Below are positions 1-64,000 of a DNA stretch of 64,000 nt, in pieces; positions within the stretch are counted from its first letter, which is position 1, and every line of letters starts with the position of its first letter. The DNA lies in assembly GCF_002896875.1 (NCBI RefSeq), contig NZ_CP023278.1, positions 868,001-932,000 of the forward strand, given 5' to 3'. The stretch is from Nostoc sp. CENA543 (GTDB lineage: Bacteria > Cyanobacteriota > Cyanobacteriia > Cyanobacteriales > Nostocaceae). Both the position numbers and the translations under genes were made by a program. Below the pieces are notes generated by a model. That model saw nothing but the letters and a program-made list of their open reading frames with translations, was not told the origin of the DNA and searched no databases.

Positions 1-1
1 A

Positions 2-433
2 ATAGCAGCAGGCGCACCGATTTTGTGTGATTGTCGGATGGTAGCTGACGGAGTGACGAGAAAACGTTTACCAGCTAATAACGCGGTAATTTGCACCCTC
101 AACGAGCCGGAAGTCCCAGAATTAGCGAAAAAACTAGGAAATACTAGGTCGGCGGCGGCGTTGGAGTTATGGAAACCTTATTTAGAAGGTGCAATCGTCG
201 CCATTGGTAACGCACCTACAGCCTTATTTAGATTACTAGAAATGTTAGATGCAGGATGCCCCAAACCGGCGGTAATTTTAGGTTTTCCTGTCGGGTTTGT
301 GGGTGCAGCCGAATCCAAAGCTGCATTAGCCGCAGATAGCCGCAATGTACCATTTTTAACTTTACATGGTCGGCGCGGTGGAAGTGCGATCGCCGCCGCC
401 GCCGTTAACGCCCTGGCCACGGAGGAAGAATAA
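2..433 (+). CDS. cobH: Precorrin-8X methylmutase, 3' part (5' end outside window)
   Basis: CobH/CbiC moves the methyl group from C-11 to C-12 of precorrin-8X to give hydrogenobyrinate (or the cobalt equivalent), a late corrin-ring step of cobalamin synthesis in the cytoplasm. The frame is open from base 2, so the gene began upstream. About 143 C-terminal residues are visible. Seen: the GAPILCD stretch followed by MVADGVTRKRL, a TRSAAA segment and the family hallmark GNAPTALF, then a C-terminal GRRGGSAIAAAAVNAL. It ends one base before the start of cobI, so the two are co-transcribed and probably translationally coupled. Family assignment is firm. Whether the substrate carries cobalt (CbiC) or not (CobH) cannot be read from this fragment. 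Confidence 0.93.
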   Translation: MAAGAPILCDCRMVADGVTRKRLPANNAVICTLNEPEVPELAKKLGNTRSAAALELWKPYLEGAIVAIGNAPTALFRLLEMLDAGCPKPAVILGFPVGFVGAAESKAALAADSRNVPFLTLHGRRGGSAIAAAAVNALATEEE

Positions 434-434
434 T

Positions 435-1139
435 ATGACAGCCAAAGGTCGTCTCTACGGAATTGGTGTAGGGCCAGGAGATCCTGAATTATTGACCCTG
501 AAAGCATTGCGGTTATTACGTGCAGCCCCTGTAGTCGCCTATCAATCAGCCACAGACAAAGAAAGTATCGCCAGGGGAATTGTTGCCCAGTATCTCACAG
601 GCGAACAAATCGAAGTCGCCTATCATCTCCCCCGCGCCTTAGAACCGGAAAAAGCCAAAGACATCTACGACCAAGAAATCGCCCCCATCGCCGCACACTT
701 AGCAGCCGGACAAGATGTAGTAGTGTTGTGTGAAGGCGACCCGTTTTTCTACGGTTCATTTATGTATGTATTTACACGCCTATCAGAACAGTACCAAACG
801 GAAGTCGTCCCTGGAGTCTCTTCCTTAATGGCTTGTCCTGTCTCCTTGGGTGTACCCTTCACCTACTACAACGATATCCTCACTGTTTTACCTGCACCCC
901 TACCGGCTGAAGAATTAACCAGCCAACTACTGACAACCGATGCAGCAGCCATTATGAAACTCGGCCGCCACTTTACCAAAGTGCGGGATATCCTGCATCA
1001 ATTAGGACTAGCATCACGGGCATTGTATATTGAACGTGCCACAATGACCCAGCAAAGGATTGTCCCCTTGGATGAGGTTGATCCGGCGGAAGTGCCTTAT
1101 TTTGCGATGATTGTCATACCGACTAAAAATCGACTGTAG
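435..1139 (+). CDS. cobI: Precorrin-2 C(20)-methyltransferase
   Basis: SAM-dependent methylation of precorrin-2 (or cobalt-factor II) at C-20 gives precorrin-3A in corrin-ring synthesis. The 234-residue protein starts with TAKGRLYGIGVGPGDPELLT, the N-terminal glycine/proline loop of the tetrapyrrole methylase fold, and continues with CEGDPFFYGSF and the VVPGVSS motif typical of CobI/CbiL. I chose the ATG at 435, not an in-frame start at 366 inside cobH. It lies one base after the cobH stop and follows GGAGGAAGAA, a strong ribosome-binding site. The length is normal for the family. It is the downstream partner of cobH, a usual cyanobacterial pairing. Confidence 0.93.
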   Translation: MTAKGRLYGIGVGPGDPELLTLKALRLLRAAPVVAYQSATDKESIARGIVAQYLTGEQIEVAYHLPRALEPEKAKDIYDQEIAPIAAHLAAGQDVVVLCEGDPFFYGSFMYVFTRLSEQYQTEVVPGVSSLMACPVSLGVPFTYYNDILTVLPAPLPAEELTSQLLTTDAAAIMKLGRHFTKVRDILHQLGLASRALYIERATMTQQRIVPLDEVDPAEVPYFAMIVIPTKNRL

Positions 1140-1160
1140 AGGGTTATACCATTTTGGATT

Positions 1161-1248
1161 TCAGTTCGTAGTGAGGACTTTAGTCCTTTTCTGTTCGCAG
1201 AGCGTCTCGTAGAGAGAACTAAAGTTCTCTCTACAAACCTTGAATTAT
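1161..1248. repeat. Dispersed double stem-loop repeat, copy 1
   Basis: This intergenic element contains AGGACTTTAGTCCT (1174-1187), a perfect palindrome, and a 10-bp stem AGAGAGAACT/AGTTCTCTCT (1211-1232) with a 2-nt loop. An almost identical element lies at 54283-54374 and a shorter inverted copy at 18795-18830. The hairpins lack a clean U-tract, so I call this a dispersed repeat (MITE- or REP-like), although it could also help terminate cobI transcription. The gap ends with a tandem GCGAATT repeat (about 1317-1337). Confidence 0.75.
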
Positions 1249-1341
1249 ACCAATTCTCCAAAATTAAGCAACAGATGCAAAGCTTGAAACCCAGATGTTA
1301 TCTGACTTTCTTAATTGCGAATTGCGAATTGCGAATTGGTA

Positions 1342-2136
1342 TTAGTTACCCCCACAATATTTATCAATAAACTTTTCTGTAATGGTGCAGAGATACTCAT
1401 CAAGATGGGCTAAAGTTTGTCGAGCGATCGCCTGGGGGACACCACCATAGTAAGCTTGAGCAATACCACCTGTAATGCAAGCAATGGTGTCACTATCGCC
1501 ACCCAGAGAAACCGCATTGCGAATCGCATCTTCAAAGCTAGTGGATTCCAGAAAGGCGATAATGGCTTGGGGGACAGAACCAGGACAACTAGCATCATAT
1601 TGATATGCGGGACGAATTTGGTCTAGGGTGGCTTCGAGGTGATAACCAAAGTTAGCCTGAATGTAGGATTTAATCGCCGTTTGATGATAACCCTGGCGCG
1701 CCAAAAAAATAGCGGCGGCGGTAGCCTGCGCGCCTTTAATTCCTTCAGGATGATTATGGGTGACTTCTGCACTGCGTTTAGCTTCCCTTAACACAGTCTC
1801 TAAATCATCGTAAGCAAAACCAATAGGACTAACACGCATAGCTGCACCATTACCAAAACTGTTGTATGGTTGGCGACTGTGAGACTTAGCCCAATTGCTG
1901 AAGTTGCGACCGTAGCCTGCATACTGATAACGATGGTAATACCAATGAAGTTGGTCAATATACAGACTACTGGGGGGAAATTGGTCAGTATGGAGAATGA
2001 TATCTGCAACCGCCACAGTCAACACCGTGTCATCTGTAAAGCGGGACTGTCTACCAAATAAAGGAAAATCTTTAGTTTTTAGACCATTACCTTCATAGAC
2101 TGAACCAATAATGTCACCAGCGATCGCACCCAGCAT
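1342..2136 (-). CDS. ADP-ribosylglycohydrolase family protein
   Basis: This family hydrolyses ADP-ribose from modified proteins or small molecules using two magnesium ions. The 264-residue protein opens with LGAIAGDIIGSVYEG, the usual start of DraG/ARH-type enzymes. The metal-binding motifs are visible: FTDDTVLTVAVAD near residue 35 and GGDSDTIACITGGIAQAYYG near the C-terminus. The length is typical (260-300). It is a single gene on the minus strand, facing cobI and separated from the kinase genes by about 280 bases. Its target cannot be inferred from the context; no ADP-ribosyltransferase or nitrogenase gene is in the window. The family call is firm. Confidence 0.9.
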   Translation of the reverse strand: MLGAIAGDIIGSVYEGNGLKTKDFPLFGRQSRFTDDTVLTVAVADIILHTDQFPPSSLYIDQLHWYYHRYQYAGYGRNFSNWAKSHSRQPYNSFGNGAAMRVSPIGFAYDDLETVLREAKRSAEVTHNHPEGIKGAQATAAAIFLARQGYHQTAIKSYIQANFGYHLEATLDQIRPAYQYDASCPGSVPQAIIAFLESTSFEDAIRNAVSLGGDSDTIACITGGIAQAYYGGVPQAIARQTLAHLDEYLCTITEKFIDKYCGGN

Positions 2137-2307
2137 AATCCCTAATTGTATGTAATATTAAGCGAGTTTTTCTAGTCAGACTACGGCTTTGTATGGAATT
2201 GCTCCAGTATAAATTCGTCCTGATAACTCACCTAATTGATGGTTGAGAATTACTTTATCACCATCTTTTCAATTAAAGTTGCATTCTGCAAAGTCCTGGT
2301 TCTTCGT

Positions 2308-2399
2308 TATGGGACTTCCAGAAAATAAACTCTCCAAATTTCTCTTCTTCAAAACAACTGTTTTCCCCCTGCCCCCTGCTTTCTGCTCCCTTGCCATCA
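2308..2399. repeat. Dispersed repeat (GGGACTTCCAGAAAATAAA type), copy 1
   Basis: The intergenic stretch between the ADP-ribosylglycohydrolase and the kinase genes carries GGGACTTCCAGAAAATAAA followed by a CTCCAAATTTC block and a C-rich tract (CCCCCTGCCCCCTGC). The same 19 bases, a related TCCAATTTC block and a similar C-rich tract recur at about 6829-6900. It is probably an internal remnant of a small mobile element. A short open frame across it (2243-2443, + strand) has no protein-like features and is not annotated. Confidence 0.5.
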
Positions 2400-2417
2400 A
2401 CGTGATAGTATATTTTT

Positions 2418-3623
2418 TTAATTTTGAATTTGGAATTTTGTAGGTGCTAGCCTTTTCTCCGAGACGCTAGGCGAATCAGCAGGACATTTTGCATTGGCAT
2501 TAGCTTCTTCTCTGGTAGCAGGAATGATAACTCTAAAAGTTGTTCCCACATTGAGTTCACTAGTGACTGTAATCTCGCCACCATGAACATCGACGCACTT
2601 TTTGACAATAGATAAACCTAAACCAGTCCCTGGAGTTTTACCAACATTGAGTCCTCGGTAAAAGGGTGTGAATAATTTAGCCATATCTTGAGATGTTAAC
2701 CCAATACCCTGGTCAATAATTTGAAATTCAATGTGGTTGGGCTGACATTGTAAGGCCAAGGTGACAGTGCTGTCTGCTGGTGAATACTTGATGGCATTTT
2801 CGAGCAAATTAGTCAGGATGTGTTGCAATAAATGGGGGTCAACACTGTACATCATATTTTTTGTTGTCTCACCCTCCACTCTCAATACCAGTCTATTGGC
2901 GGTGGGTAAGTAAGACTCTAAATCTGCCATGAGACTAGAACAAAAATAGTAAATATCTATCAGTGTGGGTTGACAATGAAACTGTTCTTGTTCTAACTGA
3001 CCAACAACTAAAATATCTGTGATCAGTTTTGCCATGTGCTTGATAGCTTGTTTACTCCGTTCAAGATGAGCTAGTTTCTGCTCAGGAGTGAGGGAATTTG
3101 GCTCTTCTAAGAGTTCTAAACTCATGAGTAAAGAACTTAAGGGGTTGCGAAATTCATGGGATACGATGGAAACAAATTGTGATTTGAGTTCATTCAGCCG
3201 TTTTTCTTGAGCTAAGGCTTTCTGAATAGCTTGTTCAGCACGATGATTAGCTAGAGCCACCTGAATGGCAATACTTAAATCCTGCCCCTCGAATGGTTTG
3301 ACAATGTAACCATAAGGATGGGCTGCGATCGCCTCTTTTAATGTAGACTCATCGGCATGGGCGGTGAGAAACACTACAGGTATGTTGAATTGTTGTAATA
3401 TCTGATTTGCTGCTACAATCCCTGTGGTGTTACCTTGCAAATAAATATCCATTAACACCAAATCTGGTTGATTTCTCGCCACCAGTTCTAAAGCTTTCTG
3501 TGCCGAATTGGCAGTTCCAGCGATTCTGTAACCTAATCTTTGAAGATGTTGTTTGATATCTAGGGCAATCACCCATTCATCTTCAACAATCAAAATACTA
3601 GAATTAGAAGCTGTCTGTGCCAT
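2418..3623 (-). CDS. Response regulator-histidine kinase hybrid
   Basis: The 401-residue cytoplasmic signalling protein has a receiver domain first (about residues 8-125, beginning SSILIVEDEWVIALDIKQH, with LVLMDIYL around the phospho-acceptor Asp), then a HisKA domain with the phospho-accepting His in IVSHEFRNPLSS, and an HATPase domain with the GTGLGLSIVKK box. It has no transmembrane segments or PAS domain. I start it at the ATG at 3623, not an upstream in-frame codon. This ATG lies one base after the stop of the upstream kinase gene, behind AAAAAAGG as ribosome-binding site. The coupling suggests that the two proteins are made in fixed ratio and act in one phosphorelay. No output DNA-binding domain is present. 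Confidence 0.9.
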   Translation of the reverse strand: MAQTASNSSILIVEDEWVIALDIKQHLQRLGYRIAGTANSAQKALELVARNQPDLVLMDIYLQGNTTGIVAANQILQQFNIPVVFLTAHADESTLKEAIAAHPYGYIVKPFEGQDLSIAIQVALANHRAEQAIQKALAQEKRLNELKSQFVSIVSHEFRNPLSSLLMSLELLEEPNSLTPEQKLAHLERSKQAIKHMAKLITDILVVGQLEQEQFHCQPTLIDIYYFCSSLMADLESYLPTANRLVLRVEGETTKNMMYSVDPHLLQHILTNLLENAIKYSPADSTVTLALQCQPNHIEFQIIDQGIGLTSQDMAKLFTPFYRGLNVGKTPGTGLGLSIVKKCVDVHGGEITVTSELNVGTTFRVIIPATREEANANAKCPADSPSVSEKRLAPTKFQIQN

Positions 3624-3624
3624 A

Positions 3625-6606
3625 CTACGACCTTTTTTGAAAGCGAATCTTAAATTCACTGCCTCGTTGCCGATTTAACTGAATTTCACCGCCAATTTGT
3701 TCTGTTAGTCCATATACTAGTTGCATTCCTAGTGATGTAGTACACTGGGAACCGAAATCAGCAGGAATGCCAACACCGTCATCTTTCACTACCAAGCAAT
3801 AATAGTCAGTCTCATCCTCTAGCCAGAATTGCAGGGTGATTTCACCTTTTTGCTGGGGAAAAGCATACTTGAGGGCATTAGATACTAATTCATTAATGAT
3901 TAAGCCACAGGGAACAGCTGTATCTAAGTCTAGTTCTAAATCAGCCACTTCTAATGTGACCTCGATCTCTGAATCAACAGTAGTGTAGGATTGCACTAAA
4001 TTTCCCACTAGTTCTGGAACATAAAAAGCAAAATTAATGCGCGATAGGTTTTTAGAACGATAAAGTCGTTCATGGATTAATGCCATTGTTTTGACTCGAC
4101 GCTGACTTTCGGTGAGTAACTTCAGTACAGCTGGGTCTTTGATGCTATTGGTCTGTAAGCTTAATAAGCTAGAAACCATTTGCATATTATTTTTGACTCG
4201 GTGATACACTTCCCGCAACAACACCTCCTTTTCTTTCAAAGAAGTACGAATTTTTTCCTCAATTTCTTTGCGTTCTTGCAGTTCGGTTTGCAGTTGTCCA
4301 TAAAGTTCTGATTGTTGAATCGCAATTGCTAATTGATTACCTATCTGTTCTAGTAATTCAATTTCCCAAGTTTCCCAATTACGGGGGGCGGTATTCTGAT
4401 AAATTGCTAACAAGCCCCACAGACTATCTCCGCAAATAATGGGGGCAATTGCATAAGCCCTGGCTTGAAATTGTTCTAGAAGTGCGATGTGACAATCTTG
4501 GTGTCCCACGGTGTAAATATCGCTCACAGCAAAGGTTTCGTGATTTTTATACCTGCCTCCTTGGGTTTGTTGTAAATAACTATCTTCCCAAACCTCTTGA
4601 AAATCTGGGCTTACAAGCTTTTTCCACCCCTTACTAACGGACTCAACGATAAAACTCCCACTCCAATCGGGATGAAAACGATAAACAGCCGCCCGATCTA
4701 CACTCAATGTATGCCTAACTTCCGTGACAGCAGTGGTAAGAATGGCATCTAAATCTAAAAATTGGCGAATTTCTTGGGTAATTAGCCTCAATAACCTTTC
4801 TTTCCTGGCTTGTTGTTGTCTAGTGGCTTCTGCTTGTTTGCGTTCTGTAATATCGTTACCAGTGGTGAGAAAACAGGGAATTCCGTCTACATGAATACAT
4901 TCGGCAGATGTTAAAAAAGTGCGTATCTCTCCTGTTCTAGTGCGGATGGCACATTCCAGATCACGTACACTACCCTTGGCTAATATTTGCTGACGAATTA
5001 TTCCCTCATAGGCTGGATCAGCAAAAAAAGTGAAGTCCTCTGGAGTTTGGGTGATTAATTGTTCACGGGAATAGCCGAAAAGCTGACAAAATGCTTCATT
5101 GGCTTCAATAAAGCGTTGATCTAGCAAGGACATAATCACGATGGGATAGGGCGAGGCGTGAAAAATTTGCTCGAATCTGGCTTCGGCTTGCTGGAGTTGT
5201 TGAGTGCGTTCTGCAACTCGTTGTTCTAGTTCTTGGTTGAGTTTTTGTAAGGCGGCTTCGGCTTGTTGACGTTCCCTGAGTTCTTGCTGCACCTGTTGAT
5301 AGAGTTGTGCTTGCTGGACTGCGATCGCTAATTGATCAGCAACTTTCCTTGATAGTTCTACTTCTTCATCTTTCCAGGGACTTTCACTTTCCGGTTTGGT
5401 GAGTGATAAGCTACCCCAAATTGTACCGTTCACGATAATGGGTGTTAACAGCCATACTTGAGTAAATTTCTGGGCTAGTTGTTTGTGGATGGGATCATTA
5501 ATTTCATCTACGCCATTAATTCGCACCACTTGCTGCTGTTTGAGTTGGGCTGCGTAGAGATTTCCCTGATCAGGAATTTCTAAACCTATGCTATCTGGGA
5601 TAGATTCATCTAAGCGATGAACTGCCAAAACTTTCCAAATCTGCTGTTCTGGTAAATACTGAATAATGGAAGTTCGATTGACTGCTAATAATTGTGTGAC
5701 TTCTGCTGTCGCTGTGGAAAAAATCGTCTGTAAATCCAGGGAACTGCGAATAATTTGCACTACTCGATTTAAAGCCTGTGCTTGCTGTGCTTGACTTTTT
5801 AAAGCTTTTTCTGCGGCTTTGCGATCTGTGACATCTCGTGAAATACATAATATCGATTCAATTGTGTTGTCATAGCTCAACTCTGGGGCGATCGCCATTT
5901 CAAAGTCACGTATACCGTTAAGCGTCTCTACTTCAAATTCAATGATTTGTTTTTTTCCTGTTTGCAGTAAAGTTTTGGCAGCACTTTCCCAAGTGTTGAC
6001 CATGACTGGTGACATTCCCAACTCACGACAGGTTTTGCCCAAAAACACTGGTGCTGGAATTCCTGAAATGTTGGTCAGGGATGGACTAACATAAAGATGC
6101 CGCAGTTGTGTATCAAAACGTTCAATAATGTCGGGGGAATTTTCTACTAAGGTTTGATATTGTTGTTGTGATTCTTGCAAGGCTGTTGCTGTAGCTTGGG
6201 AATCATCTACAGACAAAGAAGTTTTCTGGATTGCCTGCTCAATTGCTTGTACTAATTTGTCAATTTGATGGGGAGATTTGAGAATATAATCATCTAACCC
6301 TGCTTTCATGGCTGCCACTACGGTTGCGATATCATGGCTATCTGTAAACATGATCACAGGACAAGCCTGATGATGCTCTTTTATGGTTTGCAACACCTCG
6401 ATTCCGGTTGCCCAGGATAAATTGTCATCGGTGATGACTAAATCAAAGTTAGCATTGGCGATCGCTTGAGCTAAATCTTCTACATTCAAAATTTCCTTAA
6501 TTTCCCATCCTGGCAATTTTTGGGAGAGTGCTGTGATGATCCAAGCACTCTCTACAGGGTTAGAGTTAATTAACAAAATTCTTGGCAACAGGCTATCTCG
6601 TCCCAT
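3625..6606 (-). CDS. Multi-sensor histidine kinase (REC-PAS-GAF-PAS-GAF-HisKA_2)
   Basis: The 993-residue soluble sensor kinase has these domains in order: receiver-like domain (about 5-130, LVITDDN around the Asp pocket), PAS (about 145-270), GAF (about 285-435), a Gln/Glu-rich coiled coil (about 435-480), PAS (about 485-590), GAF (about 610-765), then a HisKA_2 domain with REVYHRVKNNMQMVSSLLSLQ holding the phospho-accepting His, and an HATPase domain. HisKA_2 is the type used by many light- and stress-sensing kinases. No GAF cysteine for bilin attachment was confirmed. The start at 6606 follows AAGGGGGTTGAG; an in-frame ATG 66 bases upstream has no such site. The next kinase gene starts one base after its stop. 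Confidence 0.9.
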   Translation of the reverse strand: MGRDSLLPRILLINSNPVESAWIITALSQKLPGWEIKEILNVEDLAQAIANANFDLVITDDNLSWATGIEVLQTIKEHHQACPVIMFTDSHDIATVVAAMKAGLDDYILKSPHQIDKLVQAIEQAIQKTSLSVDDSQATATALQESQQQYQTLVENSPDIIERFDTQLRHLYVSPSLTNISGIPAPVFLGKTCRELGMSPVMVNTWESAAKTLLQTGKKQIIEFEVETLNGIRDFEMAIAPELSYDNTIESILCISRDVTDRKAAEKALKSQAQQAQALNRVVQIIRSSLDLQTIFSTATAEVTQLLAVNRTSIIQYLPEQQIWKVLAVHRLDESIPDSIGLEIPDQGNLYAAQLKQQQVVRINGVDEINDPIHKQLAQKFTQVWLLTPIIVNGTIWGSLSLTKPESESPWKDEEVELSRKVADQLAIAVQQAQLYQQVQQELRERQQAEAALQKLNQELEQRVAERTQQLQQAEARFEQIFHASPYPIVIMSLLDQRFIEANEAFCQLFGYSREQLITQTPEDFTFFADPAYEGIIRQQILAKGSVRDLECAIRTRTGEIRTFLTSAECIHVDGIPCFLTTGNDITERKQAEATRQQQARKERLLRLITQEIRQFLDLDAILTTAVTEVRHTLSVDRAAVYRFHPDWSGSFIVESVSKGWKKLVSPDFQEVWEDSYLQQTQGGRYKNHETFAVSDIYTVGHQDCHIALLEQFQARAYAIAPIICGDSLWGLLAIYQNTAPRNWETWEIELLEQIGNQLAIAIQQSELYGQLQTELQERKEIEEKIRTSLKEKEVLLREVYHRVKNNMQMVSSLLSLQTNSIKDPAVLKLLTESQRRVKTMALIHERLYRSKNLSRINFAFYVPELVGNLVQSYTTVDSEIEVTLEVADLELDLDTAVPCGLIINELVSNALKYAFPQQKGEITLQFWLEDETDYYCLVVKDDGVGIPADFGSQCTTSLGMQLVYGLTEQIGGEIQLNRQRGSEFKIRFQKRS

Positions 6607-7295
6607 CTCAACCCCCTTGGGAAATTCACAATTTACCAATCCCCTACGGGATGTAGCTACAAAATTCCCCATTAATGACGCTACTAATTTATTTATGAAA
6701 AAACTCGGTTAACTTCTGCATCTATAATTTGGTTCTCTGTTATTATTTGCCCATTACCTAACTACGCCAATAGTTTGGTTATGCCATATTGCGATCATCA
6801 GAGTCAAGTTCAACTCTCCTATATATTAAGGGACTTCCAGAAAATAAATTATCCAATTTCCGAGAGAGAATATTTTGATTTTCCCCCTGCCTCTCTGCTC
6901 ACAACAGCGATTGTATATTTTTTTAGTTGGAAGTCTCTAAGTCTGTACGAAAAAATCAGGATTTTCAGAAAAGTAAACCTAGATCAACTTTTCCGCTATT
7001 TTTTCCCTTCTCTTCTTCCCACTACAAATATTTACACTGTTTTAGTTATTTTTTTTTATAATACTTCCTCCTCAAGATAGATTTTTTCATCATCAAAAAT
7101 CCTGATTTATTAAAAAATCAAGATATATCATTTGCTCTATCAACTAAAATAAATTCATTAGTATATTTTTGTATAATATTTTTAGATAAATACATAATTT
7201 AGAGATAAATCGATAAATATAATTCCCAGCTAATTGCTAATAGCAAAGTGCTATCTTAAGGTCAAAGTCATTTGCTCACATGAGAGGAAAATGCT
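6607..7295. other. Long A+T-rich intergenic region upstream of the aldolase gene
   Basis: There is no convincing gene here. An open frame of 101 codons (6775-7080, +) runs through the dispersed repeat GGGACTTCCAGAAAATAAA at about 6829 and through T-rich low-complexity sequence, and its translation shows no domain or sensible composition. The last 200 bases are very A+T-rich and should hold the promoter of the aldolase gene, whose ribosome-binding site GAGAGGAAA lies at about 7280. I see no clear -10/-35 pair that I would defend. Confidence 0.5.
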
Positions 7296-8378
7296 ATGAC
7301 TGCTACACTCATAGAAAGCAATTCTCTTGAGTCATTATTGGGGAATGAAGCCGAAAATTTGCTCAATTATACAGCCAAAGTCTCTAAAGATTTACTGCAT
7401 TTACCTGGATCTGACTTTATAGACCGAGTTTGGTTAAATAGCGATCGCCATCCCCAAGTCTTGCGTAATCTCCAGCAGCTTTATTCTAGTGGACGGTTAG
7501 CAAATACTGGTTATCTCTCAATTTTGCCTGTAGATCAAGGGATTGAACACTCAGCCGGTGCTTCCTTTGCACCCAATCCCATTTATTTTGATCCAGAAAA
7601 TATTATCAAATTAGCGATCGCCGCAGGTTGTAATGCTGTCGCTACAACTTTAGGAGTATTAGGGAGTGTATCGCGTAAATATGCTCACAAAATCCCTTTT
7701 ATCGCCAAAATTAACCATAATGAATTGTTGACGGTTCCTAATCAATTCGACCAAGTATTATTTGCTGATGTCGAACAAGCTTGGAATTTAGGTGCAGTCG
7801 CCATTGGTGCAACCATTTACTTTGGTTCAGAACAATCAACTAGACAAATTCAAGAAATCAGTCAAGCTTTTAAATACGCCCATGAGTTGGGGATGGTAAC
7901 TATTCTCTGGTGTTATTTGCGAAATAATGCTTTTAAACAAGATAAAGATTATCACGTTGCAGCTGACCTTACAGGACAAGCCAATCATTTAGGCGTGAGC
8001 ATTGAAGCTGACATCATTAAACAAAAACTGCCAGAAAATAATCATGGTTATGAAGCAGTAGCTAAAGCCACAGGTCAAAGCTACGGTAAAATTGACCAAC
8101 GAGTATACACAGAATTAACCAGTGATCATCCCATCGATTTAACCCGTTATCAAGTATTAAATTGCTACTGTGGACGCTCAGGTTTAATTAACTCCGGTGG
8201 TGCTTCTGGGAAAAATGATTTTGCTGAAGCTGTGCGTACAGCCGTGATTAATAAACGTGCTGGAGGTACAGGTTTAATTTCAGGAAGAAAGACTTTTCAA
8301 CGACCTTTTGAAGAAGGGGTGAAACTATTTCACGCCATTCAGGATGTTTATTTATCGCCAGAAATCACAATAGCATGA
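7296..8378 (+). CDS. fbaB: Class I fructose-bisphosphate aldolase (DhnA/FbaB type)
   Basis: The enzyme cleaves fructose-1,6-bisphosphate to dihydroxyacetone phosphate and glyceraldehyde-3-phosphate (and the reverse in the Calvin cycle and gluconeogenesis) through a lysine Schiff base, without a metal. The 360-residue protein shows the DhnA-type hallmarks [16 protein letters not shown] near residue 75, [11 protein letters not shown], and the phosphate-binding glycines in [19 protein letters not shown] and [15 protein letters not shown] near the C-terminus. The start ATG follows GAGAGGAAAATGCT, a good ribosome-binding site. It is a monocistronic gene with long flanking gaps. Cyanobacteria usually also carry a class II enzyme. 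The family call is firm. Confidence 0.93.
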
Positions 8379-8386
8379 TTAAAGTT

Positions 8387-8615
8387 AGAAGGCAAAAGGT
8401 AAAAGGTAAAAAATAATTAATTCTCTAGCACATTTTATAGAACAGAATAATGAATAAAGCCTAATAAGTAGGCTGAATTATTTCTGTAAATGGATTTCAT
8501 TTTTTTGATGACTCCCTATAAAATTGGGATTTTAATCCTTTACCCTAAAACTACCTAAAGAGACAAATAATCTTTTATCTTTTGACTTTTGCCTTTTGAC
8601 TTTTGCCTTTCTCCT
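8387..8615. repeat. Inverted pair of heptamer-type low-complexity repeats
   Basis: At 8387-8414 the sequence repeats GGCAAAAGGTAAAAGGTAAAA. At 8572-8612 the complementary style TTTTGACTTTTGCC occurs about three times in a row. The two blocks form an imperfect inverted pair enclosing about 170 bases without a gene, downstream of the aldolase. Such short tandem repeats are frequent in Nostoc-like genomes. The arrangement may be a small non-autonomous element or a bidirectional terminator. An in-frame ATG at 8596 lies inside the right block and is unlikely to be a true start. Confidence 0.45.
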
Positions 8616-8697
8616 TCCTAATCCCTACCTAAAGAAAGACGTTAGCAATATTGAAAATTATCTAACTTTGTGTAAGAGCAGAACGGGGATTTTTTCA

Positions 8698-9042
8698 ATG
8701 TTGACAATCAAAAATAGAATCAATCAGTGGCAGCATAAAATCACTTTAGTAATGCTAATCGGGTTAATTTGGTTGCTGGGTTTACCTACAAACTCTGTTA
8801 ATGCTGCTGGTTATTATTCAGCTAGAGACCACAAAACAGAATTAGCTACACCTTATTACACCCATCAACAACGCCGCATAGGATATACAGAACCTACTAG
8901 TCCCTACTACAAGGCCAAAAACAGAAAACACATCACCAGAAACAGCGATGAATATCTTGAGGGTGGTAATCAAAGCCGAGAAGTTACTCCTCAAGAATTA
9001 GGTAGGATTAAACAACAAAAACATTCTATATCTAGGCAATAA
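8698..9042 (+). CDS. Small secreted protein of unknown function
   Basis: I do not recognise this family. From the ATG at 8698 the product is 114 residues: a basic N-terminus (MLTIKNRINQWQHK), a hydrophobic helix (ITLVMLIGLIWLLGLP) and a small-residue stretch ending VNAAG that reads as a signal peptide with cleavage near residue 37. The mature part is rich in Tyr, Thr and basic residues (GYYSARDHK, PYYTHQQRRIGY, PYYKAKNRKH), with three spaced PYY/GYY pairs and no cysteine, so it is probably a small periplasmic or exported basic protein. A longer frame from 8596 begins in low-complexity repeat DNA and would bury the signal peptide, so I prefer 8698. It stands alone. Confidence 0.55.
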   Translation: MLTIKNRINQWQHKITLVMLIGLIWLLGLPTNSVNAAGYYSARDHKTELATPYYTHQQRRIGYTEPTSPYYKAKNRKHITRNSDEYLEGGNQSREVTPQELGRIKQQKHSISRQ

Positions 9043-9244
9043 AATTACTAGAACAGAATGTACGAAATCGTACAATAATGCAGTGAAATTTATCTCCTTT
9101 TGTCTTTTGTTGCTAATATCAATTCTCCGACATTCGGTAACAGGCGCAAAATCTGAAACTTGATCTTTTTTTACTAGTCTCTATTTTTGAGACAAATTCT
9201 GGGATATCCTAAGATAAGTGAAAGATTTGCCAAATAGAGTAAGA

Positions 9245-10411
9245 ATGAAGCTGGCAGCAAGAGTAAGTCAGGTAACACCTTCACTCACCTTAGCGATCGC
9301 CGCGAAAGCTAAGGCGATGAAGGCAGAGGGTATAGACGTTTGTAGTTTTAGTGCTGGTGAACCGGATTTTGATACCCCAGCGCACATTAAAGCAGCCGCA
9401 GCTAAAGCTTTGGAATCAGGTAAAACCAAGTATGGCCCAGCCGCAGGTGAACCAAAGTTAAGAGAAGCGATCGCCCACAAGCTGCAATCGGATAATGGTC
9501 TCAACTACAAAGCCGAGAATGTGATTGTCACCAATGGCGGTAAACATTCTCTTTATAACCTCATGGCAGCATTAATTGACCCTGGTGATGAGGTAATTAT
9601 CCCTGCACCCTACTGGCTCAGTTACCCAGAAATGGTGACATTAGTAGGCGGGAAACCTGTAATTATCCAAACAGATGCTGCTACAGGCTATAAAATTACC
9701 CCTGAGCAATTAAAACAAGCTATTACCCCCAAAACAAAGCTATTTATCCTCAATTCTCCTTCTAACCCCACAGGGATGGTGTATACACCAGAGGAAATCA
9801 AAGCTTTAGCACAGGTAATAGTTGATGCAGATATATATGTGGTATCTGATGAGATTTATGAAAAAATTCTCTACGATGGTGCAGAACATATCAGCATCGG
9901 TTCTTTAGGCGAGGAAATTTTTCAGCGCACCTTAATTAGTAATGGATTTGCCAAAGCTTACTCCATGACTGGTTGGCGACTGGGTTATTTAGCGGGGCCA
10001 GTGGAAATTATCAAAGCTGCTAGCACCATCCAAGGGCATAGTACATCAAATGTCTGTACCTTTGCTCAATATGGGGCGATCGCTGCTTTAGAAAGTTCCC
10101 AAGACTGTGTCGCAGAAATGCTTCAAGCCTTTGCAAAACGCAGACAAGTGATGTTAGATAGACTCAACGCCATTCCCGGCTTAAGTTGTCCTAAACCAGA
10201 TGGCGCGTTTTACCTGTTCCCCGACATCAGCAAAACTGGTTTAAAATCCCTGGAATTCTGTGATGCGCTGATTGAAGCTCATCAAGTAGCTGTAATTCCT
10301 GGAATTGCTTTTGGTGCTGATAACAACATTCGCCTTTCCTATGCTACGGATTTAGCAACCATTGAAAAGGGCATGGATAGGTTAGAAAAGTTTGTGCTTT
10401 CTCGGATCTAG
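9245..10411 (+). CDS. aspC: Pyridoxal-phosphate aspartate aminotransferase (class I/II)
   Basis: The enzyme transfers the amino group between aspartate and 2-oxoglutarate, giving oxaloacetate and glutamate, with PLP, in the cytoplasm. The 388-residue product begins [18 protein letters not shown], as the cyanobacterial/thermophile AspAT (Ib) subgroup does. Visible motifs are [40 protein letters not shown] and the PLP-lysine region [20 protein letters not shown], followed by [12 protein letters not shown] with the carboxylate-binding Arg. I prefer the ATG at 9245 over a GTG at 9218, because it gives the family's usual N-terminus and length. Some members also accept prephenate, which the sequence alone cannot decide. 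The gene is followed by a strong terminator. Confidence 0.9.
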
Positions 10412-10457
10412 TTAATCATTAATCATTTCTCATTTTTTATTGTTGACTGAGAAGTAT

Positions 10458-10489
10458 AGGTTGAAGGTTTAAACTTTCAACCTTTTTTT
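10458..10489 (+). terminator. Rho-independent terminator of the aspartate aminotransferase gene
   Basis: AGGTTGAAG and TTTCAACCT pair (eight perfect base pairs and one G-U pair) around GTTTAAAC, and the stem is followed directly by TTTTTTT. It lies 47 bases after the stop codon at 10411, which is the expected position. Confidence 0.85.
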
Positions 10490-10597
10490 ATGGGCAACTA
10501 GTACCGATTTGGGAGATGAATCCAAAACATAGCCGATGCTTGGAGCTAATGAGACTTTGTTTGGGGCGGGTTGAGCAAATATAGTGATGAGCATTAT

Positions 10598-13500
10598 TTA
10601 GACAGCGAGTAAATCAGTAATTGCGGCAATGAGATGATCTGGCTCGATAGGTTTAGCAAGATGCTTTTGAAAACCAGCTTTGAATGCCTGATGTTCATTT
10701 AATTCACCAGCATAGGCAGTAAGGGCGATCGCTTTTATCGCTCCGCCCTGTTGGAGAGGTAAGGCGCGAATCTGCTGCATCAGCATATAACCATCCATCT
10801 CAGGCATTCCAATATCGCTGAGGAGAATATCAGGTTGGGTTTGAGTTAACACTTGTAATGCTTCATATGCGGAAGCAGCTGTGATGACTTTTGCTCCGGT
10901 TTGTTCCACTAAAAAAGCGATAAAATCCCGTGTATCAGTGTCATCATCTACTATTAAAACTTGGATATCATGCAAGCTCAAGGGTGCTTCGGGCAATGGA
11001 GAATCGGAATTGACAATTACTTGAGTAGACATTAGTGGTAGCCCAACGGTAAAAGTAGCACCACTACCTTCACCCTGGCTGTATGCCGCAATGGTGCCAC
11101 CGTGAAGCTCGACTAAATGGCGAACAATCGCTAATCCTAAACCAAGCCCACCGAACTTACGAGTAGTGGCACTATCAGCTTGACGAAAATAATCAAACAC
11201 ATAAGGTAAAAAATCCGGAGAAATCCCCTTTCCGGTATCACTAACAACGATTTGAGCCTGATTTTCAACTTGTGACAATCGCACCCAAACTTGACCGCCT
11301 GTAGGTGTAAATTTAATTGCATTAGACAGCAAGTTCCAAATTACTTGCTGTAAGCGAGTTGAGTCGCCCAAAACGACACCAACATCAGGATCAAGATTTA
11401 CTTGTATGCAAATAGATTTAGCTTCTGCTGAAAGTTGCACAGTTTCGAGTGCTGCTTTGATAGTAGATGCTAGATGAATCGGTCTACTTGTGAGTGTGAG
11501 CTTACCTTGCAAAATTCGAGAAACATCAAGAAGGTCTTCAATTAGTTCTACTTGCAACTTGGCATTGCGCTCAATGGTTGAGAGAGCTTGCTGGACTTTG
11601 GTTTCATTGAGCTTGGTTTTTTGCAAAAGCCTTGACCAACCTAAAATCGGATTGAGGGGCGATCGCAATTCATGGGATAGTACAGCTAAAAATTCATCCT
11701 TGATTCGGTTTGCAGTTTCGGCTTGTGCTTGTGAGGCTTCGGCCGCCGAGCGGGCTTGCAGTTCTGCTTGGTATAATCGGGCATTTTCCACAGCAACAGC
11801 AGCGATTTGTGCTAGTTGAACCAGGATGGCTTCGTCAGCTTCACTAAATTCACCCTCACACTTGTCAGAAAGCTGAATCAAACCAATATTTTTGCCGTCG
11901 CGCCCAATCAGAGGTGCTGCCAGCCAGCCACGCATCGGCGGGTGGTTGGGAGCCTCCTTACCAAAACCTCGCCAGAGGGGATGTGCCTCTAGTTGGGCTT
12001 GTGTCATTCGCATTGGTTGATTTAAGTGACACACAGAGGCATAAATCCCAGACCCATCCGGTTTTTCATCGTAATTTTGCCAAGCGGTATATTTATCAGA
12101 CAAGTAGATAGAAGTAATTGCCTGAGTCCAATTCTGGTCAATCGTCAAGCTGGTAACAGACTGATGACAACCGATGATTGATGCTGCCTGATCCGTAATT
12201 ACTTGCAACACTTGTTCAACCGAAAGGGCAGAATTAATTGTGAGTGCGGCTTTAGTTAATCCCTGTAATTGGTTCAGGTATTGAAATTCGCGGGCAAGTA
12301 GTTGTTCGCGTTGGAGTTCGGCTTGTTTGCGCTGGGTAATGTCAGCAGCAAAAACTGTTAGTCCATCCGGCGACGGATAGACCCGATTTTCATACCAGCG
12401 ATTCCAGGTAGGGTAAAAATATTCAAACTGAACGGGCTGTTGTTCATTGAATGCTCGTTGAAAGTGAATGTAAATTTCAGTGTCAATAGTATCTGCAAAT
12501 ACTTCCCAAATGCTGTGATCGAGAATTTGCTCTCGCTTCATACCAATAATTTCACACAAGCGATCGTTGACGTATGTGTAGCACCAGTTGCGATCTAAAA
12601 CATAAAACCCATCATTAATGCTTGACAAGATAGTTTCAACATTCTGCTTGGCTGTTTCGGCTTCTTGTCGCAGAGATTGTTCTTGCTGCATCGCATTTTG
12701 CCGCAGATGCGTCAGCTTTAAAGTTGCCTCAACTCGCGCTAACAATTCACGGGCAGAAAACGGTTTAATCAGATAATCATCGGCTCCAGCTTCTAATCCC
12801 TCCACTTTTGCTTCTTCTCCGGCTCTAGCAGACAGCAAAATGATGGGAATTTCACGCGTGCGATTGTTACTGCGTAACGCACTCAACAGACCAAAGCCAT
12901 CCAAACGGGGCATCATTACATCCGTCATTACCAAATCGGGTAAATGATGGGAGATGGCTTCTAAGGCATCGATGCCGTCAGTGGCAGTTTCTACCACATA
13001 ATCTTGACTGAGCAATCGCTTCACATACTCTCGCATATCAGCATTATCATCGACCAGGAGAATGCGAGCAGATGAAGGCAGGGGTGCAGGGTGCAGGGGG
13101 AAGAGGGAAGGATTCTCTTCCTTGCTCCCTGCTCTTTGCCCCCTTGACTCTTCCGGTAGCCAACGCAAGGCTTCTTCTATGAAAGAATCTACACCTATGG
13201 CGGTAGAAGCTAAGGTTCGCGTTGCCTGAATTCGCTCAGGCGGTAAGTGGGCTGTGCCGACAGGAATGGTAATGGTAAAAGTGGTGCCGTTGCCTTCAAT
13301 GCTTTCAACCTGCACTTGACCACTATGCAACCGCACTAACTCTTGGACTAATGCTAGTCCAATTCCTGTACCTTCTTGAGTCCTGCCCCGCGCTCCCTCA
13401 ACACGGTGAAATCGCTCGAACAATTGTGGTAATTCTGAAGATGGAATGCCAATCCCTGTATCCCGAACTATTAATTGGGCTTGGTGTTTTACCTGTTGCA

Positions 13501-14995
13501 AAATAACTGTAATTGACCCAGAAAACGTGAACTTAAAGGCATTCGATAGCAGATTCAAAACAATTTTTTCCCACATTGAGCGATCAATGTAGACGGGTTG
13601 GGTGAGGCTTTCACATGAGACAATGAACACTAAGCCTGCTTGCTCAATTGCCGAGCGAAAGATGCTGGCTAATTCAGCAGTGAAAGTTGCTAAGTCTGTG
13701 GGTTCATAAACAGCTTGCACCCTTCCGGCTTCAATGCGAGAAAAATCTAGTAATGTATTTACTAACTTCAACAGACGCAAACCATTACGGTGCATTAACT
13801 TAAGCTCTTGTTTTTGCTTTGGTGATAAGTCGTCTGTAGCTAATAAATCCTCTAACGGACTCAACATTAAAGTTAACGGAGTCCGAAATTCATGAGAAAT
13901 ATTACTAAAAAATGTAGTTTTGGCGCGATCTAGTTCTGCTAAAGCTTCGGCACGTTTGCGCTCTTCTTCGTATGCCTGAGCATTACTAATGCTAGCCGCA
14001 ATTTGAGATGCCACTAAGTTCAAGAATCCCTGATAGTGATCATCGAATAGCCGACATGGGTTTAAGGCTGTTACTAATATACCTGCTTTCCCCGTCCGTC
14101 CCGATGGCGATATCGGTATGACAACAGCTTGCTGAGGTGAGCGATTCCACACTCCTGTAGGTAAATCACAAAATTGCTGTTCTAAGTTAGTCAGAACATA
14201 AATTTCATGAGTCGTCAATACTTTGGCAAACTGCCAAGGCGAATCATCATCGAGTGCAACAGTTTCAACAACAGCTGGGTGTCCTGGCTCAATTCCACAA
14301 CTTCCGGCTAAAGTCACGCACTGCCGTTGAGCATCTACCAAATAAATCATTGCAAATGGCAGATCGTATGGGTTAGTTGCTAGACAGTTCAGGCTCAGAG
14401 TACAGGCTTCTTCAAAAGTCCGAGCATCTGCTGTTTTAGCTGCCAGTTCTTTTAACAGTGCCAACTGCCGTTCTCCAATGATGCGCGGAGTATCATCACT
14501 ATTGGCACAAATAATCCCGCCAGTGGTACCATCATCATTTGGTACTGGGCTATAAGAAAAGGTATAATATGTTTCTTCCGGGTAGCCATTGCGTTCCATA
14601 ATTAGCAGCAAGGCTTCGTCATAAGTTCCCTGATTTTGTAATAGTGCGGTTTGGGCGCGTGGGCCTACTTGTGACCAAATTTCTTGCCAGACGATCGCAG
14701 CTTTTTGACCAAGTGCCTGTGGATGTTTGCCACCAAGAATGGCGCGATAGGCATCGTTGTACAAGTTGATTAAGTCCTCACCCCACCAAACAAACATTGC
14801 TTGGCGAGAAGTCAACATAATTCGCACCGCAGTTTTCAAGCTCTGTGACCAAGTTTCGACTGCACCCAGCGATGTTTGTGACCAGTCTTGCATTCGCATA
14901 AGTGCCGCCATCTCACTGTCTCCGACAAAGAGATTAGACGAAAGCTGAGAGTTAGTCTCATTAGTCACAGTTGAAGCCCCCAAATCAAGGTACAA
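10598..14995 (-). CDS. Large hybrid histidine kinase with two kinase cores and two receivers
   Basis: The 1465-residue soluble phosphorelay protein has, in order: PAS-like domain (about 30-150), GAF (about 180-340), HisKA with His in FFSNISHEFRTPLTLM (about 365), HATPase with GTGIGLALVQEL, receiver (ARILLVDDNADMREYVKRLL, about 650-770), PAS (about 800-905), GAF (about 920-1075), second HisKA with His in LAVLSHELRSPLNPI (about 1100), second HATPase (GLGLGLAIVRHLVELHG) and a C-terminal receiver (VLIVDDDTDTRDFI, about 1345-1460). Two complete kinase cores in one chain are unusual but known in cyanobacteria. The translation begins at a TTG at 14995; a GTG at 14968 is also possible and the start is uncertain. 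It lies downstream of the biosynthetic cluster, separated from it by a terminator. Confidence 0.88.
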   Translation of the reverse strand: MYLDLGASTVTNETNSQLSSNLFVGDSEMAALMRMQDWSQTSLGAVETWSQSLKTAVRIMLTSRQAMFVWWGEDLINLYNDAYRAILGGKHPQALGQKAAIVWQEIWSQVGPRAQTALLQNQGTYDEALLLIMERNGYPEETYYTFSYSPVPNDDGTTGGIICANSDDTPRIIGERQLALLKELAAKTADARTFEEACTLSLNCLATNPYDLPFAMIYLVDAQRQCVTLAGSCGIEPGHPAVVETVALDDDSPWQFAKVLTTHEIYVLTNLEQQFCDLPTGVWNRSPQQAVVIPISPSGRTGKAGILVTALNPCRLFDDHYQGFLNLVASQIAASISNAQAYEEERKRAEALAELDRAKTTFFSNISHEFRTPLTLMLSPLEDLLATDDLSPKQKQELKLMHRNGLRLLKLVNTLLDFSRIEAGRVQAVYEPTDLATFTAELASIFRSAIEQAGLVFIVSCESLTQPVYIDRSMWEKIVLNLLSNAFKFTFSGSITVILQQVKHQAQLIVRDTGIGIPSSELPQLFERFHRVEGARGRTQEGTGIGLALVQELVRLHSGQVQVESIEGNGTTFTITIPVGTAHLPPERIQATRTLASTAIGVDSFIEEALRWLPEESRGQRAGSKEENPSLFPLHPAPLPSSARILLVDDNADMREYVKRLLSQDYVVETATDGIDALEAISHHLPDLVMTDVMMPRLDGFGLLSALRSNNRTREIPIILLSARAGEEAKVEGLEAGADDYLIKPFSARELLARVEATLKLTHLRQNAMQQEQSLRQEAETAKQNVETILSSINDGFYVLDRNWCYTYVNDRLCEIIGMKREQILDHSIWEVFADTIDTEIYIHFQRAFNEQQPVQFEYFYPTWNRWYENRVYPSPDGLTVFAADITQRKQAELQREQLLAREFQYLNQLQGLTKAALTINSALSVEQVLQVITDQAASIIGCHQSVTSLTIDQNWTQAITSIYLSDKYTAWQNYDEKPDGSGIYASVCHLNQPMRMTQAQLEAHPLWRGFGKEAPNHPPMRGWLAAPLIGRDGKNIGLIQLSDKCEGEFSEADEAILVQLAQIAAVAVENARLYQAELQARSAAEASQAQAETANRIKDEFLAVLSHELRSPLNPILGWSRLLQKTKLNETKVQQALSTIERNAKLQVELIEDLLDVSRILQGKLTLTSRPIHLASTIKAALETVQLSAEAKSICIQVNLDPDVGVVLGDSTRLQQVIWNLLSNAIKFTPTGGQVWVRLSQVENQAQIVVSDTGKGISPDFLPYVFDYFRQADSATTRKFGGLGLGLAIVRHLVELHGGTIAAYSQGEGSGATFTVGLPLMSTQVIVNSDSPLPEAPLSLHDIQVLIVDDDTDTRDFIAFLVEQTGAKVITAASAYEALQVLTQTQPDILLSDIGMPEMDGYMLMQQIRALPLQQGGAIKAIALTAYAGELNEHQAFKAGFQKHLAKPIEPDHLIAAITDLLAV

Positions 14996-15142
14996 AGCAT
15001 TGGTTAAGCCAGAGCTATCATCTTCTAAGTTGTAGCTATGATTAGGAAGCTATGTAGGAAATTAGGGTATACGGTGTACGTCAAACTGATTTTCGGCTAT
15101 TAGCCTCAAGCAACTTATCTATCTATAGCGTGAATTTTGAGC

Positions 15143-15188
15143 TAAATCAAAAAGAAGTCTCTCGCTCGCTGTAACAGCGAGCGAGAGA
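15143..15188 (-). terminator. Terminator at the 3' end of the biosynthetic cluster
   Basis: The arms 15158-15172 and 15174-15188 are perfectly complementary over 15 bases (TCTCTCGCTCGCTGT), giving a very stable hairpin with a tight loop. Read on the minus strand, the stem is followed by CTTCTTTTTGATTT. It sits about 65 bases beyond the stop of the O-methyltransferase gene and before the start of the hybrid kinase gene, so it should end transcription of the minus-strand cluster. Confidence 0.75.
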
Positions 15189-15253
15189 TTCTCTAGTTAA
15201 TTCGCACTTTCATGTTGCAAGCCGCCACGGAGACAGGAATGTCTCCATTTTGC

Positions 15254-16291
15254 TTACGAAATTTTAGTGGACTCAATAATGCTAACCTCGGATTCCGTTG
15301 GGATAATTTGTGTAATTTTCAACCCTGCGGCTTTAAATAGCTTGTGAAATTCTTCTTCAGTACGGATGCGTCCGCCTGGACACATGACTAACATATTTAC
15401 GTCTATGAACTTGCTGCCGTAAAATTCGTTGCCTGGAGGAATGACAAAGTCGATTACCAATAATCTGCTTTGTGGTGTCATAGCTTGATGACAGCCTTGG
15501 AGAATGGTGAGCGATCGCTCGTCATCCCAGTCTTGGATAATATGCTTGAGGATATACGCATCTGCGCCTGTAGGAATATCCTCAAAGAAGCTGCCACCGA
15601 TAAATTTGCAGCGATTTTGCAAGGCTAAATCCCAGGAATTTTTAGCCCGTTCAACTACATCTGGACGGTCAAATAGTATCCCTGTCATACTGGGGTAGGC
15701 TTGGAGAATTGTCGCTAGGGAAAGACCTTTACCACCACCAATATCAGCTAACTTATCAATAGAGGAAAAATCATAAGCTTCTAATATTAAAGTATTTTCC
15801 TCTTCAGACTCTGCCATTGCGCGATCGAAAATTTCACCTTGGGTAGAATCTTGGTCATTATACTCAAACAAGTCCATGCCATATAAACGCTCAAAGGCAC
15901 TGTCTCCAGTCTGCAAACTGTACATCAAATCGCCCCAGGATTTGTAATAATGCTCCTCACCCCGTAAAATTGCCATAGCTCGCACTGATTCAGGGTGATT
16001 AGTTTGCAAATTATCTGCTAATGGAGTTAAGGCAAAATAACGTGGTTTAATCTCTGCAAAAATGCCCACACTAGCTAAGGCTCGTAAGATGCGATATAAG
16101 GCATCACTATGGGTGTCAGTCGCTTTTGCCAACGTGTCGCAGTGTTGAGGACTTTCACTAAGTAAATCTGCAATGCCAAGTTTAGCCACTACGTAAACAC
16201 ACCGCGACATCCAGTAGGCGTGTATCCATTCCATTGCTGTCATTTGAAATGGTGTATTGCTGGGTGCATAGATAGATTCTGATACAGTCAT
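15254..16291 (-). CDS. O-methyltransferase-fold protein with substituted catalytic His
   Basis: The 345-residue protein has the plant/bacterial small-molecule O-methyltransferase architecture (Methyltransf_2): an N-terminal dimerisation helix region (TAMEWIHAYWMSRCVYVVAKLGIADLL) and a SAM-binding fold with LADIGGGKGLSLATIL. In family members the general-base His lies in an H-DWDD motif. Here the DNA reads LKHIIQDWDD, so the base is replaced by Gln253. Methylation of a phenolic oxygen may therefore be impaired or use another route; the RdmB branch of this fold acts as a hydroxylase instead. It is the last cluster gene, 14 bases after the SDR gene, behind a good AGAGG ribosome-binding site. A role in tailoring the cluster product is inferred. 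Confidence 0.82.
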   Translation of the reverse strand: MTVSESIYAPSNTPFQMTAMEWIHAYWMSRCVYVVAKLGIADLLSESPQHCDTLAKATDTHSDALYRILRALASVGIFAEIKPRYFALTPLADNLQTNHPESVRAMAILRGEEHYYKSWGDLMYSLQTGDSAFERLYGMDLFEYNDQDSTQGEIFDRAMAESEEENTLILEAYDFSSIDKLADIGGGKGLSLATILQAYPSMTGILFDRPDVVERAKNSWDLALQNRCKFIGGSFFEDIPTGADAYILKHIIQDWDDERSLTILQGCHQAMTPQSRLLVIDFVIPPGNEFYGSKFIDVNMLVMCPGGRIRTEEEFHKLFKAAGLKITQIIPTESEVSIIESTKIS

Positions 16292-16305
16292 GATTAACCT
16301 CTTTA

Positions 16306-17178
16306 CTAATTTTTTAATTCCAATTCTTGGAGTTGAATAGCATCACAAACCCTGTCTGGGAGAATCTTCGCTAAAAGCATGAGAAAATCTAGCATTAATT
16401 TTTCGTTAGATACGAAATAGCGAGTTTTCGGTTTCTTGACTTCTAAGGCTTTTTGAATCACATTTGCGACTTCTGCCGGTGGTACTCCCATACGGTTTGA
16501 TTTGATTAACTGCTCCAAGGAAAACTTGTAAATATCACCGTACATAGCTCTAGCTGTCGGTGACATATTAGCTAATTTTTTTTGTAAACTTGCTTCTACT
16601 TTATCTGGAGCGTTGGAAGCAATTGAGCCTGGTTCAATTAAAATTACTTCAATTCCCCAAGGATGTAATTCCATTCTTAAAGAATCATTTAAGGCTTCTA
16701 AGGCAAACTTAGAAGCACACAAAGCTGAAAAAAATGGTGATGATATTTTGCCAGAAACTGAGCCAATATTAATAATCCTGCCTTTGGCTTGGCGAATCAT
16801 TGGTAAAAAGGCTTGGGTAACAGCTACTTGTCCAATGACATTAACTTCAAATTGCCATCTGAGTTCATCGATGTCTAAATATTCTAATGGCCCATCTACT
16901 AATATACCGGCATTATTTACTAATCCAACTAATCCTTTATCACTAATAGCTGATGCCACAATTTCTGCGGCAGCTTTAATCTGTTCTTTTTTGGTGACAT
17001 CAAGAATTACTGGGATTAAATTACCAGATGAATTTAACTTGAGCAATTCAGCATCTTTTGTTTGACGAACTCCGGCAAATACTTGATAGCCTTGTTTATC
17101 TAATAATAGCGCAGTTGCTCGTCCAACTCCTGTAGATGCTCCTGTGATTACTACAGCACCTTTACGTTTTTGATTCAT
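16306..17178 (-). CDS. Short-chain dehydrogenase/reductase-fold protein lacking the catalytic Tyr
   Basis: The 290-residue classical SDR fold shows the nucleotide motif ITGASTGVGRATAL, the NNAG motif (GLVNNAGILVDGPLEY) and the Ser of INIGSVSGK. The active-site motif YxxxK should read PYCASK in this subfamily. The sequence is SALCASKFALEAL, so the catalytic Tyr is Leu153 while Lys157 is kept. The codon is clearly TTG. Oxidoreductase activity would be expected to be weak or absent, unless another residue supplies the proton. The extended C-terminus resembles retinol-dehydrogenase-like SDRs. It lies between the MATE exporter and the O-methyltransferase genes and is probably co-transcribed with the latter. 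Its role in the cluster is unknown. Confidence 0.85.
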   Translation of the reverse strand: MNQKRKGAVVITGASTGVGRATALLLDKQGYQVFAGVRQTKDAELLKLNSSGNLIPVILDVTKKEQIKAAAEIVASAISDKGLVGLVNNAGILVDGPLEYLDIDELRWQFEVNVIGQVAVTQAFLPMIRQAKGRIINIGSVSGKISSPFFSALCASKFALEALNDSLRMELHPWGIEVILIEPGSIASNAPDKVEASLQKKLANMSPTARAMYGDIYKFSLEQLIKSNRMGVPPAEVANVIQKALEVKKPKTRYFVSNEKLMLDFLMLLAKILPDRVCDAIQLQELELKN

Positions 17179-17242
17179 CGATTTTTCTAGTTATTCTCTG
17201 CGGGTTTGAAAGTCTATTTATCAAGTAAGTAGTAAATAGTAT

Positions 17243-17304
17243 GGTGTGTTACGGCATTGTGAGGATTTGAGTATAAGCGACAGGATAAATTGCCTTAACG
17301 CACC
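17243..17304. repeat. Short inverted-repeat element between SDR and MATE genes
   Basis: The arms GGTGTGTTACGGCA (17243-17256) and TGCCTTAACGCACC (17291-17304) are imperfectly complementary and flank about 34 bases. The right arm ends at the stop codon of the MATE gene. A related pair (GGTGCGTTA/TAACGCACC) lies at 29091-29121 in the same cluster. The pattern fits a small dispersed palindromic repeat common in Nostoc-type genomes. Confidence 0.5.
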
Positions 17305-18666
17305 CTACAATTTCTGAATGCTAAGTTTTTTAAATTCTAATCCAGTGATTAATAAAGCAATTGATACTACTAATGAATCTGTTAATAACATTCCATAATA
17401 TACACCTCTAACGCCAAAATATGAAGACAATATCAATACAAATGGAATCAGGAAGAAAAGAGTTTTAGAGAGAATCAAGAAACCTGCTGCTTTGCCATTA
17501 CCAATGGATTGAAATAACGTGACACTGCAAAATCCTAATGGTAAAATCAGCAGGAGAAAGTTGACAATTTGAAAGTTAAATAAATCATCACCACTAAAAT
17601 TAATAGTTGGCAATAAAATTCTCAGAAAGGTTGCTGGGAATAATTGTAAAGGCAACCAAATTAATCCTAAGCACAGTGTTGCACCAATACTAAATGTGAA
17701 AAATGCTTGTTTGAGGCGGTGATAATTTTTGGCTCCGTAATTTATGCCAATTATAGGCTGTAAGGCTTGCACAAATCCTTCGACGGGGATAAATGCTAAC
17801 GCATATATTCTCAGGGTTGCTCCGGCAATAGCAATATCGTGTTCACTGCCATATTGAGCAATAGATTTATAAATTACAGACTGTTCTACTAAGCTAATAA
17901 TCTCCATTAATAGGGCGGTTAACCCTACGGATAAAATTGCTGGTAGTAAATCTATGGCTAAAGTTAAATTTTTGGGATTAACCAGAATAGAACTTTTCTT
18001 AGAAAGGAAATAGCTAATATTTAAAATACTATAAACTATCATAGAAATAACTGTAGAAAATGCTACTCCTCCAATTCCTAAATTAAAAACACTAATAAAT
18101 ATAGGATTGAGAATAGCGTCGAGGATAGCAAATATTCCGGCAAAAATCATAGCAAGGCGGATTTTGCCTTCTGATTTAATTAATTGGCTGGACGCAACTG
18201 CTAAAATATAAAATACTGAACCTGATGTGTAGATTCTAAAATACTCTGCCCCGGCTGCGGCTACTTCACCACTCCCTCCCATAAAGGCAATTAATTTATC
18301 ACTAAAAAAGTAGCCTAAAAGGGTGATAAAAAAAGCAATAATTACGCTCAGAATGACTAAAGTGCCAAAAATTCTTGACTTGGTTCTGGTATCTTCTGAA
18401 CCGATCGCCCGACTGAGAACTGAGGCTGTACCTACTCCTACTAAATGAGCGCAACCAATAACTAAGGAAGTAAGTGGTACTGCTAAGGATATGGCAGCTA
18501 ATGCTGTTTCACCAATTAGTTGTCCAGCAAATAGGGCATCTAAGAAGCTATTAAAGCCAAGTAATAGCATTCCTAAAATGCCGGGAATAGTGAATTTTAT
18601 CATCAATGTAATTAGATTACCATTGAGTATTTCATGAGTAACTGGTGATTGTGTTTCTGTTGTCAT
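17305..18666 (-). CDS. MATE-family efflux transporter
   Basis: The 453-residue multidrug and toxin extrusion protein is an inner-membrane antiporter with about twelve predicted hydrophobic helices in two MatE halves. Visible family features are the N-terminal FTIPGILGMLLLGFNSFLDA, the GVGTASVLSRAIG loop, and in the second half FIPVEGFVQALQPIIGINYGA. I start it at the ATG at 18666 (MTTETQSPVTHEIL). The frame stays open upstream only to a TTG. It is the only transporter in the cluster, so it is the best candidate for moving the finished product or an intermediate across the inner membrane. An export role is inferred from position. The substrate ion (Na+ or H+) is not evident. Confidence 0.88.
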   Translation of the reverse strand: MTTETQSPVTHEILNGNLITLMIKFTIPGILGMLLLGFNSFLDALFAGQLIGETALAAISLAVPLTSLVIGCAHLVGVGTASVLSRAIGSEDTRTKSRIFGTLVILSVIIAFFITLLGYFFSDKLIAFMGGSGEVAAAGAEYFRIYTSGSVFYILAVASSQLIKSEGKIRLAMIFAGIFAILDAILNPIFISVFNLGIGGVAFSTVISMIVYSILNISYFLSKKSSILVNPKNLTLAIDLLPAILSVGLTALLMEIISLVEQSVIYKSIAQYGSEHDIAIAGATLRIYALAFIPVEGFVQALQPIIGINYGAKNYHRLKQAFFTFSIGATLCLGLIWLPLQLFPATFLRILLPTINFSGDDLFNFQIVNFLLLILPLGFCSVTLFQSIGNGKAAGFLILSKTLFFLIPFVLILSSYFGVRGVYYGMLLTDSLVVSIALLITGLEFKKLSIQKL

Positions 18667-18794
18667 AATTTGCCGCTCATGCTTCAAGCAATATGCAATA
18701 TGGGGGTTTGTGATTACAAATAATCAGGTATTTGTAATTTGGATAAGTAGCACAGGATAAATAATTAAAGGCTTGTAGTGTGAAATTTAGTTCA

Positions 18795-18830
18795 CAAAAA
18801 AGGACTAAAGTCCTTACTACGAACTGAATT
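18795..18830. repeat. Dispersed stem-loop repeat, shorter inverted copy
   Basis: The reverse complement of this stretch reads TTCAGTTCGTAGTAAGGACT and continues TTAGTCCTTTTTT, matching the left half of the elements at 1161-1248 and 54283-54374. It contains the same perfect 14-base palindrome. The copy lies in the 245-base gap between the MATE and P450 genes; otherwise that gap holds A+T-rich sequence in which I see no gene. Confidence 0.65.
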
Positions 18831-18911
18831 TTAGTATTTTTAGGTTAAGTTACATGGTTTGATCTGTTCAATTCGTTCTATTTAATTCTCTAAAATAGAT
18901 ACTTAATTTCA

Positions 18912-20285
18912 CTAAAAATGCACAGCCTCTTGTGGGGATTGTTGATGTTGCTGAATGTTGCATAATACCATCTTTAATTTACTGGCTGGGGGATAGTTTG
19001 CACCTTGGGGTTGTGGTTTTTCTCGTTGTGTATGGGTTAGAGATAATTGATAACGTGAAATAATTTTGGCGAGAACTAGTTTCATTTCAAACGTAGCTAA
19101 AGCTTCCCCAGGACAACGCCTAGCACCGCCACCAAAGGGCATAAATTCGTATGGAGAGTATTGTTTTTCTAGAAAACGTTCTGGTTGAAATTGCTGTGGT
19201 TGTGGATATAATTCTGGGTTTTGATGTGTTAAATAAATACAGCCGATGATGATTGCGCCTGGAGTTAAGTGATAGCCCATGAGATTAGTTGCTGATTCTA
19301 CTATCCTGGGAAATGTGACGAATTGAGTGGGATAAATCCGTAAGATTTCGTTACAGACAGCATTGAGATAAGGAAGTTCAACAATGCTCATGGGGTTGGG
19401 AGATTCACCCAGAGTGTTGATTTCTTGACGCAATTTTTCGCGGACTTGTGGCTCACGGTGAAGCCAATATAATGCCCAAGTAATGGCTGTTGCGGAAGCA
19501 TCTCGTCCACCGAATAATAATGAAGGAAATAAATCGCGTATTTCTTCATTTGTTAATAATTCGCCTGTTTCGTTGCGGGCAAATATTAACTCGGAAAGGA
19601 CATCATTAGCATTGGGGTTTGGTTGTTGACGACGATCGCTAATTTCTGCGTAAATCAGGTTGTCAAATTGTCGCCACAGATAACGAAAGTAACCCCAAGG
19701 ACTCCACCGCCCTAAGTCTTGTTGTAAAAAGGGGAAGGATAGAGGGATTTCGACAAAGGGCGATCGCGCATAGTTCATTAAATTAGTTAGCAGTTGCTTG
19801 AGTTGTTCGTAGCGATCGCCTGTATGTAAGCCAAATAAAGTATTTAAAATTACCTCTAGGGTAATTTTTTGCATGGTGGGGTAGGCTAAAAAAGATTTGC
19901 CCAGGGGTAGCTGATTCATGACTTTTTCGGTGACATCACAAATTTGCTGTCCGTAGGCTTTTACTTTATTACTGTGCAAAGGAGACATCAGCAGTTTGCG
20001 TCTGGATCTGTGGCGTATACCATCAAGCAGAAGTAGTCCGTTTTGTCCCACCAATGGGGCTGATTCGGCGTTTAACTCTCCAGCCGCGATGATTTCTGTT
20101 GTATTGGTGAAAATCTGCTTCATCCCTTGGGGATTACCGACAAAGATTAAGGGTGTGGATTCAGACATAATGGTGAAAATGTCACCATAGCGTTGATTCA
20201 TTTGATCGAGAAAACGCAGAGGATCGGCTGTAAATTGCATTCTCAGCCACCAAGCTGGGAGTTTTGGGCCTTGAGGTAGGTTCAT
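18912..20285 (-). CDS. Cytochrome P450 (CYP110-like), second of tandem pair
   Basis: The 457-residue soluble haem monooxygenase begins MNLPQGPKLPAWWLRMQF, the CYP110-type N-terminus found in cyanobacteria. The haem loop FGGGARRCPGEAL supplies the Cys ligand and the ExxR helix is present (NEILRIYP). The I-helix, usually AGHETT in CYP110, reads GGRDASATAITW, so the conserved Thr is Ala263, followed by Ser. That can change oxygen activation. I start it at 20285. An upstream in-frame start at 20372 would overlap the preceding P450 gene and would add residues encoded by repeat DNA (PRAPLRKPPRPSA). It is probably a late oxidative tailoring enzyme of the cluster product; the substrate is unknown. 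Confidence 0.9.
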   Translation of the reverse strand: MNLPQGPKLPAWWLRMQFTADPLRFLDQMNQRYGDIFTIMSESTPLIFVGNPQGMKQIFTNTTEIIAAGELNAESAPLVGQNGLLLLDGIRHRSRRKLLMSPLHSNKVKAYGQQICDVTEKVMNQLPLGKSFLAYPTMQKITLEVILNTLFGLHTGDRYEQLKQLLTNLMNYARSPFVEIPLSFPFLQQDLGRWSPWGYFRYLWRQFDNLIYAEISDRRQQPNPNANDVLSELIFARNETGELLTNEEIRDLFPSLLFGGRDASATAITWALYWLHREPQVREKLRQEINTLGESPNPMSIVELPYLNAVCNEILRIYPTQFVTFPRIVESATNLMGYHLTPGAIIIGCIYLTHQNPELYPQPQQFQPERFLEKQYSPYEFMPFGGGARRCPGEALATFEMKLVLAKIISRYQLSLTHTQREKPQPQGANYPPASKLKMVLCNIQQHQQSPQEAVHF

Positions 20286-20298
20286 ATTGGGTATATTT

Positions 20299-21672
20299 TT
20301 AAACGCAGAGGGGCGCGGAGGTTTCCGCAGAGGGGCGCGGGGTTTTGGCTGAGATGTGCATTTTGACACCACTAGCTGGGTAGCACATTAAACCTTCAAA
20401 TTTGGGTTGTTCTGGTTGTTTTTTGACTAGGGCGAGTTCATAGTTGGAGAGGATAGTGGCTAGGATGAGCTTCATTTCAAAGATGGCTAAGGCTGCACCA
20501 ATACAGCTACGAGTACCGCCACCAAAGGGGAAAAATTCGTAAGGGGTGTATTGTTTTTCTAGGAAACGTTCTGGTTGGAATTGTTGGGGATTTGGGTATA
20601 AATCTGGCTGTTGATGGGTGAGATAAATACAACCCATGATGAGGGTTCCTGGGGCTAATTCATAACCCATCAGTTCAATTGGGGATTCGACGCGGCGCGG
20701 AAATGTGAATAATTGCGCCGGATAAATACGTAGGACTTCGTTACAAACAGCACTGAGATAGGGCAGTTGGGCGATGCTCATGGGATCGGGTGAGTCGCCA
20801 AGGGTAGCTAGTTCTTGTTGCAGTTTTTCGCGGACTTGAGGTTGGCGATAAACCCAATACAATAACCAAGTGATAGCGACTGCGGAAGCATCTTGCGCGG
20901 CGAATAAGGGTGAGAGTAACAAATCGCGGACTTCTTCATCTGTCATCAGTTCACCCGTCTCATCACGGGCAAATATTAACTCGGATAGGATATCGCTGCG
21001 GGATGTGTCTGCTTGTTGGCGGCGTTCTTGCACTTCGGCGTAAAGCAGCTCAAAAATTTCTTGGCGGAGGTGCATAAGATATCCCCACGGACTCCACTTT
21101 CCTAAATCTTTTTGCAGAAAGGGTAGAAAAGAGGTAGTTTGCATGATGGGCGATCGCATACTCTTAAGTATGGTGGGAAGTAGGTACTTGAGTTTTGCAT
21201 AACGTTCTCCCTCTTGTAAGCCCAAAACAACTTTCATGCTGACTTGCAAGGTAATATCTTCAATTGTGGGATAGGCGGTGAAGGTTTTTTTGGCTAAATA
21301 TTCATCTATTACTTGCTTTGTCAGGTGGCAAATTAGCTTTCCTTGAGCCTGCATTTTGACACCATGAAAAGCTGGCATCATTAATTTACGTCGATGTTTG
21401 TGGCGTAGTCCATCGAGTTGTAATATACCTTGGTTGCCGGTGATTAATGCCGCTTCTGCGTTTAATTCACCGGGTGTTTTAATATCTTTTGTATTGGTAA
21501 AAATTTGTTTGATGGCTTGGGGTTCGCTCACAAATACTATGGGTGTTTCACCAAAGTTAATGATGAAAATGTTGCCATATTTTTTGGAGATAGCATCCAG
21601 GTGGTTTAGGGGGTTGTTGGCTATTTTAATAATGTTTAGCCAGAGAGGAAGGTTTACTTCGGGTATTTTCAT
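20299..21672 (-). CDS. Cytochrome P450 (CYP110-like), first of tandem pair
   Basis: The 457-residue P450 is clearly related to its downstream neighbour, sharing the order and spacing of motifs: haem loop FGGGTRSCIGAAL, NEVLRIYP helix and I-helix FAAQDASAVAITW. As in the neighbour, the usual I-helix Glu-Thr pair is Asp-Ala (Ala262). The pair probably arose by duplication. The ATG at 21672 is preferred over a GTG four codons upstream that lies in repeat DNA. The last 16 residues (AKTPRPSAETSAPLCV) are encoded by the dispersed CGCAGAGG-type repeat at 20303-20342, so the repeat has supplied a new C-terminus and stop. It sits immediately after the thioesterase-bearing NRPS gene, as expected for a tailoring enzyme. 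Confidence 0.9.
   Translation of the reverse strand: MKIPEVNLPLWLNIIKIANNPLNHLDAISKKYGNIFIINFGETPIVFVSEPQAIKQIFTNTKDIKTPGELNAEAALITGNQGILQLDGLRHKHRRKLMMPAFHGVKMQAQGKLICHLTKQVIDEYLAKKTFTAYPTIEDITLQVSMKVVLGLQEGERYAKLKYLLPTILKSMRSPIMQTTSFLPFLQKDLGKWSPWGYLMHLRQEIFELLYAEVQERRQQADTSRSDILSELIFARDETGELMTDEEVRDLLLSPLFAAQDASAVAITWLLYWVYRQPQVREKLQQELATLGDSPDPMSIAQLPYLSAVCNEVLRIYPAQLFTFPRRVESPIELMGYELAPGTLIMGCIYLTHQQPDLYPNPQQFQPERFLEKQYTPYEFFPFGGGTRSCIGAALAIFEMKLILATILSNYELALVKKQPEQPKFEGLMCYPASGVKMHISAKTPRPSAETSAPLCV
20303..20342. repeat. CGCAGAGG-type junction repeat inside P450 3' end
   Basis: Two tandem copies of CGCAGAGGGGCGCGG lie at the junction of the two P450 genes. Related sequence occurs at most other uncoupled gene borders of this cluster: about 21683-21724, 25819-25842, 25891-25912, 31821-31848, 37781-37800, 40000-40051, 50854-50931 and 52449-52469, and outside the cluster at 60315-60357. 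Here the repeat is translated as the C-terminus of the upstream P450. Confidence 0.75.
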
Positions 21673-21682
21673 GTTTAAGCTC

Positions 21683-21724
21683 ACGCAGAGACGCAGAGGC
21701 GCAGATGTGCAGAGGTACAGAGAG
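21683..21724. repeat. CGCAGAGG-type junction repeat
   Basis: CACGCAGAGACGCAGAGGCG and the degenerate units after it fill the short gap between the NRPS4 stop and the P450 start. It is the same repeat family as at the other cluster gene borders. Confidence 0.7.
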
Positions 21725-21730
21725 GATTGT

Positions 21731-24700
21731 TTAGAGTTTTTGAGTGTGGAGGAAAGATGTTTTTAAGTGATTGGCTAATTCTTGGATGTAAGGCTCATTA
21801 AATATAGAGAAATGATTGCCGGGAATTTCAATCATGTTGATAGGTTGGGAAGAATATTTACCCCAACCTAATAAGGGATCATCTGTATGGAATTCGTGAC
21901 TTTCAAAGTCGTGGGTAATTATTTCGCTGGCTTTAAATAATGTAATTTCTTGGGGATAAATCTCTGGAATATAATTCCGCATGGCTTGAATATGGGTTTT
22001 GAATAGCTGATAACTTTGCAGATGTTGTGCCATTTCTGTCTCGCTAATTTTGAGGTTAGCTTTGCTAAATAAGAAATGAAATTGTTCATCTAGTGGTAAA
22101 TCTCGTAGCTCATTATAGGAAACGGCAAATTCTATATTGAACCAGTTTTTGATAGCTTCAGCTAAACGCAGCACTAATTTAGCATCATCATCTTTGTCTG
22201 GCTGGATGATAGTTTTGGGCAAGATTGCGTCAATTACTGCAAGTAAATCAACTGTTTCATTTTGTCTTTGTAGTTGTTGTGCCATTTCAAAGGCAATGAT
22301 ACCACCGTAACACCAACCTCCTAAAAGATAAGGGCCATGAGGCTGGACTTGACGAATTTCTTTGAGGTAATAAGCTGCGGTTTCTTCTACAGACAGAGGA
22401 TTAAATTCTTGTTGATGGGGGGTTTGTTCTAGAGCGTAAAATGGTTGTTCTCTACCTAATTTTTTGGAGAGAATAAGGTAGTTGTTGACATCTCCTCCGG
22501 CTGCATGAACACAAAAGAAAGGACGATATTCACCAGCAGATTGAATGGCGACTAAAGGAGAATTTGCACCTAAGCTTGCTGGTTGACTGACAATTTTGGC
22601 GAGTTTTTCAATTGTAGGATTTTCAAAGAGGGTTGATAGGCTGAGGTTGTGTCCAAATAGCTCATAAATTTGGGCAATTAAGCGCACAGCTAAAAATGAA
22701 TGTCCTCCTAGTTCAAAAAAATTATCTGTAATGCCAATGGGACTAGTGTTAAGTAACTGTTCCCAAATTTTTACCAGGGCTAATTCTGTAAAAGTGCTAG
22801 CTGCAACGGAAGATTTATTAACTATTGTGGGAATTACATCATGAGATACAAGTGCTTGCTTGTCTACTTTACCATTAGGTGTCAGGGGAATTTCATCTAA
22901 TAATATACAAGCCGAGGGTAGCATAAAACTTGGTAGTTTCTGCTGTAAATATGCTTGTAGTGGCGGGATGATATCTTTTTGTTGTGTAGCTACATAAGCA
23001 ATTAAAGATTTATCGCCATGAGCATCATCATGAGGGATGACAACAGCATTTTTTACAGACGGATATTGAGCGATCGCAGTGGCAATTTCACCTAATTCTA
23101 TACGAAAACCTCGAATTTTAATTTGGTCATCATTACGACCAAGATATTCTAATTGACCGTTATTTTGATAGCGTACTAAGTCACCAGTTTTGAAAAGTTT
23201 AGTTCCTCTTAAAAATGGGTTATCAATAAATCTTTCTTGTGTCAGTTCTGGACGATGTAAATAACTCCTAGCTAGTCCATCGCCACCAATATATAATTCT
23301 CCAGCTACACCAATGGGAACAAGTTGTAAATTGCTATCTAAAATATATGCTTGTGTGTTATCTATAGGTTTACCGATGGGAACTGTGGAGGATGTTTCAC
23401 TCAATAAACTTGTGTCGTAATAAGTGACATTGGCAGAAACTTCTGAAGAACCATAAAGATTAATTAATTTGGCGTTTGGTAATAACTGGTGAAAAGTTTT
23501 GGCTAAATCAATAGTTAATGCTTCTCCACTGGTAATCCAAAGTTGGAGATGAGATAAATTTTGTGTGAGATGTGGGTAATTATCTAGGAGTAGCCGCAAT
23601 AATGAAGGGACAAGCACGAGGCGCGAAACTTGATAGTTAGTGAGAGTTTCGAGGAAAAGTTGCGGGTCTTTGGCGATCGCATCGGGGATAATGACTGTAG
23701 GAAAACCTTGCAATAAGGGTGCGAAAATTTCCCAGACTGAATCAACAAAACTAATTGCGGTTTTCTGACAACAAATTTCCCCAGTTGCGAAGGGATAGGT
23801 TTTCCATAGCCAGTGTAAACCGTTGACTGTACCACGATGGGTTCCCAGCACACCTTTAGGCGTTCCCGTTGAACCGGAGGTGTAAATTACATAGGCGAGG
23901 TTATGTGCTTCAGATGCGCTGCGGGGGTTTTCTGGACTTTCTTGTTGAATATTATCCCAGGCTGTGTCTAATGCGATTGCTTTTACTTCTCCCCAACATT
24001 TCTTTAATGATGTGTGACTAATCATCAACGCAGCTTGAGAATCAGCCAACATAAATTGAAGGCGTTCCACGGGATAATTAGGGTCTAGAGGTAAATAAGC
24101 ACCGCCAGCTTTTAAAATCGCTAAAATCGCTATGATCATATCTACAGAGCGTTCTAGACATATAGCCACCAGAGTTTCAGTTGTGACTCCTAATTTAATT
24201 AAATAATGAGCAAGTTGATTTACTTTTTGGTTGAGTTGTTGATAAGTTAGATTTTCTGACTGACTAATTAATGCTAAAGCATCGGGAAAATGCTCGACTT
24301 GTTGCTCCAATAATTGCTGTAAAGTTGCGTGATGTGGATAATCAGTTTGAGTATAATTCCACTCTAATAATTGCTTTTTCTCTGGAGTTGTCAGTAATGG
24401 CAATTCGGAAATGCTTTGATGAGGATTGATGATAATACTTATGAGTAAATTTTGAAAATTATCAATCAATCTTTGAATTGTCACTGCATCAAATAAATCT
24501 GTATTGTATTCCCAAAATCCAGTTAATCCTTGTTCTGAGTCTGAGATGGACACAGTAATATCAAATTCCGATGTACCGTGATCAATTTCTAAATTACGCA
24601 AAGTTAACCCAGCCACTTCTTCTACAGGTGTTGGGGCATTTTGGAGAATAAACATTACCTGAAACAAAGGATTCCGGCTTAAATCTCTCTCAGGTTGTAA

Positions 24701-25804
24701 TTCTTCAACTAACTTTTCAAAAGGTAAATCTTGATGTGCATAAGCGTTGAGAGTTACATCTTTTACTCGACTTAAAAGTTCTCGGAAAGTAGGATTACCA
24801 CTTAAGTTATTCCGCAGAACTAAGTTATTGACAAATAAACCAAGTAACCCTTCTAATTCGGCGCGGTTACGATTAGCAATAGCTGAACCTACTAAAATAT
24901 CTTCTTGAGAAGTGTAGCGATATAGTAATGTATTAAACGCCGCTAGCAGCGTCATAAATAAAGTACAGCCTGCTTGCTGGCTTAATTCGGTTAATGCTGC
25001 GCTTAATTCTCTTGATAAAGTAAAGTATTGTTTCGCACCGTGAAATGTTGCAACCGCCGGACGGGGATAATCTGTAGGTAACTGGAGTATTGGCAGTTTA
25101 CCAGCTAATTGTTGCTTCCAGTAATTAAGTTGAGTGTTTAGCCGTTCTCCTTGCAGGCGATCGCGTTGCCAAATGCTAAAATCTGCATATTGAATTGGCA
25201 GTTCTGCTAAAGGAGAGGGTTTCCCGTTAGAAAAAGCCGCATATAGCGTTGCTAATTCTTGGGCAAACACACCCATAGACCACCCATCTGTAATTATATG
25301 ATGTATGGTTAAAAGTAATATATTTTCTATTTCACTCAAGCGCAGTAAACTTGCTCTGAATAATGGTGCAGCAGCTAAATCAAAAGGTTTTTGTGCTTCT
25401 TTGATAGCAATTTGTTGAACTTCTGTTTCCCAGTCTTGATTAGCTAAATGCTCAATATTAATAATAGGTATTTCCCAAGTTAATTGAGGTAAAACTATCT
25501 GTATTGGCTGTTCATCTCCTGATACAAATATTGTTCGCCATGCTTCATGTCGTCTGAGAATTTCGTTGAGGCTGTGCTGAAGTGCTGATAAATTCAGTAA
25601 GCCTTTTAGGTGTAAGGCACTGGTGACATGATAGAAAGAACTACCGTGATAAAGTTGGTGAATAAACCAAAGTCTTTGTTGCGAAAAAGATAATGGTATG
25701 GGTTGAGAGTTTTGGCGTTTGGGAATGGCTTCGGTTTTAAATTTACCTTTTTTCCATTTTTCTAATAGGGCTTTTTTGGCTGGGGAGAGGGTGGAGTTGT
25801 CCAT
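21731..25804 (-). CDS. NRPS4: C-A(beta-Ala-like)-PCP-TE termination module
   Basis: The 1357-residue peptide synthetase has a condensation domain (about 30-460, intact HHIITDGWS), an adenylation domain (about 480-990), a carrier (about 1005-1075, LGGHSFL) and a C-terminal thioesterase (about 1095-1350). In the A domain the A4 segment reads FVDSVWEIF, giving pocket residues Val687, Asp688 and Trp691, then V, I, S, L, A, N. This follows the beta-alanine signature VDxVISxADK in all but one listed position. The A5 motif is YGSSE in place of YGPTE. The thioesterase has GGWCYGG: the nucleophile is Cys1165, not Ser. The partner Asp (VIDAIL) and His (GNHFS) are present. It would add the last residue and release the chain. 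It is downstream of the PKS gene. Confidence 0.93.
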   Translation of the reverse strand: MDNSTLSPAKKALLEKWKKGKFKTEAIPKRQNSQPIPLSFSQQRLWFIHQLYHGSSFYHVTSALHLKGLLNLSALQHSLNEILRRHEAWRTIFVSGDEQPIQIVLPQLTWEIPIINIEHLANQDWETEVQQIAIKEAQKPFDLAAAPLFRASLLRLSEIENILLLTIHHIITDGWSMGVFAQELATLYAAFSNGKPSPLAELPIQYADFSIWQRDRLQGERLNTQLNYWKQQLAGKLPILQLPTDYPRPAVATFHGAKQYFTLSRELSAALTELSQQAGCTLFMTLLAAFNTLLYRYTSQEDILVGSAIANRNRAELEGLLGLFVNNLVLRNNLSGNPTFRELLSRVKDVTLNAYAHQDLPFEKLVEELQPERDLSRNPLFQVMFILQNAPTPVEEVAGLTLRNLEIDHGTSEFDITVSISDSEQGLTGFWEYNTDLFDAVTIQRLIDNFQNLLISIIINPHQSISELPLLTTPEKKQLLEWNYTQTDYPHHATLQQLLEQQVEHFPDALALISQSENLTYQQLNQKVNQLAHYLIKLGVTTETLVAICLERSVDMIIAILAILKAGGAYLPLDPNYPVERLQFMLADSQAALMISHTSLKKCWGEVKAIALDTAWDNIQQESPENPRSASEAHNLAYVIYTSGSTGTPKGVLGTHRGTVNGLHWLWKTYPFATGEICCQKTAISFVDSVWEIFAPLLQGFPTVIIPDAIAKDPQLFLETLTNYQVSRLVLVPSLLRLLLDNYPHLTQNLSHLQLWITSGEALTIDLAKTFHQLLPNAKLINLYGSSEVSANVTYYDTSLLSETSSTVPIGKPIDNTQAYILDSNLQLVPIGVAGELYIGGDGLARSYLHRPELTQERFIDNPFLRGTKLFKTGDLVRYQNNGQLEYLGRNDDQIKIRGFRIELGEIATAIAQYPSVKNAVVIPHDDAHGDKSLIAYVATQQKDIIPPLQAYLQQKLPSFMLPSACILLDEIPLTPNGKVDKQALVSHDVIPTIVNKSSVAASTFTELALVKIWEQLLNTSPIGITDNFFELGGHSFLAVRLIAQIYELFGHNLSLSTLFENPTIEKLAKIVSQPASLGANSPLVAIQSAGEYRPFFCVHAAGGDVNNYLILSKKLGREQPFYALEQTPHQQEFNPLSVEETAAYYLKEIRQVQPHGPYLLGGWCYGGIIAFEMAQQLQRQNETVDLLAVIDAILPKTIIQPDKDDDAKLVLRLAEAIKNWFNIEFAVSYNELRDLPLDEQFHFLFSKANLKISETEMAQHLQSYQLFKTHIQAMRNYIPEIYPQEITLFKASEIITHDFESHEFHTDDPLLGWGKYSSQPINMIEIPGNHFSIFNEPYIQELANHLKTSFLHTQKL

Positions 25805-25915
25805 AGTTTTTATTTGGAACGCAGAGGGGCGTGGAGGTTAACGCGGCGAAAAGTTGCGTGCGGGGGTTCCCCCCCGTTGAGCAAACTTTTCAAGACAGAG
25901 GTACGCGGAGAGTGG
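25805..25915. repeat. Junction repeats and hairpin between PKS and NRPS4 genes
   Basis: This gap consists almost wholly of repeat-like sequence: CGCAGAGGGGCGTGGAGG (25820-25837), a G/C-rich stem CGGGGGTTCCCCCCCG (25861-25876) flanked by AAAAGTT and AACTTTT arms, and CAGAGGTACGCGGAGAG (25896-25912). It contains no gene. The central palindrome could attenuate transcription between the PKS and NRPS4 genes. Confidence 0.65.
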
Positions 25916-28900
25916 TTAAGTTTTGAGGATAAGTTGAACTTCTTCTTCAGATAATTCGGTGAGTTTTTCTAGCAGTAGTTCTTCAATTATTTCTGCTTGC
26001 TTGGCGATAGTTAAGGCTTTTAATAACAGTTCGCGGAGTGGTAATTCTACAGGGAAGTTTGCTTGTAGGCGAGAAGCAAGTTGAGTAGCTATTAAAGAGT
26101 CTCCGCCCAATTCAAAGAAGTTGTCATAAATGCCAATTTGTTGAATTCCTAAAACTTCTTGCCAGACTTTGGCAATTTGTGATTCTAATTCGTTGGTGGG
26201 AGCAATGTAAGTATTGTCGATATGGGGTCGGGAATAAGATATATTTGATTCTTGTACTTTCGTTTCTGTAAAGTTGGCTGAGTTAGAAAAAACTTGATTT
26301 TCTTCTTGTGATCCAAATGATGGTATTTTTGCTTCAATCCAATAACGTTGACGTTCAAAAGGATAAGTAGGTAAAGGAACACGATAAGGTTGTTTGTGGC
26401 TATAAAATTCTGACCAATTTATGTCTATTCCTGCTAGCCATAGCTGACCTAATGTATTTAGTATAAAAGCAATATCTGCTTGTTGTTCTTGGGGATGGCG
26501 GAGAGAAGTTACAACTAATTGTTTAGCATTATTTGTTAAATGCTGCCTTGTTAATGTACTTAATGTCCGTCCTGATCCTACTTCTATAAAGATACCTTCT
26601 GCTTGTTTTAATAACTCAGATATACCTTGTGAAAATCTCACACAAGAGCGTAGATGTTGACTCCAATAATGGGGATTTGTCGCTTCATTGGCTTGAATCA
26701 AAGTACCAGTAAGATTAGAAATGAAGGGAATTTTGGGCGGTTTGGGATTAGCTTTTTTCACTTGTTCAGTAAACGCCGCTAAAATTGGTTCCATCATCTG
26801 CGAATGGAAGGCGTGAGATGTATGCAACAGACGAGAATTTATATTTTTAGTAGCTAAATAGTTTTGCAAAGTCTCAACAACTTCTGTCTTTCCAGAAACA
26901 ACACAAGCAGATGGACTATTAATTGCAGCTAGAGAAAGTTCCTCACCTAAAAATTGTTTTACATCTGCTTCTGATAGCGGTACAGCCAGCATACTTCCAG
27001 GTGGCTGTTGCTGCATCATTTTTCCTCTCGCAGCAACTAAAGTTAAAGCATCTTCTAAAGAAAATACACCAGCTAAAGTAGCGGCTACATACTCACCAAT
27101 ACTATGACCTATCATCGCCGTAGGTAACACACCCCAAGACATCCATAACTTGGCTAAGGCGTATTCAATGGTGAATAATGCAGGTTGAGCCAGAGATGTT
27201 TGTTGCAGTTGGGCGGAAGCTGTTTGTATTTGTTGTTCACTAGGATATAGTATTTGACGTATATCTAGCCCCAATTGTGGTTGAAGAATATCTGCACAAA
27301 TATCTACCTGTTCTTGAAAAATTGGCTCAACTTCATACAGTTCTCGCGCCATATTTACATATTGCGTTCCCTGCCCTGAGAACATAAATATAACGGGACG
27401 TTTGCTCGGTTTTTGGTAGTAGCTAAAAACTCGTTCTGGGTCTAAATTTGTTAATACTTCAATTGCATCTTCAATATCACGACAAACAACCATCCGCCGA
27501 TAGTCAAAAGCCCGCCGCCCAACACTGAGGGTATAAGCCACGTCAGCCAAATTTAATTCAGGATGTTGTTGTAAATGTGTAGCAAGATTAATTGTTATTT
27601 TCTCAAGTGCCTGCTCACTTTTAGCCGATAAACATAATAGTTGATAATCTCTCCCCTGCACCCTGCCCCCTGCCCCCTGCCTCAAAACAGGTGCTTCCTC
27701 CAAAATCACATGAGCATTAGTTCCACCAATACCGAAGGAACTAACCCCAGCTCGGCGCGGTGTACCGTTACTTTGCCATTCTGAAAGAGTGGTATTGATA
27801 TAAAAGGGACTGTTAGCAAAATCTATTTGAGGATTAGGAGTTTGAAAGTGTAAATTGGGAGGTATTTGTTGATGTTTAAGGGCTTGAACAGTTTTAATTA
27901 AACCAGCCACACCCGCAGCCGTATTCAGGTGTCCAATATTTGTTTTTGTGGAAGCGACAGCACAAAAACCTTTTTTATCAGTGCTATCACGAAAAGCTTG
28001 TGTGAGAGCCTTTATTTCGATGGGGTCTCCTAGTACAGTACCCGTTCCATGAGTTTCAATATAAGAAATAGTTTCTGGTTCCACATCAGCTAATGCTAAT
28101 GCTTCTAAAATTACTGCTGTTTGACCTTCTACACTAGGTGCTGTATAACCTACTTTTAAAGAGCCATCATTATTAATTGCTGAAGCTTTAATTATGGCAT
28201 GAATGTAATCGCGATCGCGCACAGCATCTTCTAATCGCTTCAGCACAACTACACCCAAGCCGTTACCGAAAATAGTACCACTAGCATGAGCATCGAAGGC
28301 GCGACAGTGACCATCAATTGATAAAATTCCCCCTTGTTCATAGTAGTAGCCAGATGTTTGGGGTAAATGTACAGATACACCACCAGCCAAAGCCATATCA
28401 CTTTCGCCGTTGAGTAAACTTTGACAAGCAAAATGCACCGCTACTAATGATGTCGAACAAGCAGTTTGAACATTAACACTTGGCCCTTTTAAATTTAATT
28501 TATAAGAAATTTGTGTAGGTAAATGGTCTTTATCATTCCCAACAAACATTTGAAATGATTCGACTGAGTTTAACGCATCCCAATGGGGATAAAAGTTAGA
28601 AAATAAATTATTTAATAAATAAGAACTTAAAGCAGCACCAGCAAACAATCCTATTTGACCAGGATAAGTTTCAGAATTGTAGCCAGCATTTTCTAATGCT
28701 TCCCAAACACATTCTATAAATAATCTATGTTGCGGATCTATTAATTCTGCTTCTTTAGGAGTGAAACCAAAAAAATTAGGATCAAATAATTCGATATCTT
28801 CTAATAAACCAAATGCTTTGACATAATTAGGATCATTAAGTGATTTTGGCTTGATACCGACTGATAGCAATTCTTCATCAGTAAAGAAAGTAATTGACTC

Positions 28901-29023
28901 TACACCATCTCGTAAATTTTGCCAAAAACTATCAACATTCTTAGCACCAGGAAAACGCCCAGCCATACCAATTATTGCTATTGCATCATCATCGATGCTA
29001 GGAAATTTATTTTCAGGATTCAT
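25916..29023 (-). CDS. Type I polyketide synthase module KS-AT-ACP
   Basis: The 1035-residue protein carries out one malonate extension without reduction. The ketosynthase (about 14-440) has the active Cys in VQTACSTSLVAVH and the His motifs ETHGTGT and GHLNTAAG. The acyltransferase (about 545-850) has GHSIGEY and the HAFHS motif typical of malonyl-CoA selection. The ACP (about 960-1030) has LGGDSLIATQL. There is no KR, DH, ER or methyltransferase, so a beta-keto group should remain. Its position between NRPS3 and NRPS4 suggests that it extends a beta-alanyl thioester, and the ketide is then acylated onto the final amino acid. The domains are complete and the catalytic residues intact. Confidence 0.93.
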   Translation of the reverse strand: MNPENKFPSIDDDAIAIIGMAGRFPGAKNVDSFWQNLRDGVESITFFTDEELLSVGIKPKSLNDPNYVKAFGLLEDIELFDPNFFGFTPKEAELIDPQHRLFIECVWEALENAGYNSETYPGQIGLFAGAALSSYLLNNLFSNFYPHWDALNSVESFQMFVGNDKDHLPTQISYKLNLKGPSVNVQTACSTSLVAVHFACQSLLNGESDMALAGGVSVHLPQTSGYYYEQGGILSIDGHCRAFDAHASGTIFGNGLGVVVLKRLEDAVRDRDYIHAIIKASAINNDGSLKVGYTAPSVEGQTAVILEALALADVEPETISYIETHGTGTVLGDPIEIKALTQAFRDSTDKKGFCAVASTKTNIGHLNTAAGVAGLIKTVQALKHQQIPPNLHFQTPNPQIDFANSPFYINTTLSEWQSNGTPRRAGVSSFGIGGTNAHVILEEAPVLRQGAGGRVQGRDYQLLCLSAKSEQALEKITINLATHLQQHPELNLADVAYTLSVGRRAFDYRRMVVCRDIEDAIEVLTNLDPERVFSYYQKPSKRPVIFMFSGQGTQYVNMARELYEVEPIFQEQVDICADILQPQLGLDIRQILYPSEQQIQTASAQLQQTSLAQPALFTIEYALAKLWMSWGVLPTAMIGHSIGEYVAATLAGVFSLEDALTLVAARGKMMQQQPPGSMLAVPLSEADVKQFLGEELSLAAINSPSACVVSGKTEVVETLQNYLATKNINSRLLHTSHAFHSQMMEPILAAFTEQVKKANPKPPKIPFISNLTGTLIQANEATNPHYWSQHLRSCVRFSQGISELLKQAEGIFIEVGSGRTLSTLTRQHLTNNAKQLVVTSLRHPQEQQADIAFILNTLGQLWLAGIDINWSEFYSHKQPYRVPLPTYPFERQRYWIEAKIPSFGSQEENQVFSNSANFTETKVQESNISYSRPHIDNTYIAPTNELESQIAKVWQEVLGIQQIGIYDNFFELGGDSLIATQLASRLQANFPVELPLRELLLKALTIAKQAEIIEELLLEKLTELSEEEVQLILKT

Positions 29024-29316
29024 CGAAGTAAATTTTAGAGAAGTCTGTAAACAGTTATCACGCCAGCGTCACGCATCATAAATTTCTGGCGGTGCGTTAG
29101 GACTATTGTTAATAACGCACCCTACTGGCGTGGAAAGCCTTAAATGTTGCATTAAAATTCTCTTGTAGGATGGGCTTCTAGCCCGTCCGGTGCGGGCAAG
29201 ATGCCCACACCACAAGGACTAATATATTTGCACTACTTTAGGCTTGCCACGCCACTACAAAACTACAAAACTTAAAACCTTACCAATGAAAAATGGCAAC
29301 CTTCTTCAGCTAGTTC
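29024..29316. repeat. Repeat-rich gap upstream of the PKS gene
   Basis: The gap contains the perfect inverted repeat GGTGCGTTA/TAACGCACC (29091-29121) and, at about 29165-29216, GGGCTTCTAGCCC followed by GGGCAAGATGCCC, two short palindromes characteristic of Nostoc intergenic repeats. I see no open frame that looks like a gene and no obvious promoter. A hairpin here could terminate or stabilise the upstream transcript. Confidence 0.5.
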
Positions 29317-30090
29317 TTAGAATATACTTTTACGAAAAACGTATATTATTCTTGAATCTGCTAAACCAGATATTTCAGCATCCTGTGTAACATCATTGAC
29401 CAAAACTTTTGTAAAGCCCACTTTTTCTAGAACAGACTGCACCTCTGTCCGAGAATAAGCTTTAGCTGTACAATTTACATCCCTTCGTTGCCAGTTACCA
29501 TCGAGCAATTGAAATGTCACATAATGACTTTGCCATAACTTACTTTTTGGGTCGTAAATTGAACGTTGTAGCCACGTATAGTCATCGCCAAAATCACCAC
29601 TACATTCCTCAACTAAATTGTTATCTTCTCTCACTAATTCTCCTTCGCTCAAATCGAAGCCAAACCAGCCATTTGGCAATAGCGAATCATATACTTTTTG
29701 AAAAGCCTTTGTTAAGTCTTCAATACTCAACATATAGTTGAATACTGTACTCGATGAAACAACTGCATGAAAAGTAGGTGGCATTTCAAAAGAGCGTATA
29801 TCACTCTGAATAAATTCGCCACTGGGTGCATTCTTGCGAGCATAACGCAACATTTCGTCTGATAAATCAACCCCAGTTACTTGATAACCTTTAGCAATCA
29901 GTTTATTGACTAATTGACCCTGACCGCAACCAACATCTAAAATACGAGCATTTTCAGGCAAGTGTTCTAATATATGTTTTCCCAAAAATTCCAGCCAAAG
30001 TTCGCTGCTATTATCTTGTGGATATGCAAAAGCCCAGTTGTTGTAAAGATTTAGGGCATTATCTTCTATGATGGGACTTGCTAAATACAT
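29317..30090 (-). CDS. Class I SAM-dependent methyltransferase
   Basis: The 257-residue cytoplasmic methyltransferase has motif I ILDVGCGQGQLVNKLIAKGY (about 57-76), the acidic ribose-binding loop VTGVDLSDEMLRYARKN and a motif II/III region (FHAVVSSSTVFNYM). The length and motifs fit the Methyltransf_11/25 group that methylates N, O or C atoms of small molecules. The acceptor cannot be predicted. It lies 21 bases after the decarboxylase gene and before the PKS gene, so a role in precursor or product methylation is inferred. No catalytic residue is obviously missing. Confidence 0.85.
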   Translation of the reverse strand: MYLASPIIEDNALNLYNNWAFAYPQDNSSELWLEFLGKHILEHLPENARILDVGCGQGQLVNKLIAKGYQVTGVDLSDEMLRYARKNAPSGEFIQSDIRSFEMPPTFHAVVSSSTVFNYMLSIEDLTKAFQKVYDSLLPNGWFGFDLSEGELVREDNNLVEECSGDFGDDYTWLQRSIYDPKSKLWQSHYVTFQLLDGNWQRRDVNCTAKAYSRTEVQSVLEKVGFTKVLVNDVTQDAEISGLADSRIIYVFRKSIF

Positions 30091-30111
30091 AAAAATCGCT
30101 CCAAGTTAATT

Positions 30112-31767
30112 TTATTCAAAACTGTAATTTTTTTCATCTTCTAAGCGTGAAATTTCTGAGGCAATCTGGATCTGATCCTGCAAAACCGCATCAATATCAT
30201 CTTCAGTTGTCAATGGATTTGCTAATACTGCCCGTAGTGCCACAATGGAAATTTCTTGACTAAAGCAATTGCTCGTTTTCATTGTCCGCGAGATAAAAGT
30301 TCGTCCCGCTTGGCGTTGATTTTTTTGCAGACGTTCATTAAATTTATTAATAAATAAATTGTCAATTTCCGTCAATTGTTTTTTAGCGACAAGCTCTCTT
30401 AAAGATTCGGGAATATAACGATAAAGGAGCAAGTTGCTATCAGGTTCTGCTAATAACTCAAACTCAGGCATTAAACGAATTTTATTAGCCATATATTGAG
30501 TTTTTCTAATACCTTCATCAATTAAAAATTCATATCCTTTACTACCAATTAAATTCAGTCCAGCGTGTAAGAATAACGCCATACCAGGACGAGAACCTTC
30601 CAAAGCGCGTTTACCTAAATCGAAAGATCCCTTACGCATGGTATAGCTGGCTTGTTTTTCAATTGATTGTGCCATTTGCGGTTCACGCAGAAATAGCATC
30701 CCAATTCCCATTGGCAGATAAAGTTGTTTATGTCCATCAATGGTGACGGAATTAGCTTGTTCAATACCTGCAAGTTTATAGCGATGTTTTTGAGAAAAAA
30801 CTAAAGGCCCTCCCCAAGCAGCATCTACATGAAAATGAACATTAGCTTCTTGGGCAATTTCGGCAATATCTAAGAGTGAATCTACACCGCCTGAATCTGT
30901 AGTACCAGCAATACCAATAATGGCAATTATACACAAGTTTTGCTCACGACATTTAGCTACAGCTTGACGTAGCAATCGCACTCGCACTCGATTGTTACTA
31001 TCCACCGGAATTTTCATTAAACCCCGATTTCCAATACCTAACAAATCTGCCGCTTTATCAAAAGAAAAGTGCATTAATTCCGAGCCAATAATGGCTGCAC
31101 CTTTATAGCCATAAAAATTTAATGCTGCGATTAAACCCTCTTTTTCTACACCCAAAAAATCATCTTTTGCACCCAAAATATCATTCCGAGCGCACCACAT
31201 AGCAGTAATGTTTGCTGTTGTCCCACCAGATGTCAAAATACCCAATGTACTTTGACTATTTTGTATATGTTCAGCGTAAAAATTATCAGATAGATTATAT
31301 ATTTGCCGATGCAACATTGCTAAAGCTTGACGCTCGTAAAAACTGAGAGATTTTGCTGTCTCAATTTTCACCGAATTTTGATTCATCGCCGTCATCAACT
31401 TAGCTAACGGTTGCACAAAATATGGCAATGCCGAAGTCATGTGACCAATAAATCTTGGTGAAGCCGTATGAATTGAATGAGCAATGACATTATCAGCCAA
31501 GTATTCTAAATAGCTAGTAAAATCAGCAGGATGACTCGGTACTTGACTATCACAAAACTTTGCCACCAATGAATCTAAATCAATATCACTACTAGCATCA
31601 TCTGCCCCAATAAACTTATCAGATATTTCATCAACATACTCATCTATATTTTCTGAATGAGACAGACTAAATAATTGCCTAATGTGTTCTTCAACATCAG
31701 AATGCAATATTTCCTCAGTCTCAAACAAGTAACTTTGTTTTAGCATTTCTGGTTTACTTAACGTCAT
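30112..31767 (-). CDS. panP: PanP-like PLP-dependent decarboxylase (probable aspartate 1-decarboxylase)
   Basis: The 551-residue group II amino-acid decarboxylase, closest in my reading to PanP, converts aspartate to beta-alanine (related enzymes act on glutamate or 2,4-diaminobutyrate). Hallmarks are SPRFIGHMTSALPYF with the following VKIETAKSL and ERQALAMLH segments, LTSGGTTANITAMW, the PLP-binding HVDAAWGGP, and the Schiff-base lysine in TIDGHKQLYLPMG. The position inside the cluster fits precursor supply: two adenylation domains here (NRPS3 A2 and NRPS4) carry a beta-alanine pocket. An alternative is decarboxylation of 2,4-diaminobutyrate to 1,3-diaminopropane, because an EctB-like enzyme is also encoded. 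The fold is sure; the substrate is an inference. Confidence 0.85.
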   Translation of the reverse strand: MTLSKPEMLKQSYLFETEEILHSDVEEHIRQLFSLSHSENIDEYVDEISDKFIGADDASSDIDLDSLVAKFCDSQVPSHPADFTSYLEYLADNVIAHSIHTASPRFIGHMTSALPYFVQPLAKLMTAMNQNSVKIETAKSLSFYERQALAMLHRQIYNLSDNFYAEHIQNSQSTLGILTSGGTTANITAMWCARNDILGAKDDFLGVEKEGLIAALNFYGYKGAAIIGSELMHFSFDKAADLLGIGNRGLMKIPVDSNNRVRVRLLRQAVAKCREQNLCIIAIIGIAGTTDSGGVDSLLDIAEIAQEANVHFHVDAAWGGPLVFSQKHRYKLAGIEQANSVTIDGHKQLYLPMGIGMLFLREPQMAQSIEKQASYTMRKGSFDLGKRALEGSRPGMALFLHAGLNLIGSKGYEFLIDEGIRKTQYMANKIRLMPEFELLAEPDSNLLLYRYIPESLRELVAKKQLTEIDNLFINKFNERLQKNQRQAGRTFISRTMKTSNCFSQEISIVALRAVLANPLTTEDDIDAVLQDQIQIASEISRLEDEKNYSFE

Positions 31768-31810
31768 CGTCCTATATTCCTAAATCTTTACTACTCCACC
31801 AAAAAAACTC

Positions 31811-34800
31811 CTACTCCTCCCCTTTGCGCCTTTGCGCCTTTGCGTGAGCTTTCCTTCTAATTTCCTTACGTCGCTCTATGGATACCGACATTCCCACAGA
31901 CAATTCCGAACCCTGTTCCTGACTAAAGAATATAGCTAACTGGCTAATAGTTGGATATTGAAACATTTCAACCAAAGCAAAATCTCGTTGAAATACTTCT
32001 TGTAGCTTGCTATGAACCTGAATTAAAAGTAAAGAATGCCCACCAAGTTCAAAGAAATTATCATGTATACCCACCTCATCCAGTTGCAAAACTTCTCCCC
32101 AAATCTCAGCAATAGTTTTTTCCGCCTCAGTTTGTGGAAGTTGTAATTGCTGTTCTAACTGCGGACGCACACCTCCTGGAATTGGCAATGATTGATAGTC
32201 TACTTTACCATTTGGTAGGAGTGGTAAAGTTTCTAAAATCACAAAAACCGAAGGCAGCATATACGCTGGTAACTTCTCTTTTAGTAAGTTCTGTAACTCG
32301 CTAATAATTACTTCTTTATCTTCAGAAACTACATAAGCAATTAACTGCTGTTGTTCTTCCTTTACCACCACAACAGCTTCTTTAATTTTAGGATATTGGC
32401 GTAATATTGCGGCAATTTCCCCTAGTTCTACACGAAAACCCCGCAGCTTAACTTGGTTGTCAATTCGTCCTAAAAATTCTAAGTTACCATCAGCTAAATA
32501 ACGTGCTAAATCTCCTGTTTTATAAAGCGTTATTCCGGCTTTCGAGATAAATTTATCTGCGGTAAGTTCTGGTTGATGAATATAACCTCTAGCCAAGCCT
32601 GCACCACTGACATATACTTCACCAGTTACGCCAATAGGAACAGGCTGGAGATATTGATCTAATAGATGAATTTGGGTATTAGCGATCGCTCTCCCAATTG
32701 CCACCCGTTCAGGCAGTGGCTCTGGAGGAGTTATACTGTAACAAGTAACGTCTGCCGAAACTTCGGAAGAACCGTACAGATTTAACAGGGTACTATCTGG
32801 TAATGTCTGGCGAAACTGCTGTAACAAGTCAATTGATAACGCCTCACCACTCGTTACCCAAAGTTTCAATTTTGGTAATCTTGCTTGTAAGTCGCGGCTA
32901 TCTAACAACACCCGCAGCAACGAAGGAACTAGCACCAGTCGGGTGACATCATGTTGAGCCAGGGTTGCAATAAATTGCTGTGGATCTTTGACAGTGCGAT
33001 CGCCTATAATTACCGTCTTCACCCCTTGCAGTAAAGCCCCAAAAATCTCCCAAACTGAATCTACAAAGTTTAAGGATGTTTTCTGACAACAAACTTCTCC
33101 CTCTGTAAACGGATAAGTCTCCCACATCCAATGAAAACGATTGACAGCACCTTGATGTAAACCCAGAACTCCTTTAGGTTTACCAGTAGAACCAGAAGTA
33201 TAGATTACATAAGCCAAATTCTCGGCTGTAGTCCCACTCACCGGATTTTCTTGACTAGTCTGAGCAATCTGATGCCACTCAGTATCTATGCACACAACAG
33301 TCATTTTGTCAAATCTATCAACAAATGACTCATGACAAATGACAAATGACACCCCCGCATCCGCCAACATAAACGCTAGTCGCTGCTGTGGGTACGCCGG
33401 GTCTAAAGGTAAATATGCACCACCAGCCTTGAGAATCCCCAACAGCCCAACTATCGTATCTAGGGAACGTTCTACACATATTCCCACCAAGACTTCTTTA
33501 CCTACACCCAACTTTTGTAAATAATGCGCCAGTTGATTCGCACGCTGATTTAACTCTTTGTAAGTTAACTTTTCTGCACCGCAAACCACAGCCACAGCAT
33601 CCGGTGTACGTTCCACTTGGGCTACAAATAACTCATGAATGCACTCTTGGGGATATGCAACTTGAGTATTATTCCATGTTGCTAACTGTGTTTTTTCCGC
33701 TTCACTTAACAAAGGTAATTCCCAAAGTTGCTGCTGAGAATCACTGATAATTCCTGCTAGTAATATTTGCAAATGCTGCGCCATTCGCTGTATCGTATCA
33801 GCCTCAAACAAATCGGTACTATACTCAAAAGTCCCAACAATTCCCGCAGCCGTTTCTTCCATGAACAAAGTCAAATCAAACTTAGCAGTACCGTTGTCAT
33901 TTTCTAACAAACTCAAATTCAAGCCAGACAACTCTATCTCTGACATTGGTGCATTTTGCAACACAAACATCACTTGGAATAGTGGTGTATAACTCAAAGA
34001 ACGCTGTGGCTGCAATTCTTCTACCAGCACGTCAAAAGGTAAATCCTGATGAGAATAAGCACCTAAAGCTACCTCACGCACCCGTCCCAATAATTCCTCA
34101 AATGTAAAATTCCCTGCTAACTTAGTTCTCAACACTAAAGTGTTAACAAAAAAGCCAATTAACCCTTCTATCTCCGCACGGTTACGGTTAGCGATGGGGG
34201 AACCAACTACAATATCTTCATTACCTGTGTAGCGATATAGCAAAGTTTTAAAACCTGCTAGCAACGTCATAAACAAAGTGCATCCCTGTTCCTGGCTGAA
34301 ACTTTTTAATGCAGCAGTTTGTTCAGCAGAAATTTCAAAATTACAGTAAGCACCCCGGAAAGTTTGCACAGCAGGTCTTGTATAGTCTGTAGGTAATTCA
34401 AGCAGTGCAGGCACGCCTTCTAAATGCTGTCGCCAGTAAGCAAGTTGTGACTCTAAAACATCCGCTACTAACCAGCTTCGTTGCCAAGCAGCAAAGTCTG
34501 CATACTGAATTGGTAATGCTGGTAAATTGGGGATTTGCCCAGTACAAAAAGCTTGATAAAGTGTAGAAAGTTCCTGCACAAACACACCTATTGACCAACC
34601 ATCAGAGGCAATATGATGCACAGTCAATAATAGTAAATATTCTTGTTCATCTAGGCGTAATAACTTTGCCCGTAGCATCAAGTCTGTTTGCAGATTAAAA
34701 GGCTGTTGTGCTTCTATTTGTGTCAGTTGTTCAATTTGAACTGCTTGTAAATCAGCCGCTAAATTACTCAAATCAATTATCGGCAAAGAAAAATTGGTTT

Positions 34801-37744
34801 CTGATGCAATTATTTGCACTGGTTTTCCCGCCACTGTCTGAAAATTGGTGCGTAAAACTTCATGACGACACACAATTTCAGAGAAACTTTGCTGTAGTGC
34901 TTGTATATTCAGTTCACCTTGCAGGCGAAAAGCGGCACATAAATTATTAAAGGGACTATTTGGTTGCAGTTGAGTCAGGAACCACAACCGTTGTTGAGCA
35001 AAAGATAAGATTAATTCCCCATCTCTAGAAACCCGCTCAATAGGAGGAGCATCTAAACCAATTCCCGCCTTAATAATTTTGTCAATAACTGTTGCTAAAC
35101 CGGCAATTGTTGGTTGTTCAAATAAGCGACGTAGAGGCAATTCTACCTCAAATGCCTGGCGCACTTTAGAAATCACACGAGTCGCTAATAAAGAATGTCC
35201 CCCCAATTCAAAGAAGTTGTCGTGAATACCTACTTTTTCTAAACTTAAAACTTCCGCCCAAATTCCCATCAATATTTCTTGAATGGGAGTAGAAGCAGCA
35301 ACAAAAGTCTTTTCGCTTTGAAGTTGCGTAAAGTCAGGCGCAGGTAAGGCACGGCGGTCTACTTTTCCACTGGGGGCTAATGGTAAATCATCCAACAACA
35401 TGAAGGCTGATGGCATCATGTGTTGTGGTAATCTTTGTTTGAGTATTTGCCGGAGTTCTGACACTAAATCTGCTGAACTTTCAGGTTGAGGAACTACATA
35501 AGCTACCAAACGCTTATCACCATTATCTTCTCGCACGATAACTACAGTTTCTCGTACAGAAGAATGCTGACGCAGCATTGCTTCTATTTCTTCCAGTTCC
35601 ACCCGAAAACCGCGAATTTTAACTTGGTTATCTATGCGTCCCAAAAACTCGATATTACCATCAGGTAGCCATCTACCTAAATCTCCAGTTTTATACATTA
35701 AATCTGGATTACCTGCTGGTAATTTTTTTGTAGAACTGGGGAAAGGGTTAGGAATAAAACTTGATTTTGTTTTCTCTGGATTTTGCCAGTAACCATCTCC
35801 TACACCAATTCCTGACACACATATCTCGCCTGGAAATCCTATCGGGACTAACCGCATTTCTCGGTCAAGAATATAGATATTTAAGTTAGTTAAAGGCTGA
35901 CCGATAGAAACAGTGCGTTGGTTTTCTGGTAAAGGTTGATCAATAATAAATTGAGTAATATCATCAGCCGCTTCAGTAGGGCCATAAGCATCAGCTATTC
36001 TAATTGCCGGATACAAACTCAACCATTGATTAACTCGTTTTACAGAAACAGGTTCACCAACTACCATCATCCACTTTAAATCAGGTAGCTGTCTTTGTTC
36101 TTCTGGGAGTTGGCAAATATAATCTATTAATCCTCCAAACACTGCGGGAACTAATTCCACAACAGTAATACTTTTTTCTTGAAGAACTTTAAATAATTTG
36201 TCGGGAATAAAACCTGATTCAGTATCTACTATAACTGTCTTACCACCAATCAAAAGTGGAGCTAAAAATTGCCAGACAGAAATATCAGTAGAAGAAGGTG
36301 CGCTTTGTAAAAAAGCAAAATCTGCTGTTAACTCTAGTTCATCAAACTGAGCATATATATGATTAATCGCCCCGTCATGTCTGACTATCGCGCCTTTTGG
36401 CAATCCAGTAGAACCAGATGTATATAACATATAAGCTGGATCTGTACCTGTATTGCTGGTAATGAAATCCTCAGTAGATAAATCCTGAAAATGTAGTTGA
36501 TTATATATATTGATATCAGTTAATACAGCAGAATTTATAGTATTTTCTGCCTTGTCTAAACAAACTAGAGATTTTAAATGTAGGTTGTCTCCTACTAACT
36601 CTGTAAACATATCTAAACAGGAGGAGTCTGTCAAAATAATTTTGACTTCACTGTTAGATACCATATATTTAATTCTATCAGTTGGATACTGGCTATCAAT
36701 TGGTAGATATGCTCCACCAGCTTTATAAATAGCAAGTATACCGATTAAAAAATTAATGTCTCGCTCTTTGAGAATGCCAACAATTTCACCTTTTTTGATG
36801 CCTATATGTTGGAGGAATTTAGCTAATTGGTTGGCTTTGGCATTTAATTGTTGATAAGTTAGTTGACTATCTGCATCCTCAACAGCAATTCGATTGGGTG
36901 TAGCTTGGGCTTGCTGAGTAAATAATTGATCGATTGTTTGAGTAATTGGATATTGTTTAGTTTTATGATTAAATTTTTCTAATAGTTGGTGCTGTTCTTC
37001 TATGGTTAAAAAAGATATATCGCTGATTTTAGTGTGAGGATTGCTGACTACACACTCAATCACATTTAAATAAGATTTAATTAAACATTTTATAGCATCT
37101 TCTCGAAATAGATGCTCATTGTAATCTATTCTAACTACTAATAAATTATCTATAAGTTTGAATGATAAGGTGACATCATTGCTGATATTCGTAATGCCAT
37201 TTTGTTGATGAATATTTTCTAAGAGAACAACAATGTCACAAAATGGATAGCGATTTTGCTGATTGGGTAAATTTAAGAGTGGCGTTAATTCATCAATGGG
37301 ATAATTTTGATGGCAATAGGCGTTGATAGTTGTGTCTTTAACTTGCAGCAGTAAATTTTTAAATGTTTGATTTTTATCAACGTTAATCCGCAGGGGTAAA
37401 ACTTGAGTTAAATTGCTATCAATTTCTGTGAAGTGGTAAGCTGGAGAACCGATAATATTATCATCATTGCCAGTGTATTTCTGCATCAATATACTAAATG
37501 CAGACAACAAAATTAAATATGTTGATAAATACGAATTATTGCTGAGTGTGAGAATAGTTTCTGACAGGTAAGCAGATAATTGAAAACTAACTGATTTATG
37601 CTTACCAGTGTAAATTGCAGGTCTAATATAGTCTGTAATTAAATTTGTCTCTGGTAATTCATCAGATAATTGATTCAACCAATAAATTTTTTGTGTAAAT
37701 AACTCTTCAGATGTAATTGTCGGTTTACTTTGAATCGCAACCAT
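31811..37744 (-). CDS. NRPS3: half C-A-PCP-C-A(beta-Ala-like)-PCP
   Basis: The 1977-residue dimodular synthetase has only the C-terminal half of a condensation domain first (about 15-250); the lobe with HHxxxDG is absent. A1 (about 275-780) has pocket residues D487, I488, W491, E530, M560, V562, A586, D594 and D595. The acidic Glu and Asps suggest a basic substrate such as 2,4-diaminobutyrate. PCP1 follows (Ser851), then a complete C domain (HHIASDGWS) and A2 (about 1390-1870) with V1561, D1562 and W1565 and the rest of the beta-alanine signature (V, V, S, L, A, D). PCP2 has LGGHSLL. The C-terminal tail AHAKAQRRKGEE is encoded by the junction repeat at 31821-31848. The substrate calls are inferences. 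Confidence 0.93.
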   Translation of the reverse strand: MVAIQSKPTITSEELFTQKIYWLNQLSDELPETNLITDYIRPAIYTGKHKSVSFQLSAYLSETILTLSNNSYLSTYLILLSAFSILMQKYTGNDDNIIGSPAYHFTEIDSNLTQVLPLRINVDKNQTFKNLLLQVKDTTINAYCHQNYPIDELTPLLNLPNQQNRYPFCDIVVLLENIHQQNGITNISNDVTLSFKLIDNLLVVRIDYNEHLFREDAIKCLIKSYLNVIECVVSNPHTKISDISFLTIEEQHQLLEKFNHKTKQYPITQTIDQLFTQQAQATPNRIAVEDADSQLTYQQLNAKANQLAKFLQHIGIKKGEIVGILKERDINFLIGILAIYKAGGAYLPIDSQYPTDRIKYMVSNSEVKIILTDSSCLDMFTELVGDNLHLKSLVCLDKAENTINSAVLTDINIYNQLHFQDLSTEDFITSNTGTDPAYMLYTSGSTGLPKGAIVRHDGAINHIYAQFDELELTADFAFLQSAPSSTDISVWQFLAPLLIGGKTVIVDTESGFIPDKLFKVLQEKSITVVELVPAVFGGLIDYICQLPEEQRQLPDLKWMMVVGEPVSVKRVNQWLSLYPAIRIADAYGPTEAADDITQFIIDQPLPENQRTVSIGQPLTNLNIYILDREMRLVPIGFPGEICVSGIGVGDGYWQNPEKTKSSFIPNPFPSSTKKLPAGNPDLMYKTGDLGRWLPDGNIEFLGRIDNQVKIRGFRVELEEIEAMLRQHSSVRETVVIVREDNGDKRLVAYVVPQPESSADLVSELRQILKQRLPQHMMPSAFMLLDDLPLAPSGKVDRRALPAPDFTQLQSEKTFVAASTPIQEILMGIWAEVLSLEKVGIHDNFFELGGHSLLATRVISKVRQAFEVELPLRRLFEQPTIAGLATVIDKIIKAGIGLDAPPIERVSRDGELILSFAQQRLWFLTQLQPNSPFNNLCAAFRLQGELNIQALQQSFSEIVCRHEVLRTNFQTVAGKPVQIIASETNFSLPIIDLSNLAADLQAVQIEQLTQIEAQQPFNLQTDLMLRAKLLRLDEQEYLLLLTVHHIASDGWSIGVFVQELSTLYQAFCTGQIPNLPALPIQYADFAAWQRSWLVADVLESQLAYWRQHLEGVPALLELPTDYTRPAVQTFRGAYCNFEISAEQTAALKSFSQEQGCTLFMTLLAGFKTLLYRYTGNEDIVVGSPIANRNRAEIEGLIGFFVNTLVLRTKLAGNFTFEELLGRVREVALGAYSHQDLPFDVLVEELQPQRSLSYTPLFQVMFVLQNAPMSEIELSGLNLSLLENDNGTAKFDLTLFMEETAAGIVGTFEYSTDLFEADTIQRMAQHLQILLAGIISDSQQQLWELPLLSEAEKTQLATWNNTQVAYPQECIHELFVAQVERTPDAVAVVCGAEKLTYKELNQRANQLAHYLQKLGVGKEVLVGICVERSLDTIVGLLGILKAGGAYLPLDPAYPQQRLAFMLADAGVSFVICHESFVDRFDKMTVVCIDTEWHQIAQTSQENPVSGTTAENLAYVIYTSGSTGKPKGVLGLHQGAVNRFHWMWETYPFTEGEVCCQKTSLNFVDSVWEIFGALLQGVKTVIIGDRTVKDPQQFIATLAQHDVTRLVLVPSLLRVLLDSRDLQARLPKLKLWVTSGEALSIDLLQQFRQTLPDSTLLNLYGSSEVSADVTCYSITPPEPLPERVAIGRAIANTQIHLLDQYLQPVPIGVTGEVYVSGAGLARGYIHQPELTADKFISKAGITLYKTGDLARYLADGNLEFLGRIDNQVKLRGFRVELGEIAAILRQYPKIKEAVVVVKEEQQQLIAYVVSEDKEVIISELQNLLKEKLPAYMLPSVFVILETLPLLPNGKVDYQSLPIPGGVRPQLEQQLQLPQTEAEKTIAEIWGEVLQLDEVGIHDNFFELGGHSLLLIQVHSKLQEVFQRDFALVEMFQYPTISQLAIFFSQEQGSELSVGMSVSIERRKEIRRKAHAKAQRRKGEE
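31821..31848. repeat. Junction repeat translated as NRPS3 C-terminus
   Basis: Three units of CTTTGCGC end in CTTTGCGTGAG. On the minus strand they encode the basic tail AHAKAQRRKG of NRPS3 just before its stop. The same unit lies before the KASIII gene at 52449-52469, where it is non-coding. Confidence 0.75.
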
Positions 37745-37780
37745 TATCTGTTACCTTGTTACAAAATACTTGATGGATAT

Positions 37781-37800
37781 CACGCAGAGGCGCAGAGAGA
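37781..37800. repeat. CGCAGAGG-type junction repeat
   Basis: CACGCAGAGGCGCAGAGAGA lies in the 69-base gap between the EctB-like aminotransferase stop and the NRPS3 start. It belongs to the repeat family found at other cluster gene borders. Confidence 0.65.
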
Positions 37801-37813
37801 ATGAGAGTTTTAT

Positions 37814-39067
37814 TTAAGTTAGGCAATCATCAAATGCTTGTTTGATAATGGAACACCCTTGCTCTAATATGGGCATTTCAATTGTTAAAGGGGGCAATAT
37901 TTTAAGGACGGTGTTATTTCTGCCGGCTTTTTCAATTATTAATCCTAGTTCAAAACAGCGAGAGGTGATTCTTTTGGCTAAATTAGCATCACCTAATTGG
38001 GAAATATCAATGCCCCAAATTAAGCCTAGTCCTCGTATTTTTATTTTCTCACTAATTGATACTATTTTGTTAATTAAAAAATTATTTAAGAATAATTCTT
38101 TAATTTTAACTTCTTTTTCAAGGTTGACAATTTCTCGATATTCTAGTGCAGCAGTACCACCAACAAAGGCTAGTTGATTACCTCGAAAAGTACCATTGTG
38201 TTCGCCAGGTTCCCAAATATCTAACTCTGATTTCAATAATAATAACGACATGGGGAAACCATAGCCACCGATAGATTTTGACAGGACTACTATATCGGGA
38301 ATAATATTGGCTCTTTCAAAAGAGAAGAATGGCCCAGTTCTGCCGCAGCCTACTTGGATGTCATCACAGATTAATAAAATATCATGGCGATCGCACAAAT
38401 TTCTCAGTCTTTGCATCCATTCTATGGGTGCGACAATTACACCACCTTCTGCTTGCACTGTTTCAAAGATAATGGCGGCTGGTTTTTCAACTCCAGAATT
38501 GACATCATTGAGAACTGACTCGATAAATTCTATCGTGTCAAAGCTTTCCATAAAACCGAAGGGATAGGGCATAAATGCAACATTACTTGATGTACCATAA
38601 GCCCCAGCTTTAATATCACGATTACCACTAATGGATAAGCTACCCAAGGTCATACCATGATAACCGCCCATGAATGAAAATATCCCTGGTCTTTTTTTCA
38701 CCTTTCTGGCTAACTTTAATGCAGCTTCCACAGCATTTGTCCCTGTAGGGCCGCAAAACTGAAGTCGGTAGTCTAAATTTTTGGGAGTTAATACTGTTTC
38801 GGTGAACTTCGAGATAAACTGCTCTTTGGCAGATGTATGAAAGTCTAAGCCATGTGCGATCGCATCAGCATCTAGGTATGATATCACCTTTTGTTTAATG
38901 TAGTCGTTGTTATGCCCATAATTTAACGCCCCCGCACCTGCTAAAAAATCAATATAAGCCTCTCCTGATTCTGAATAGATAAAAGCACCCTTGGCTCGGT
39001 GAAATAAAGTTGGAAAGCTTCTGCAATAACTTCTGACATTAGATTCTCTTGTTTCAAAGATATTCAT
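37814..39067 (-). CDS. EctB-like diaminobutyrate-2-oxoglutarate aminotransferase
   Basis: The PLP class III aminotransferase forms L-2,4-diaminobutyrate from aspartate-4-semialdehyde and glutamate. The 417 residues match the EctB pattern closely: N-terminal ESNVRSYCRSFPTLFHRAKG, DFLAGAGALNYGHNN, the QFCGPTGTNAVEAALKLARK segment, ICDDIQVGCGRTGPFFSFE, the PLP lysine in LSKSIGGYG, and GEHNGTFRGNQLAFV. No ectA or ectC gene is near, so the diamine is probably not destined for ectoine but for the peptide. The acidic pocket of NRPS3 A1 is a plausible user. The gene lies between NRPS3 and the cupin hydroxylase, with a 21-base gap to the latter. The family call is firm; the destination is inferred. 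Confidence 0.9.
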   Translation of the reverse strand: MNIFETRESNVRSYCRSFPTLFHRAKGAFIYSESGEAYIDFLAGAGALNYGHNNDYIKQKVISYLDADAIAHGLDFHTSAKEQFISKFTETVLTPKNLDYRLQFCGPTGTNAVEAALKLARKVKKRPGIFSFMGGYHGMTLGSLSISGNRDIKAGAYGTSSNVAFMPYPFGFMESFDTIEFIESVLNDVNSGVEKPAAIIFETVQAEGGVIVAPIEWMQRLRNLCDRHDILLICDDIQVGCGRTGPFFSFERANIIPDIVVLSKSIGGYGFPMSLLLLKSELDIWEPGEHNGTFRGNQLAFVGGTAALEYREIVNLEKEVKIKELFLNNFLINKIVSISEKIKIRGLGLIWGIDISQLGDANLAKRITSRCFELGLIIEKAGRNNTVLKILPPLTIEMPILEQGCSIIKQAFDDCLT

Positions 39068-39088
39068 TTACTTTTCCTTAATGGTTAC

Positions 39089-39970
39089 TTACGAAACGTA
39101 ATTGAGATAAGTTTTATAAAACCTAAATATTACTTGTGGCGGAACTCTAAAAATCAATCCTAGTGCCAATATAAAGTTGTAATAAACATTCTTTAATGGC
39201 ATACCTTTAGCACTAGCAGCTAGACCTTGCAATACACTAGATTGTGTGTGCCAATCAATATTAAAAGAAATGGATTTATCCCAACTTCTCACATGATGCA
39301 GTGTCCCAGGAGGCATATATAAAATATCTCCAGGATTCACAATTACTTGAATAGGTTTGGCATTTTCATAAAGTGGATATTGCCCTAAATCTGGTTTTTC
39401 GGGGTCAACCTTAAACCAACGCCAATTACAGCGATAACAATATTGAGCATCTTCCTTGAGAAACAGAGTAAATTGTTTCCGCCCAGAAATTTGAAAAAAC
39501 AGATTATTTGTGAGTAGACAGTCAAAATGTAGCGGTGTCAAACTCTGAGATGGGCCGATAAAAAATTGGCAATATCGCCACCACTTATAACTATACCATT
39601 TTGGCAAATATTCTAAAACAAATGGTTTAACATCCTTAACAAGTTCAGGAATTAAACTAAATAAAGGTAAGTCATGACAATAAGGAGGTAAAGTTTGCTG
39701 CTCTCCCTGTTCATATTTATCTAAAACATCTGCATATTCTTGAAAAGTAAAATTTTCAATTTCAATTTTACCATTATGGAAATGTTTAGCATATATTTTC
39801 AACTCAGGAGCAAGTGATTGAAAATAGGGCAACGACCATTTAGTAAAAGCATCCCAATTTTGAATTACACCAGAAATAACCACTGGTCGAGACTTCTTGA
39901 CATACTCTAATAAAAACTCCTCACCTGAAAGTTGATAACGACGGTCAATTTCCGAATCAATAGTCAGCAT
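39089..39970 (-). CDS. JmjC/cupin_8-type Fe(II)/2-oxoglutarate hydroxylase
   Basis: The 293-residue protein has a JmjC-like cupin fold. The iron ligands are visible: His and Asp in TPLHFDCLLTNN, and the distal His in the PPGTLHHVRSW loop. The Lys in ISGRKQFTLFL is in the place where this family binds 2-oxoglutarate. The N-terminal RPVVISGVIQNW is the usual cupin_8 opening. Family members hydroxylate amino-acid side chains of proteins or free substrates. Here it lies between the EctB-like gene and the free C-domain gene, so beta-hydroxylation of a carrier-bound or free amino acid is likely, which in siderophores gives an iron-binding group. The substrate is unknown; the catalytic residues are intact. 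Confidence 0.85.
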   Translation of the reverse strand: MLTIDSEIDRRYQLSGEEFLLEYVKKSRPVVISGVIQNWDAFTKWSLPYFQSLAPELKIYAKHFHNGKIEIENFTFQEYADVLDKYEQGEQQTLPPYCHDLPLFSLIPELVKDVKPFVLEYLPKWYSYKWWRYCQFFIGPSQSLTPLHFDCLLTNNLFFQISGRKQFTLFLKEDAQYCYRCNWRWFKVDPEKPDLGQYPLYENAKPIQVIVNPGDILYMPPGTLHHVRSWDKSISFNIDWHTQSSVLQGLAASAKGMPLKNVYYNFILALGLIFRVPPQVIFRFYKTYLNYVS

Positions 39971-39999
39971 ACTTTTTTTCTATTTTATTAACTCTCTAA

Positions 40000-40051
40000 C
40001 TCTGCGTCTTTGCGCCTACTCTTCGAGAAGCCGCTACCGCGTCTATGCGCG
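40000..40051. repeat. Junction repeat upstream of the cupin hydroxylase gene
   Basis: CTCTGCGTCTTTGCGCCTAC continues with TTCGAGAAGCCGCTACCGCG and fills most of the 92-base gap between the free C-domain stop and the cupin start. A related arrangement (GCGGCTACTCTACGAGAACG) is present at 50854-50931. Confidence 0.65.
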
Positions 40052-40062
40052 AAATTAACACT

Positions 40063-41475
40063 TTAATTACACACAGCCAATTCAAAGTTAAATCTTGCCT
40101 CTTTCTCCAACATCAAGCTGATATCTCGTCCCTGTTCTGTCAGTAACGATAAATCTTTCACCTGCACTTCAGGATTTATGGCAATATTTTCCAGTAATAT
40201 CTCAAAATGCCTGAGTATGGCATTAATTGTGCTACTATCAAAACTGCGAAAATCGTAGCTAATCCCAATGCGTAACTGTGAGCCAGGATAGCCAACTAAG
40301 TTAATAGAATAGTTGGTTTTGTAAAGATTTAAACTCAGTTCTATACTTTGTTCTCGCTCTTGTGATTCTTGTAAAATATCATCTACTGGTTGATTTTCAA
40401 ATACAAAAATACTATCAAATAAAGGCGAACCAGGCGGTAATTCACTCCAACGTTGAATATCTACCAGTGAAGTATATTCATACTGCCTAATTTCCACTAA
40501 TTGTTCTTGAAATTGTTGCAACCAAGGTAATAAATACTGATTTGGCTCTACTTTAACTCTCACAGGTAAAGTATTAATTAACATACCTACCATCGACTCA
40601 GAACCTTTTAAATCTACGGGACGACCAGAAACAGTACAACCATAGACAATTTCGGTTTGACAAGTGTAGCGGCTCAGGAGTAGAACCCAAACAGCTTGAG
40701 CAATTACATTAATAGTCAGGCGATGCTGTCGTGCTATAGATTGTAATTTAGCTGTGGTTGCTTTTGAGAGTTTTATTTGTGGTTCATCATATCGTGCTTC
40801 TGGATTATATAAGTTATCTACATATAGATTTTTTAGCGGTGTAGGTGCTTTTAATCCTTTCAGCATTCGTCGCCAAAACTCTTCCGCCTGTGATGAATCT
40901 TGTCGTCGCAACCAAGCAATATAATCTCGAAAAACACTACCTTTTCCTAAGTCGATATTTTGACCTTGACTATAGGCTATGTATAACTCAATAACTTCTT
41001 TAATGACTAACGGTGATGACCAACCGTCCACAATAATCATGTGTGAACTCCAAACAAATTTGTAAGTATGATCATCAAAGCGAATTAAAGTTACTCGCAT
41101 TAAAGGAGCTTGGGATAAATCAAAGCCTTCCTCTCTATCTTGGACTAAAAAATCATCTAAAAGTTTTTGCTGTTCTGTTGCGTCTATTCCTCGCCAATCA
41201 AGTTGTTTTATGGGTAATTCGACATGGCGATATACAACTTGCAGTGGTTTGTCGATATCTTCCCAATAGAAACCAGTACGCAACATGGTATGTCTAGCTA
41301 CGACTTCTTGCCAAGCACGTTCAAAAGCAGCAAAATTTAACCTATTTCGCACCTTAAACGTAAAGCCTAATTGCGAAAAATAAAGTGTTACTTCCGAACC
41401 ATAGACACAGTGAAACAGAATACCGTGCTGTAGGGGCGACAGTTCGTAAATATCTTCAATATTTTCTGTATTCAT
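40063..41475 (-). CDS. Free-standing NRPS condensation domain with altered active site
   Basis: The 470-residue protein is a single condensation domain: N-terminal YELSPLQHGILFH (the C1 motif in the form typical of DCL/dual C domains that follow an epimerase), ARHTMLRTGF, the C3 region, and C-terminal SIFVFENQP. In C3 the DNA reads SSHMIIVDGWS, so the canonical HHxxxDG is H145-M146. The second, catalytic His is Met. It starts inside the stop codon of NRPS2 (ATGA overlap), so it is translated directly after a module that ends in an epimerase. It would be the expected acceptor-side C domain for NRPS3, which has only half a C domain. Whether it condenses by another residue or is structural is open. 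Confidence 0.9.
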   Translation of the reverse strand: MNTENIEDIYELSPLQHGILFHCVYGSEVTLYFSQLGFTFKVRNRLNFAAFERAWQEVVARHTMLRTGFYWEDIDKPLQVVYRHVELPIKQLDWRGIDATEQQKLLDDFLVQDREEGFDLSQAPLMRVTLIRFDDHTYKFVWSSHMIIVDGWSSPLVIKEVIELYIAYSQGQNIDLGKGSVFRDYIAWLRRQDSSQAEEFWRRMLKGLKAPTPLKNLYVDNLYNPEARYDEPQIKLSKATTAKLQSIARQHRLTINVIAQAVWVLLLSRYTCQTEIVYGCTVSGRPVDLKGSESMVGMLINTLPVRVKVEPNQYLLPWLQQFQEQLVEIRQYEYTSLVDIQRWSELPPGSPLFDSIFVFENQPVDDILQESQEREQSIELSLNLYKTNYSINLVGYPGSQLRIGISYDFRSFDSSTINAILRHFEILLENIAINPEVQVKDLSLLTEQGRDISLMLEKEARFNFELAVCN

Positions 41476-44400
41476 ATTACTTTTGATTTACCTTTGTGAT
41501 TGAGTTTTGCCAAGAACTGATCTAGACCTTTTTGGCTTAAATCTAGTTCTGGAAAATCAGAAGGGGTGTAATTTTTTTCTTGAGTAGATTGGCAATGAGT
41601 AATAATTTCTGTCAAAGCCTTGACAAACTCTTGGGCTAAATTTTCGATAGTGGAATATCGGTGGATGTTTGCGCTAAATGTCCAATCAAATTGCAGTTTA
41701 TTATTAACTACTAAGCCGTTGATTTCTAATAAGCTACTTCTTTGATTGCGAGGACTGCTCATTAAGCCACTGGAGTTCTGCACAAAGCGGAATAGCGATG
41801 AGTTAGAAAATGTCTGGTCAAATTGTCCTAAATAATTGAAGACTACTTCCGGTTCTGGATAGTTTTGTAATCCATTATTCTGCTGCAAATAACGCAGAAT
41901 ACCGTAACCAATTCCACGGTTGGGAATAGCTCGTAGTTGCTCTTTAATTGTTTTTAATGCTTCCCCAGGATGAGATGCTCTTCCTAAATCCAAAAGTACA
42001 GGAAAGATAGATGTAAACCAGCCAACGGTGCGCGATAAATCTAAATCCTCAATAATGTCTTCTCGTCCATGACTTTCTAGTGCTACTAATAAGGAGCGTG
42101 TACCTGTCCATTGAGAAAAAGCTTGTACTAACGCCGTGAGTAACACATCATTGATTTGGGTGTTATAAGCTTGTGGTACTTCTTGCAGTAAGGTTTGAGT
42201 TTGTTCTACAGTGAGAGCGATCGCAATTTTCCTTTCAGAAGCTACTATATTCTCACCATCAGCAAAATCCACTGGTAATTTTTGCTGTTGACACTGGGTT
42301 AACCAATAATCTCTCTCTTTTTGCAGGTTAACAGATTGGGCATATTCATACAGATGTTCTGACCAATATTTAAAAGAAGTTGTTTTCGCTAGTAACTGTA
42401 CTTTTTTGCCTTGGTTTAGCTGTTGATAAGCTGTTTGCACATCTTCTAATAAAACTCGCCAAGAGAAAGTATCTACAGCTAAATGATGAATAATTAGTAA
42501 TAAGCGACTTGGCTGTTGTATGCCAAAGTTGTAGACAGCAAAGCTTGTTAGCCTTCCCACTGATAAGTCAAGACTAGTTTGTAATTCAGCCGCAGATGTC
42601 TGAAAAGCTTGTTCTTGTTCTATCTTTGTCAGTCGTGAAAAGTCAAAACGCTGCAAAGAAATAGGTGTATGAATATCAGATAGAACCTGCTGCAAACCCA
42701 ACTCTGTTTTTTCAAACCTTAGCCGCAAAGCATCATGATGTAATAGTAACTGTTGTAATGCCTGCTCTAATAAGTCTAAGTCCAGAGCTTGTGGCATTTC
42801 CAGCACAATTGTCTGATTCCAGTGATGGGGATTTGAGAAATTCTGCTCAAAAAACCAATGTTGAATAGGTGTTAGGGATACTTTACCTGTGACAAGTCCC
42901 TGTTCAATCTGGATTGCTGGTTTCAAAACTGCTACATTTGCTAACTGAGCAATAGTTTGATGCTGAAATAATTGTTTAGTTGTCAGCTTCAGACCAGCTT
43001 GGTTAGCTTTAGCAATAATTTGAATAGCAATAATTGAATCGCCGCCTAACTCAAAAAAGTTATCATGAATCCCCACTTGTGACACATTGAGAAATTCTGC
43101 CCAGATTTCACAAAGGGTAATTTCGGCAAAACTGCACGGTGCAACAAATGCCTTGTCTAATTCTGGTCTACTGGTGTCGGGTGCTGGTAAACTTTGCTTA
43201 TTGACTTTACCATTAGGCAAAAGCGGCAGTGCCTCTAGCATCACAAAAGCCGATGGCACCATATAATTAGGCAAATGTGATGTGAGGAAGTTCCTTAGTT
43301 CACTTGCAAGATTTTGCGCCTGTTTGTGCGGCACAATATAAGCTACCAAACGTTGAAAACCTGTATCATCACGCAGGATAACTACTACTTGTCGTACTTG
43401 AGGATGTTTACTCAAAACCGCTTCAATCTCGCCTAATTCGATGCGGAAGCCACGCAGTTTTACCTGATTATCAATTCGCCCCAGAAACTCAATGTTACCA
43501 TCACTTAAATAACGTCCCAAGTCGCCAGTTTTGTATAGGCGATCGCATTCCCTCCCACCTCTTTTAAAAGGGTTGGAAATAAACTTTTGAGCAGTCAATA
43601 ATGAGTTATTGAGATAGCCTGGTGCTAAACCAACACCGCCAATGTACAATTCACCTGGTACATTTAATGGCACAGGTTGGAGATTAGCATCTAGCAAATA
43701 AATTTCTGTATTTTGTACTGGTCTGCCTATAGGTGTATTTTGGTGACAAGTCGATTCAGCAGAAACAGTATATAAAGTAGCGCAAATTGTAGTTTCTGAT
43801 GGCCCATAACCATTGATAATTTGCAAACCAGGAATTAATTTACTCATAGATTGTAGTAATTGTTCAGCAATGGGTTCCACCCCTACAAGTAATCTTTTTA
43901 AAGTCAGTTTGTGAGATTTTTCCTGTAACCAATCAGCTAAATCTTTCAGCATGAAAGGCGGAATGTAAGCACTATGAATTTGCTGCGACTCTAACCACTC
44001 AAACAATGTGATTGCTTCATAGCGCATACTTTCGGTAGTTAGATGTAATTCTCCCCCTACCAATAAAGCTGAAAAAGTTTCATAAACTGAGACATCAAAA
44101 CTAATGCTCGTCCATAAACTACACTTATTACCTTGAGCAAGCGGCTGTTTAATTTGAAAATCTGTCAGTAAATTAGTTACGCCTTGATGTGTGCAACCCA
44201 CGCCTTTGGGTTGGCCTGTGGAACCAGATGTGTAGATAACATAAGCCAGATTTTTTGGTTTTGTATCTGTCACCGGATTTTCTGGACTTTGTTGGCTAAT
44301 AATTGACCAGTTTGTGTTTAAATAAACTACATTTAATGGATGCTCAGGTAAAGCGATCGCTAAATTTTCTGTTGTCAACAATAGCGATGTCTGAGAATCA

Positions 44401-46238
44401 GATAACATCTGAGTTAAACGCTCTTTTGGGTAAGTGGGGTCAAGTGGTATGTATGCACCACCAGCCTTGAGAATCCCCAATAACCCCACGATCATTTCTA
44501 AAGAACGCTCAAAACAGATAGCCACTGTTACATCTGGTTTGACACCTAATGTCTGTAAATAATGTGCTAGTTGATTAGCACGGATGTTTAACTCTTTGTA
44601 AGTTAGTTTCTGCTCGCCAAATACTACCGCAACAGCATCAGGTATTTGTTCTACTTGCACTTCAAATAATTGATGTAGACAAATTTTCGGATATTCAGCT
44701 TGAGTCTGGTTCCACTCTACTAATAACTGATGGCGTTCTGCTTCAGTCAACAAAGGTAATTCTGAAATAGATTGCTCTTGATTGTTCACAATTCCCCAGA
44801 GTAAAGTCTGGAAATGTCCCATCATTCGGGTAATTGTGTCTGCATCAAACAAGTCTGTATTGTATTCAAACTTCGCCAATAACCCTTGCTCAGTTTCCCG
44901 CATTGACACAGATAAATCAAACTTAGCCGTCGCTAATGGTATTTCTAAGAAACTGAGAGTGAGTCCTGAAAGCTGTACCTCTTGTTTGGGTGCATTTTCT
45001 AAGACAAACATCACCTGAAACAATGGTGTATGAGATAGATCCCGCGTTGGCTGTAATTTTGCTACTAACTGATCAAATGGTAAATCTTGGTGATTGTATG
45101 CTTCCCACGCGACATTCTGCACTCGCTGTAACAACTCCCGAAAAGTAGGATTCCCCGACAAGTCGGTACGCATCACCAGAGTGTTAAGAAAATAACCAAT
45201 AAGCGATTCTAATTCCCGGCTGTGGCGATTAGCAATAGTTGTACCGATGCAGATATCATCTTGGTTGGTATAACGATACAGGAGTGTATTAAATGCTGCC
45301 AGTAGGGTCATAAATAGAGTTACCCCTGACTGCTGACTGAGGTGTTTCAGCTTGGTAGTTAAGTCTTGGTTGAGTTCTAAGGTGATGATATCTCCCCGGA
45401 AACTTTGCACCGCTAATCTTGGGCGACTGGGTAATTGTAATACAGGTGGTGTATCACTCAGTTTCTGTTCCCAGTAGCGGAGTTGTTCTGGTAATAATTG
45501 TTGCAACTTGTGATGCTGCCAATAAGCAAAATCCGCATACTGGATGGGTAACTCTGGTAAAGGGGACGGCTTACCAAGAGAGAAAGCCTCATAGATGGCT
45601 GCTAGTTCTTGGATGAAAATTGTACTTGACCAAGCATCAGCGATCGCATGATGAATGACAAACAACAATACATATTCTTCTGGTGCAAGTTTCACTAAAG
45701 TAACTCGCAGCAATGGCCCCTCTGCCAAATTAAAAGGACGTTGGGATTGAGCCACAGCAAACGGCTGGAGTTCTTGCCATTCTAAGGTTTCTACCGCCAG
45801 TGTGAAAGTTGGTTCAGGGGCTATGGCTTGGAAGGCTTGCCCATTGATAGTTTTAAATGTAGTCCGCAGAATTTCGTGCCGTCTAATTATTTCCGTCAGT
45901 GCTTGTTCAAGAATGGCTACTTGTACTACACCTTGCAACTTAATCGCAAATAATTGATTGTAAGCCGTACTACCACCTTCTAATTCGTCGATAAACCATA
46001 GTCCTTGCTGCCCAAAAGACAAAGGTAAATGTTGATTGCGGGAAACTGGTTTGATTGTTTCTTGAGTAGAACTAGTATGAAGAAACTGAATTATTTCGGC
46101 TTTCCGTGCAGTTATCTCGGCTTGTAATTCTGCTGTGAGTACATCTTTAGGGGCATTACAGCGCAGGCGTTCTCCATCTAACCATAACCGAATATCTAAA
46201 TTACTCAATTCAGACAAAAACTCTGCAATTAATTTCAT
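41472..46238 (-). CDS. NRPS2: docking-C-A-PCP-E module
   Basis: The 1588-residue synthetase has a TubC-type N-terminal docking domain (about 1-55), condensation (about 68-500, HHAIADAWS), adenylation (about 525-1010), carrier (about 1020-1100, LGGDSII) and epimerase (about 1110-1560) with HHLAVDTFSW, VGWFTSIFPV and the FNYLGQ motif, all intact. The A pocket read from A4/A5 is D, V, Y, Y, L, G, G, I, C; I do not recognise the substrate from it. The module should attach an L-amino acid and invert it to D. The start overlaps the NRPS1 stop by 4 bases and the stop overlaps the free C domain, so the three are coupled. No DNA repeat interrupts this block. Confidence 0.93.
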   Translation of the reverse strand: MKLIAEFLSELSNLDIRLWLDGERLRCNAPKDVLTAELQAEITARKAEIIQFLHTSSTQETIKPVSRNQHLPLSFGQQGLWFIDELEGGSTAYNQLFAIKLQGVVQVAILEQALTEIIRRHEILRTTFKTINGQAFQAIAPEPTFTLAVETLEWQELQPFAVAQSQRPFNLAEGPLLRVTLVKLAPEEYVLLFVIHHAIADAWSSTIFIQELAAIYEAFSLGKPSPLPELPIQYADFAYWQHHKLQQLLPEQLRYWEQKLSDTPPVLQLPSRPRLAVQSFRGDIITLELNQDLTTKLKHLSQQSGVTLFMTLLAAFNTLLYRYTNQDDICIGTTIANRHSRELESLIGYFLNTLVMRTDLSGNPTFRELLQRVQNVAWEAYNHQDLPFDQLVAKLQPTRDLSHTPLFQVMFVLENAPKQEVQLSGLTLSFLEIPLATAKFDLSVSMRETEQGLLAKFEYNTDLFDADTITRMMGHFQTLLWGIVNNQEQSISELPLLTEAERHQLLVEWNQTQAEYPKICLHQLFEVQVEQIPDAVAVVFGEQKLTYKELNIRANQLAHYLQTLGVKPDVTVAICFERSLEMIVGLLGILKAGGAYIPLDPTYPKERLTQMLSDSQTSLLLTTENLAIALPEHPLNVVYLNTNWSIISQQSPENPVTDTKPKNLAYVIYTSGSTGQPKGVGCTHQGVTNLLTDFQIKQPLAQGNKCSLWTSISFDVSVYETFSALLVGGELHLTTESMRYEAITLFEWLESQQIHSAYIPPFMLKDLADWLQEKSHKLTLKRLLVGVEPIAEQLLQSMSKLIPGLQIINGYGPSETTICATLYTVSAESTCHQNTPIGRPVQNTEIYLLDANLQPVPLNVPGELYIGGVGLAPGYLNNSLLTAQKFISNPFKRGGRECDRLYKTGDLGRYLSDGNIEFLGRIDNQVKLRGFRIELGEIEAVLSKHPQVRQVVVILRDDTGFQRLVAYIVPHKQAQNLASELRNFLTSHLPNYMVPSAFVMLEALPLLPNGKVNKQSLPAPDTSRPELDKAFVAPCSFAEITLCEIWAEFLNVSQVGIHDNFFELGGDSIIAIQIIAKANQAGLKLTTKQLFQHQTIAQLANVAVLKPAIQIEQGLVTGKVSLTPIQHWFFEQNFSNPHHWNQTIVLEMPQALDLDLLEQALQQLLLHHDALRLRFEKTELGLQQVLSDIHTPISLQRFDFSRLTKIEQEQAFQTSAAELQTSLDLSVGRLTSFAVYNFGIQQPSRLLLIIHHLAVDTFSWRVLLEDVQTAYQQLNQGKKVQLLAKTTSFKYWSEHLYEYAQSVNLQKERDYWLTQCQQQKLPVDFADGENIVASERKIAIALTVEQTQTLLQEVPQAYNTQINDVLLTALVQAFSQWTGTRSLLVALESHGREDIIEDLDLSRTVGWFTSIFPVLLDLGRASHPGEALKTIKEQLRAIPNRGIGYGILRYLQQNNGLQNYPEPEVVFNYLGQFDQTFSNSSLFRFVQNSSGLMSSPRNQRSSLLEINGLVVNNKLQFDWTFSANIHRYSTIENLAQEFVKALTEIITHCQSTQEKNYTPSDFPELDLSQKGLDQFLAKLNHKGKSKVI

Positions 46239-49200
46239 AGTTCCACCTCCACGCGATTATCTAATGCTTCATTAATCGGGGCTTGGAGTTTTTGCGTTGT
46301 TTGCTGAATCTCGTCAATTGACTTCGCCAAGCTAGATAAAGTTGGTGCTTGCAGTAAATTCTGCACAGGTAAATTCACTTGAAATTTTTCGCGCATTCGA
46401 GCGATAACCTGAGTTGCTTGTAAAGAATCTCCGCCTAATTCAAAGAAGTTATCGTTAATCCCCACTTTCTCAACTCGCAATACCTCTTGCCAAATACCAG
46501 CAATGATTTGCTCAGTTTCCGTTTGCGGTGTGACGTAATTGGTTTTGAATTGCGGCCGCAAATTTTGTAATTGCGGTAATGCTTGACGATTGACTTTACC
46601 ATTCGCTGTCAGTGGCAGAGCATCAAGGAGGATAAATTCACTGGGAATCATGTAATCTGGCAATTTTTGCTGTAAAAAGCTCTTGAATTCCTGCTTTTTA
46701 AACTTCTGTACAGATGCAGATCCCCGCGCCATAAACGTATACACAGCCAAAAAGTCAGCGATCGAGCCTGGCTGATTAAATACTGTGCAATCTGTAAATC
46801 CTTGCGCCAGTAAAACTTCTTGCCACTGTTTTGGCGATAGGAGAGGATGAGAGCGTAGTGCAGTATCTTCAAAGCGGTCAAAACCTTGCTGCAATCCCAT
46901 AAATAATTCCCAGAAGGGATGCAGTTTTGTTGGTTCTACAAACAGCAACAAACCATTAGGGGCTAAGAGCGATCGCATATTCTCCAGAGATTCTTGGATA
47001 TTACGCGTAGCATGAATCACACCACCAGCAATAATCACATCAAAACTGTGGAGTTCATAGCCTTGCTCTTGGGGCGACTGTTCCAAGTTAAATAAAGCGG
47101 TTTCTAAGAAAGGATAGTGACCAAAATCTTGCTGTCCTAACTGCAAGAAATATTGAGATATGTCTGTATAAACGTAGGTAGTTTTTTCTGGTGGTAAAAC
47201 TGGCAATACTTCCCTAGTCACAGCCCCAGTTCCCGCGCCAATTTCTAAAATTCGTAGGTTAGTTGTTGACTGCCAAGACTGGGCAAGGTGATGTAAAATT
47301 TCTCGAATGACTAAACTACCAGCTTGAAATTCTTTGCGATACAGTGCCGGAATTTCATCTGTAGCAATAATTTGAGCCGAGTGAATATTTTCTGTGAGAA
47401 TTGCTGCCAGATTTTTGGCTGAATTCACCAACAATTCGACTGTATTTTGGTTGTAGTCGAGGATGGGCGCGGCTTCAGATAAAATCTTGGCTAACAATTC
47501 TGTAGGGAAGCTATGAGGCAGAAGTCGAGTATTAACAAACTTGTCACCATCTACTTGCAACCATTCCAAATCTACCAAGAAAGATAAAGCGCGACTCAGC
47601 CATTTACGATAGCGGGGTTTAACCTGGCCTCGCTGCATCAATTCATCGAGAGAGTACGCCTCATGGAGTTGGGTATAAACGCCAAACTGATGAAAGGCGA
47701 TACTCACAGCATAGGTATAAAGCGGGTCGAGATGTTGTTGCCAAAAAGCTGCAAACACTTCTGGTTTCACAGCATCTAAGTTTTTTTGAGCTATTTTCGC
47801 GCCCTTTGCAACTAAATTCTGCCATAGCTGTTGTGTTTCATTACTATCTGCCATTTCTAGTTCAAACAGCGTTTCTGCTTGCTGTTGTGGCACTATACAG
47901 GCAATAATTTGTTGATGAGACTGTTCGACACTGGGAACTGTGATAGCGATCGCATCTTTTACCCCTGGATGCTGTTTGATAGCGGCTTCAATCTCACCTA
48001 ATTCGATGCGATAACCCCTGATTTTGACCTGGAAATCTGCCCGTCCTAAAAATTCAATGTTGCCATCGGGTAAATAACGACCAAGGTCGCCTGTACAGTA
48101 AATCCGTTCTTGGGTGCGAGGATGGGTAATGAATTTAGCCGCCGTTTTTTCCGCATCACGCCAATAACCTTGCGCCACCTGCACGCCAGCACAATACATT
48201 TGACCAGCAACCCAAACGGGACAATCTTCTAAAGCTTCATTCAAAACGTAATATTTGGCATTAGCCATTGGTGTCCCATAGGGAATACTCTTCCAATTCG
48301 GGTCAACCTCTGTAATTAAATAACCAATATTCCAAATGGTAGTTTCTGTAGGGCCGCCAATACTCAAGATTTGTACTTCTGGTACTAAAGCTTGGATGCT
48401 GTCAGGGAGAGACACCGGCAACCAGTCACCACCCATAATTAACAAACGCAAGCTTGCCGGAATAACTACAGATTGACTCTCGGCATATTCCACCAACATT
48501 TGCATCATGGCGGGGACGGAATTCCACAGCGTCACTTTCTCCCGCACCATCAACTCAGCCCAATGCGCCGGATCTTTCACACCGCAAGCATCAGGGATCA
48601 CAATTGCGCCACCTGCACACAATAAACCAAAAATGTCATATACAGACAAGTCATGGTTTAACGCTGTCAGAGCTAAAATTCTATCTTGACAACCAATATT
48701 GAAGCGTTGGTTAGTGTGAACAACGACGTTAACAACATTGCGATGGCTAATCATTACCCCTTTGGGTAAGCCTGTAGAACCAGAGGTGTAAATAACGTAG
48801 GCTAAATCATCAGGTGTTTGTACTGGTTGTAGCGGTTCCTTACTTTCTTTGGCGAGTTCTTGTGTATCTATGCACAGACGTTGAATTCCTGAAGGCCAAT
48901 CTAGTTTCTCATCCAACCAAGATTGAGTCAGCACAATTTTGACTTCACTGTTTGCTAACAGATAATCTCGGCGTTGTTGTGGCAAGTTGGGATCTATCGG
49001 CACATACGCCGCACCAGAGGCTAAAATCCCCATAACAGCCACAATTTGCTCCCATCCCTTGTCCATAACTACGCCTATCAATTGGTTGGGAGTAGCCCCC
49101 AGTCGCCGCAGTTGATGACCTAGTTGGTTAGAGAGTGTGTATAACTCTTGGTAAGTTAAGGTGCGCTGGGAGGAAATGACGGCTGGTGCTGTTTTGCACT

Positions 49201-50830
49201 GCTGTGCTTGCTGGGCAAACATTGTATGCAGCATTGCGTCGGGAGTGGGTGCGGTTGTGGCGTTGATGCGATCGCGTTGTGCTAATTGTGGAGGCGGAAT
49301 TAGTTGTCTATTAGTTTCTAACCAAGCTGATTCAGAATTAGCTAGTTGTTTGAGTAAACCAAAATAAGCCTCAAACATATCGCTAATTAAGCCTGTCGGG
49401 AATAGTTCTTCCACCACATCCCAGTTACAAGTCAAAGTTTCCTTTTCTTCCCAAACTTGAATATCCATCCAAGCTTGCGAAGCTTGACTGATACCGTAAA
49501 CCAACTCACCAAAATGGCTAAAAGTTAAGGTTTCTTGTCCTAGGGAACTAAAGCCGAGGGTGCTAGTAAAGACAATTGGCATAGCACTGGGTGCTGTACC
49601 TTGTCGGCGGGCTAGTTCTCGCGTGACGCGCACACCACTGATATAGCGATGTTCTAAATCTTGCAATAGTTGTTGTTGCAGACGGCGCGATCGCTCTCTA
49701 AATGCTTCAGGCTGAGAATTATCTACAGCTAATAAGGTGACAGAGGTAAAGTCCCCTAAAATATCGTTGACTTGGGGATGCAGGGGTAAGCGATTAAATA
49801 AGGCTAAATTTAAGGTAAATCGCGGGCTTTTACTCCAAAGAGTCAATATTTCCGCAAAAGCAGCTAGTAAAACTCCAGAAGGAGTTAACCCAGCATTTGC
49901 CGCACGTTGCTTTAACTGCTGCCATTCTGTCGGTTCTAATCGCCCTTCATAACGCTTGTTTTGGTGGTGTTTGATTTCCTTGGGACTTTTAGCCAGTGGT
50001 AAATCTGGGGCTGGCGGTAACTCATCGAGACGATTAAACCAATAGGCTTGCGATCGCTTATATAATTCTGTCTCTTGCAGTTTTTGTTCTGCTAAAACAT
50101 AATCGCGGAAGGAAATTTCTAAGGGTGGTAATGGCTCCTCTGGATGCTGGTAAAGTTGAAACCATTCATCAAATAGGCGAAACAGACTCCAAGCGTCAAA
50201 TATTTGCAAGTCAAAACTAACGTGTAACCGAAAACTTTCTTGAGCTAAACGTGTGACTCTAAACTCAAATAAAGGCCAGCGATCGCTCGGAATCACTTGA
50301 TGAGACATTCGCTGACGCACTGCATCTAGTTCTGCATTAGCAATGTCTTCTGTTTTGCCTCTCAAATCTAAAACTTCTAGCGTATAAAAGGGTACTTGCT
50401 TCAAAACCTGCTGCTTTCCGGTTGGCAAGACTATCGCCCTTAGCATATCGTGGCGTTCTATGACTTTTTGCAGCGCAAGATTCAGCTTTTCTATGTGTAG
50501 ATATTTACATTCAATCTCGTAATAACCATGATTGGCTACATTTCCCAACTCTAGTACGCCACTGCGTCCTACCCAAAAGGCATACTGCATATCAGTCAGA
50601 GGAAAAGGCTCATAACGCAACTCTGGTGCTGGGACAATTTTGGGTAGAGAGGTGGTACTTGTACCATTTTGTTGGAGTAATTTTAGTAGTTCCGCTTTAT
50701 GTTTCGCTAATGAATCGCGTAATTCTGGGGTAATGACTCCCTTTGGTGCATCAATATCTAGAGAGTTGCCATTAGCAGATAGTTTTACGCCTCGATGGGA
50801 TAGGTCGGTTAAAAGTGTATGTAAATTCAT
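46235..50830 (-). CDS. NRPS1: docking-Cy-A[embedded MT]-PCP (Cys-like)
   Basis: The 1531-residue synthetase has a TubC-type docking domain (1-55), a heterocyclisation domain (about 70-500) with D207LQIFD212AWS215 matching DxxxxDxxS, an A domain from about 530 with A8 at 938-948, a methyltransferase-like insert (about 1020-1370, SAM motif ILEIGAGTGAV at 1194-1204), the A10 lysine (TANGKVNRQAL) and a carrier (Ser1469). Pocket residues are D727, L728, Y731, N770, I798, G800, I824, I832 and W833, nearest to cysteine. A methyltransferase-like insert between A8 and A10 is also found in PchE and HMWP2, where it methylates or epimerises. The module should build a salicyl-thiazoline. It is the first NRPS in the assembly order. 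Confidence 0.93.
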   Translation of the reverse strand: MNLHTLLTDLSHRGVKLSANGNSLDIDAPKGVITPELRDSLAKHKAELLKLLQQNGTSTTSLPKIVPAPELRYEPFPLTDMQYAFWVGRSGVLELGNVANHGYYEIECKYLHIEKLNLALQKVIERHDMLRAIVLPTGKQQVLKQVPFYTLEVLDLRGKTEDIANAELDAVRQRMSHQVIPSDRWPLFEFRVTRLAQESFRLHVSFDLQIFDAWSLFRLFDEWFQLYQHPEEPLPPLEISFRDYVLAEQKLQETELYKRSQAYWFNRLDELPPAPDLPLAKSPKEIKHHQNKRYEGRLEPTEWQQLKQRAANAGLTPSGVLLAAFAEILTLWSKSPRFTLNLALFNRLPLHPQVNDILGDFTSVTLLAVDNSQPEAFRERSRRLQQQLLQDLEHRYISGVRVTRELARRQGTAPSAMPIVFTSTLGFSSLGQETLTFSHFGELVYGISQASQAWMDIQVWEEKETLTCNWDVVEELFPTGLISDMFEAYFGLLKQLANSESAWLETNRQLIPPPQLAQRDRINATTAPTPDAMLHTMFAQQAQQCKTAPAVISSQRTLTYQELYTLSNQLGHQLRRLGATPNQLIGVVMDKGWEQIVAVMGILASGAAYVPIDPNLPQQRRDYLLANSEVKIVLTQSWLDEKLDWPSGIQRLCIDTQELAKESKEPLQPVQTPDDLAYVIYTSGSTGLPKGVMISHRNVVNVVVHTNQRFNIGCQDRILALTALNHDLSVYDIFGLLCAGGAIVIPDACGVKDPAHWAELMVREKVTLWNSVPAMMQMLVEYAESQSVVIPASLRLLIMGGDWLPVSLPDSIQALVPEVQILSIGGPTETTIWNIGYLITEVDPNWKSIPYGTPMANAKYYVLNEALEDCPVWVAGQMYCAGVQVAQGYWRDAEKTAAKFITHPRTQERIYCTGDLGRYLPDGNIEFLGRADFQVKIRGYRIELGEIEAAIKQHPGVKDAIAITVPSVEQSHQQIIACIVPQQQAETLFELEMADSNETQQLWQNLVAKGAKIAQKNLDAVKPEVFAAFWQQHLDPLYTYAVSIAFHQFGVYTQLHEAYSLDELMQRGQVKPRYRKWLSRALSFLVDLEWLQVDGDKFVNTRLLPHSFPTELLAKILSEAAPILDYNQNTVELLVNSAKNLAAILTENIHSAQIIATDEIPALYRKEFQAGSLVIREILHHLAQSWQSTTNLRILEIGAGTGAVTREVLPVLPPEKTTYVYTDISQYFLQLGQQDFGHYPFLETALFNLEQSPQEQGYELHSFDVIIAGGVIHATRNIQESLENMRSLLAPNGLLLFVEPTKLHPFWELFMGLQQGFDRFEDTALRSHPLLSPKQWQEVLLAQGFTDCTVFNQPGSIADFLAVYTFMARGSASVQKFKKQEFKSFLQQKLPDYMIPSEFILLDALPLTANGKVNRQALPQLQNLRPQFKTNYVTPQTETEQIIAGIWQEVLRVEKVGINDNFFELGGDSLQATQVIARMREKFQVNLPVQNLLQAPTLSSLAKSIDEIQQTTQKLQAPINEALDNRVEVEL

Positions 50831-50853
50831 AGGGATTTATGTTTTAATTTTTT

Positions 50854-50931
50854 CACGCAGTAGACGCTTTGCGGCTACTCTACGAGAACGCTAAGAGCGA
50901 ACCCGCAGGGTGGCGCAGAGGCGCGGAGAAA
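50854..50931. repeat. Composite junction repeat between KASIII and NRPS1 genes
   Basis: CACGCAGTAGACGCTTTGCG, then GCGGCTACTCTACGAGAACG and CGAACCCGCAGGGTGGCGCA, then CAGAGGCGCGGAG. This is the longest example of the repeat family found at cluster gene borders and fills nearly the whole 122-base gap. Confidence 0.7.
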
Positions 50932-50952
50932 GGAGATTTGGAGAGTTAAATG

Positions 50953-52446
50953 TTAAAGAGTTAATTTTTCTCTGTCTTCTGTATCAGTATCAATTAGTGA
51001 CGTAGATGTTAAAACTTTGGTTAAAGCTAACTGATTGAGCAACAGTTCAATTAAATGATTGAGGTTATTTTCACCAAAGAATTTCTCTATAGGAACTTGC
51101 ACTTTCAAGTCATTTTCGATTTGAGTTTTGAATAAGAAACCCATCAAAGAACCGAGCAATAAAGTTAAAGGTTGTTGTTGTTCAATTTGTGAAACAGGTA
51201 GTTGTAATGAATGACTCAACCATTCCAACAAATAAGTTTCCAGCATTTGCCGTTGTTGTTGTAGAGAAGCAGCTAACAGTTTTTCTCTAGAAATGCTGCT
51301 TTCTTGTTTTTCTGTGAGATGAATTTTTTCTGGTTCTTGAGTCAGGCTGAGAGGAGGCGTAGGAACACAACCAAGTGCCACATCACCCCAGCGCATGATA
51401 GTTGCGGCTGCTGTAGCTGATGCACCTTTCGTATAAACTAACACTAAGCTATTTTCGCTAATTTTACCCTCATGGGCAGCATGATATAAATTAGCGATCG
51501 CCATTACCGGGCCAATATTTGCATATCTTGGATACAAGTTGATAGTCTTTGCTGCACTAATACCTAATGCTTGTATACAAACATTGGTATACCAAGCAGT
51601 AGGAGTATTGAACGCAAAGAAATCTAGATCAGCCAAAGTTAACCCAGCCGCCACCGCCGCGCCTTCGCAGCAAGTACGCACAAAATCTACAGAGGTTTCG
51701 GCAAGTGTACTGACATTCTCGCCTGTACGAGTCCGAATCTGAGGCTGTCCTTGAGCATCTGTTACCAGTTCATGTACATAAGCACCACTGGTTGCAGCCG
51801 TATTCACGATTTTAGTCCCTAAGATTCCTTGATTTGCTTTGAGTCTATCTACTACAAAGGCTCCAGCACCATCACCCATCGACCATGAGAGGCTATCTGT
51901 TTCCTCTACTGTTTGAGAACCGATGTGAGAGACAACAACCAAAGCATTGCGATATGCTCCCGTTTGGATGAGTGCATGAGCGTTTTGCAAAGCTACCAAA
52001 GCACTAGAACAAGTTGACTCTAAATTCCAAGCCGGACAGTGCAACCCTAATTTCTGAGCCAAGTAAATAGCATTACCATGTCCCACCTGTTCAGGAAATA
52101 GAGAAGCCACAATCATCAAATCCACCTCCTGGGGAGAGAGTCGTGCAGCTTCTAGTGCATCTTTAGCCGCCCGATATTCCAGAGTCAGCGAAGATTCATC
52201 GATATCAACCACCCGACGTTCAACATTACCCCGAAAAGGATCTGCTAAATATGGCGCAACAGCTTGTGACCAAATATCCAGAACATTTGGTGTAGAAATT
52301 GATTCCCTAGAACCAGATAGCCTTACCCTTCTTGGCTTCTCTTGTGGAATTAACTCAGGAAACTTCCTCACCCAATACTCATTTGTCCGAATAACGCTCC
52401 CAAAACTAACAGCAAGTGAGCAAATACCAACTGAATCATTCATCAT
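50953..52446 (-). CDS. KASIII-like protein with C-terminal carrier-like domain
   Basis: The 497-residue protein has an N-terminal thiolase fold of the KASIII (FabH-like) group (about 1-355) and a C-terminal ACP-like segment (about 405-480). The acylated Cys is C146 in NLESTCSSALVAL and the oxyanion Asn is N310. The His of the usual PHQAN motif is absent: the position reads FAFNTPTAW (Asn280). The carrier segment has LLLGSLMGFLF, keeping the Ser but with Gly in place of the usual Asp. Such variants can act as acyltransferases instead of condensing enzymes. It sits between NRPS1 and the second AcpS. A role in transferring the salicyl starter from the free ACP, or in making another acyl group, is possible but not shown. 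Confidence 0.82.
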   Translation of the reverse strand: MMNDSVGICSLAVSFGSVIRTNEYWVRKFPELIPQEKPRRVRLSGSRESISTPNVLDIWSQAVAPYLADPFRGNVERRVVDIDESSLTLEYRAAKDALEAARLSPQEVDLMIVASLFPEQVGHGNAIYLAQKLGLHCPAWNLESTCSSALVALQNAHALIQTGAYRNALVVVSHIGSQTVEETDSLSWSMGDGAGAFVVDRLKANQGILGTKIVNTAATSGAYVHELVTDAQGQPQIRTRTGENVSTLAETSVDFVRTCCEGAAVAAGLTLADLDFFAFNTPTAWYTNVCIQALGISAAKTINLYPRYANIGPVMAIANLYHAAHEGKISENSLVLVYTKGASATAAATIMRWGDVALGCVPTPPLSLTQEPEKIHLTEKQESSISREKLLAASLQQQRQMLETYLLEWLSHSLQLPVSQIEQQQPLTLLLGSLMGFLFKTQIENDLKVQVPIEKFFGENNLNHLIELLLNQLALTKVLTSTSLIDTDTEDREKLTL

Positions 52447-52448
52447 AA

Positions 52449-52469
52449 CCTTTGCGCCTTTGCGTGAGA
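52449..52469. repeat. Junction repeat before the KASIII gene
   Basis: CCTTTGCGCCTTTGCGTGAG fills the 27-base gap between the second AcpS stop and the KASIII start. On the minus strand its AAAGG also serves as ribosome-binding site in front of ATGATG, so the repeat seems to have been recruited for translation. Confidence 0.6.
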
Positions 52470-52473
52470 TAAA

Positions 52474-52872
52474 TTACAAAAGAGCGATCGCACTCGCTGC
52501 GGCATAATCAGCTACATGAGTAATGCTCACCAACCACTTAGCAATCCCTAAACAGTTCGCCAATTCCCGATATTGACCATGCAATACTACTGATGGTTCA
52601 CCTGTGGGTAATCGCTGTACTTCTATATCCAGCCAAAAAGCCTGTCGATTTAATTCCATCCCCAAAGCTTTCAAAATAGCTTTTTTGGCACAAAAACGAC
52701 CCGCCAGATGTTGAATCCCAGACATAATACTTCGTTCACTGGCTCTAAAATACTGGATGGTAAAATCTCCCCGTGCTTGTTCTATGAGGGTTCTCATCTC
52801 AGCAGTCGCAACTATTTCTAGGCCATAACCGATGATATACGGTGTATCAGGTACAGCCAGTATCCCTTTCAT
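52474..52872 (-). CDS. Second AcpS-fold protein with both metal ligands changed
   Basis: The 132-residue protein has the fold of a holo-ACP synthase (4'-phosphopantetheinyl transferase, AcpS group). Two residues that bind magnesium in AcpS are altered. The Asp of the GxDI motif is Glu19 (YGLEIVAT), and the Glu of the KEA motif is Lys64 (RFCAKKAILKALG); the second change reverses the charge. The conserved Arg after the first motif is also Glu25. The other AcpS gene of this cluster (56020-56400) has normal residues at these sites. Overlap of 4 bases with the salicylate synthase stop shows coupled translation. It may be inactive, a carrier-binding chaperone, or an enzyme with another chemistry. 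Confidence 0.8.
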   Translation of the reverse strand: MKGILAVPDTPYIIGYGLEIVATAEMRTLIEQARGDFTIQYFRASERSIMSGIQHLAGRFCAKKAILKALGMELNRQAFWLDIEVQRLPTGEPSVVLHGQYRELANCLGIAKWLVSITHVADYAAASAIALL

Positions 52873-54203
52873 CTGGCTTCAGACTCCAACACTACATTCG
52901 TCAACATAGTATTCATCTTGTTGACAGACTCGATATACTCTTTTTCAGGTACAGATTCGGCAACAATACCAGCACCAGCATTTAAGTAAATATGATTACC
53001 ATACTGATAAACAGAACGAATTGCGATCGCTAAATCTCCTGTACCACTACTATTTACCCAGCCAATACCCCCAGCATAAATTCCTCTCGGTTCGTCTTCT
53101 AAACGGTCAATCCATTTGAGTGCTTGTTGTTTATCAATTCCCGAAACGGTAATCCCTGGAAACAAAACCTTCAAAGCATCCCACAGGGTTTTTCCTGGTT
53201 GTAGTTGTCCGCCGACTCTCGATGATAAATGCTGCACACAACGATATTTTTTCACTTCCATGAAGTTGAACACCTGAATACTACCTGCTAAACACAAAGA
53301 AGCAATTTCACTTTGCGCTAACCAAATAGAAAGAGCGTGTTCTTTGACTTCTTTGGCATCAATAAATAGTTCGTGTGTGAGTTGTGTGTCTTCTGTTTGA
53401 TTTTCGCTTCTCGGTCTGGTTCCAGCTAGGGGATTAGTCACAATGAAACCATCGTCATAAACTTCAATTAAAGTTTCTGGACTAAAGCCAACTGCGCGGA
53501 CATCTCCAATATTTAAACAGTAGGAACGCGCCGCATTATTAACTTTGGCTCCAACTATATAGGTTCCCAATACATCTAAATTACCAGGAATTTTGACGGA
53601 GCGAGAAATAATTGCTTTCTGTAATTCGTCCTTTTGGATGGCTGTAATTAACTCACTAATCTTTTGCTGATAATTTGTGCGATCGCTAAAATCTAACCTC
53701 AAATCAGCCGCTTGATAATCTGGCAATTGAGCATCTAAAAGTAAAATTTCTTCTACTTGTTCAATAGATTTTGTACTTCTGATGCAAACTCCTTCATCAG
53801 TGAATATCAGTTCAATTTCTGGAATGAGAAAATATAGGCTGTCTTGCTCGATTGATTTAGCATAATCTGAATAAAATCGAGCCATATCAAAAGCCACATA
53901 ACCATAAGCTGTCCAATCTTCAATCGCCAATTTTGCCAACATTTTCTCGACTTGCTTAAATGGCTCAGTTGCTGGCTCTGAGAAAGATTTACCTACACCT
54001 TTCACAGAAACTAAATCTTGCGAAACTGATACTTTTGCTAATTCATTACCAGCAATCCTGATTTCATTTTTGCCCTCATACAAAACATAATTCTCAAAAA
54101 TCCCAGCTTGTAGGAAATTTTGCAAAGCTACAAGATGATTCCTCCGACCAGAAATAAATTTACGCTTGTATTTGATTGCTGTCTGAAACTCTAATACCAT
54201 CAT
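52869..54203 (-). CDS. Salicylate synthase (Irp9/MbtI type)
   Basis: The enzyme converts chorismate through isochorismate to salicylate and pyruvate with magnesium, as in yersiniabactin and mycobactin synthesis. The 444-residue protein carries the chorismate-binding fold: the base Lys in LQKAIISRSV, GFSPETLIEV, NPLAGTRPR, KEVKEHALSI, VQHLSSRVGGQL and LFPGITVSGIDK. The last two resemble Irp9/MbtI more than EntC-type isochorismate synthases. I start it at ATG 54203 (MMVLEFQT), behind AACAGAGGCATA; a longer frame from 54266 has no ribosome-binding site. It provides the aromatic starter for the ligase encoded just upstream. An isochorismate-only product cannot be excluded, but no pyruvate lyase gene is present. 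Confidence 0.88.
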   Translation of the reverse strand: MMVLEFQTAIKYKRKFISGRRNHLVALQNFLQAGIFENYVLYEGKNEIRIAGNELAKVSVSQDLVSVKGVGKSFSEPATEPFKQVEKMLAKLAIEDWTAYGYVAFDMARFYSDYAKSIEQDSLYFLIPEIELIFTDEGVCIRSTKSIEQVEEILLLDAQLPDYQAADLRLDFSDRTNYQQKISELITAIQKDELQKAIISRSVKIPGNLDVLGTYIVGAKVNNAARSYCLNIGDVRAVGFSPETLIEVYDDGFIVTNPLAGTRPRSENQTEDTQLTHELFIDAKEVKEHALSIWLAQSEIASLCLAGSIQVFNFMEVKKYRCVQHLSSRVGGQLQPGKTLWDALKVLFPGITVSGIDKQQALKWIDRLEDEPRGIYAGGIGWVNSSGTGDLAIAIRSVYQYGNHIYLNAGAGIVAESVPEKEYIESVNKMNTMLTNVVLESEAR

Positions 54204-54282
54204 TATGCCTCTGTTGAGAAATGCAAGTAAGTAAGTCGGTGCGAAAAAACAAACTACATTAAACAATGTAAAAATACTAGGA

Positions 54283-54374
54283 TTCAGTTCGTAGTAAGGA
54301 CTTTAGTCCTTTTCTGTTCGCGGAGTGTCTCGTAAAGAAGAGAGAACTAAAGTTCTCTCTACAAACCTTTAATT
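54283..54374. repeat. Dispersed double stem-loop repeat, copy 2
   Basis: This near-identical copy of the element at 1161-1248 has the AGGACTTTAGTCCT palindrome (54297-54310) and the AGAGAACT/AGTTCTCT stem (54341-54360). It fills the gap between the ligase stop and the salicylate synthase start and may cause partial termination or RNA processing within the operon. Confidence 0.75.
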
Positions 54375-54376
54375 AT

Positions 54377-55924
54377 TTACCTTGTGATACTTAAACTAGA
54401 ATTATTACTTAATAATCTGCGGTGAATTTTTCCGGTAGCAGTGCGTGGTAATTTTTCTACAAAGTAAACTTTTTTAGGAGCCTTAAAATTTGGCAGATTT
54501 TGTCTAGCAAACTTCCGAATATCCATTTCTATTTGTGGTGAAGCAGTTTGCCCCGACTTGAGACTGATATAAGCGACAATCTGCGTTAACTGTTCTTCAT
54601 TATTAGACTCAGGTACAACAGCAACCTCTAAAATTTGGGGATGTTGATGTAATATATCCTCAATTTCCATTGGTGAGATCCATTGGCCATTGACTTTAAA
54701 CAAGTCATCATTACGTCCCATAAAGTAAAAATAACCATCAGCATCTTGTAAATATTTATCTCCAGTCCGCATGGTGTCACCATAAATCGCTTTACGCGTT
54801 TGTTGTAACCGCTTCCAATAACCCCACATCAGGCTTTCTCCTCTGACTTGGAGATTGCCAATTTCACCAGGAGAACAAGGTACACCATCGTCATCCAGAA
54901 TTTGCACGTCATAACCAGGAATGGGACAACCAGAACTTCCTGGTTTGCACTTTCCTATTTGATTAGAGAGAAATATATGTAAAAACTCAGTCGTACCAAT
55001 GCCTTCGCAAATTTCATGGTTGTATTTTTCTCGCCATTGCTGCCAAATGCTTTTAGGCAATTGTTCCGCCGCCGATGCACACAGGCGTAAGGAAGAAACA
55101 TCCAATGGTGCAATTTCCGAGAGAGCCAAAATACCTGCATAAACACTCGGTATGCCAAACAAAATCGTCGGTCGATAACGGTGAATATCTGCAATTATGT
55201 CGAAGGCGTTACTGGCATCAGATAACACACTAGCTGCACCTACCGCCATTGGCATATATAAGGTATTACCCAAGCCATAGGCAAAAGGCATTTTCGCCAC
55301 TGAATAGGTAATATCATCCTCACGCAAACCTAGAATTGCTTTACCGTATCTTTCTGCACATACCACCATACTCTGATGCAGGTGAATCACGCCTTTAGGA
55401 CTGCCTGTACTACCGGATGTATAGAGCCAAAAAGCTGGTTCATCGGGTGAAGTTTCCGCACAAGGTAGTAATTCATCTTGTTGAGTTAGCAAAGAACTAT
55501 AAGCATCTTTCAAGAGTACATGACGTAAATATTTTGATTGGATAGGAGCTAGTTTTTCTTGCCACTCTTGGGTAGTTAATAAAAGTTGAGCGCGAGAATC
55601 TTGCAGAATATATTGAATCTCATTAAGACTACAAGTCGTATTAATGGGAACTGGTATGGCTCCCAGCCAAATTGCACCCCAAAAGCCAAAGACAAACTCT
55701 GGAGAATCGGGTAATAAAATGGCGATGCGGTTTTCTTGTTTTATCCCAAGATTAGCCAGTAATCTCGCACTCCGTCTGACGAAGCTGGTAACTTGTGCAT
55801 AGTTATATGTTTCATTTTGATAATAAAAAGCTATTTTCTCGCTGCTTCCCTTTGCCAAGTTTCTGTCTAGGAAGTAAGCTGCAACGTTAAATATATCTGG
55901 TAACTGTTCAGAAATCATAGTCAT
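54377..55924 (-). CDS. Benzoate-CoA-ligase-like acyl-AMP ligase
   Basis: The ANL-family enzyme would adenylate an aromatic acid and transfer it to a thiol, either CoA or the phosphopantetheine arm of the free ACP. The 515 residues show the P-loop-like FWLYTSGSTGSPKGVIH, KMPFAYGLGNTLYMPMAVGA, GIGTTEFLHIF, TGDKYLQDADGYFYFMGRND and the C-terminal lysine in LPRTATGKIHRR. The second motif is characteristic of benzoate-CoA ligases (BadA group), not of EntE/YbtE-type aryl-AMP ligases used by most salicylate siderophores. The start at 55924 follows GAGGAAAAGCTA. Salicylate is the likely substrate because the salicylate synthase gene comes next; benzoate or another hydroxybenzoate is possible. Confidence 0.88.
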   Translation of the reverse strand: MTMISEQLPDIFNVAAYFLDRNLAKGSSEKIAFYYQNETYNYAQVTSFVRRSARLLANLGIKQENRIAILLPDSPEFVFGFWGAIWLGAIPVPINTTCSLNEIQYILQDSRAQLLLTTQEWQEKLAPIQSKYLRHVLLKDAYSSLLTQQDELLPCAETSPDEPAFWLYTSGSTGSPKGVIHLHQSMVVCAERYGKAILGLREDDITYSVAKMPFAYGLGNTLYMPMAVGAASVLSDASNAFDIIADIHRYRPTILFGIPSVYAGILALSEIAPLDVSSLRLCASAAEQLPKSIWQQWREKYNHEICEGIGTTEFLHIFLSNQIGKCKPGSSGCPIPGYDVQILDDDGVPCSPGEIGNLQVRGESLMWGYWKRLQQTRKAIYGDTMRTGDKYLQDADGYFYFMGRNDDLFKVNGQWISPMEIEDILHQHPQILEVAVVPESNNEEQLTQIVAYISLKSGQTASPQIEMDIRKFARQNLPNFKAPKKVYFVEKLPRTATGKIHRRLLSNNSSLSITR

Positions 55925-56019
55925 TAGCTTTTCCTCTACTCCCTGACTTTCCCGCGCTCCTTTACAAAGCCCTTAGTGTACCTCCCTCTTGTGGGTGGCT
56001 TTATTTTCCCCGTTCCCTT

Positions 56020-56400
56020 TCATAAAGCAATGACTTGAACTAATATATGTTGATTCCAATTGCACCAATTTGCCGACCAATTTTGAATGTCACGTTTTTT
56101 TGCCTGATAACTTGCTTGATTGTATAGATGAATAATTAGACTCTGAGGTGTGATTTCAGCTTCAATGTCATTCCAATCAATGTCAACCAACCCAGTACCT
56201 AGAGCTTTACTCACAGCTTCTTTTGTGGCAAAGCAAATTGCATAATATTGATGAGAGTCCTTAGCTGATTGACAGCGTTCGATTTCCTTAGCAGTGAAGA
56301 TCAGATTTAAGGTTTCACCATCATATCGATCAACGATTCTGGCAATTCTGTGAATGGGTATGATATCTAAACCCAACCCTTTAATCTGTTGGTGTAACAT
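56020..56400 (-). CDS. acpS: Holo-ACP synthase (AcpS-type phosphopantetheinyl transferase)
   Basis: The enzyme transfers 4'-phosphopantetheine from CoA to a carrier-protein serine. The 126-residue protein has the canonical AcpS motifs: GLGLDIIPIHRI with metal ligand Asp12, and FATKEAVSKALGTG with the catalytic Glu. It overlaps the ACP gene by 20 bases, so its natural partner is probably that ACP. It may not prime the NRPS carriers, which usually need a Sfp-type enzyme encoded elsewhere. The C-terminus (QNWSANWCNWNQHILVQVIAL) is richer in Trp than usual. Comparison with the altered AcpS copy at 52474-52872 is informative. Confidence 0.85.
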   Translation of the reverse strand: MLHQQIKGLGLDIIPIHRIARIVDRYDGETLNLIFTAKEIERCQSAKDSHQYYAICFATKEAVSKALGTGLVDIDWNDIEAEITPQSLIIHLYNQASYQAKKRDIQNWSANWCNWNQHILVQVIAL

Positions 56401-56716
56401 GGTTGGGATGATTTTGGGCGATCGCTTCTTCGACTTGATTGCAGACTTGAGCTAATGTCATGTCTTGCCGAGACTCTAGCTTCACACTCACACCTAGTAT
56501 CCGTTTTAATCCCAAGGCTATCTCTACCGCCTCTACAGAATCAAGTTGTAAATCTCTTTGCAATAAGGTGTCTTCACTAATTGACTCTTCTGGAATACCG
56601 AGATTTAGAAGTATTGATTTTAAAGTATCCATGACATTGCAAGTATTCTGTTCGCCAGACGTAACTGGAGAAACACTAGAGGAATTTTCTTGTCGGCTGT
56701 CTATAGATTGACACAT
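56381..56716 (-). CDS. Free-standing acyl carrier protein (probable aryl carrier)
   Basis: The 111-residue protein has an ACP domain in residues about 29-105: the phosphopantetheine site is LDSVEAVEIALGLKRILG (Ser in DSV), preceded by a DTLLQRDLQ helix. A polar 28-residue N-terminal extension precedes it. An internal ATG (56632) would start directly at the ACP domain, but the ATG at 56716 follows AAGGTGTAAT and is the better start. It is the first gene of the minus-strand cluster, coupled to its AcpS and followed by the aryl ligase. A role as carrier of the salicyl starter, in place of the ArCP fused to NRPSs in pyochelin/yersiniabactin systems, is inferred. Confidence 0.87.
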   Translation of the reverse strand: MCQSIDSRQENSSSVSPVTSGEQNTCNVMDTLKSILLNLGIPEESISEDTLLQRDLQLDSVEAVEIALGLKRILGVSVKLESRQDMTLAQVCNQVEEAIAQNHPNHVTPTD

Positions 56717-56807
56717 ATTACACCTTGGGAACTGAGATGCACGCGCGAATTGTCCAGCTTCACCAGCTTGCTTGACTTCTAAATCAAGTCGATGCGCTGT
56801 TGTTAAC

Positions 56808-56829
56808 TTTATTCTTTGATGAGAATAAA
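56808..56829. promoter_or_regulatory. Candidate operator (inverted repeat)
   Basis: TTTATTCT and AGAATAAA are perfect 8-base arms with a 6-base centre, 92 bases upstream of the ACP start. The arms resemble the A+T-rich halves of cyanobacterial Fur sites, but the spacing differs from the classical 7-1-7 arrangement. The operator role is speculative. Confidence 0.25.
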
Positions 56830-57322
56830 CTTTGGTGTTGCTTGATATCGAACAACTCGGAGGTTAGATAGACCTTATTGCAAATAATTTTTAGCTAGCC
56901 TCAAAATTATTTAATAGGAAGTTATTGCATTTAGCAAGTGGCAATATATATAAAAAAATTATAATCTCATTAAAAAAAAAGGCTTTAACTTATGATTTGC
57001 ATAGACTAAGCTTAATTTCAGGAAACCCAAAGCAGTCTATTTTCTCTGCTTTGTTTAAAGTCTTTAACTTACTTAGTATTATTTAAATTAAGACTAGAGC
57101 TTATAAATACTTTTAAAATAAGCCTTCAAGTATATACTAAGCATTTTCATGGTATTTTATTTAACCTTATAATTATTTGATACTTAAGTATTAGTCGCAA
57201 AAAAAGTATTAAGCGAAATTAACACTGCAACAAATTATCAATAGTTAATGTAAAATTGATTTGCAATTAAATTGACTAACTTGCAAAATAGCTAAGAATC
57301 AATTTCAATAACTTAAGAGGTT

Positions 57323-57351
57323 CGTGTCATTAACAAAAATCACATGACACG
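57323..57351 (+). promoter_or_regulatory. Leader hairpin in front of the receptor start
   Basis: CGTGTCAT and ATGACACG are perfect 8-base arms with a 13-base loop. The hairpin ends about 10 bases before the GAGGG ribosome-binding site of the receptor gene. Its location suits control of translation initiation or mRNA stability, or a protein operator. Confidence 0.35.
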
Positions 57352-57370
57352 ATGAATGATGAGGGAAGTA

Positions 57371-59992
57371 ATGAAACCAGAGCAAATCTTGCAAAGCTTG
57401 TTGTTGGCAGTCTCAGTTGGTGTGTTCATGGCTAATCCAGCCCAAGGGGCAAAGACGAACCAGCAATCAGAACTGCGACAGAAACGGGATATTTTGCAAA
57501 TCAACCAACCCTCTCTACTTACTCAAGGGGGTTCGCAACAAGTTATTCCCGTGACTGGAGTCCAAGTGAATTCCACCGCTCAGGGTGTGGAGATAATTTT
57601 ACAGACTACTTCAGGCGATCAGTTACAAGTTAAGCCTAGAAGTGAAGGTAATACATACATTGCAGAGATCAATAATGCTCAACTGCGTTTATCTAGTGGT
57701 GAGATATTTCGCCAAGAAAACCCAGTAGCAGGAATTGCTGAAATTACTGTTAACAACCAAAATCCTAATACTATATTAGTCACAGTCAAAGGAGAAACAA
57801 GCTTACCGCAAGTAGAATTGTTTGACAGTGATGAAGGCTTGATTTTAGGGTTGATCACTACGGCATCTGCAACCCCACCACCAGAAAAACAGCCAGAAAC
57901 AGAAGTAGCACCCACACCTACACCAGAAACAGAAACTCCCGTCCAACCACCATCAGCAGAGTCGAATGAGCCAATAGAATTAGTGGTAACAGGCGATCGC
58001 GATGCTGGCTATAACGCATTAAACGCTACTACCGGCACAAGAACCGACACCCCACTGCGAGACATACCACAATCGATTCAGGTGATTCCGCGCCAGGTAA
58101 TTGAAGATCAACAAGTTATCAGATTGGATGAAACACTCAATAACGTCAGTAATGTTATTGCTGGTGGGTTGGACACAGGTACAGAAGCAAGATATACAAT
58201 TCGGGGATTTGATAACGCACCAATATTGATAGATGGATTTAGACAATTTGCCTTTCCAGATGTTCCAGAAACAGCCAATTTAGAACGTGTCGAAATCCTC
58301 AAAGGCCCAGCCTCGATTTTATATGGACAGATTCAACCCGGTGGGATCATTAACGCTGTCACCAAAAAACCTCTAGCAGAGCCTTTTTACGAAGCAGAAG
58401 TCCAGTTTGGTAACTATGGTTTGATTCGTCCACGCATTGATATTTCTGGCTCTTTGAATGATGATCCCAGCCTGCTGTATAGACTGAACCTATCCTATTT
58501 GAATAGTGAAAGTTTCCGAGGTTTTGACGAAAACTTTGAGCAATATTTCGTTGCACCCGTATTAGCTTGGAAATTGGGCGAAAAGACAGATTTTACCTTT
58601 GAAGCGCAGTATTCTAACCGTAGACGGCCATATGATGCTGGTTTAGTAGCTTCTGGAAGAGGTGTAATTGATGTTCCACGCGATCGCATCATCAATGAAC
58701 CAGATGACTATATTGAGCGCACATTTATTAGCACTGGATACTCACTAGAGCATCGTTTTAGTGATAACTGGACATTTCGCAATGGATTTCGCTACGCCAC
58801 AAGTAAAGTTTATAGCGATCGCTTGACGATTACTACTAACTTTGATGAGACGACAGGTATTGTAGATCGCGTTTATGCACTAGATGATTTCTATTCTGAC
58901 GATTACTCCTTACAGTCAAATGTCATAGGTAAATTCTCTACAGGTAGCATCAAACACACCCTCTTGTTTGGTCTGGATTTGAATCGTACTAACTCCAGTA
59001 GTTTTGCCACCTCTAATTTCTTTACTCCCTCACAGTTGAATATCTTCAACCCTGTCTACAGAGCTACACCCCGCACTGGTTTAGATATTGTGCTTCTAGA
59101 TAGAGAATCTGTCACAGATAGATTAGGTATTTATCTACAAGATGAAATAGCCTTCTTTGATAGTCTCAAATTACTAGCTGGGATACGCTACGAAACCGTC
59201 AAGCAAGACATCACCAATCAACCATCACTGTTTTATCCCGGCGGTGATACCAGTCAATTCAATGATGCTTTCACTCCCCGCATCGGAATTGTGTATCAAC
59301 CATCAAAAGAAGTATCACTTTATGCCAGCTATTCCCAATCATTTAATCCGAATATTGATCAGTTCGATGTGAATGGTAATCCTCTAGAACCAGAAAGAGG
59401 CGAAGGGTACGAAGTTGGTGTCAAAACTGAATTACTAGAAGGTAAACTTTCAGCAACGTTATCGTACTTTGACATTACCAAACAAAACGTTGCGACAACG
59501 GATCTGAATTTTCCGGGGCTGGGTATTTCTATAGCTACAGGTGAACAACGTAGCCGAGGTTTTGAATTCGATGTTAGCGGACAAATTCTCCCAGGATGGA
59601 ATATTATTGCCGCTTACGCATATACAGATGCAGAAGTCACAGCAGACAATACCATTCCCGTAGGAAATAGACTCGCAGGAGTTCCGAAACATAGTGCTAG
59701 TTTATGGACAACTTATGAAATTCAACGCGGTAATTGGCAAGGTTTAGGCTTTGGCGTGGGCTTTAACTATGTAGGAGAGCGTCAAGGCGACCTAGACAAC
59801 AGCTTTGAACTAGATAGTTATTTTCTAACTAATGCTGGTATTTTTTACCGCCGCAACAATTGGCGTTTTGCTCTCAACTTCAAGAATATTTTTGATGTTG
59901 ACTACATCAGTGGTGTACCTTTTGGCAGAACTAGCGGTATTTATCCCGGCGAACCTTTTACTGTCATTGGTTCTGTTTCAGTGCGTTTTTAA
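57371..59992 (+). CDS. TonB-dependent siderophore receptor with AMIN domain
   Basis: The outer-membrane gated channel takes up ferric chelates using TonB energy. The 873-residue protein has a signal peptide (MKPEQILQSLLLAVSVGVF, ending near NPAQGA), an AMIN domain (about 55-165, VTGVQVNSTAQGVEIIL), a Pro/Glu linker, the plug (about 215-330, LRDIPQSIQVIPRQVIEDQ, VEILKGPASILYGQ, PGGIINAVTKKP) and a 22-strand-type barrel ending in VIGSVSVRF with terminal Phe. The AMIN domain in front of the plug is typical of cyanobacterial receptors. The ATG at 57371 follows GAGGGAAGTA; an in-frame ATG at 57356 is possible. Divergent placement next to a salicylate-primed NRPS cluster suggests it imports that product with its metal. 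No FecBCD or ExbB/D genes are in the window. Confidence 0.92.
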   Translation: MKPEQILQSLLLAVSVGVFMANPAQGAKTNQQSELRQKRDILQINQPSLLTQGGSQQVIPVTGVQVNSTAQGVEIILQTTSGDQLQVKPRSEGNTYIAEINNAQLRLSSGEIFRQENPVAGIAEITVNNQNPNTILVTVKGETSLPQVELFDSDEGLILGLITTASATPPPEKQPETEVAPTPTPETETPVQPPSAESNEPIELVVTGDRDAGYNALNATTGTRTDTPLRDIPQSIQVIPRQVIEDQQVIRLDETLNNVSNVIAGGLDTGTEARYTIRGFDNAPILIDGFRQFAFPDVPETANLERVEILKGPASILYGQIQPGGIINAVTKKPLAEPFYEAEVQFGNYGLIRPRIDISGSLNDDPSLLYRLNLSYLNSESFRGFDENFEQYFVAPVLAWKLGEKTDFTFEAQYSNRRRPYDAGLVASGRGVIDVPRDRIINEPDDYIERTFISTGYSLEHRFSDNWTFRNGFRYATSKVYSDRLTITTNFDETTGIVDRVYALDDFYSDDYSLQSNVIGKFSTGSIKHTLLFGLDLNRTNSSSFATSNFFTPSQLNIFNPVYRATPRTGLDIVLLDRESVTDRLGIYLQDEIAFFDSLKLLAGIRYETVKQDITNQPSLFYPGGDTSQFNDAFTPRIGIVYQPSKEVSLYASYSQSFNPNIDQFDVNGNPLEPERGEGYEVGVKTELLEGKLSATLSYFDITKQNVATTDLNFPGLGISIATGEQRSRGFEFDVSGQILPGWNIIAAYAYTDAEVTADNTIPVGNRLAGVPKHSASLWTTYEIQRGNWQGLGFGVGFNYVGERQGDLDNSFELDSYFLTNAGIFYRRNNWRFALNFKNIFDVDYISGVPFGRTSGIYPGEPFTVIGSVSVRF

Positions 59993-60685
59993 ATCACATC
60001 TTCTGCCTAGCAAAAAATTAGCGAGACTTTGTCTGTTGTGATTAGCATTAACAAAGCTTCAAAAAATTTGGCTTGCTTGGCAGTAGTCATCATATTAAAT
60101 CAAAGTCCCCTTTTTTAAGGGGAGCCATTGCGTTAGAAGGGTTTCCCAGCTTAAAGGAGGCAGTGCAGTGGACAGGTTCCCCGGCATAAAGCAACTGCCA
60201 TCAAGTGGCATGGATTTAGAGGGATCAAACCACATTTTTTTTAAATAGAATCGGTATAAAGTGCTTATGTACAAAACAAACTTATAGCGTTTCCTAATCT
60301 GCTGAGGTACAAATCTCTGCGTAACTCTGCGATTTACTCCGCGCCCCTCTGCGTTTCAAAATATTATCTGTACCTCACTTAACTGGGAACCGCTATAATT
60401 GCCATAATTAATCAAATTAGGGACAGTTTTTCCCGATTTCCAAATTATGAGGCGGGATGCAACTAGAAAGATTATTTCCTATCCTATTTAAACTATATAG
60501 TTATTTAGTTATAATAAATACAGTCATCAGAAAAAATCTGCTTTACCTTGAAAAAGACTGCTGAAATGGCTGCATTCTAATAACTGGCGACTGGGAACTG
60601 GGGACTAGGGACTGGGAAAGCAGGAGAAGAAAAACCTCACTCAGCACTCTCAACTCAGAGTATAGAAAATATTACAGGTAAACTA
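59993..60685. other. Repeat-rich intergenic region after the receptor gene
   Basis: No gene is seen. The region has a hairpin CCCCTT-TTTT-AAGGGG (60107-60122) that may end receptor transcription, a tract with GGGTTTCCC and GGTTCCCCGG, a CTCTGCG-type repeat (60315-60357) of the same family as the cluster junction repeats, and a tandem GGGAACTGGGGACTAGGGAC tract (about 60593-60612). The last is a typical Nostoc low-complexity repeat. Confidence 0.55.
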
Positions 60686-61141
60686 ATGTGGAAAAGTGCT
60701 ATTACAGCATATTTACATTATCTGGGCTTCATGCTGGCTTTCGGGGCGTTGGTGGTTGAAAGTCAGAATTTGAAAAAAGATATCAGCCTCAAAGAAGCTT
60801 GGAGAGTGGTAATAGCAGATGCTATTTATGGTTTATCAGCCATAACAATTCTGATGACGGGTGTATTGAGAGTGATTTACTTTGGTAAAGGCAGTGATTA
60901 TTATCTGAGCAATCCAGTCTTTTACATCAAGGTAAGTCTTTTTATTCTGGTGAGTTTGTTGTCTTTGTATCCCACCTTTTCTTTTCTGTCGTGGATTAAG
61001 AACTTGCTAGATAATCAACCCCCTAAAATTGAATTACCCCAATTACAGCGACTAAATTGGCTAATTAGGGGGGAATTGGCTGGTTTTGCGCTGATTCCCC
61101 TATTGGCGGCGGTTTTAGCGCGAGGAATTCGGATTTTGTAA
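60686..61141 (+). CDS. Small inner-membrane protein (DUF2214-like)
   Basis: The 151-residue protein has four predicted hydrophobic helices: about 5-22 (ITAYLHYLGFMLAFGALVVE), 43-65 (DAIYGLSAITILMTGVLRVI), 78-98 (FYIKVSLFILVSLLSLYPTF) and 128-150 (RGELAGFALIPLLAAVLARG). A His in the first helix (YLHYLGF), the YFGKG loop and the overall plan are those of the DUF2214 family, whose function is not established. The gene lies about 700 bases downstream of the receptor and upstream of two small-to-medium genes on the same strand. No link to metal uptake can be shown from the sequence. Confidence 0.75.
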   Translation: MWKSAITAYLHYLGFMLAFGALVVESQNLKKDISLKEAWRVVIADAIYGLSAITILMTGVLRVIYFGKGSDYYLSNPVFYIKVSLFILVSLLSLYPTFSFLSWIKNLLDNQPPKIELPQLQRLNWLIRGELAGFALIPLLAAVLARGIRIL

Positions 61142-61205
61142 ACATCAAGAATGGAGGGAGTGCGCTACTTTAGTAAGTGTGCTTTAGATTCAAGGAGAAT
61201 CACTC

Positions 61206-61397
61206 ATGTTTCCATTTTGGATGAACCCCTGCTGTCATTCTGATTCGACTACTCAAAAATCCTATCGCCAGCATCAATTAGAATTCTTGAAATGGATGCG
61301 GGATAGCCTGGAAACTCGGTTAGCTGCTGTAAATGCTGCGATATCAACTATGGAACGGCAAATGGGCGAAGATAACTCCCCTAATCAACCATCCTGA
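61206..61397 (+). CDS. Small Cys-Cys-His protein of unknown function
   Basis: The 63-residue product is not a family I recognise. It has an N-terminal FWMNPCCHSDS with adjacent cysteines and a His, then an amphipathic helix (QHQLEFLKWMRDSLETRLAA followed by VNAAISTMERQM) with Leu/Met/Ile heptad spacing, and a polar C-terminus. It is a real gene by its strong ribosome-binding site (AAGGAGAATCACTC before the ATG) and its position 64 bases after the membrane-protein gene and 75 bases before the modD-like gene, all on the same strand. The CCH motif could bind a metal; this is inference only. Confidence 0.6.
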   Translation: MFPFWMNPCCHSDSTTQKSYRQHQLEFLKWMRDSLETRLAAVNAAISTMERQMGEDNSPNQPS

Positions 61398-61472
61398 TAT
61401 TTAACCCGAATTGCTTGCCAATAGCCACACGAAAGCAGTAATTAAAACTACAACAAGGAATATATTTGAGTG

Positions 61473-62324
61473 ATGAGGAATGTACTTTCAGACGTAGCGA
61501 TCGCTAAACTCATTGAAGAGGACGTTCCCTATTTTGATTTGACAACATTGGGACTCGGTATTGGCAAGCAATCGGGTGAAATTGAATTTTATTCCCGTCA
61601 TCCAATGGTAGTCTGTGCTACAGAGGAAGCCGCTAGAGTGTTTGAAGAGTGTGGTGCAAAGGTTCTTTTTCTGGTGGAAAGCAGCACTACCTTGGCAGAA
61701 AAACAACTAATCTTAAAAGCCACAGGTACAGCAGAAGCTTTGCATATTGGCTGGAGAATTGCCCTAAATTTGATGGAATATACTTCCGGTATTGCTACTC
61801 GTACCAATAATTTGGTCAAAGCAGCACGACAAGTCAACCCATCAGTGGGAGTTGTAGGGACGCGGAAAGTATTTCCTGGAACGCGTGCGCTATCTGTCAA
61901 GGCTATTTTGGCGGGTGGCGCAATTCCTCACCGCTTGGGGTTGTCTGAAACAATTTTGATTTTCAAAGAACATCTGACTTATCTGGGTGGGATGTCGGGA
62001 CTCTTAGAACGCTTACCGGAACTCAAACAACGCTTTCAGGAACACAAAATTGCGATGGAAGTAGAAACTATCGCCGATGCGTGGGCGATCGCACAAGCTG
62101 GAGTTGATATGATTCAGTTTGATAAGGTTTCCTGCGCTGAACTCAAGCCTGTAGTACCGTCATTCAAAAATCAGTATCCCCAGATTAAACTAGCTGTCGC
62201 TGGGGGAATCAACTTAGACAACGTTCAAGACTACGCCAGCACAGGAGTTGATCTACTCGTCACCAGCTTTCCCTATTTTGGTAAACCTGCTGATATTGGC
62301 GCGAAGATGTTGACTTTGGAATGA
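61473..62324 (+). CDS. modD: ModD-like nicotinate-nucleotide pyrophosphorylase family protein
   Basis: The protein has the quinolinate phosphoribosyltransferase fold, in the ModD branch associated by name with molybdenum transport operons; its reaction is not well defined. The 283-residue protein begins NVLSDVAIAKLIEEDVPYFD, then shows EYTSGIATRTNNLVKAAR, VVGTRKVFPGTRALSVKAIL, the GGAIPHRLGLSE motif, and barrel strands MIQFDKVS and KLAVAGGINLDNVQDYASTG. The ATG at 61473 is preferred to a GTG three bases before. No modABC or nitrogenase genes lie in the window. The preceding 63-residue gene may be co-transcribed. Function in nicotinate metabolism is unlikely, because ModD lacks part of the NadC signature. 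Confidence 0.82.
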   Translation: MRNVLSDVAIAKLIEEDVPYFDLTTLGLGIGKQSGEIEFYSRHPMVVCATEEAARVFEECGAKVLFLVESSTTLAEKQLILKATGTAEALHIGWRIALNLMEYTSGIATRTNNLVKAARQVNPSVGVVGTRKVFPGTRALSVKAILAGGAIPHRLGLSETILIFKEHLTYLGGMSGLLERLPELKQRFQEHKIAMEVETIADAWAIAQAGVDMIQFDKVSCAELKPVVPSFKNQYPQIKLAVAGGINLDNVQDYASTGVDLLVTSFPYFGKPADIGAKMLTLE

Positions 62325-62820
62325 TAGATAAAATTTAGAAAAAAAATCTATTTTGTAACTAATGTAAATCCTTTTTCATCGCTATTCATCCCCATGTGAA
62401 GCGAAAACTGGGGATGAATAGCGGTTCAAGATAAACAGTCTATATAAATAACAAATGTTTTCATGGCAACATGACAAATCGCGTTTAAATACATTATTTC
62501 AGATATTTATCGGTCATCAATCAAGCTTTTAAAGGTGATATTTTTGGAGAAAATCTTCATTTAATCTTTAAAATTAAACAAAATATTAAGTTATGAGATT
62601 TTTAACCAATTTTACTCAATAATTTTTCTGTGTATTGTAATTTACTGAAGGTAATTGATGAGGTGAAATTTTCAGTCTATAGGTAGATTTACAATTAAAT
62701 TGCTATGCAAATTTAGTCAATTTCATTCTAGAAAAGCCTATAAGAACGAAATTTACCTAATCAATTACCTTGAAAATTATGATTACGTAAATCCTGAATT
62801 AAAGCATTTTGTTCCCTATT
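62325..62820. other. A+T-rich intergenic region with one long hairpin
   Basis: No gene is seen. Immediately downstream of modD there is a 15-bp perfect hairpin (62380-62394 with 62409-62423). The remaining 400 bases are A+T-rich with short T-runs and repeated AATTTAC/TTACAATTAA-like pieces, and would hold the promoter for the downstream small gene. Confidence 0.5.
62380..62423. terminator. Long perfect hairpin after modD
   Basis: The arms CGCTATTCATCCCCA and TGGGGATGAATAGCG pair over 15 bases with a 14-base loop (TGTGAAGCGAAAAC). It is not followed by a U-run on either strand, so it is either a weak terminator for modD or a member of a palindromic repeat family. Confidence 0.45.
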
Positions 62821-63102
62821 ATGTACACAATTCACTCTCAACTAGAAAGTCAAGATAATGCCAAGAGTTATCTTGCAGGTAAAGCATTTTTATCGAGATT
62901 GAGTAAATTTAGTAATACGATACTCGCTACATCTAATGATTTGGTTGAAAGTGCTGTTGTAGTTAGTGACTGGAAGTTTGCTGTGAGTCACGGGATAAGT
63001 AGGTTAAATGCTAGTGTACTACCTTTAAAAATTAGTAAAACCAGCGATCGCTTCATCTATGACCAAGCAACAGGCAATCTATTTTTTGATACTGGTTTTT
63101 AA
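62821..63102 (+). CDS. Short protein with an RTX-type C-terminal tail (possible fragment)
   Basis: The 93-residue product starts from the ATG at 62821; a TTG four codons upstream is less likely. The N-terminal 60 residues are unremarkable. The C-terminus ISKTSDRFIYDQATGNLFFD matches the DRFIYN-TTGxLFFDxDG ending that follows calcium-binding nonapeptide repeats in cyanobacterial RTX/haemolysin-like proteins. The nonapeptide repeats themselves are missing, so this is either a remnant of a larger gene or a small partner of the repeat protein that begins 215 bases downstream. No ribosome-binding site is clear. Confidence 0.45.
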   Translation: MYTIHSQLESQDNAKSYLAGKAFLSRLSKFSNTILATSNDLVESAVVVSDWKFAVSHGISRLNASVLPLKISKTSDRFIYDQATGNLFFDTGF

Positions 63103-63317
63103 GTGATAATACATAAATAAAAGTTGCTCAACTGACAACTAAAGCATTGCTAAACAACAGTTATATCGCTGTCATTGCATAGACTGAGGCAGAGATAGTT
63201 TATGTCTGTAGTGCAGCAGGCGATCGCCTTTTTATGACATAAGCAATCCGTTATATTAGATACTTTTTGGCAAAAACTTAGTACGTAAATCCATTTTTTC
63301 ACTTAATACCAAATACT

Positions 63318-64000
63318 ATGTCTACAATCAACTTTTCCCTAACAAACTCTGTTCAGACAGCTTCTCAGCCATATTTAGTAGACTTTAACGCTGAAAACTT
63401 AACTAACTTTAATGGCACACTTTACTTTACTAAAGAAACTAACTTTTTCACTCAGCAATTATGGAGAATAGATCAGTCTAGTGGTGGTTCAGAGTTTGTC
63501 TTAGAAAGCAGAGATATTAACTTATCTTATTACATTAATCCACTAGTCAATGTTAACGGTGTACTCTACTTTAGAGCATATACCTCTACTTATGGTTCTG
63601 AGTTATATCGGATTGATAACGCTACGGATCAGCCTGTACGTATTAATGAGATCAATCCTGGAGAGAAGTATTCCTACCCCGACTACCTAGTTAACATCAA
63701 TGGCATATTATACTTTATCGCAACTGACCACACCTACTATAGCAGACAGTTGTATCGCATAGATAACATTACAGGTGAGGCTGTACGCCTCACTGATATT
63801 AATCCTGGTTCTGTGTCTCCTGACAACTTGTCTACCTACTCTAACTACCTGGTTAACATCGATGAAAAACTCTACTTTAGTGCATATACTCCTGCCTATG
63901 GGGCAGAGTTGTACCAGCTAGATACTACCACAGGTGAGTCTGTACGTGTCACAGATATCAATCCTGGTAGAAGCGATTCCTCACCCAGCAACCTAATTAA
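63318..64000 (+). CDS. ELYRID-repeat protein, 5' part (runs off window)
   Basis: The frame from ATG 63318 is open to the window end (227 codons) and continues beyond it. It encodes tandem units of about 55-60 residues of the form YLVNINGILYF, then GSELYRIDNATDQPV and TDINPG. Four units are visible (ELYRID, QLYRID, ELYQLD and the first QLWRID). The pattern is that of cyanobacterial ELWxxDGTxxGT-type proteins, thought to fold as beta-propellers and often found in large exported, RTX-tailed proteins. There is no signal peptide, consistent with type I secretion. The preceding RTX-tail fragment at 62821-63102 supports such a context. Confidence 0.75.
   Translation, partial: MSTINFSLTNSVQTASQPYLVDFNAENLTNFNGTLYFTKETNFFTQQLWRIDQSSGGSEFVLESRDINLSYYINPLVNVNGVLYFRAYTSTYGSELYRIDNATDQPVRINEINPGEKYSYPDYLVNINGILYFIATDHTYYSRQLYRIDNITGEAVRLTDINPGSVSPDNLSTYSNYLVNIDEKLYFSAYTPAYGAELYQLDTTTGESVRVTDINPGRSDSSPSNLI

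Follow-up and report, generated by a model that had tools for sequence, protein, structure and literature searches.

A conserved cyanobacterial NRPS/PKS cluster predicted to make a salicyl-thiazoline metallophore with an acyl-hydroxypyridone end

Described systems and their relation to the locus

The leptochelins are reportedly cyanobacterial metallophores made by hybrid PKS/NRPS pathways and carrying a salicyl-thiazoline head. The same holds for the lusichelins, whose lus cluster is described with a salicylate synthase and a TonB receptor; it differs from the locus studied here in having four Cys modules, and neither "alanine" nor "diaminobutyr-" occurs in the main text of that paper (PMC12210259). 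The closest likeness in loading-gene order is to the fatuamide A cluster (fat) of Leptolyngbya sp., which is described as encoding, in order, the acyl carrier protein FatB, the phosphopantetheinyl transferase FatC, the benzoate-CoA-ligase family protein FatD, the salicylate synthase FatE, the holo-ACP synthase-like FatF, the KASIII protein FatG, and the Cy-A(Cys)-PCP module FatH, with a TonB receptor nearby (PMC11877528). The window, i.e., the whole 64-kb stretch of DNA that was analyzed, has its loading genes in this order. However, the fat pathway as published has six PKS modules, all with ketoreductases (KRs) and two with C-methyltransferases, as well as Phe and Gly modules, whereas neither Phe and Gly modules nor reducing PKS modules follow the Cys module of the window; it ends with a condensation (C) domain and the separate thioesterase FatA, whereas the window thioesterase (TE) is in line; Table 2 of the fat paper contains no EctB, PanP, or P450, all of which are present in the window; and the methyltransferase embedded in the Cys module of the window is absent from FatH as described (PMC11877528).

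The other end of the locus resembles the kirromycin pathway, in which beta-alanine is produced by KirD and loaded by KirB, and the ring is formed by KirHI and desaturated by KirOI (PMC5818483). Shared features are (i) beta-alanine as the last unit, (ii) a dedicated aspartate decarboxylase, (iii) a thioesterase-like protein of the Cys-Asp-His family, (iv) a P450, and (v) an unreduced beta-keto unit before the terminal beta-alanine, the window PKS being devoid of a KR. In contrast to the separate protein KirHI, the window TE is in line; the window decarboxylase belongs to the PLP-dependent PanP family, and the rest of the kirromycin molecule, as described, is unrelated (PMC5818483). Discrete Dieckmann cyclases are described as having a Cys-Asp-His triad, and in-line Dieckmann TE domains as having Ser (PMC10956176), which counts against Dieckmann chemistry for an in-line TE with Cys. 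The window TE has the triad of TrdC, NcmC, and KirHI but is not free-standing; thus, it does not belong with these proteins, yet it may act in a similar way.

Two further cyanobacterial NRPS/PKS systems were compared. Anachelin likewise has a salicylate starter and a receptor in its proposed cluster, but it is described with a Thr-Ser-Ser tripeptide, two PKSs, and a tyrosine-derived catechol (PMC6562677); such codes were not read in the window, in agreement with the earlier note, which had set anachelin and schizokinen apart from this locus. The misfit with schizokinen, and with NIS siderophores of the schizokinen/synechobactin kind, is likewise supported, as a whole-genome search gave no match to an IucA/IucC (NIS) synthetase at E <= 0.001. 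Nor does the locus resemble pathways to Orn/Lys hydroxamate siderophores: a Pfam search of the 21 proteins of the cluster gave no Orn/Lys N-monooxygenase; elsewhere in the genome there are three weak matches, the best at 31.1 bits. The large siderophore cluster all2641-all2649 of Anabaena PCC 7120, mentioned in the note as a possible relative, consists, as published, of seven NRPS and two PKS ORFs, nine in all (PMC4005646), and its structure was given as unknown in a 2019 review (PMC6562677). The window has four modular NRPSs, a free C domain, and one KS-AT-ACP protein, and this difference in described ORF make-up leaves the suggested link without support. A literature search found no described cluster with the whole gene order, consistent with the claim that no described siderophore has it.

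Gene content and conservation of the cluster

The cluster comprises 21 genes on one strand, spanning 41 kb (15254..56716), and is divergent from the gene for a TonB-dependent receptor (Table 1). All genes named in the earlier note were found on the minus strand and the receptor on the plus strand. That inventory was correct as far as it went; it missed the KASIII-ACP protein, the second AcpS-like protein, the small methyltransferase, the short-chain dehydrogenase/reductase, and the O-methyltransferase.

Table 1. Features of the cluster and the adjoining receptor gene (positions in the window)
Feature	Coordinates	Strand	Basis
O-methyltransferase	15254..16291	-	PF00891, PF08100
Short-chain dehydrogenase/reductase (SDR)	16306..17178	-	PF00106
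MATE exporter	17305..18687	-	PF01554
P450b	18912..20372	-	PF00067
P450a, directly downstream of TE module	20299..21684	-	PF00067
N4: C-A(beta-Ala-type, VDWVISLAN)-PCP-TE, TE nucleophile Cys	21731..25804	-	
PKS KS-AT-ACP, malonyl-type AT, no ketoreductase	25916..29023	-	HAFH motif
Small SAM methyltransferase	29317..30090	-	PF13649; in 3/7 full clusters
PanP aspartate 1-decarboxylase (beta-alanine supply)	30112..31767	-	TIGR03799 above cut-off
N3: half C-A(Dab, DIWEMVADD)-PCP-C-A(beta-Ala, VDWVVSLAD)-PCP	31811..37744	-	
EctB-type diaminobutyrate aminotransferase	37814..39067	-	TIGR02407 above cut-off
Cupin_8/JmjC Fe(II)/2OG-type hydroxylase	39089..39970	-	PF13621; nearest solved JMJD5
Free condensation domain	40063..41475	-	PF00668
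N2: TubC_N dock-C-A-PCP-E, code DVYYLGGIC	41472..46238	-	
N1: TubC_N dock-Cy-A(cMT)-PCP, Cys-type code DLYNIGIIW	46235..50830	-	
KASIII-like protein with C-terminal carrier domain	50953..52446	-	Domain search, conserved residues
Second AcpS-like protein, eroded catalytic residues	52474..52872	-	TIGR00556
Salicylate synthase	52869..54266	-	TIGR03494 above cut-off; nearest solved MbtI, then Irp9
Aryl ligase, benzoate-CoA-ligase family	54377..55924	-	TIGR02262; nearest solved anthranilate-/benzoate-CoA ligases
AcpS-type phosphopantetheinyl transferase	56020..56400	-	PF01648; Asp and KEA motif in 18/18 aligned rows
Free acyl carrier protein	56381..56716	-	PF00550; LDS serine motif in 20/20 aligned rows, window included
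TonB-dependent siderophore receptor with AMIN domain, divergent	57356..59992	+	PF00593, PF07715, PF11741; TIGR01783

The same gene order was found in six other cyanobacterial genomes, with protein identities of 68-99% per gene, so the arrangement is not due to chance; these six and the window are referred to as the seven full clusters. In one of them (Nostoc sp. CMAA1605), most of the KASIII gene and the start of N1 are lost at a contig break. Gene content, conserved motifs, and synteny are observed, and from these we infer every chemical step below. The cluster, shared by some relatives, probably makes and takes up an undescribed salicylate-capped metallophore. The best explanation of the whole, to which we give a probability of about 0.6, is a salicyl-thiazoline metallophore with an acyl-hydroxypyridone end made by Dieckmann cyclization.

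Predicted assembly from salicylate to the chain end

Salicylate priming, as the earlier note had proposed, is supported by the salicylate synthase, which scores 326.9 bits against the curated TIGR03494 cut-off of 325.15 and is the only one of four matches in the genome to exceed it, and by a loading block of the FatB-FatH type. The aryl ligase is well above its cut-off (498.2 vs 375.25). In the second AcpS-like protein, the Asp and the Glu of the KEA motif are not conserved. The KASIII-like protein retains Cys146, Asn310, and the carrier Ser433 in all 19 sequences, and the His of FabH is replaced in all of them (Asn in 18, Ser in one); in Iningainema, this KASIII-carrier protein is fused to the Cy domain. 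We propose that the free carrier protein is the first acceptor of salicylate and that the KASIII-ACP protein is a salicyl transacylase and loading carrier. Salicylate from the synthase would thus be loaded by the ligase onto the free carrier protein, and the KASIII protein, having lost its condensing His, would shift the salicyl group onto the carrier domain fused to it, from which N1 would receive it. The loading route differs from that of the earlier plan in passing through the KASIII-ACP protein.

The predicted order of units (salicyl, Cys, D-Xaa, diaminobutyrate (Dab), beta-alanine, malonate, and beta-alanine) is supported by the adenylation codes. The Cys, Dab, and beta-alanine assignments are readings of these codes, with the tenth position (Lys) assumed, and a literature search for the code strings gave no match. 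N1, the first module in line, combines a Cy domain (motif DLQIFDAW) with its Cys-type code, in keeping with heterocyclization of Cys as the note had it. The solved relatives of its embedded domain are mostly PKS-type C-methyltransferases, with CurJ the first of eight matches. Window-like SAM, His, and Glu motifs occur in six of the seven full clusters; the domain of CHAB 5844 is altered and divergent (45%, EVGAGYG). A PchE-like epimerase was considered for this domain and rejected, as the eight matches do not include PchE and the domain keeps an intact SAM motif. N1 would add Cys, cyclize it, and C-methylate the ring to give a 2-(2-hydroxyphenyl)-4-methylthiazoline. The predicted salicyl-thiazoline head would match the scaffold of desazadesferrithiocin, a synthetic iron chelator.

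The following modules also agree with the earlier plan. N2 contains an epimerization domain and would add and epimerize a variable residue; its A domain is exchanged between otherwise similar clusters, a natural example of assembly-line re-editing. The free C domain, with the motif SHMxxVDG in all seven full clusters, and N3 would add Dab and then beta-alanine. Strict conservation of the free C domain does not extend to the related N. mirabile protein, which has SSNLIILDG, with the catalytic-type His replaced by Asn. The half C domain of N3 is real, since the N-terminus of the protein can be aligned with no more than the C-terminal lobe of a complete C domain and has no HHxxxDG motif. Supply of both amino acids is supported by the scores of EctB (565.2 vs cut-off 552.2) and PanP (609.9 vs 606.1); a separate PanD is encoded elsewhere in the genome. 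The alternative Dat/Ddc reading, in which EctB and a diaminobutyrate decarboxylase would give 1,3-diaminopropane, was rejected: the decarboxylase scores 156.3 against the diaminobutyrate decarboxylase cut-off of 900 and passes that of PanP. The cupin hydroxylase, which keeps HxD and the distal His in all seven full clusters, may supply a third metal donor.

The small methyltransferase, absent from four of the six syntenic genomes, occurs in exactly the three full clusters with the DVYYLGGIC code. Two relatives (63-64%) lie at the same place in another cluster region (G078:C18) where this code was not read; tailoring of the tail is likelier for this enzyme than partnering of the DVYYLGGIC residue.

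The PKS lies after N3 and before N4, in line with the malonyl unit that had been placed between two beta-alanine-type modules; its AT is read as malonyl-type from the HAFH motif. It would add one unreduced malonyl unit, and N4 a second beta-alanine. This chain end was found in 22 of the 149 genomes searched, its own included. The terminal TE nucleophile is Cys in all 30 family members examined, and the triad Asp and His are present in all 22 that were checked; in eight of eight TEs at 37-39% identity, the nucleophile is Ser, not Cys. The PKS before the terminal beta-alanine lacks a KR in 11 of 30 cases, and in the other 19 the NADPH motif of the KR is broken throughout; among 13 other KRs of the same regions, 11 are intact (one being the reference KR itself) and two are broken. 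A branch with full support has all 19 terminal KRs on the same side, and they therefore represent one inherited loss rather than 19 events. The terminal A code VDW[VIL]ISLAN is present in 27 of 30 regions, L115 and L127 carrying another code. A P450 lies within 6.5 kb of the TE in 27 of 30; L118 and L127 have none, though more than 6 kb downstream was judged. PanP is encoded in 19 of the 30 chain-end stretches.

The Cys nucleophile, the absent or broken KR, the nearby P450, and the dedicated decarboxylase together follow the logic of kirromycin; hence, we predict by analogy that the product ends in a 3-acyl-4-hydroxy-2-pyridone that could serve as a second metal-binding group, and not, as in the earlier plan, in a linear beta-alanine acid. 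On the N4 TE, the beta-keto carbon would attack the beta-alanyl thioester (Dieckmann) to release a 3-acyl-4-hydroxy-5,6-dihydropyridin-2-one, which a P450 would oxidize towards the 2-pyridone; P450a is the proposed ring desaturase or hydroxylase. The molecule would then have two metal-binding ends, a combination of salicyl-thiazoline and acyl-hydroxypyridone that would be new among chelators to our knowledge. At even odds, we regard this end (malonyl, beta-alanine, in-line Cys-TE acting as a Dieckmann cyclase, P450) as a wide, undescribed cyanobacterial family, joined here to a KASIII-loaded salicyl-4-methylthiazoline and an exchangeable D-residue to form a metallophore with two unlike ends. 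Given the Cys-TE and the lost KRs, the product of one member would bear on the whole family.

Alternative modes of release and the probable metallophore role

The N4 TE has a thioesterase (alpha/beta-hydrolase) fold, and its closest structural match among those listed is AB3403, also a Cys-TE; NcmC is not among the 50 fold-comparison matches listed, a list that does not exclude likeness. AB3403 presumably belongs to a pathway with a linear amide product; thus, a Cys nucleophile does not by itself imply Dieckmann release. The same metallophore could accordingly be released as an amide, either as a macrolactam through the side chain of Dab, a residue with a free gamma-amine that is placed three units before the last beta-alanine, or by attachment of a free amine. 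We consider this rather unlikely: the TE family recurs in stretches of Iningainema and G078:C18 in which no Dab code was read, and amide release leaves unexplained why a working KR was found in none of the 30 PKSs that precede the terminal beta-alanine. Distinctly unlikely is hydrolysis to a linear acid with a beta-keto amide of beta-alanine at its end, perhaps O-methylated to an enol ether, although N4 is a complete C-A-PCP-TE end module and the O-methyltransferase is present in all seven full clusters; a hydrolytic TE would not need a Cys conserved across the family, and the nearby P450 would have no clear task. Dieckmann release is preferred. A point against the preferred reading is that the O-methyltransferase might mask an oxygen needed for chelation.

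The metallophore role proposed in the earlier note is supported by the salicylate synthase and by the receptor, which scores 419.1 against the TIGR01783 cut-off of 223.5. A FurA box was rejected as further evidence. With a matrix built from 28 sites in Table 1 of PMC4005646 and the consensus published there, the best score in the receptor-ACP intergenic region is 11.82 (at 56957), and 28.7% of 300 first-order simulated regions score at least as high, which is not significant; a better site (13.06) lies elsewhere in the window, downstream of the receptor at 60049, and no site clearly common to the six aligned regions was seen. This would suit a product that is mainly an antibiotic or signal with a salicyl-thiazoline and a pyridone. 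The same reading is favored by 21 pyridone-cassette stretches (L113-L133, 7.7-20 kb each), none of which contains the KASIII or salicylate synthase genes and only one of which (L119) has a receptor relative. We nevertheless judge it very unlikely, since a receptor adjoins the loading genes in six of the seven full clusters, lies about 6 kb away in the seventh (CHAB 5844), and is also found inside the Iningainema cluster, and since salicylate synthase is described as serving as a metallophore marker (PMC12971057). The contig of L119 bears salicylate genes further along.

Content, distribution and role of the cluster

Domain annotation (Pfam and NCBIfam) of the window, G000:C1:868001-932000 of the 7.2-Mb host genome, revealed the following genes, all on the minus strand and ordered from 56716 to 15254: those for an ACP, an AcpS, a benzoate-CoA-ligase-family ligase, salicylate synthase, a second AcpS-like protein, a KASIII-like protein with a carrier domain, TubC_N-Cy-A(MT)-PCP (N1), TubC_N-C-A-PCP-E (N2), a free C domain, Cupin_8, EctB, half C-A-PCP-C-A-PCP (N3), PanP, a small methyltransferase, KS-AT-ACP, C-A-PCP-TE (N4), two P450s, MATE, SDR and an O-methyltransferase. 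The TonB siderophore receptor points away from the cluster. Every gene listed in the earlier note was recovered, although that inventory was incomplete, missing the KASIII, the second AcpS, the small methyltransferase, SDR and the O-methyltransferase. The note knew of no described siderophore with such an order, and a cluster with this gene order was not found described in the parts of the open-access literature covered, mostly without subscription papers; one may be described elsewhere. A large hybrid sensor kinase adjoins the cluster at its low-coordinate side, and another region of the window resembles it by eye; neither shows a sign of cluster membership.

Positions of the features discussed, relative to the window
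Feature	Position	Strand
Cluster (21 genes)	15254-56716	minus
TonB receptor	57356-59992	plus
AcpS1	56020-56400	minus
AcpS2	52474-52872	minus
KASIII with carrier domain	50953-52446	minus
N1	46235-50830	minus
N2	41472-46238	minus
N3	31811-37744	minus
N3 3' end	31811-31880	minus
N4	21731-25804	minus
Hybrid sensor kinase	10598-14995	
Region resembling the sensor kinase	2418-6672	

A search of genome contigs with the KASIII identified 25 loci, 24 of them titled as cyanobacterial. The nearest named matches of the host genome, Nostoc and Plectonema, suggest that it too is a cyanobacterium. Clusters of the same order were found in Plectonema radiosum NIES-515, Nostoc sp. CHAB 5844, LEGE 12450 and CMAA1605, and genomes G038 and G067, which together with the window constitute the seven full clusters. 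The cluster is a real unit common to several cyanobacteria. Its distribution is patchy: full-length KASIII at 84-100% occurs in 3 of the 99 genomes searched (the host, G038 and G067), and G029 has an additional KASIII fragment at a contig end. Of the seven full clusters, just three have the small methyltransferase: those of the window, CMAA1605 and Plectonema. The CMAA1605 cluster is split across two contigs, the break removing most of KASIII and the N1 start; its N4 terminal module (C36, L051-L052) matches as three overlapping pieces, which suggests frameshifts or errors in the draft assembly. The N1 copy of G067:C1 (L072-L074) is split by about 1.1 kb resembling, by eye, an insertion element, and N1 of the window is intact.

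The receptor, the salicylate synthase (the sole one above the cut-off in the host genome), and a receptor beside or near the cluster in all seven cases support a metallophore role. Counted against this role were a non-significant Fur-box test and the lack of a regulator among the 21 cluster proteins in Pfam. The metal could be iron, copper or both. Searches of the host genome gave no match for an IucA/IucC synthetase and only weak matches for an Orn/Lys monooxygenase. Overall, we consider the metallophore cluster to be real, shared and apparently undescribed, a variant within the salicylate-capped type. Further work is warranted by its proposed pyridone end, by the family of TEs with Cys and by the exchange of the D-residue.

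Loading block and peptide modules

The fatuamide cluster has this loading block too, and it is thus known in kind, since the first seven genes match FatB-FatH in order and kind (PMC11877528); the section of that paper on the fat genes does not state the function of the fatuamide KASIII. Among 19 aligned KASIII proteins, Cys146, Asn310 and the carrier-domain Ser are invariant, and the position aligned with the catalytic His of FabH is occupied by Asn in 18 and Ser in one; the residue preceding the carrier Ser is changed from Asp to Gly in the window and Plectonema. In Iningainema tapete (L030), one open frame joins the KASIII-carrier protein to the Cy domain. We infer that KASIII would have lost condensation and would transfer the salicyl group to its own carrier, which would then serve the Cy domain. 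A second KASIII subfamily of 47-59% identity (e.g. G036, G044, G047, G064; L028) gives matches that do not include the carrier domain, span about 356 to 395 residues and are at times in tandem. The catalytic motifs are kept in AcpS1. In AcpS2 they are eroded, yet its gene occurs in most salicylate loading blocks compared; AcpS2 may be a non-catalytic helper.

The N1 code, DLYNIGIIW, is presumably nearest to Cys codes. The domain embedded in the N1 A domain most resembles the CurJ C-methyltransferase (E 2e-41). Six of the seven full clusters have identical SAM, His and Glu motifs in this domain, the CHAB 5844 version being divergent. The predicted N1 product is 4-methylthiazoline.

N2 carries three alternative A-domain codes: DVYYLGGIC (window, CMAA1605 and Plectonema), DVENIGAVT (CHAB 5844 and G038) and DVGELGSID (LEGE 12450 and G067), the last of which we take to be Orn-like. 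Between the window and G038, identity is only 27% in the code-bearing part of the A domain, versus 96% in the docking and C domains and 88% in the E domain: this A domain has been swapped, the rest of the assembly line being preserved.

The A domain following N2 has the code DIWEMVADD in all seven full clusters, presumably for Dab, fitting the adjoining EctB. The two later codes, VDWVVSLAD and VDW[VIL]ISLAN, are assumed to be beta-alanine-type, fitting PanP; a separate PanD is present elsewhere in the host genome, so PanP looks dedicated to the cluster. The free C domain retains SHMxxVDG in all seven clusters, not in the N. mirabile relative, and N3 begins with an incomplete C domain, of which just the C-terminal lobe is present. 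The C-terminal tail of N3, RRKAHAKAQRRKGEE, resembles what we take to be a dispersed cyanobacterial repeat.

Terminal module and its variants

The TE of N4 has the motif GGWCYGG, with Cys at the nucleophile position; most such TEs have Ser there. A TE at least 54% identical was found in 22 of 149 genomes searched, the host included. At this threshold, 30 stretches were compared: the seven full clusters, Iningainema, N. mirabile, 3 from Desmonostoc and 18 from relatives. Cys is conserved in 30/30, and control TEs at 37-39% identity have Ser (8/8). The terminal code VDW[VIL]ISLAN is present in 27, the exceptions being IDW (L116) and GDW (L115 and L127). In 27 stretches a P450 is located no more than 6.5 kb from the start of the TE; L118 and L127 have none, and L115 is too short to judge. 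PanP was observed in 19/30, with stretches extending only about 13 kb upstream.

The PKS directly upstream of the terminal module lacks a KR in 11 stretches; in the remaining 19 a KR is present, its NADPH motif broken. Among other KRs of the same regions, the motif is intact in 11/13 (one being the reference itself) and broken in 2/13. Fisher's test gave p = 6e-7 for this contrast, but all 19 terminal KRs fall on the same side of a branch whose support is 1.0. The loss is thus a single old one that has persisted, the group of the window now being without any KR. We read this as continued selection to keep a ketone there, and not as 19 events.

Other modules were found between the KASIII-salicylate head and the Cys-TE tail: Gly- and beta-Ala-type modules in Iningainema, and two Cys-type modules (DLYNLSLIW and DLYNMSLIW) in G078:C18. 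The salicyl head and this tail are thus combined in at least three architectures. In N. mirabile, one contig, covered by two stretches of 20 kb that flank a gap of 20 kb, carries this tail along with Gly, free C, EctB, Dab, Gly and Ser codes. In the genome of Desmonostoc geniculatum (G006, L113-L115), the Cys-TE family is represented by three terminal modules that differ from one another.
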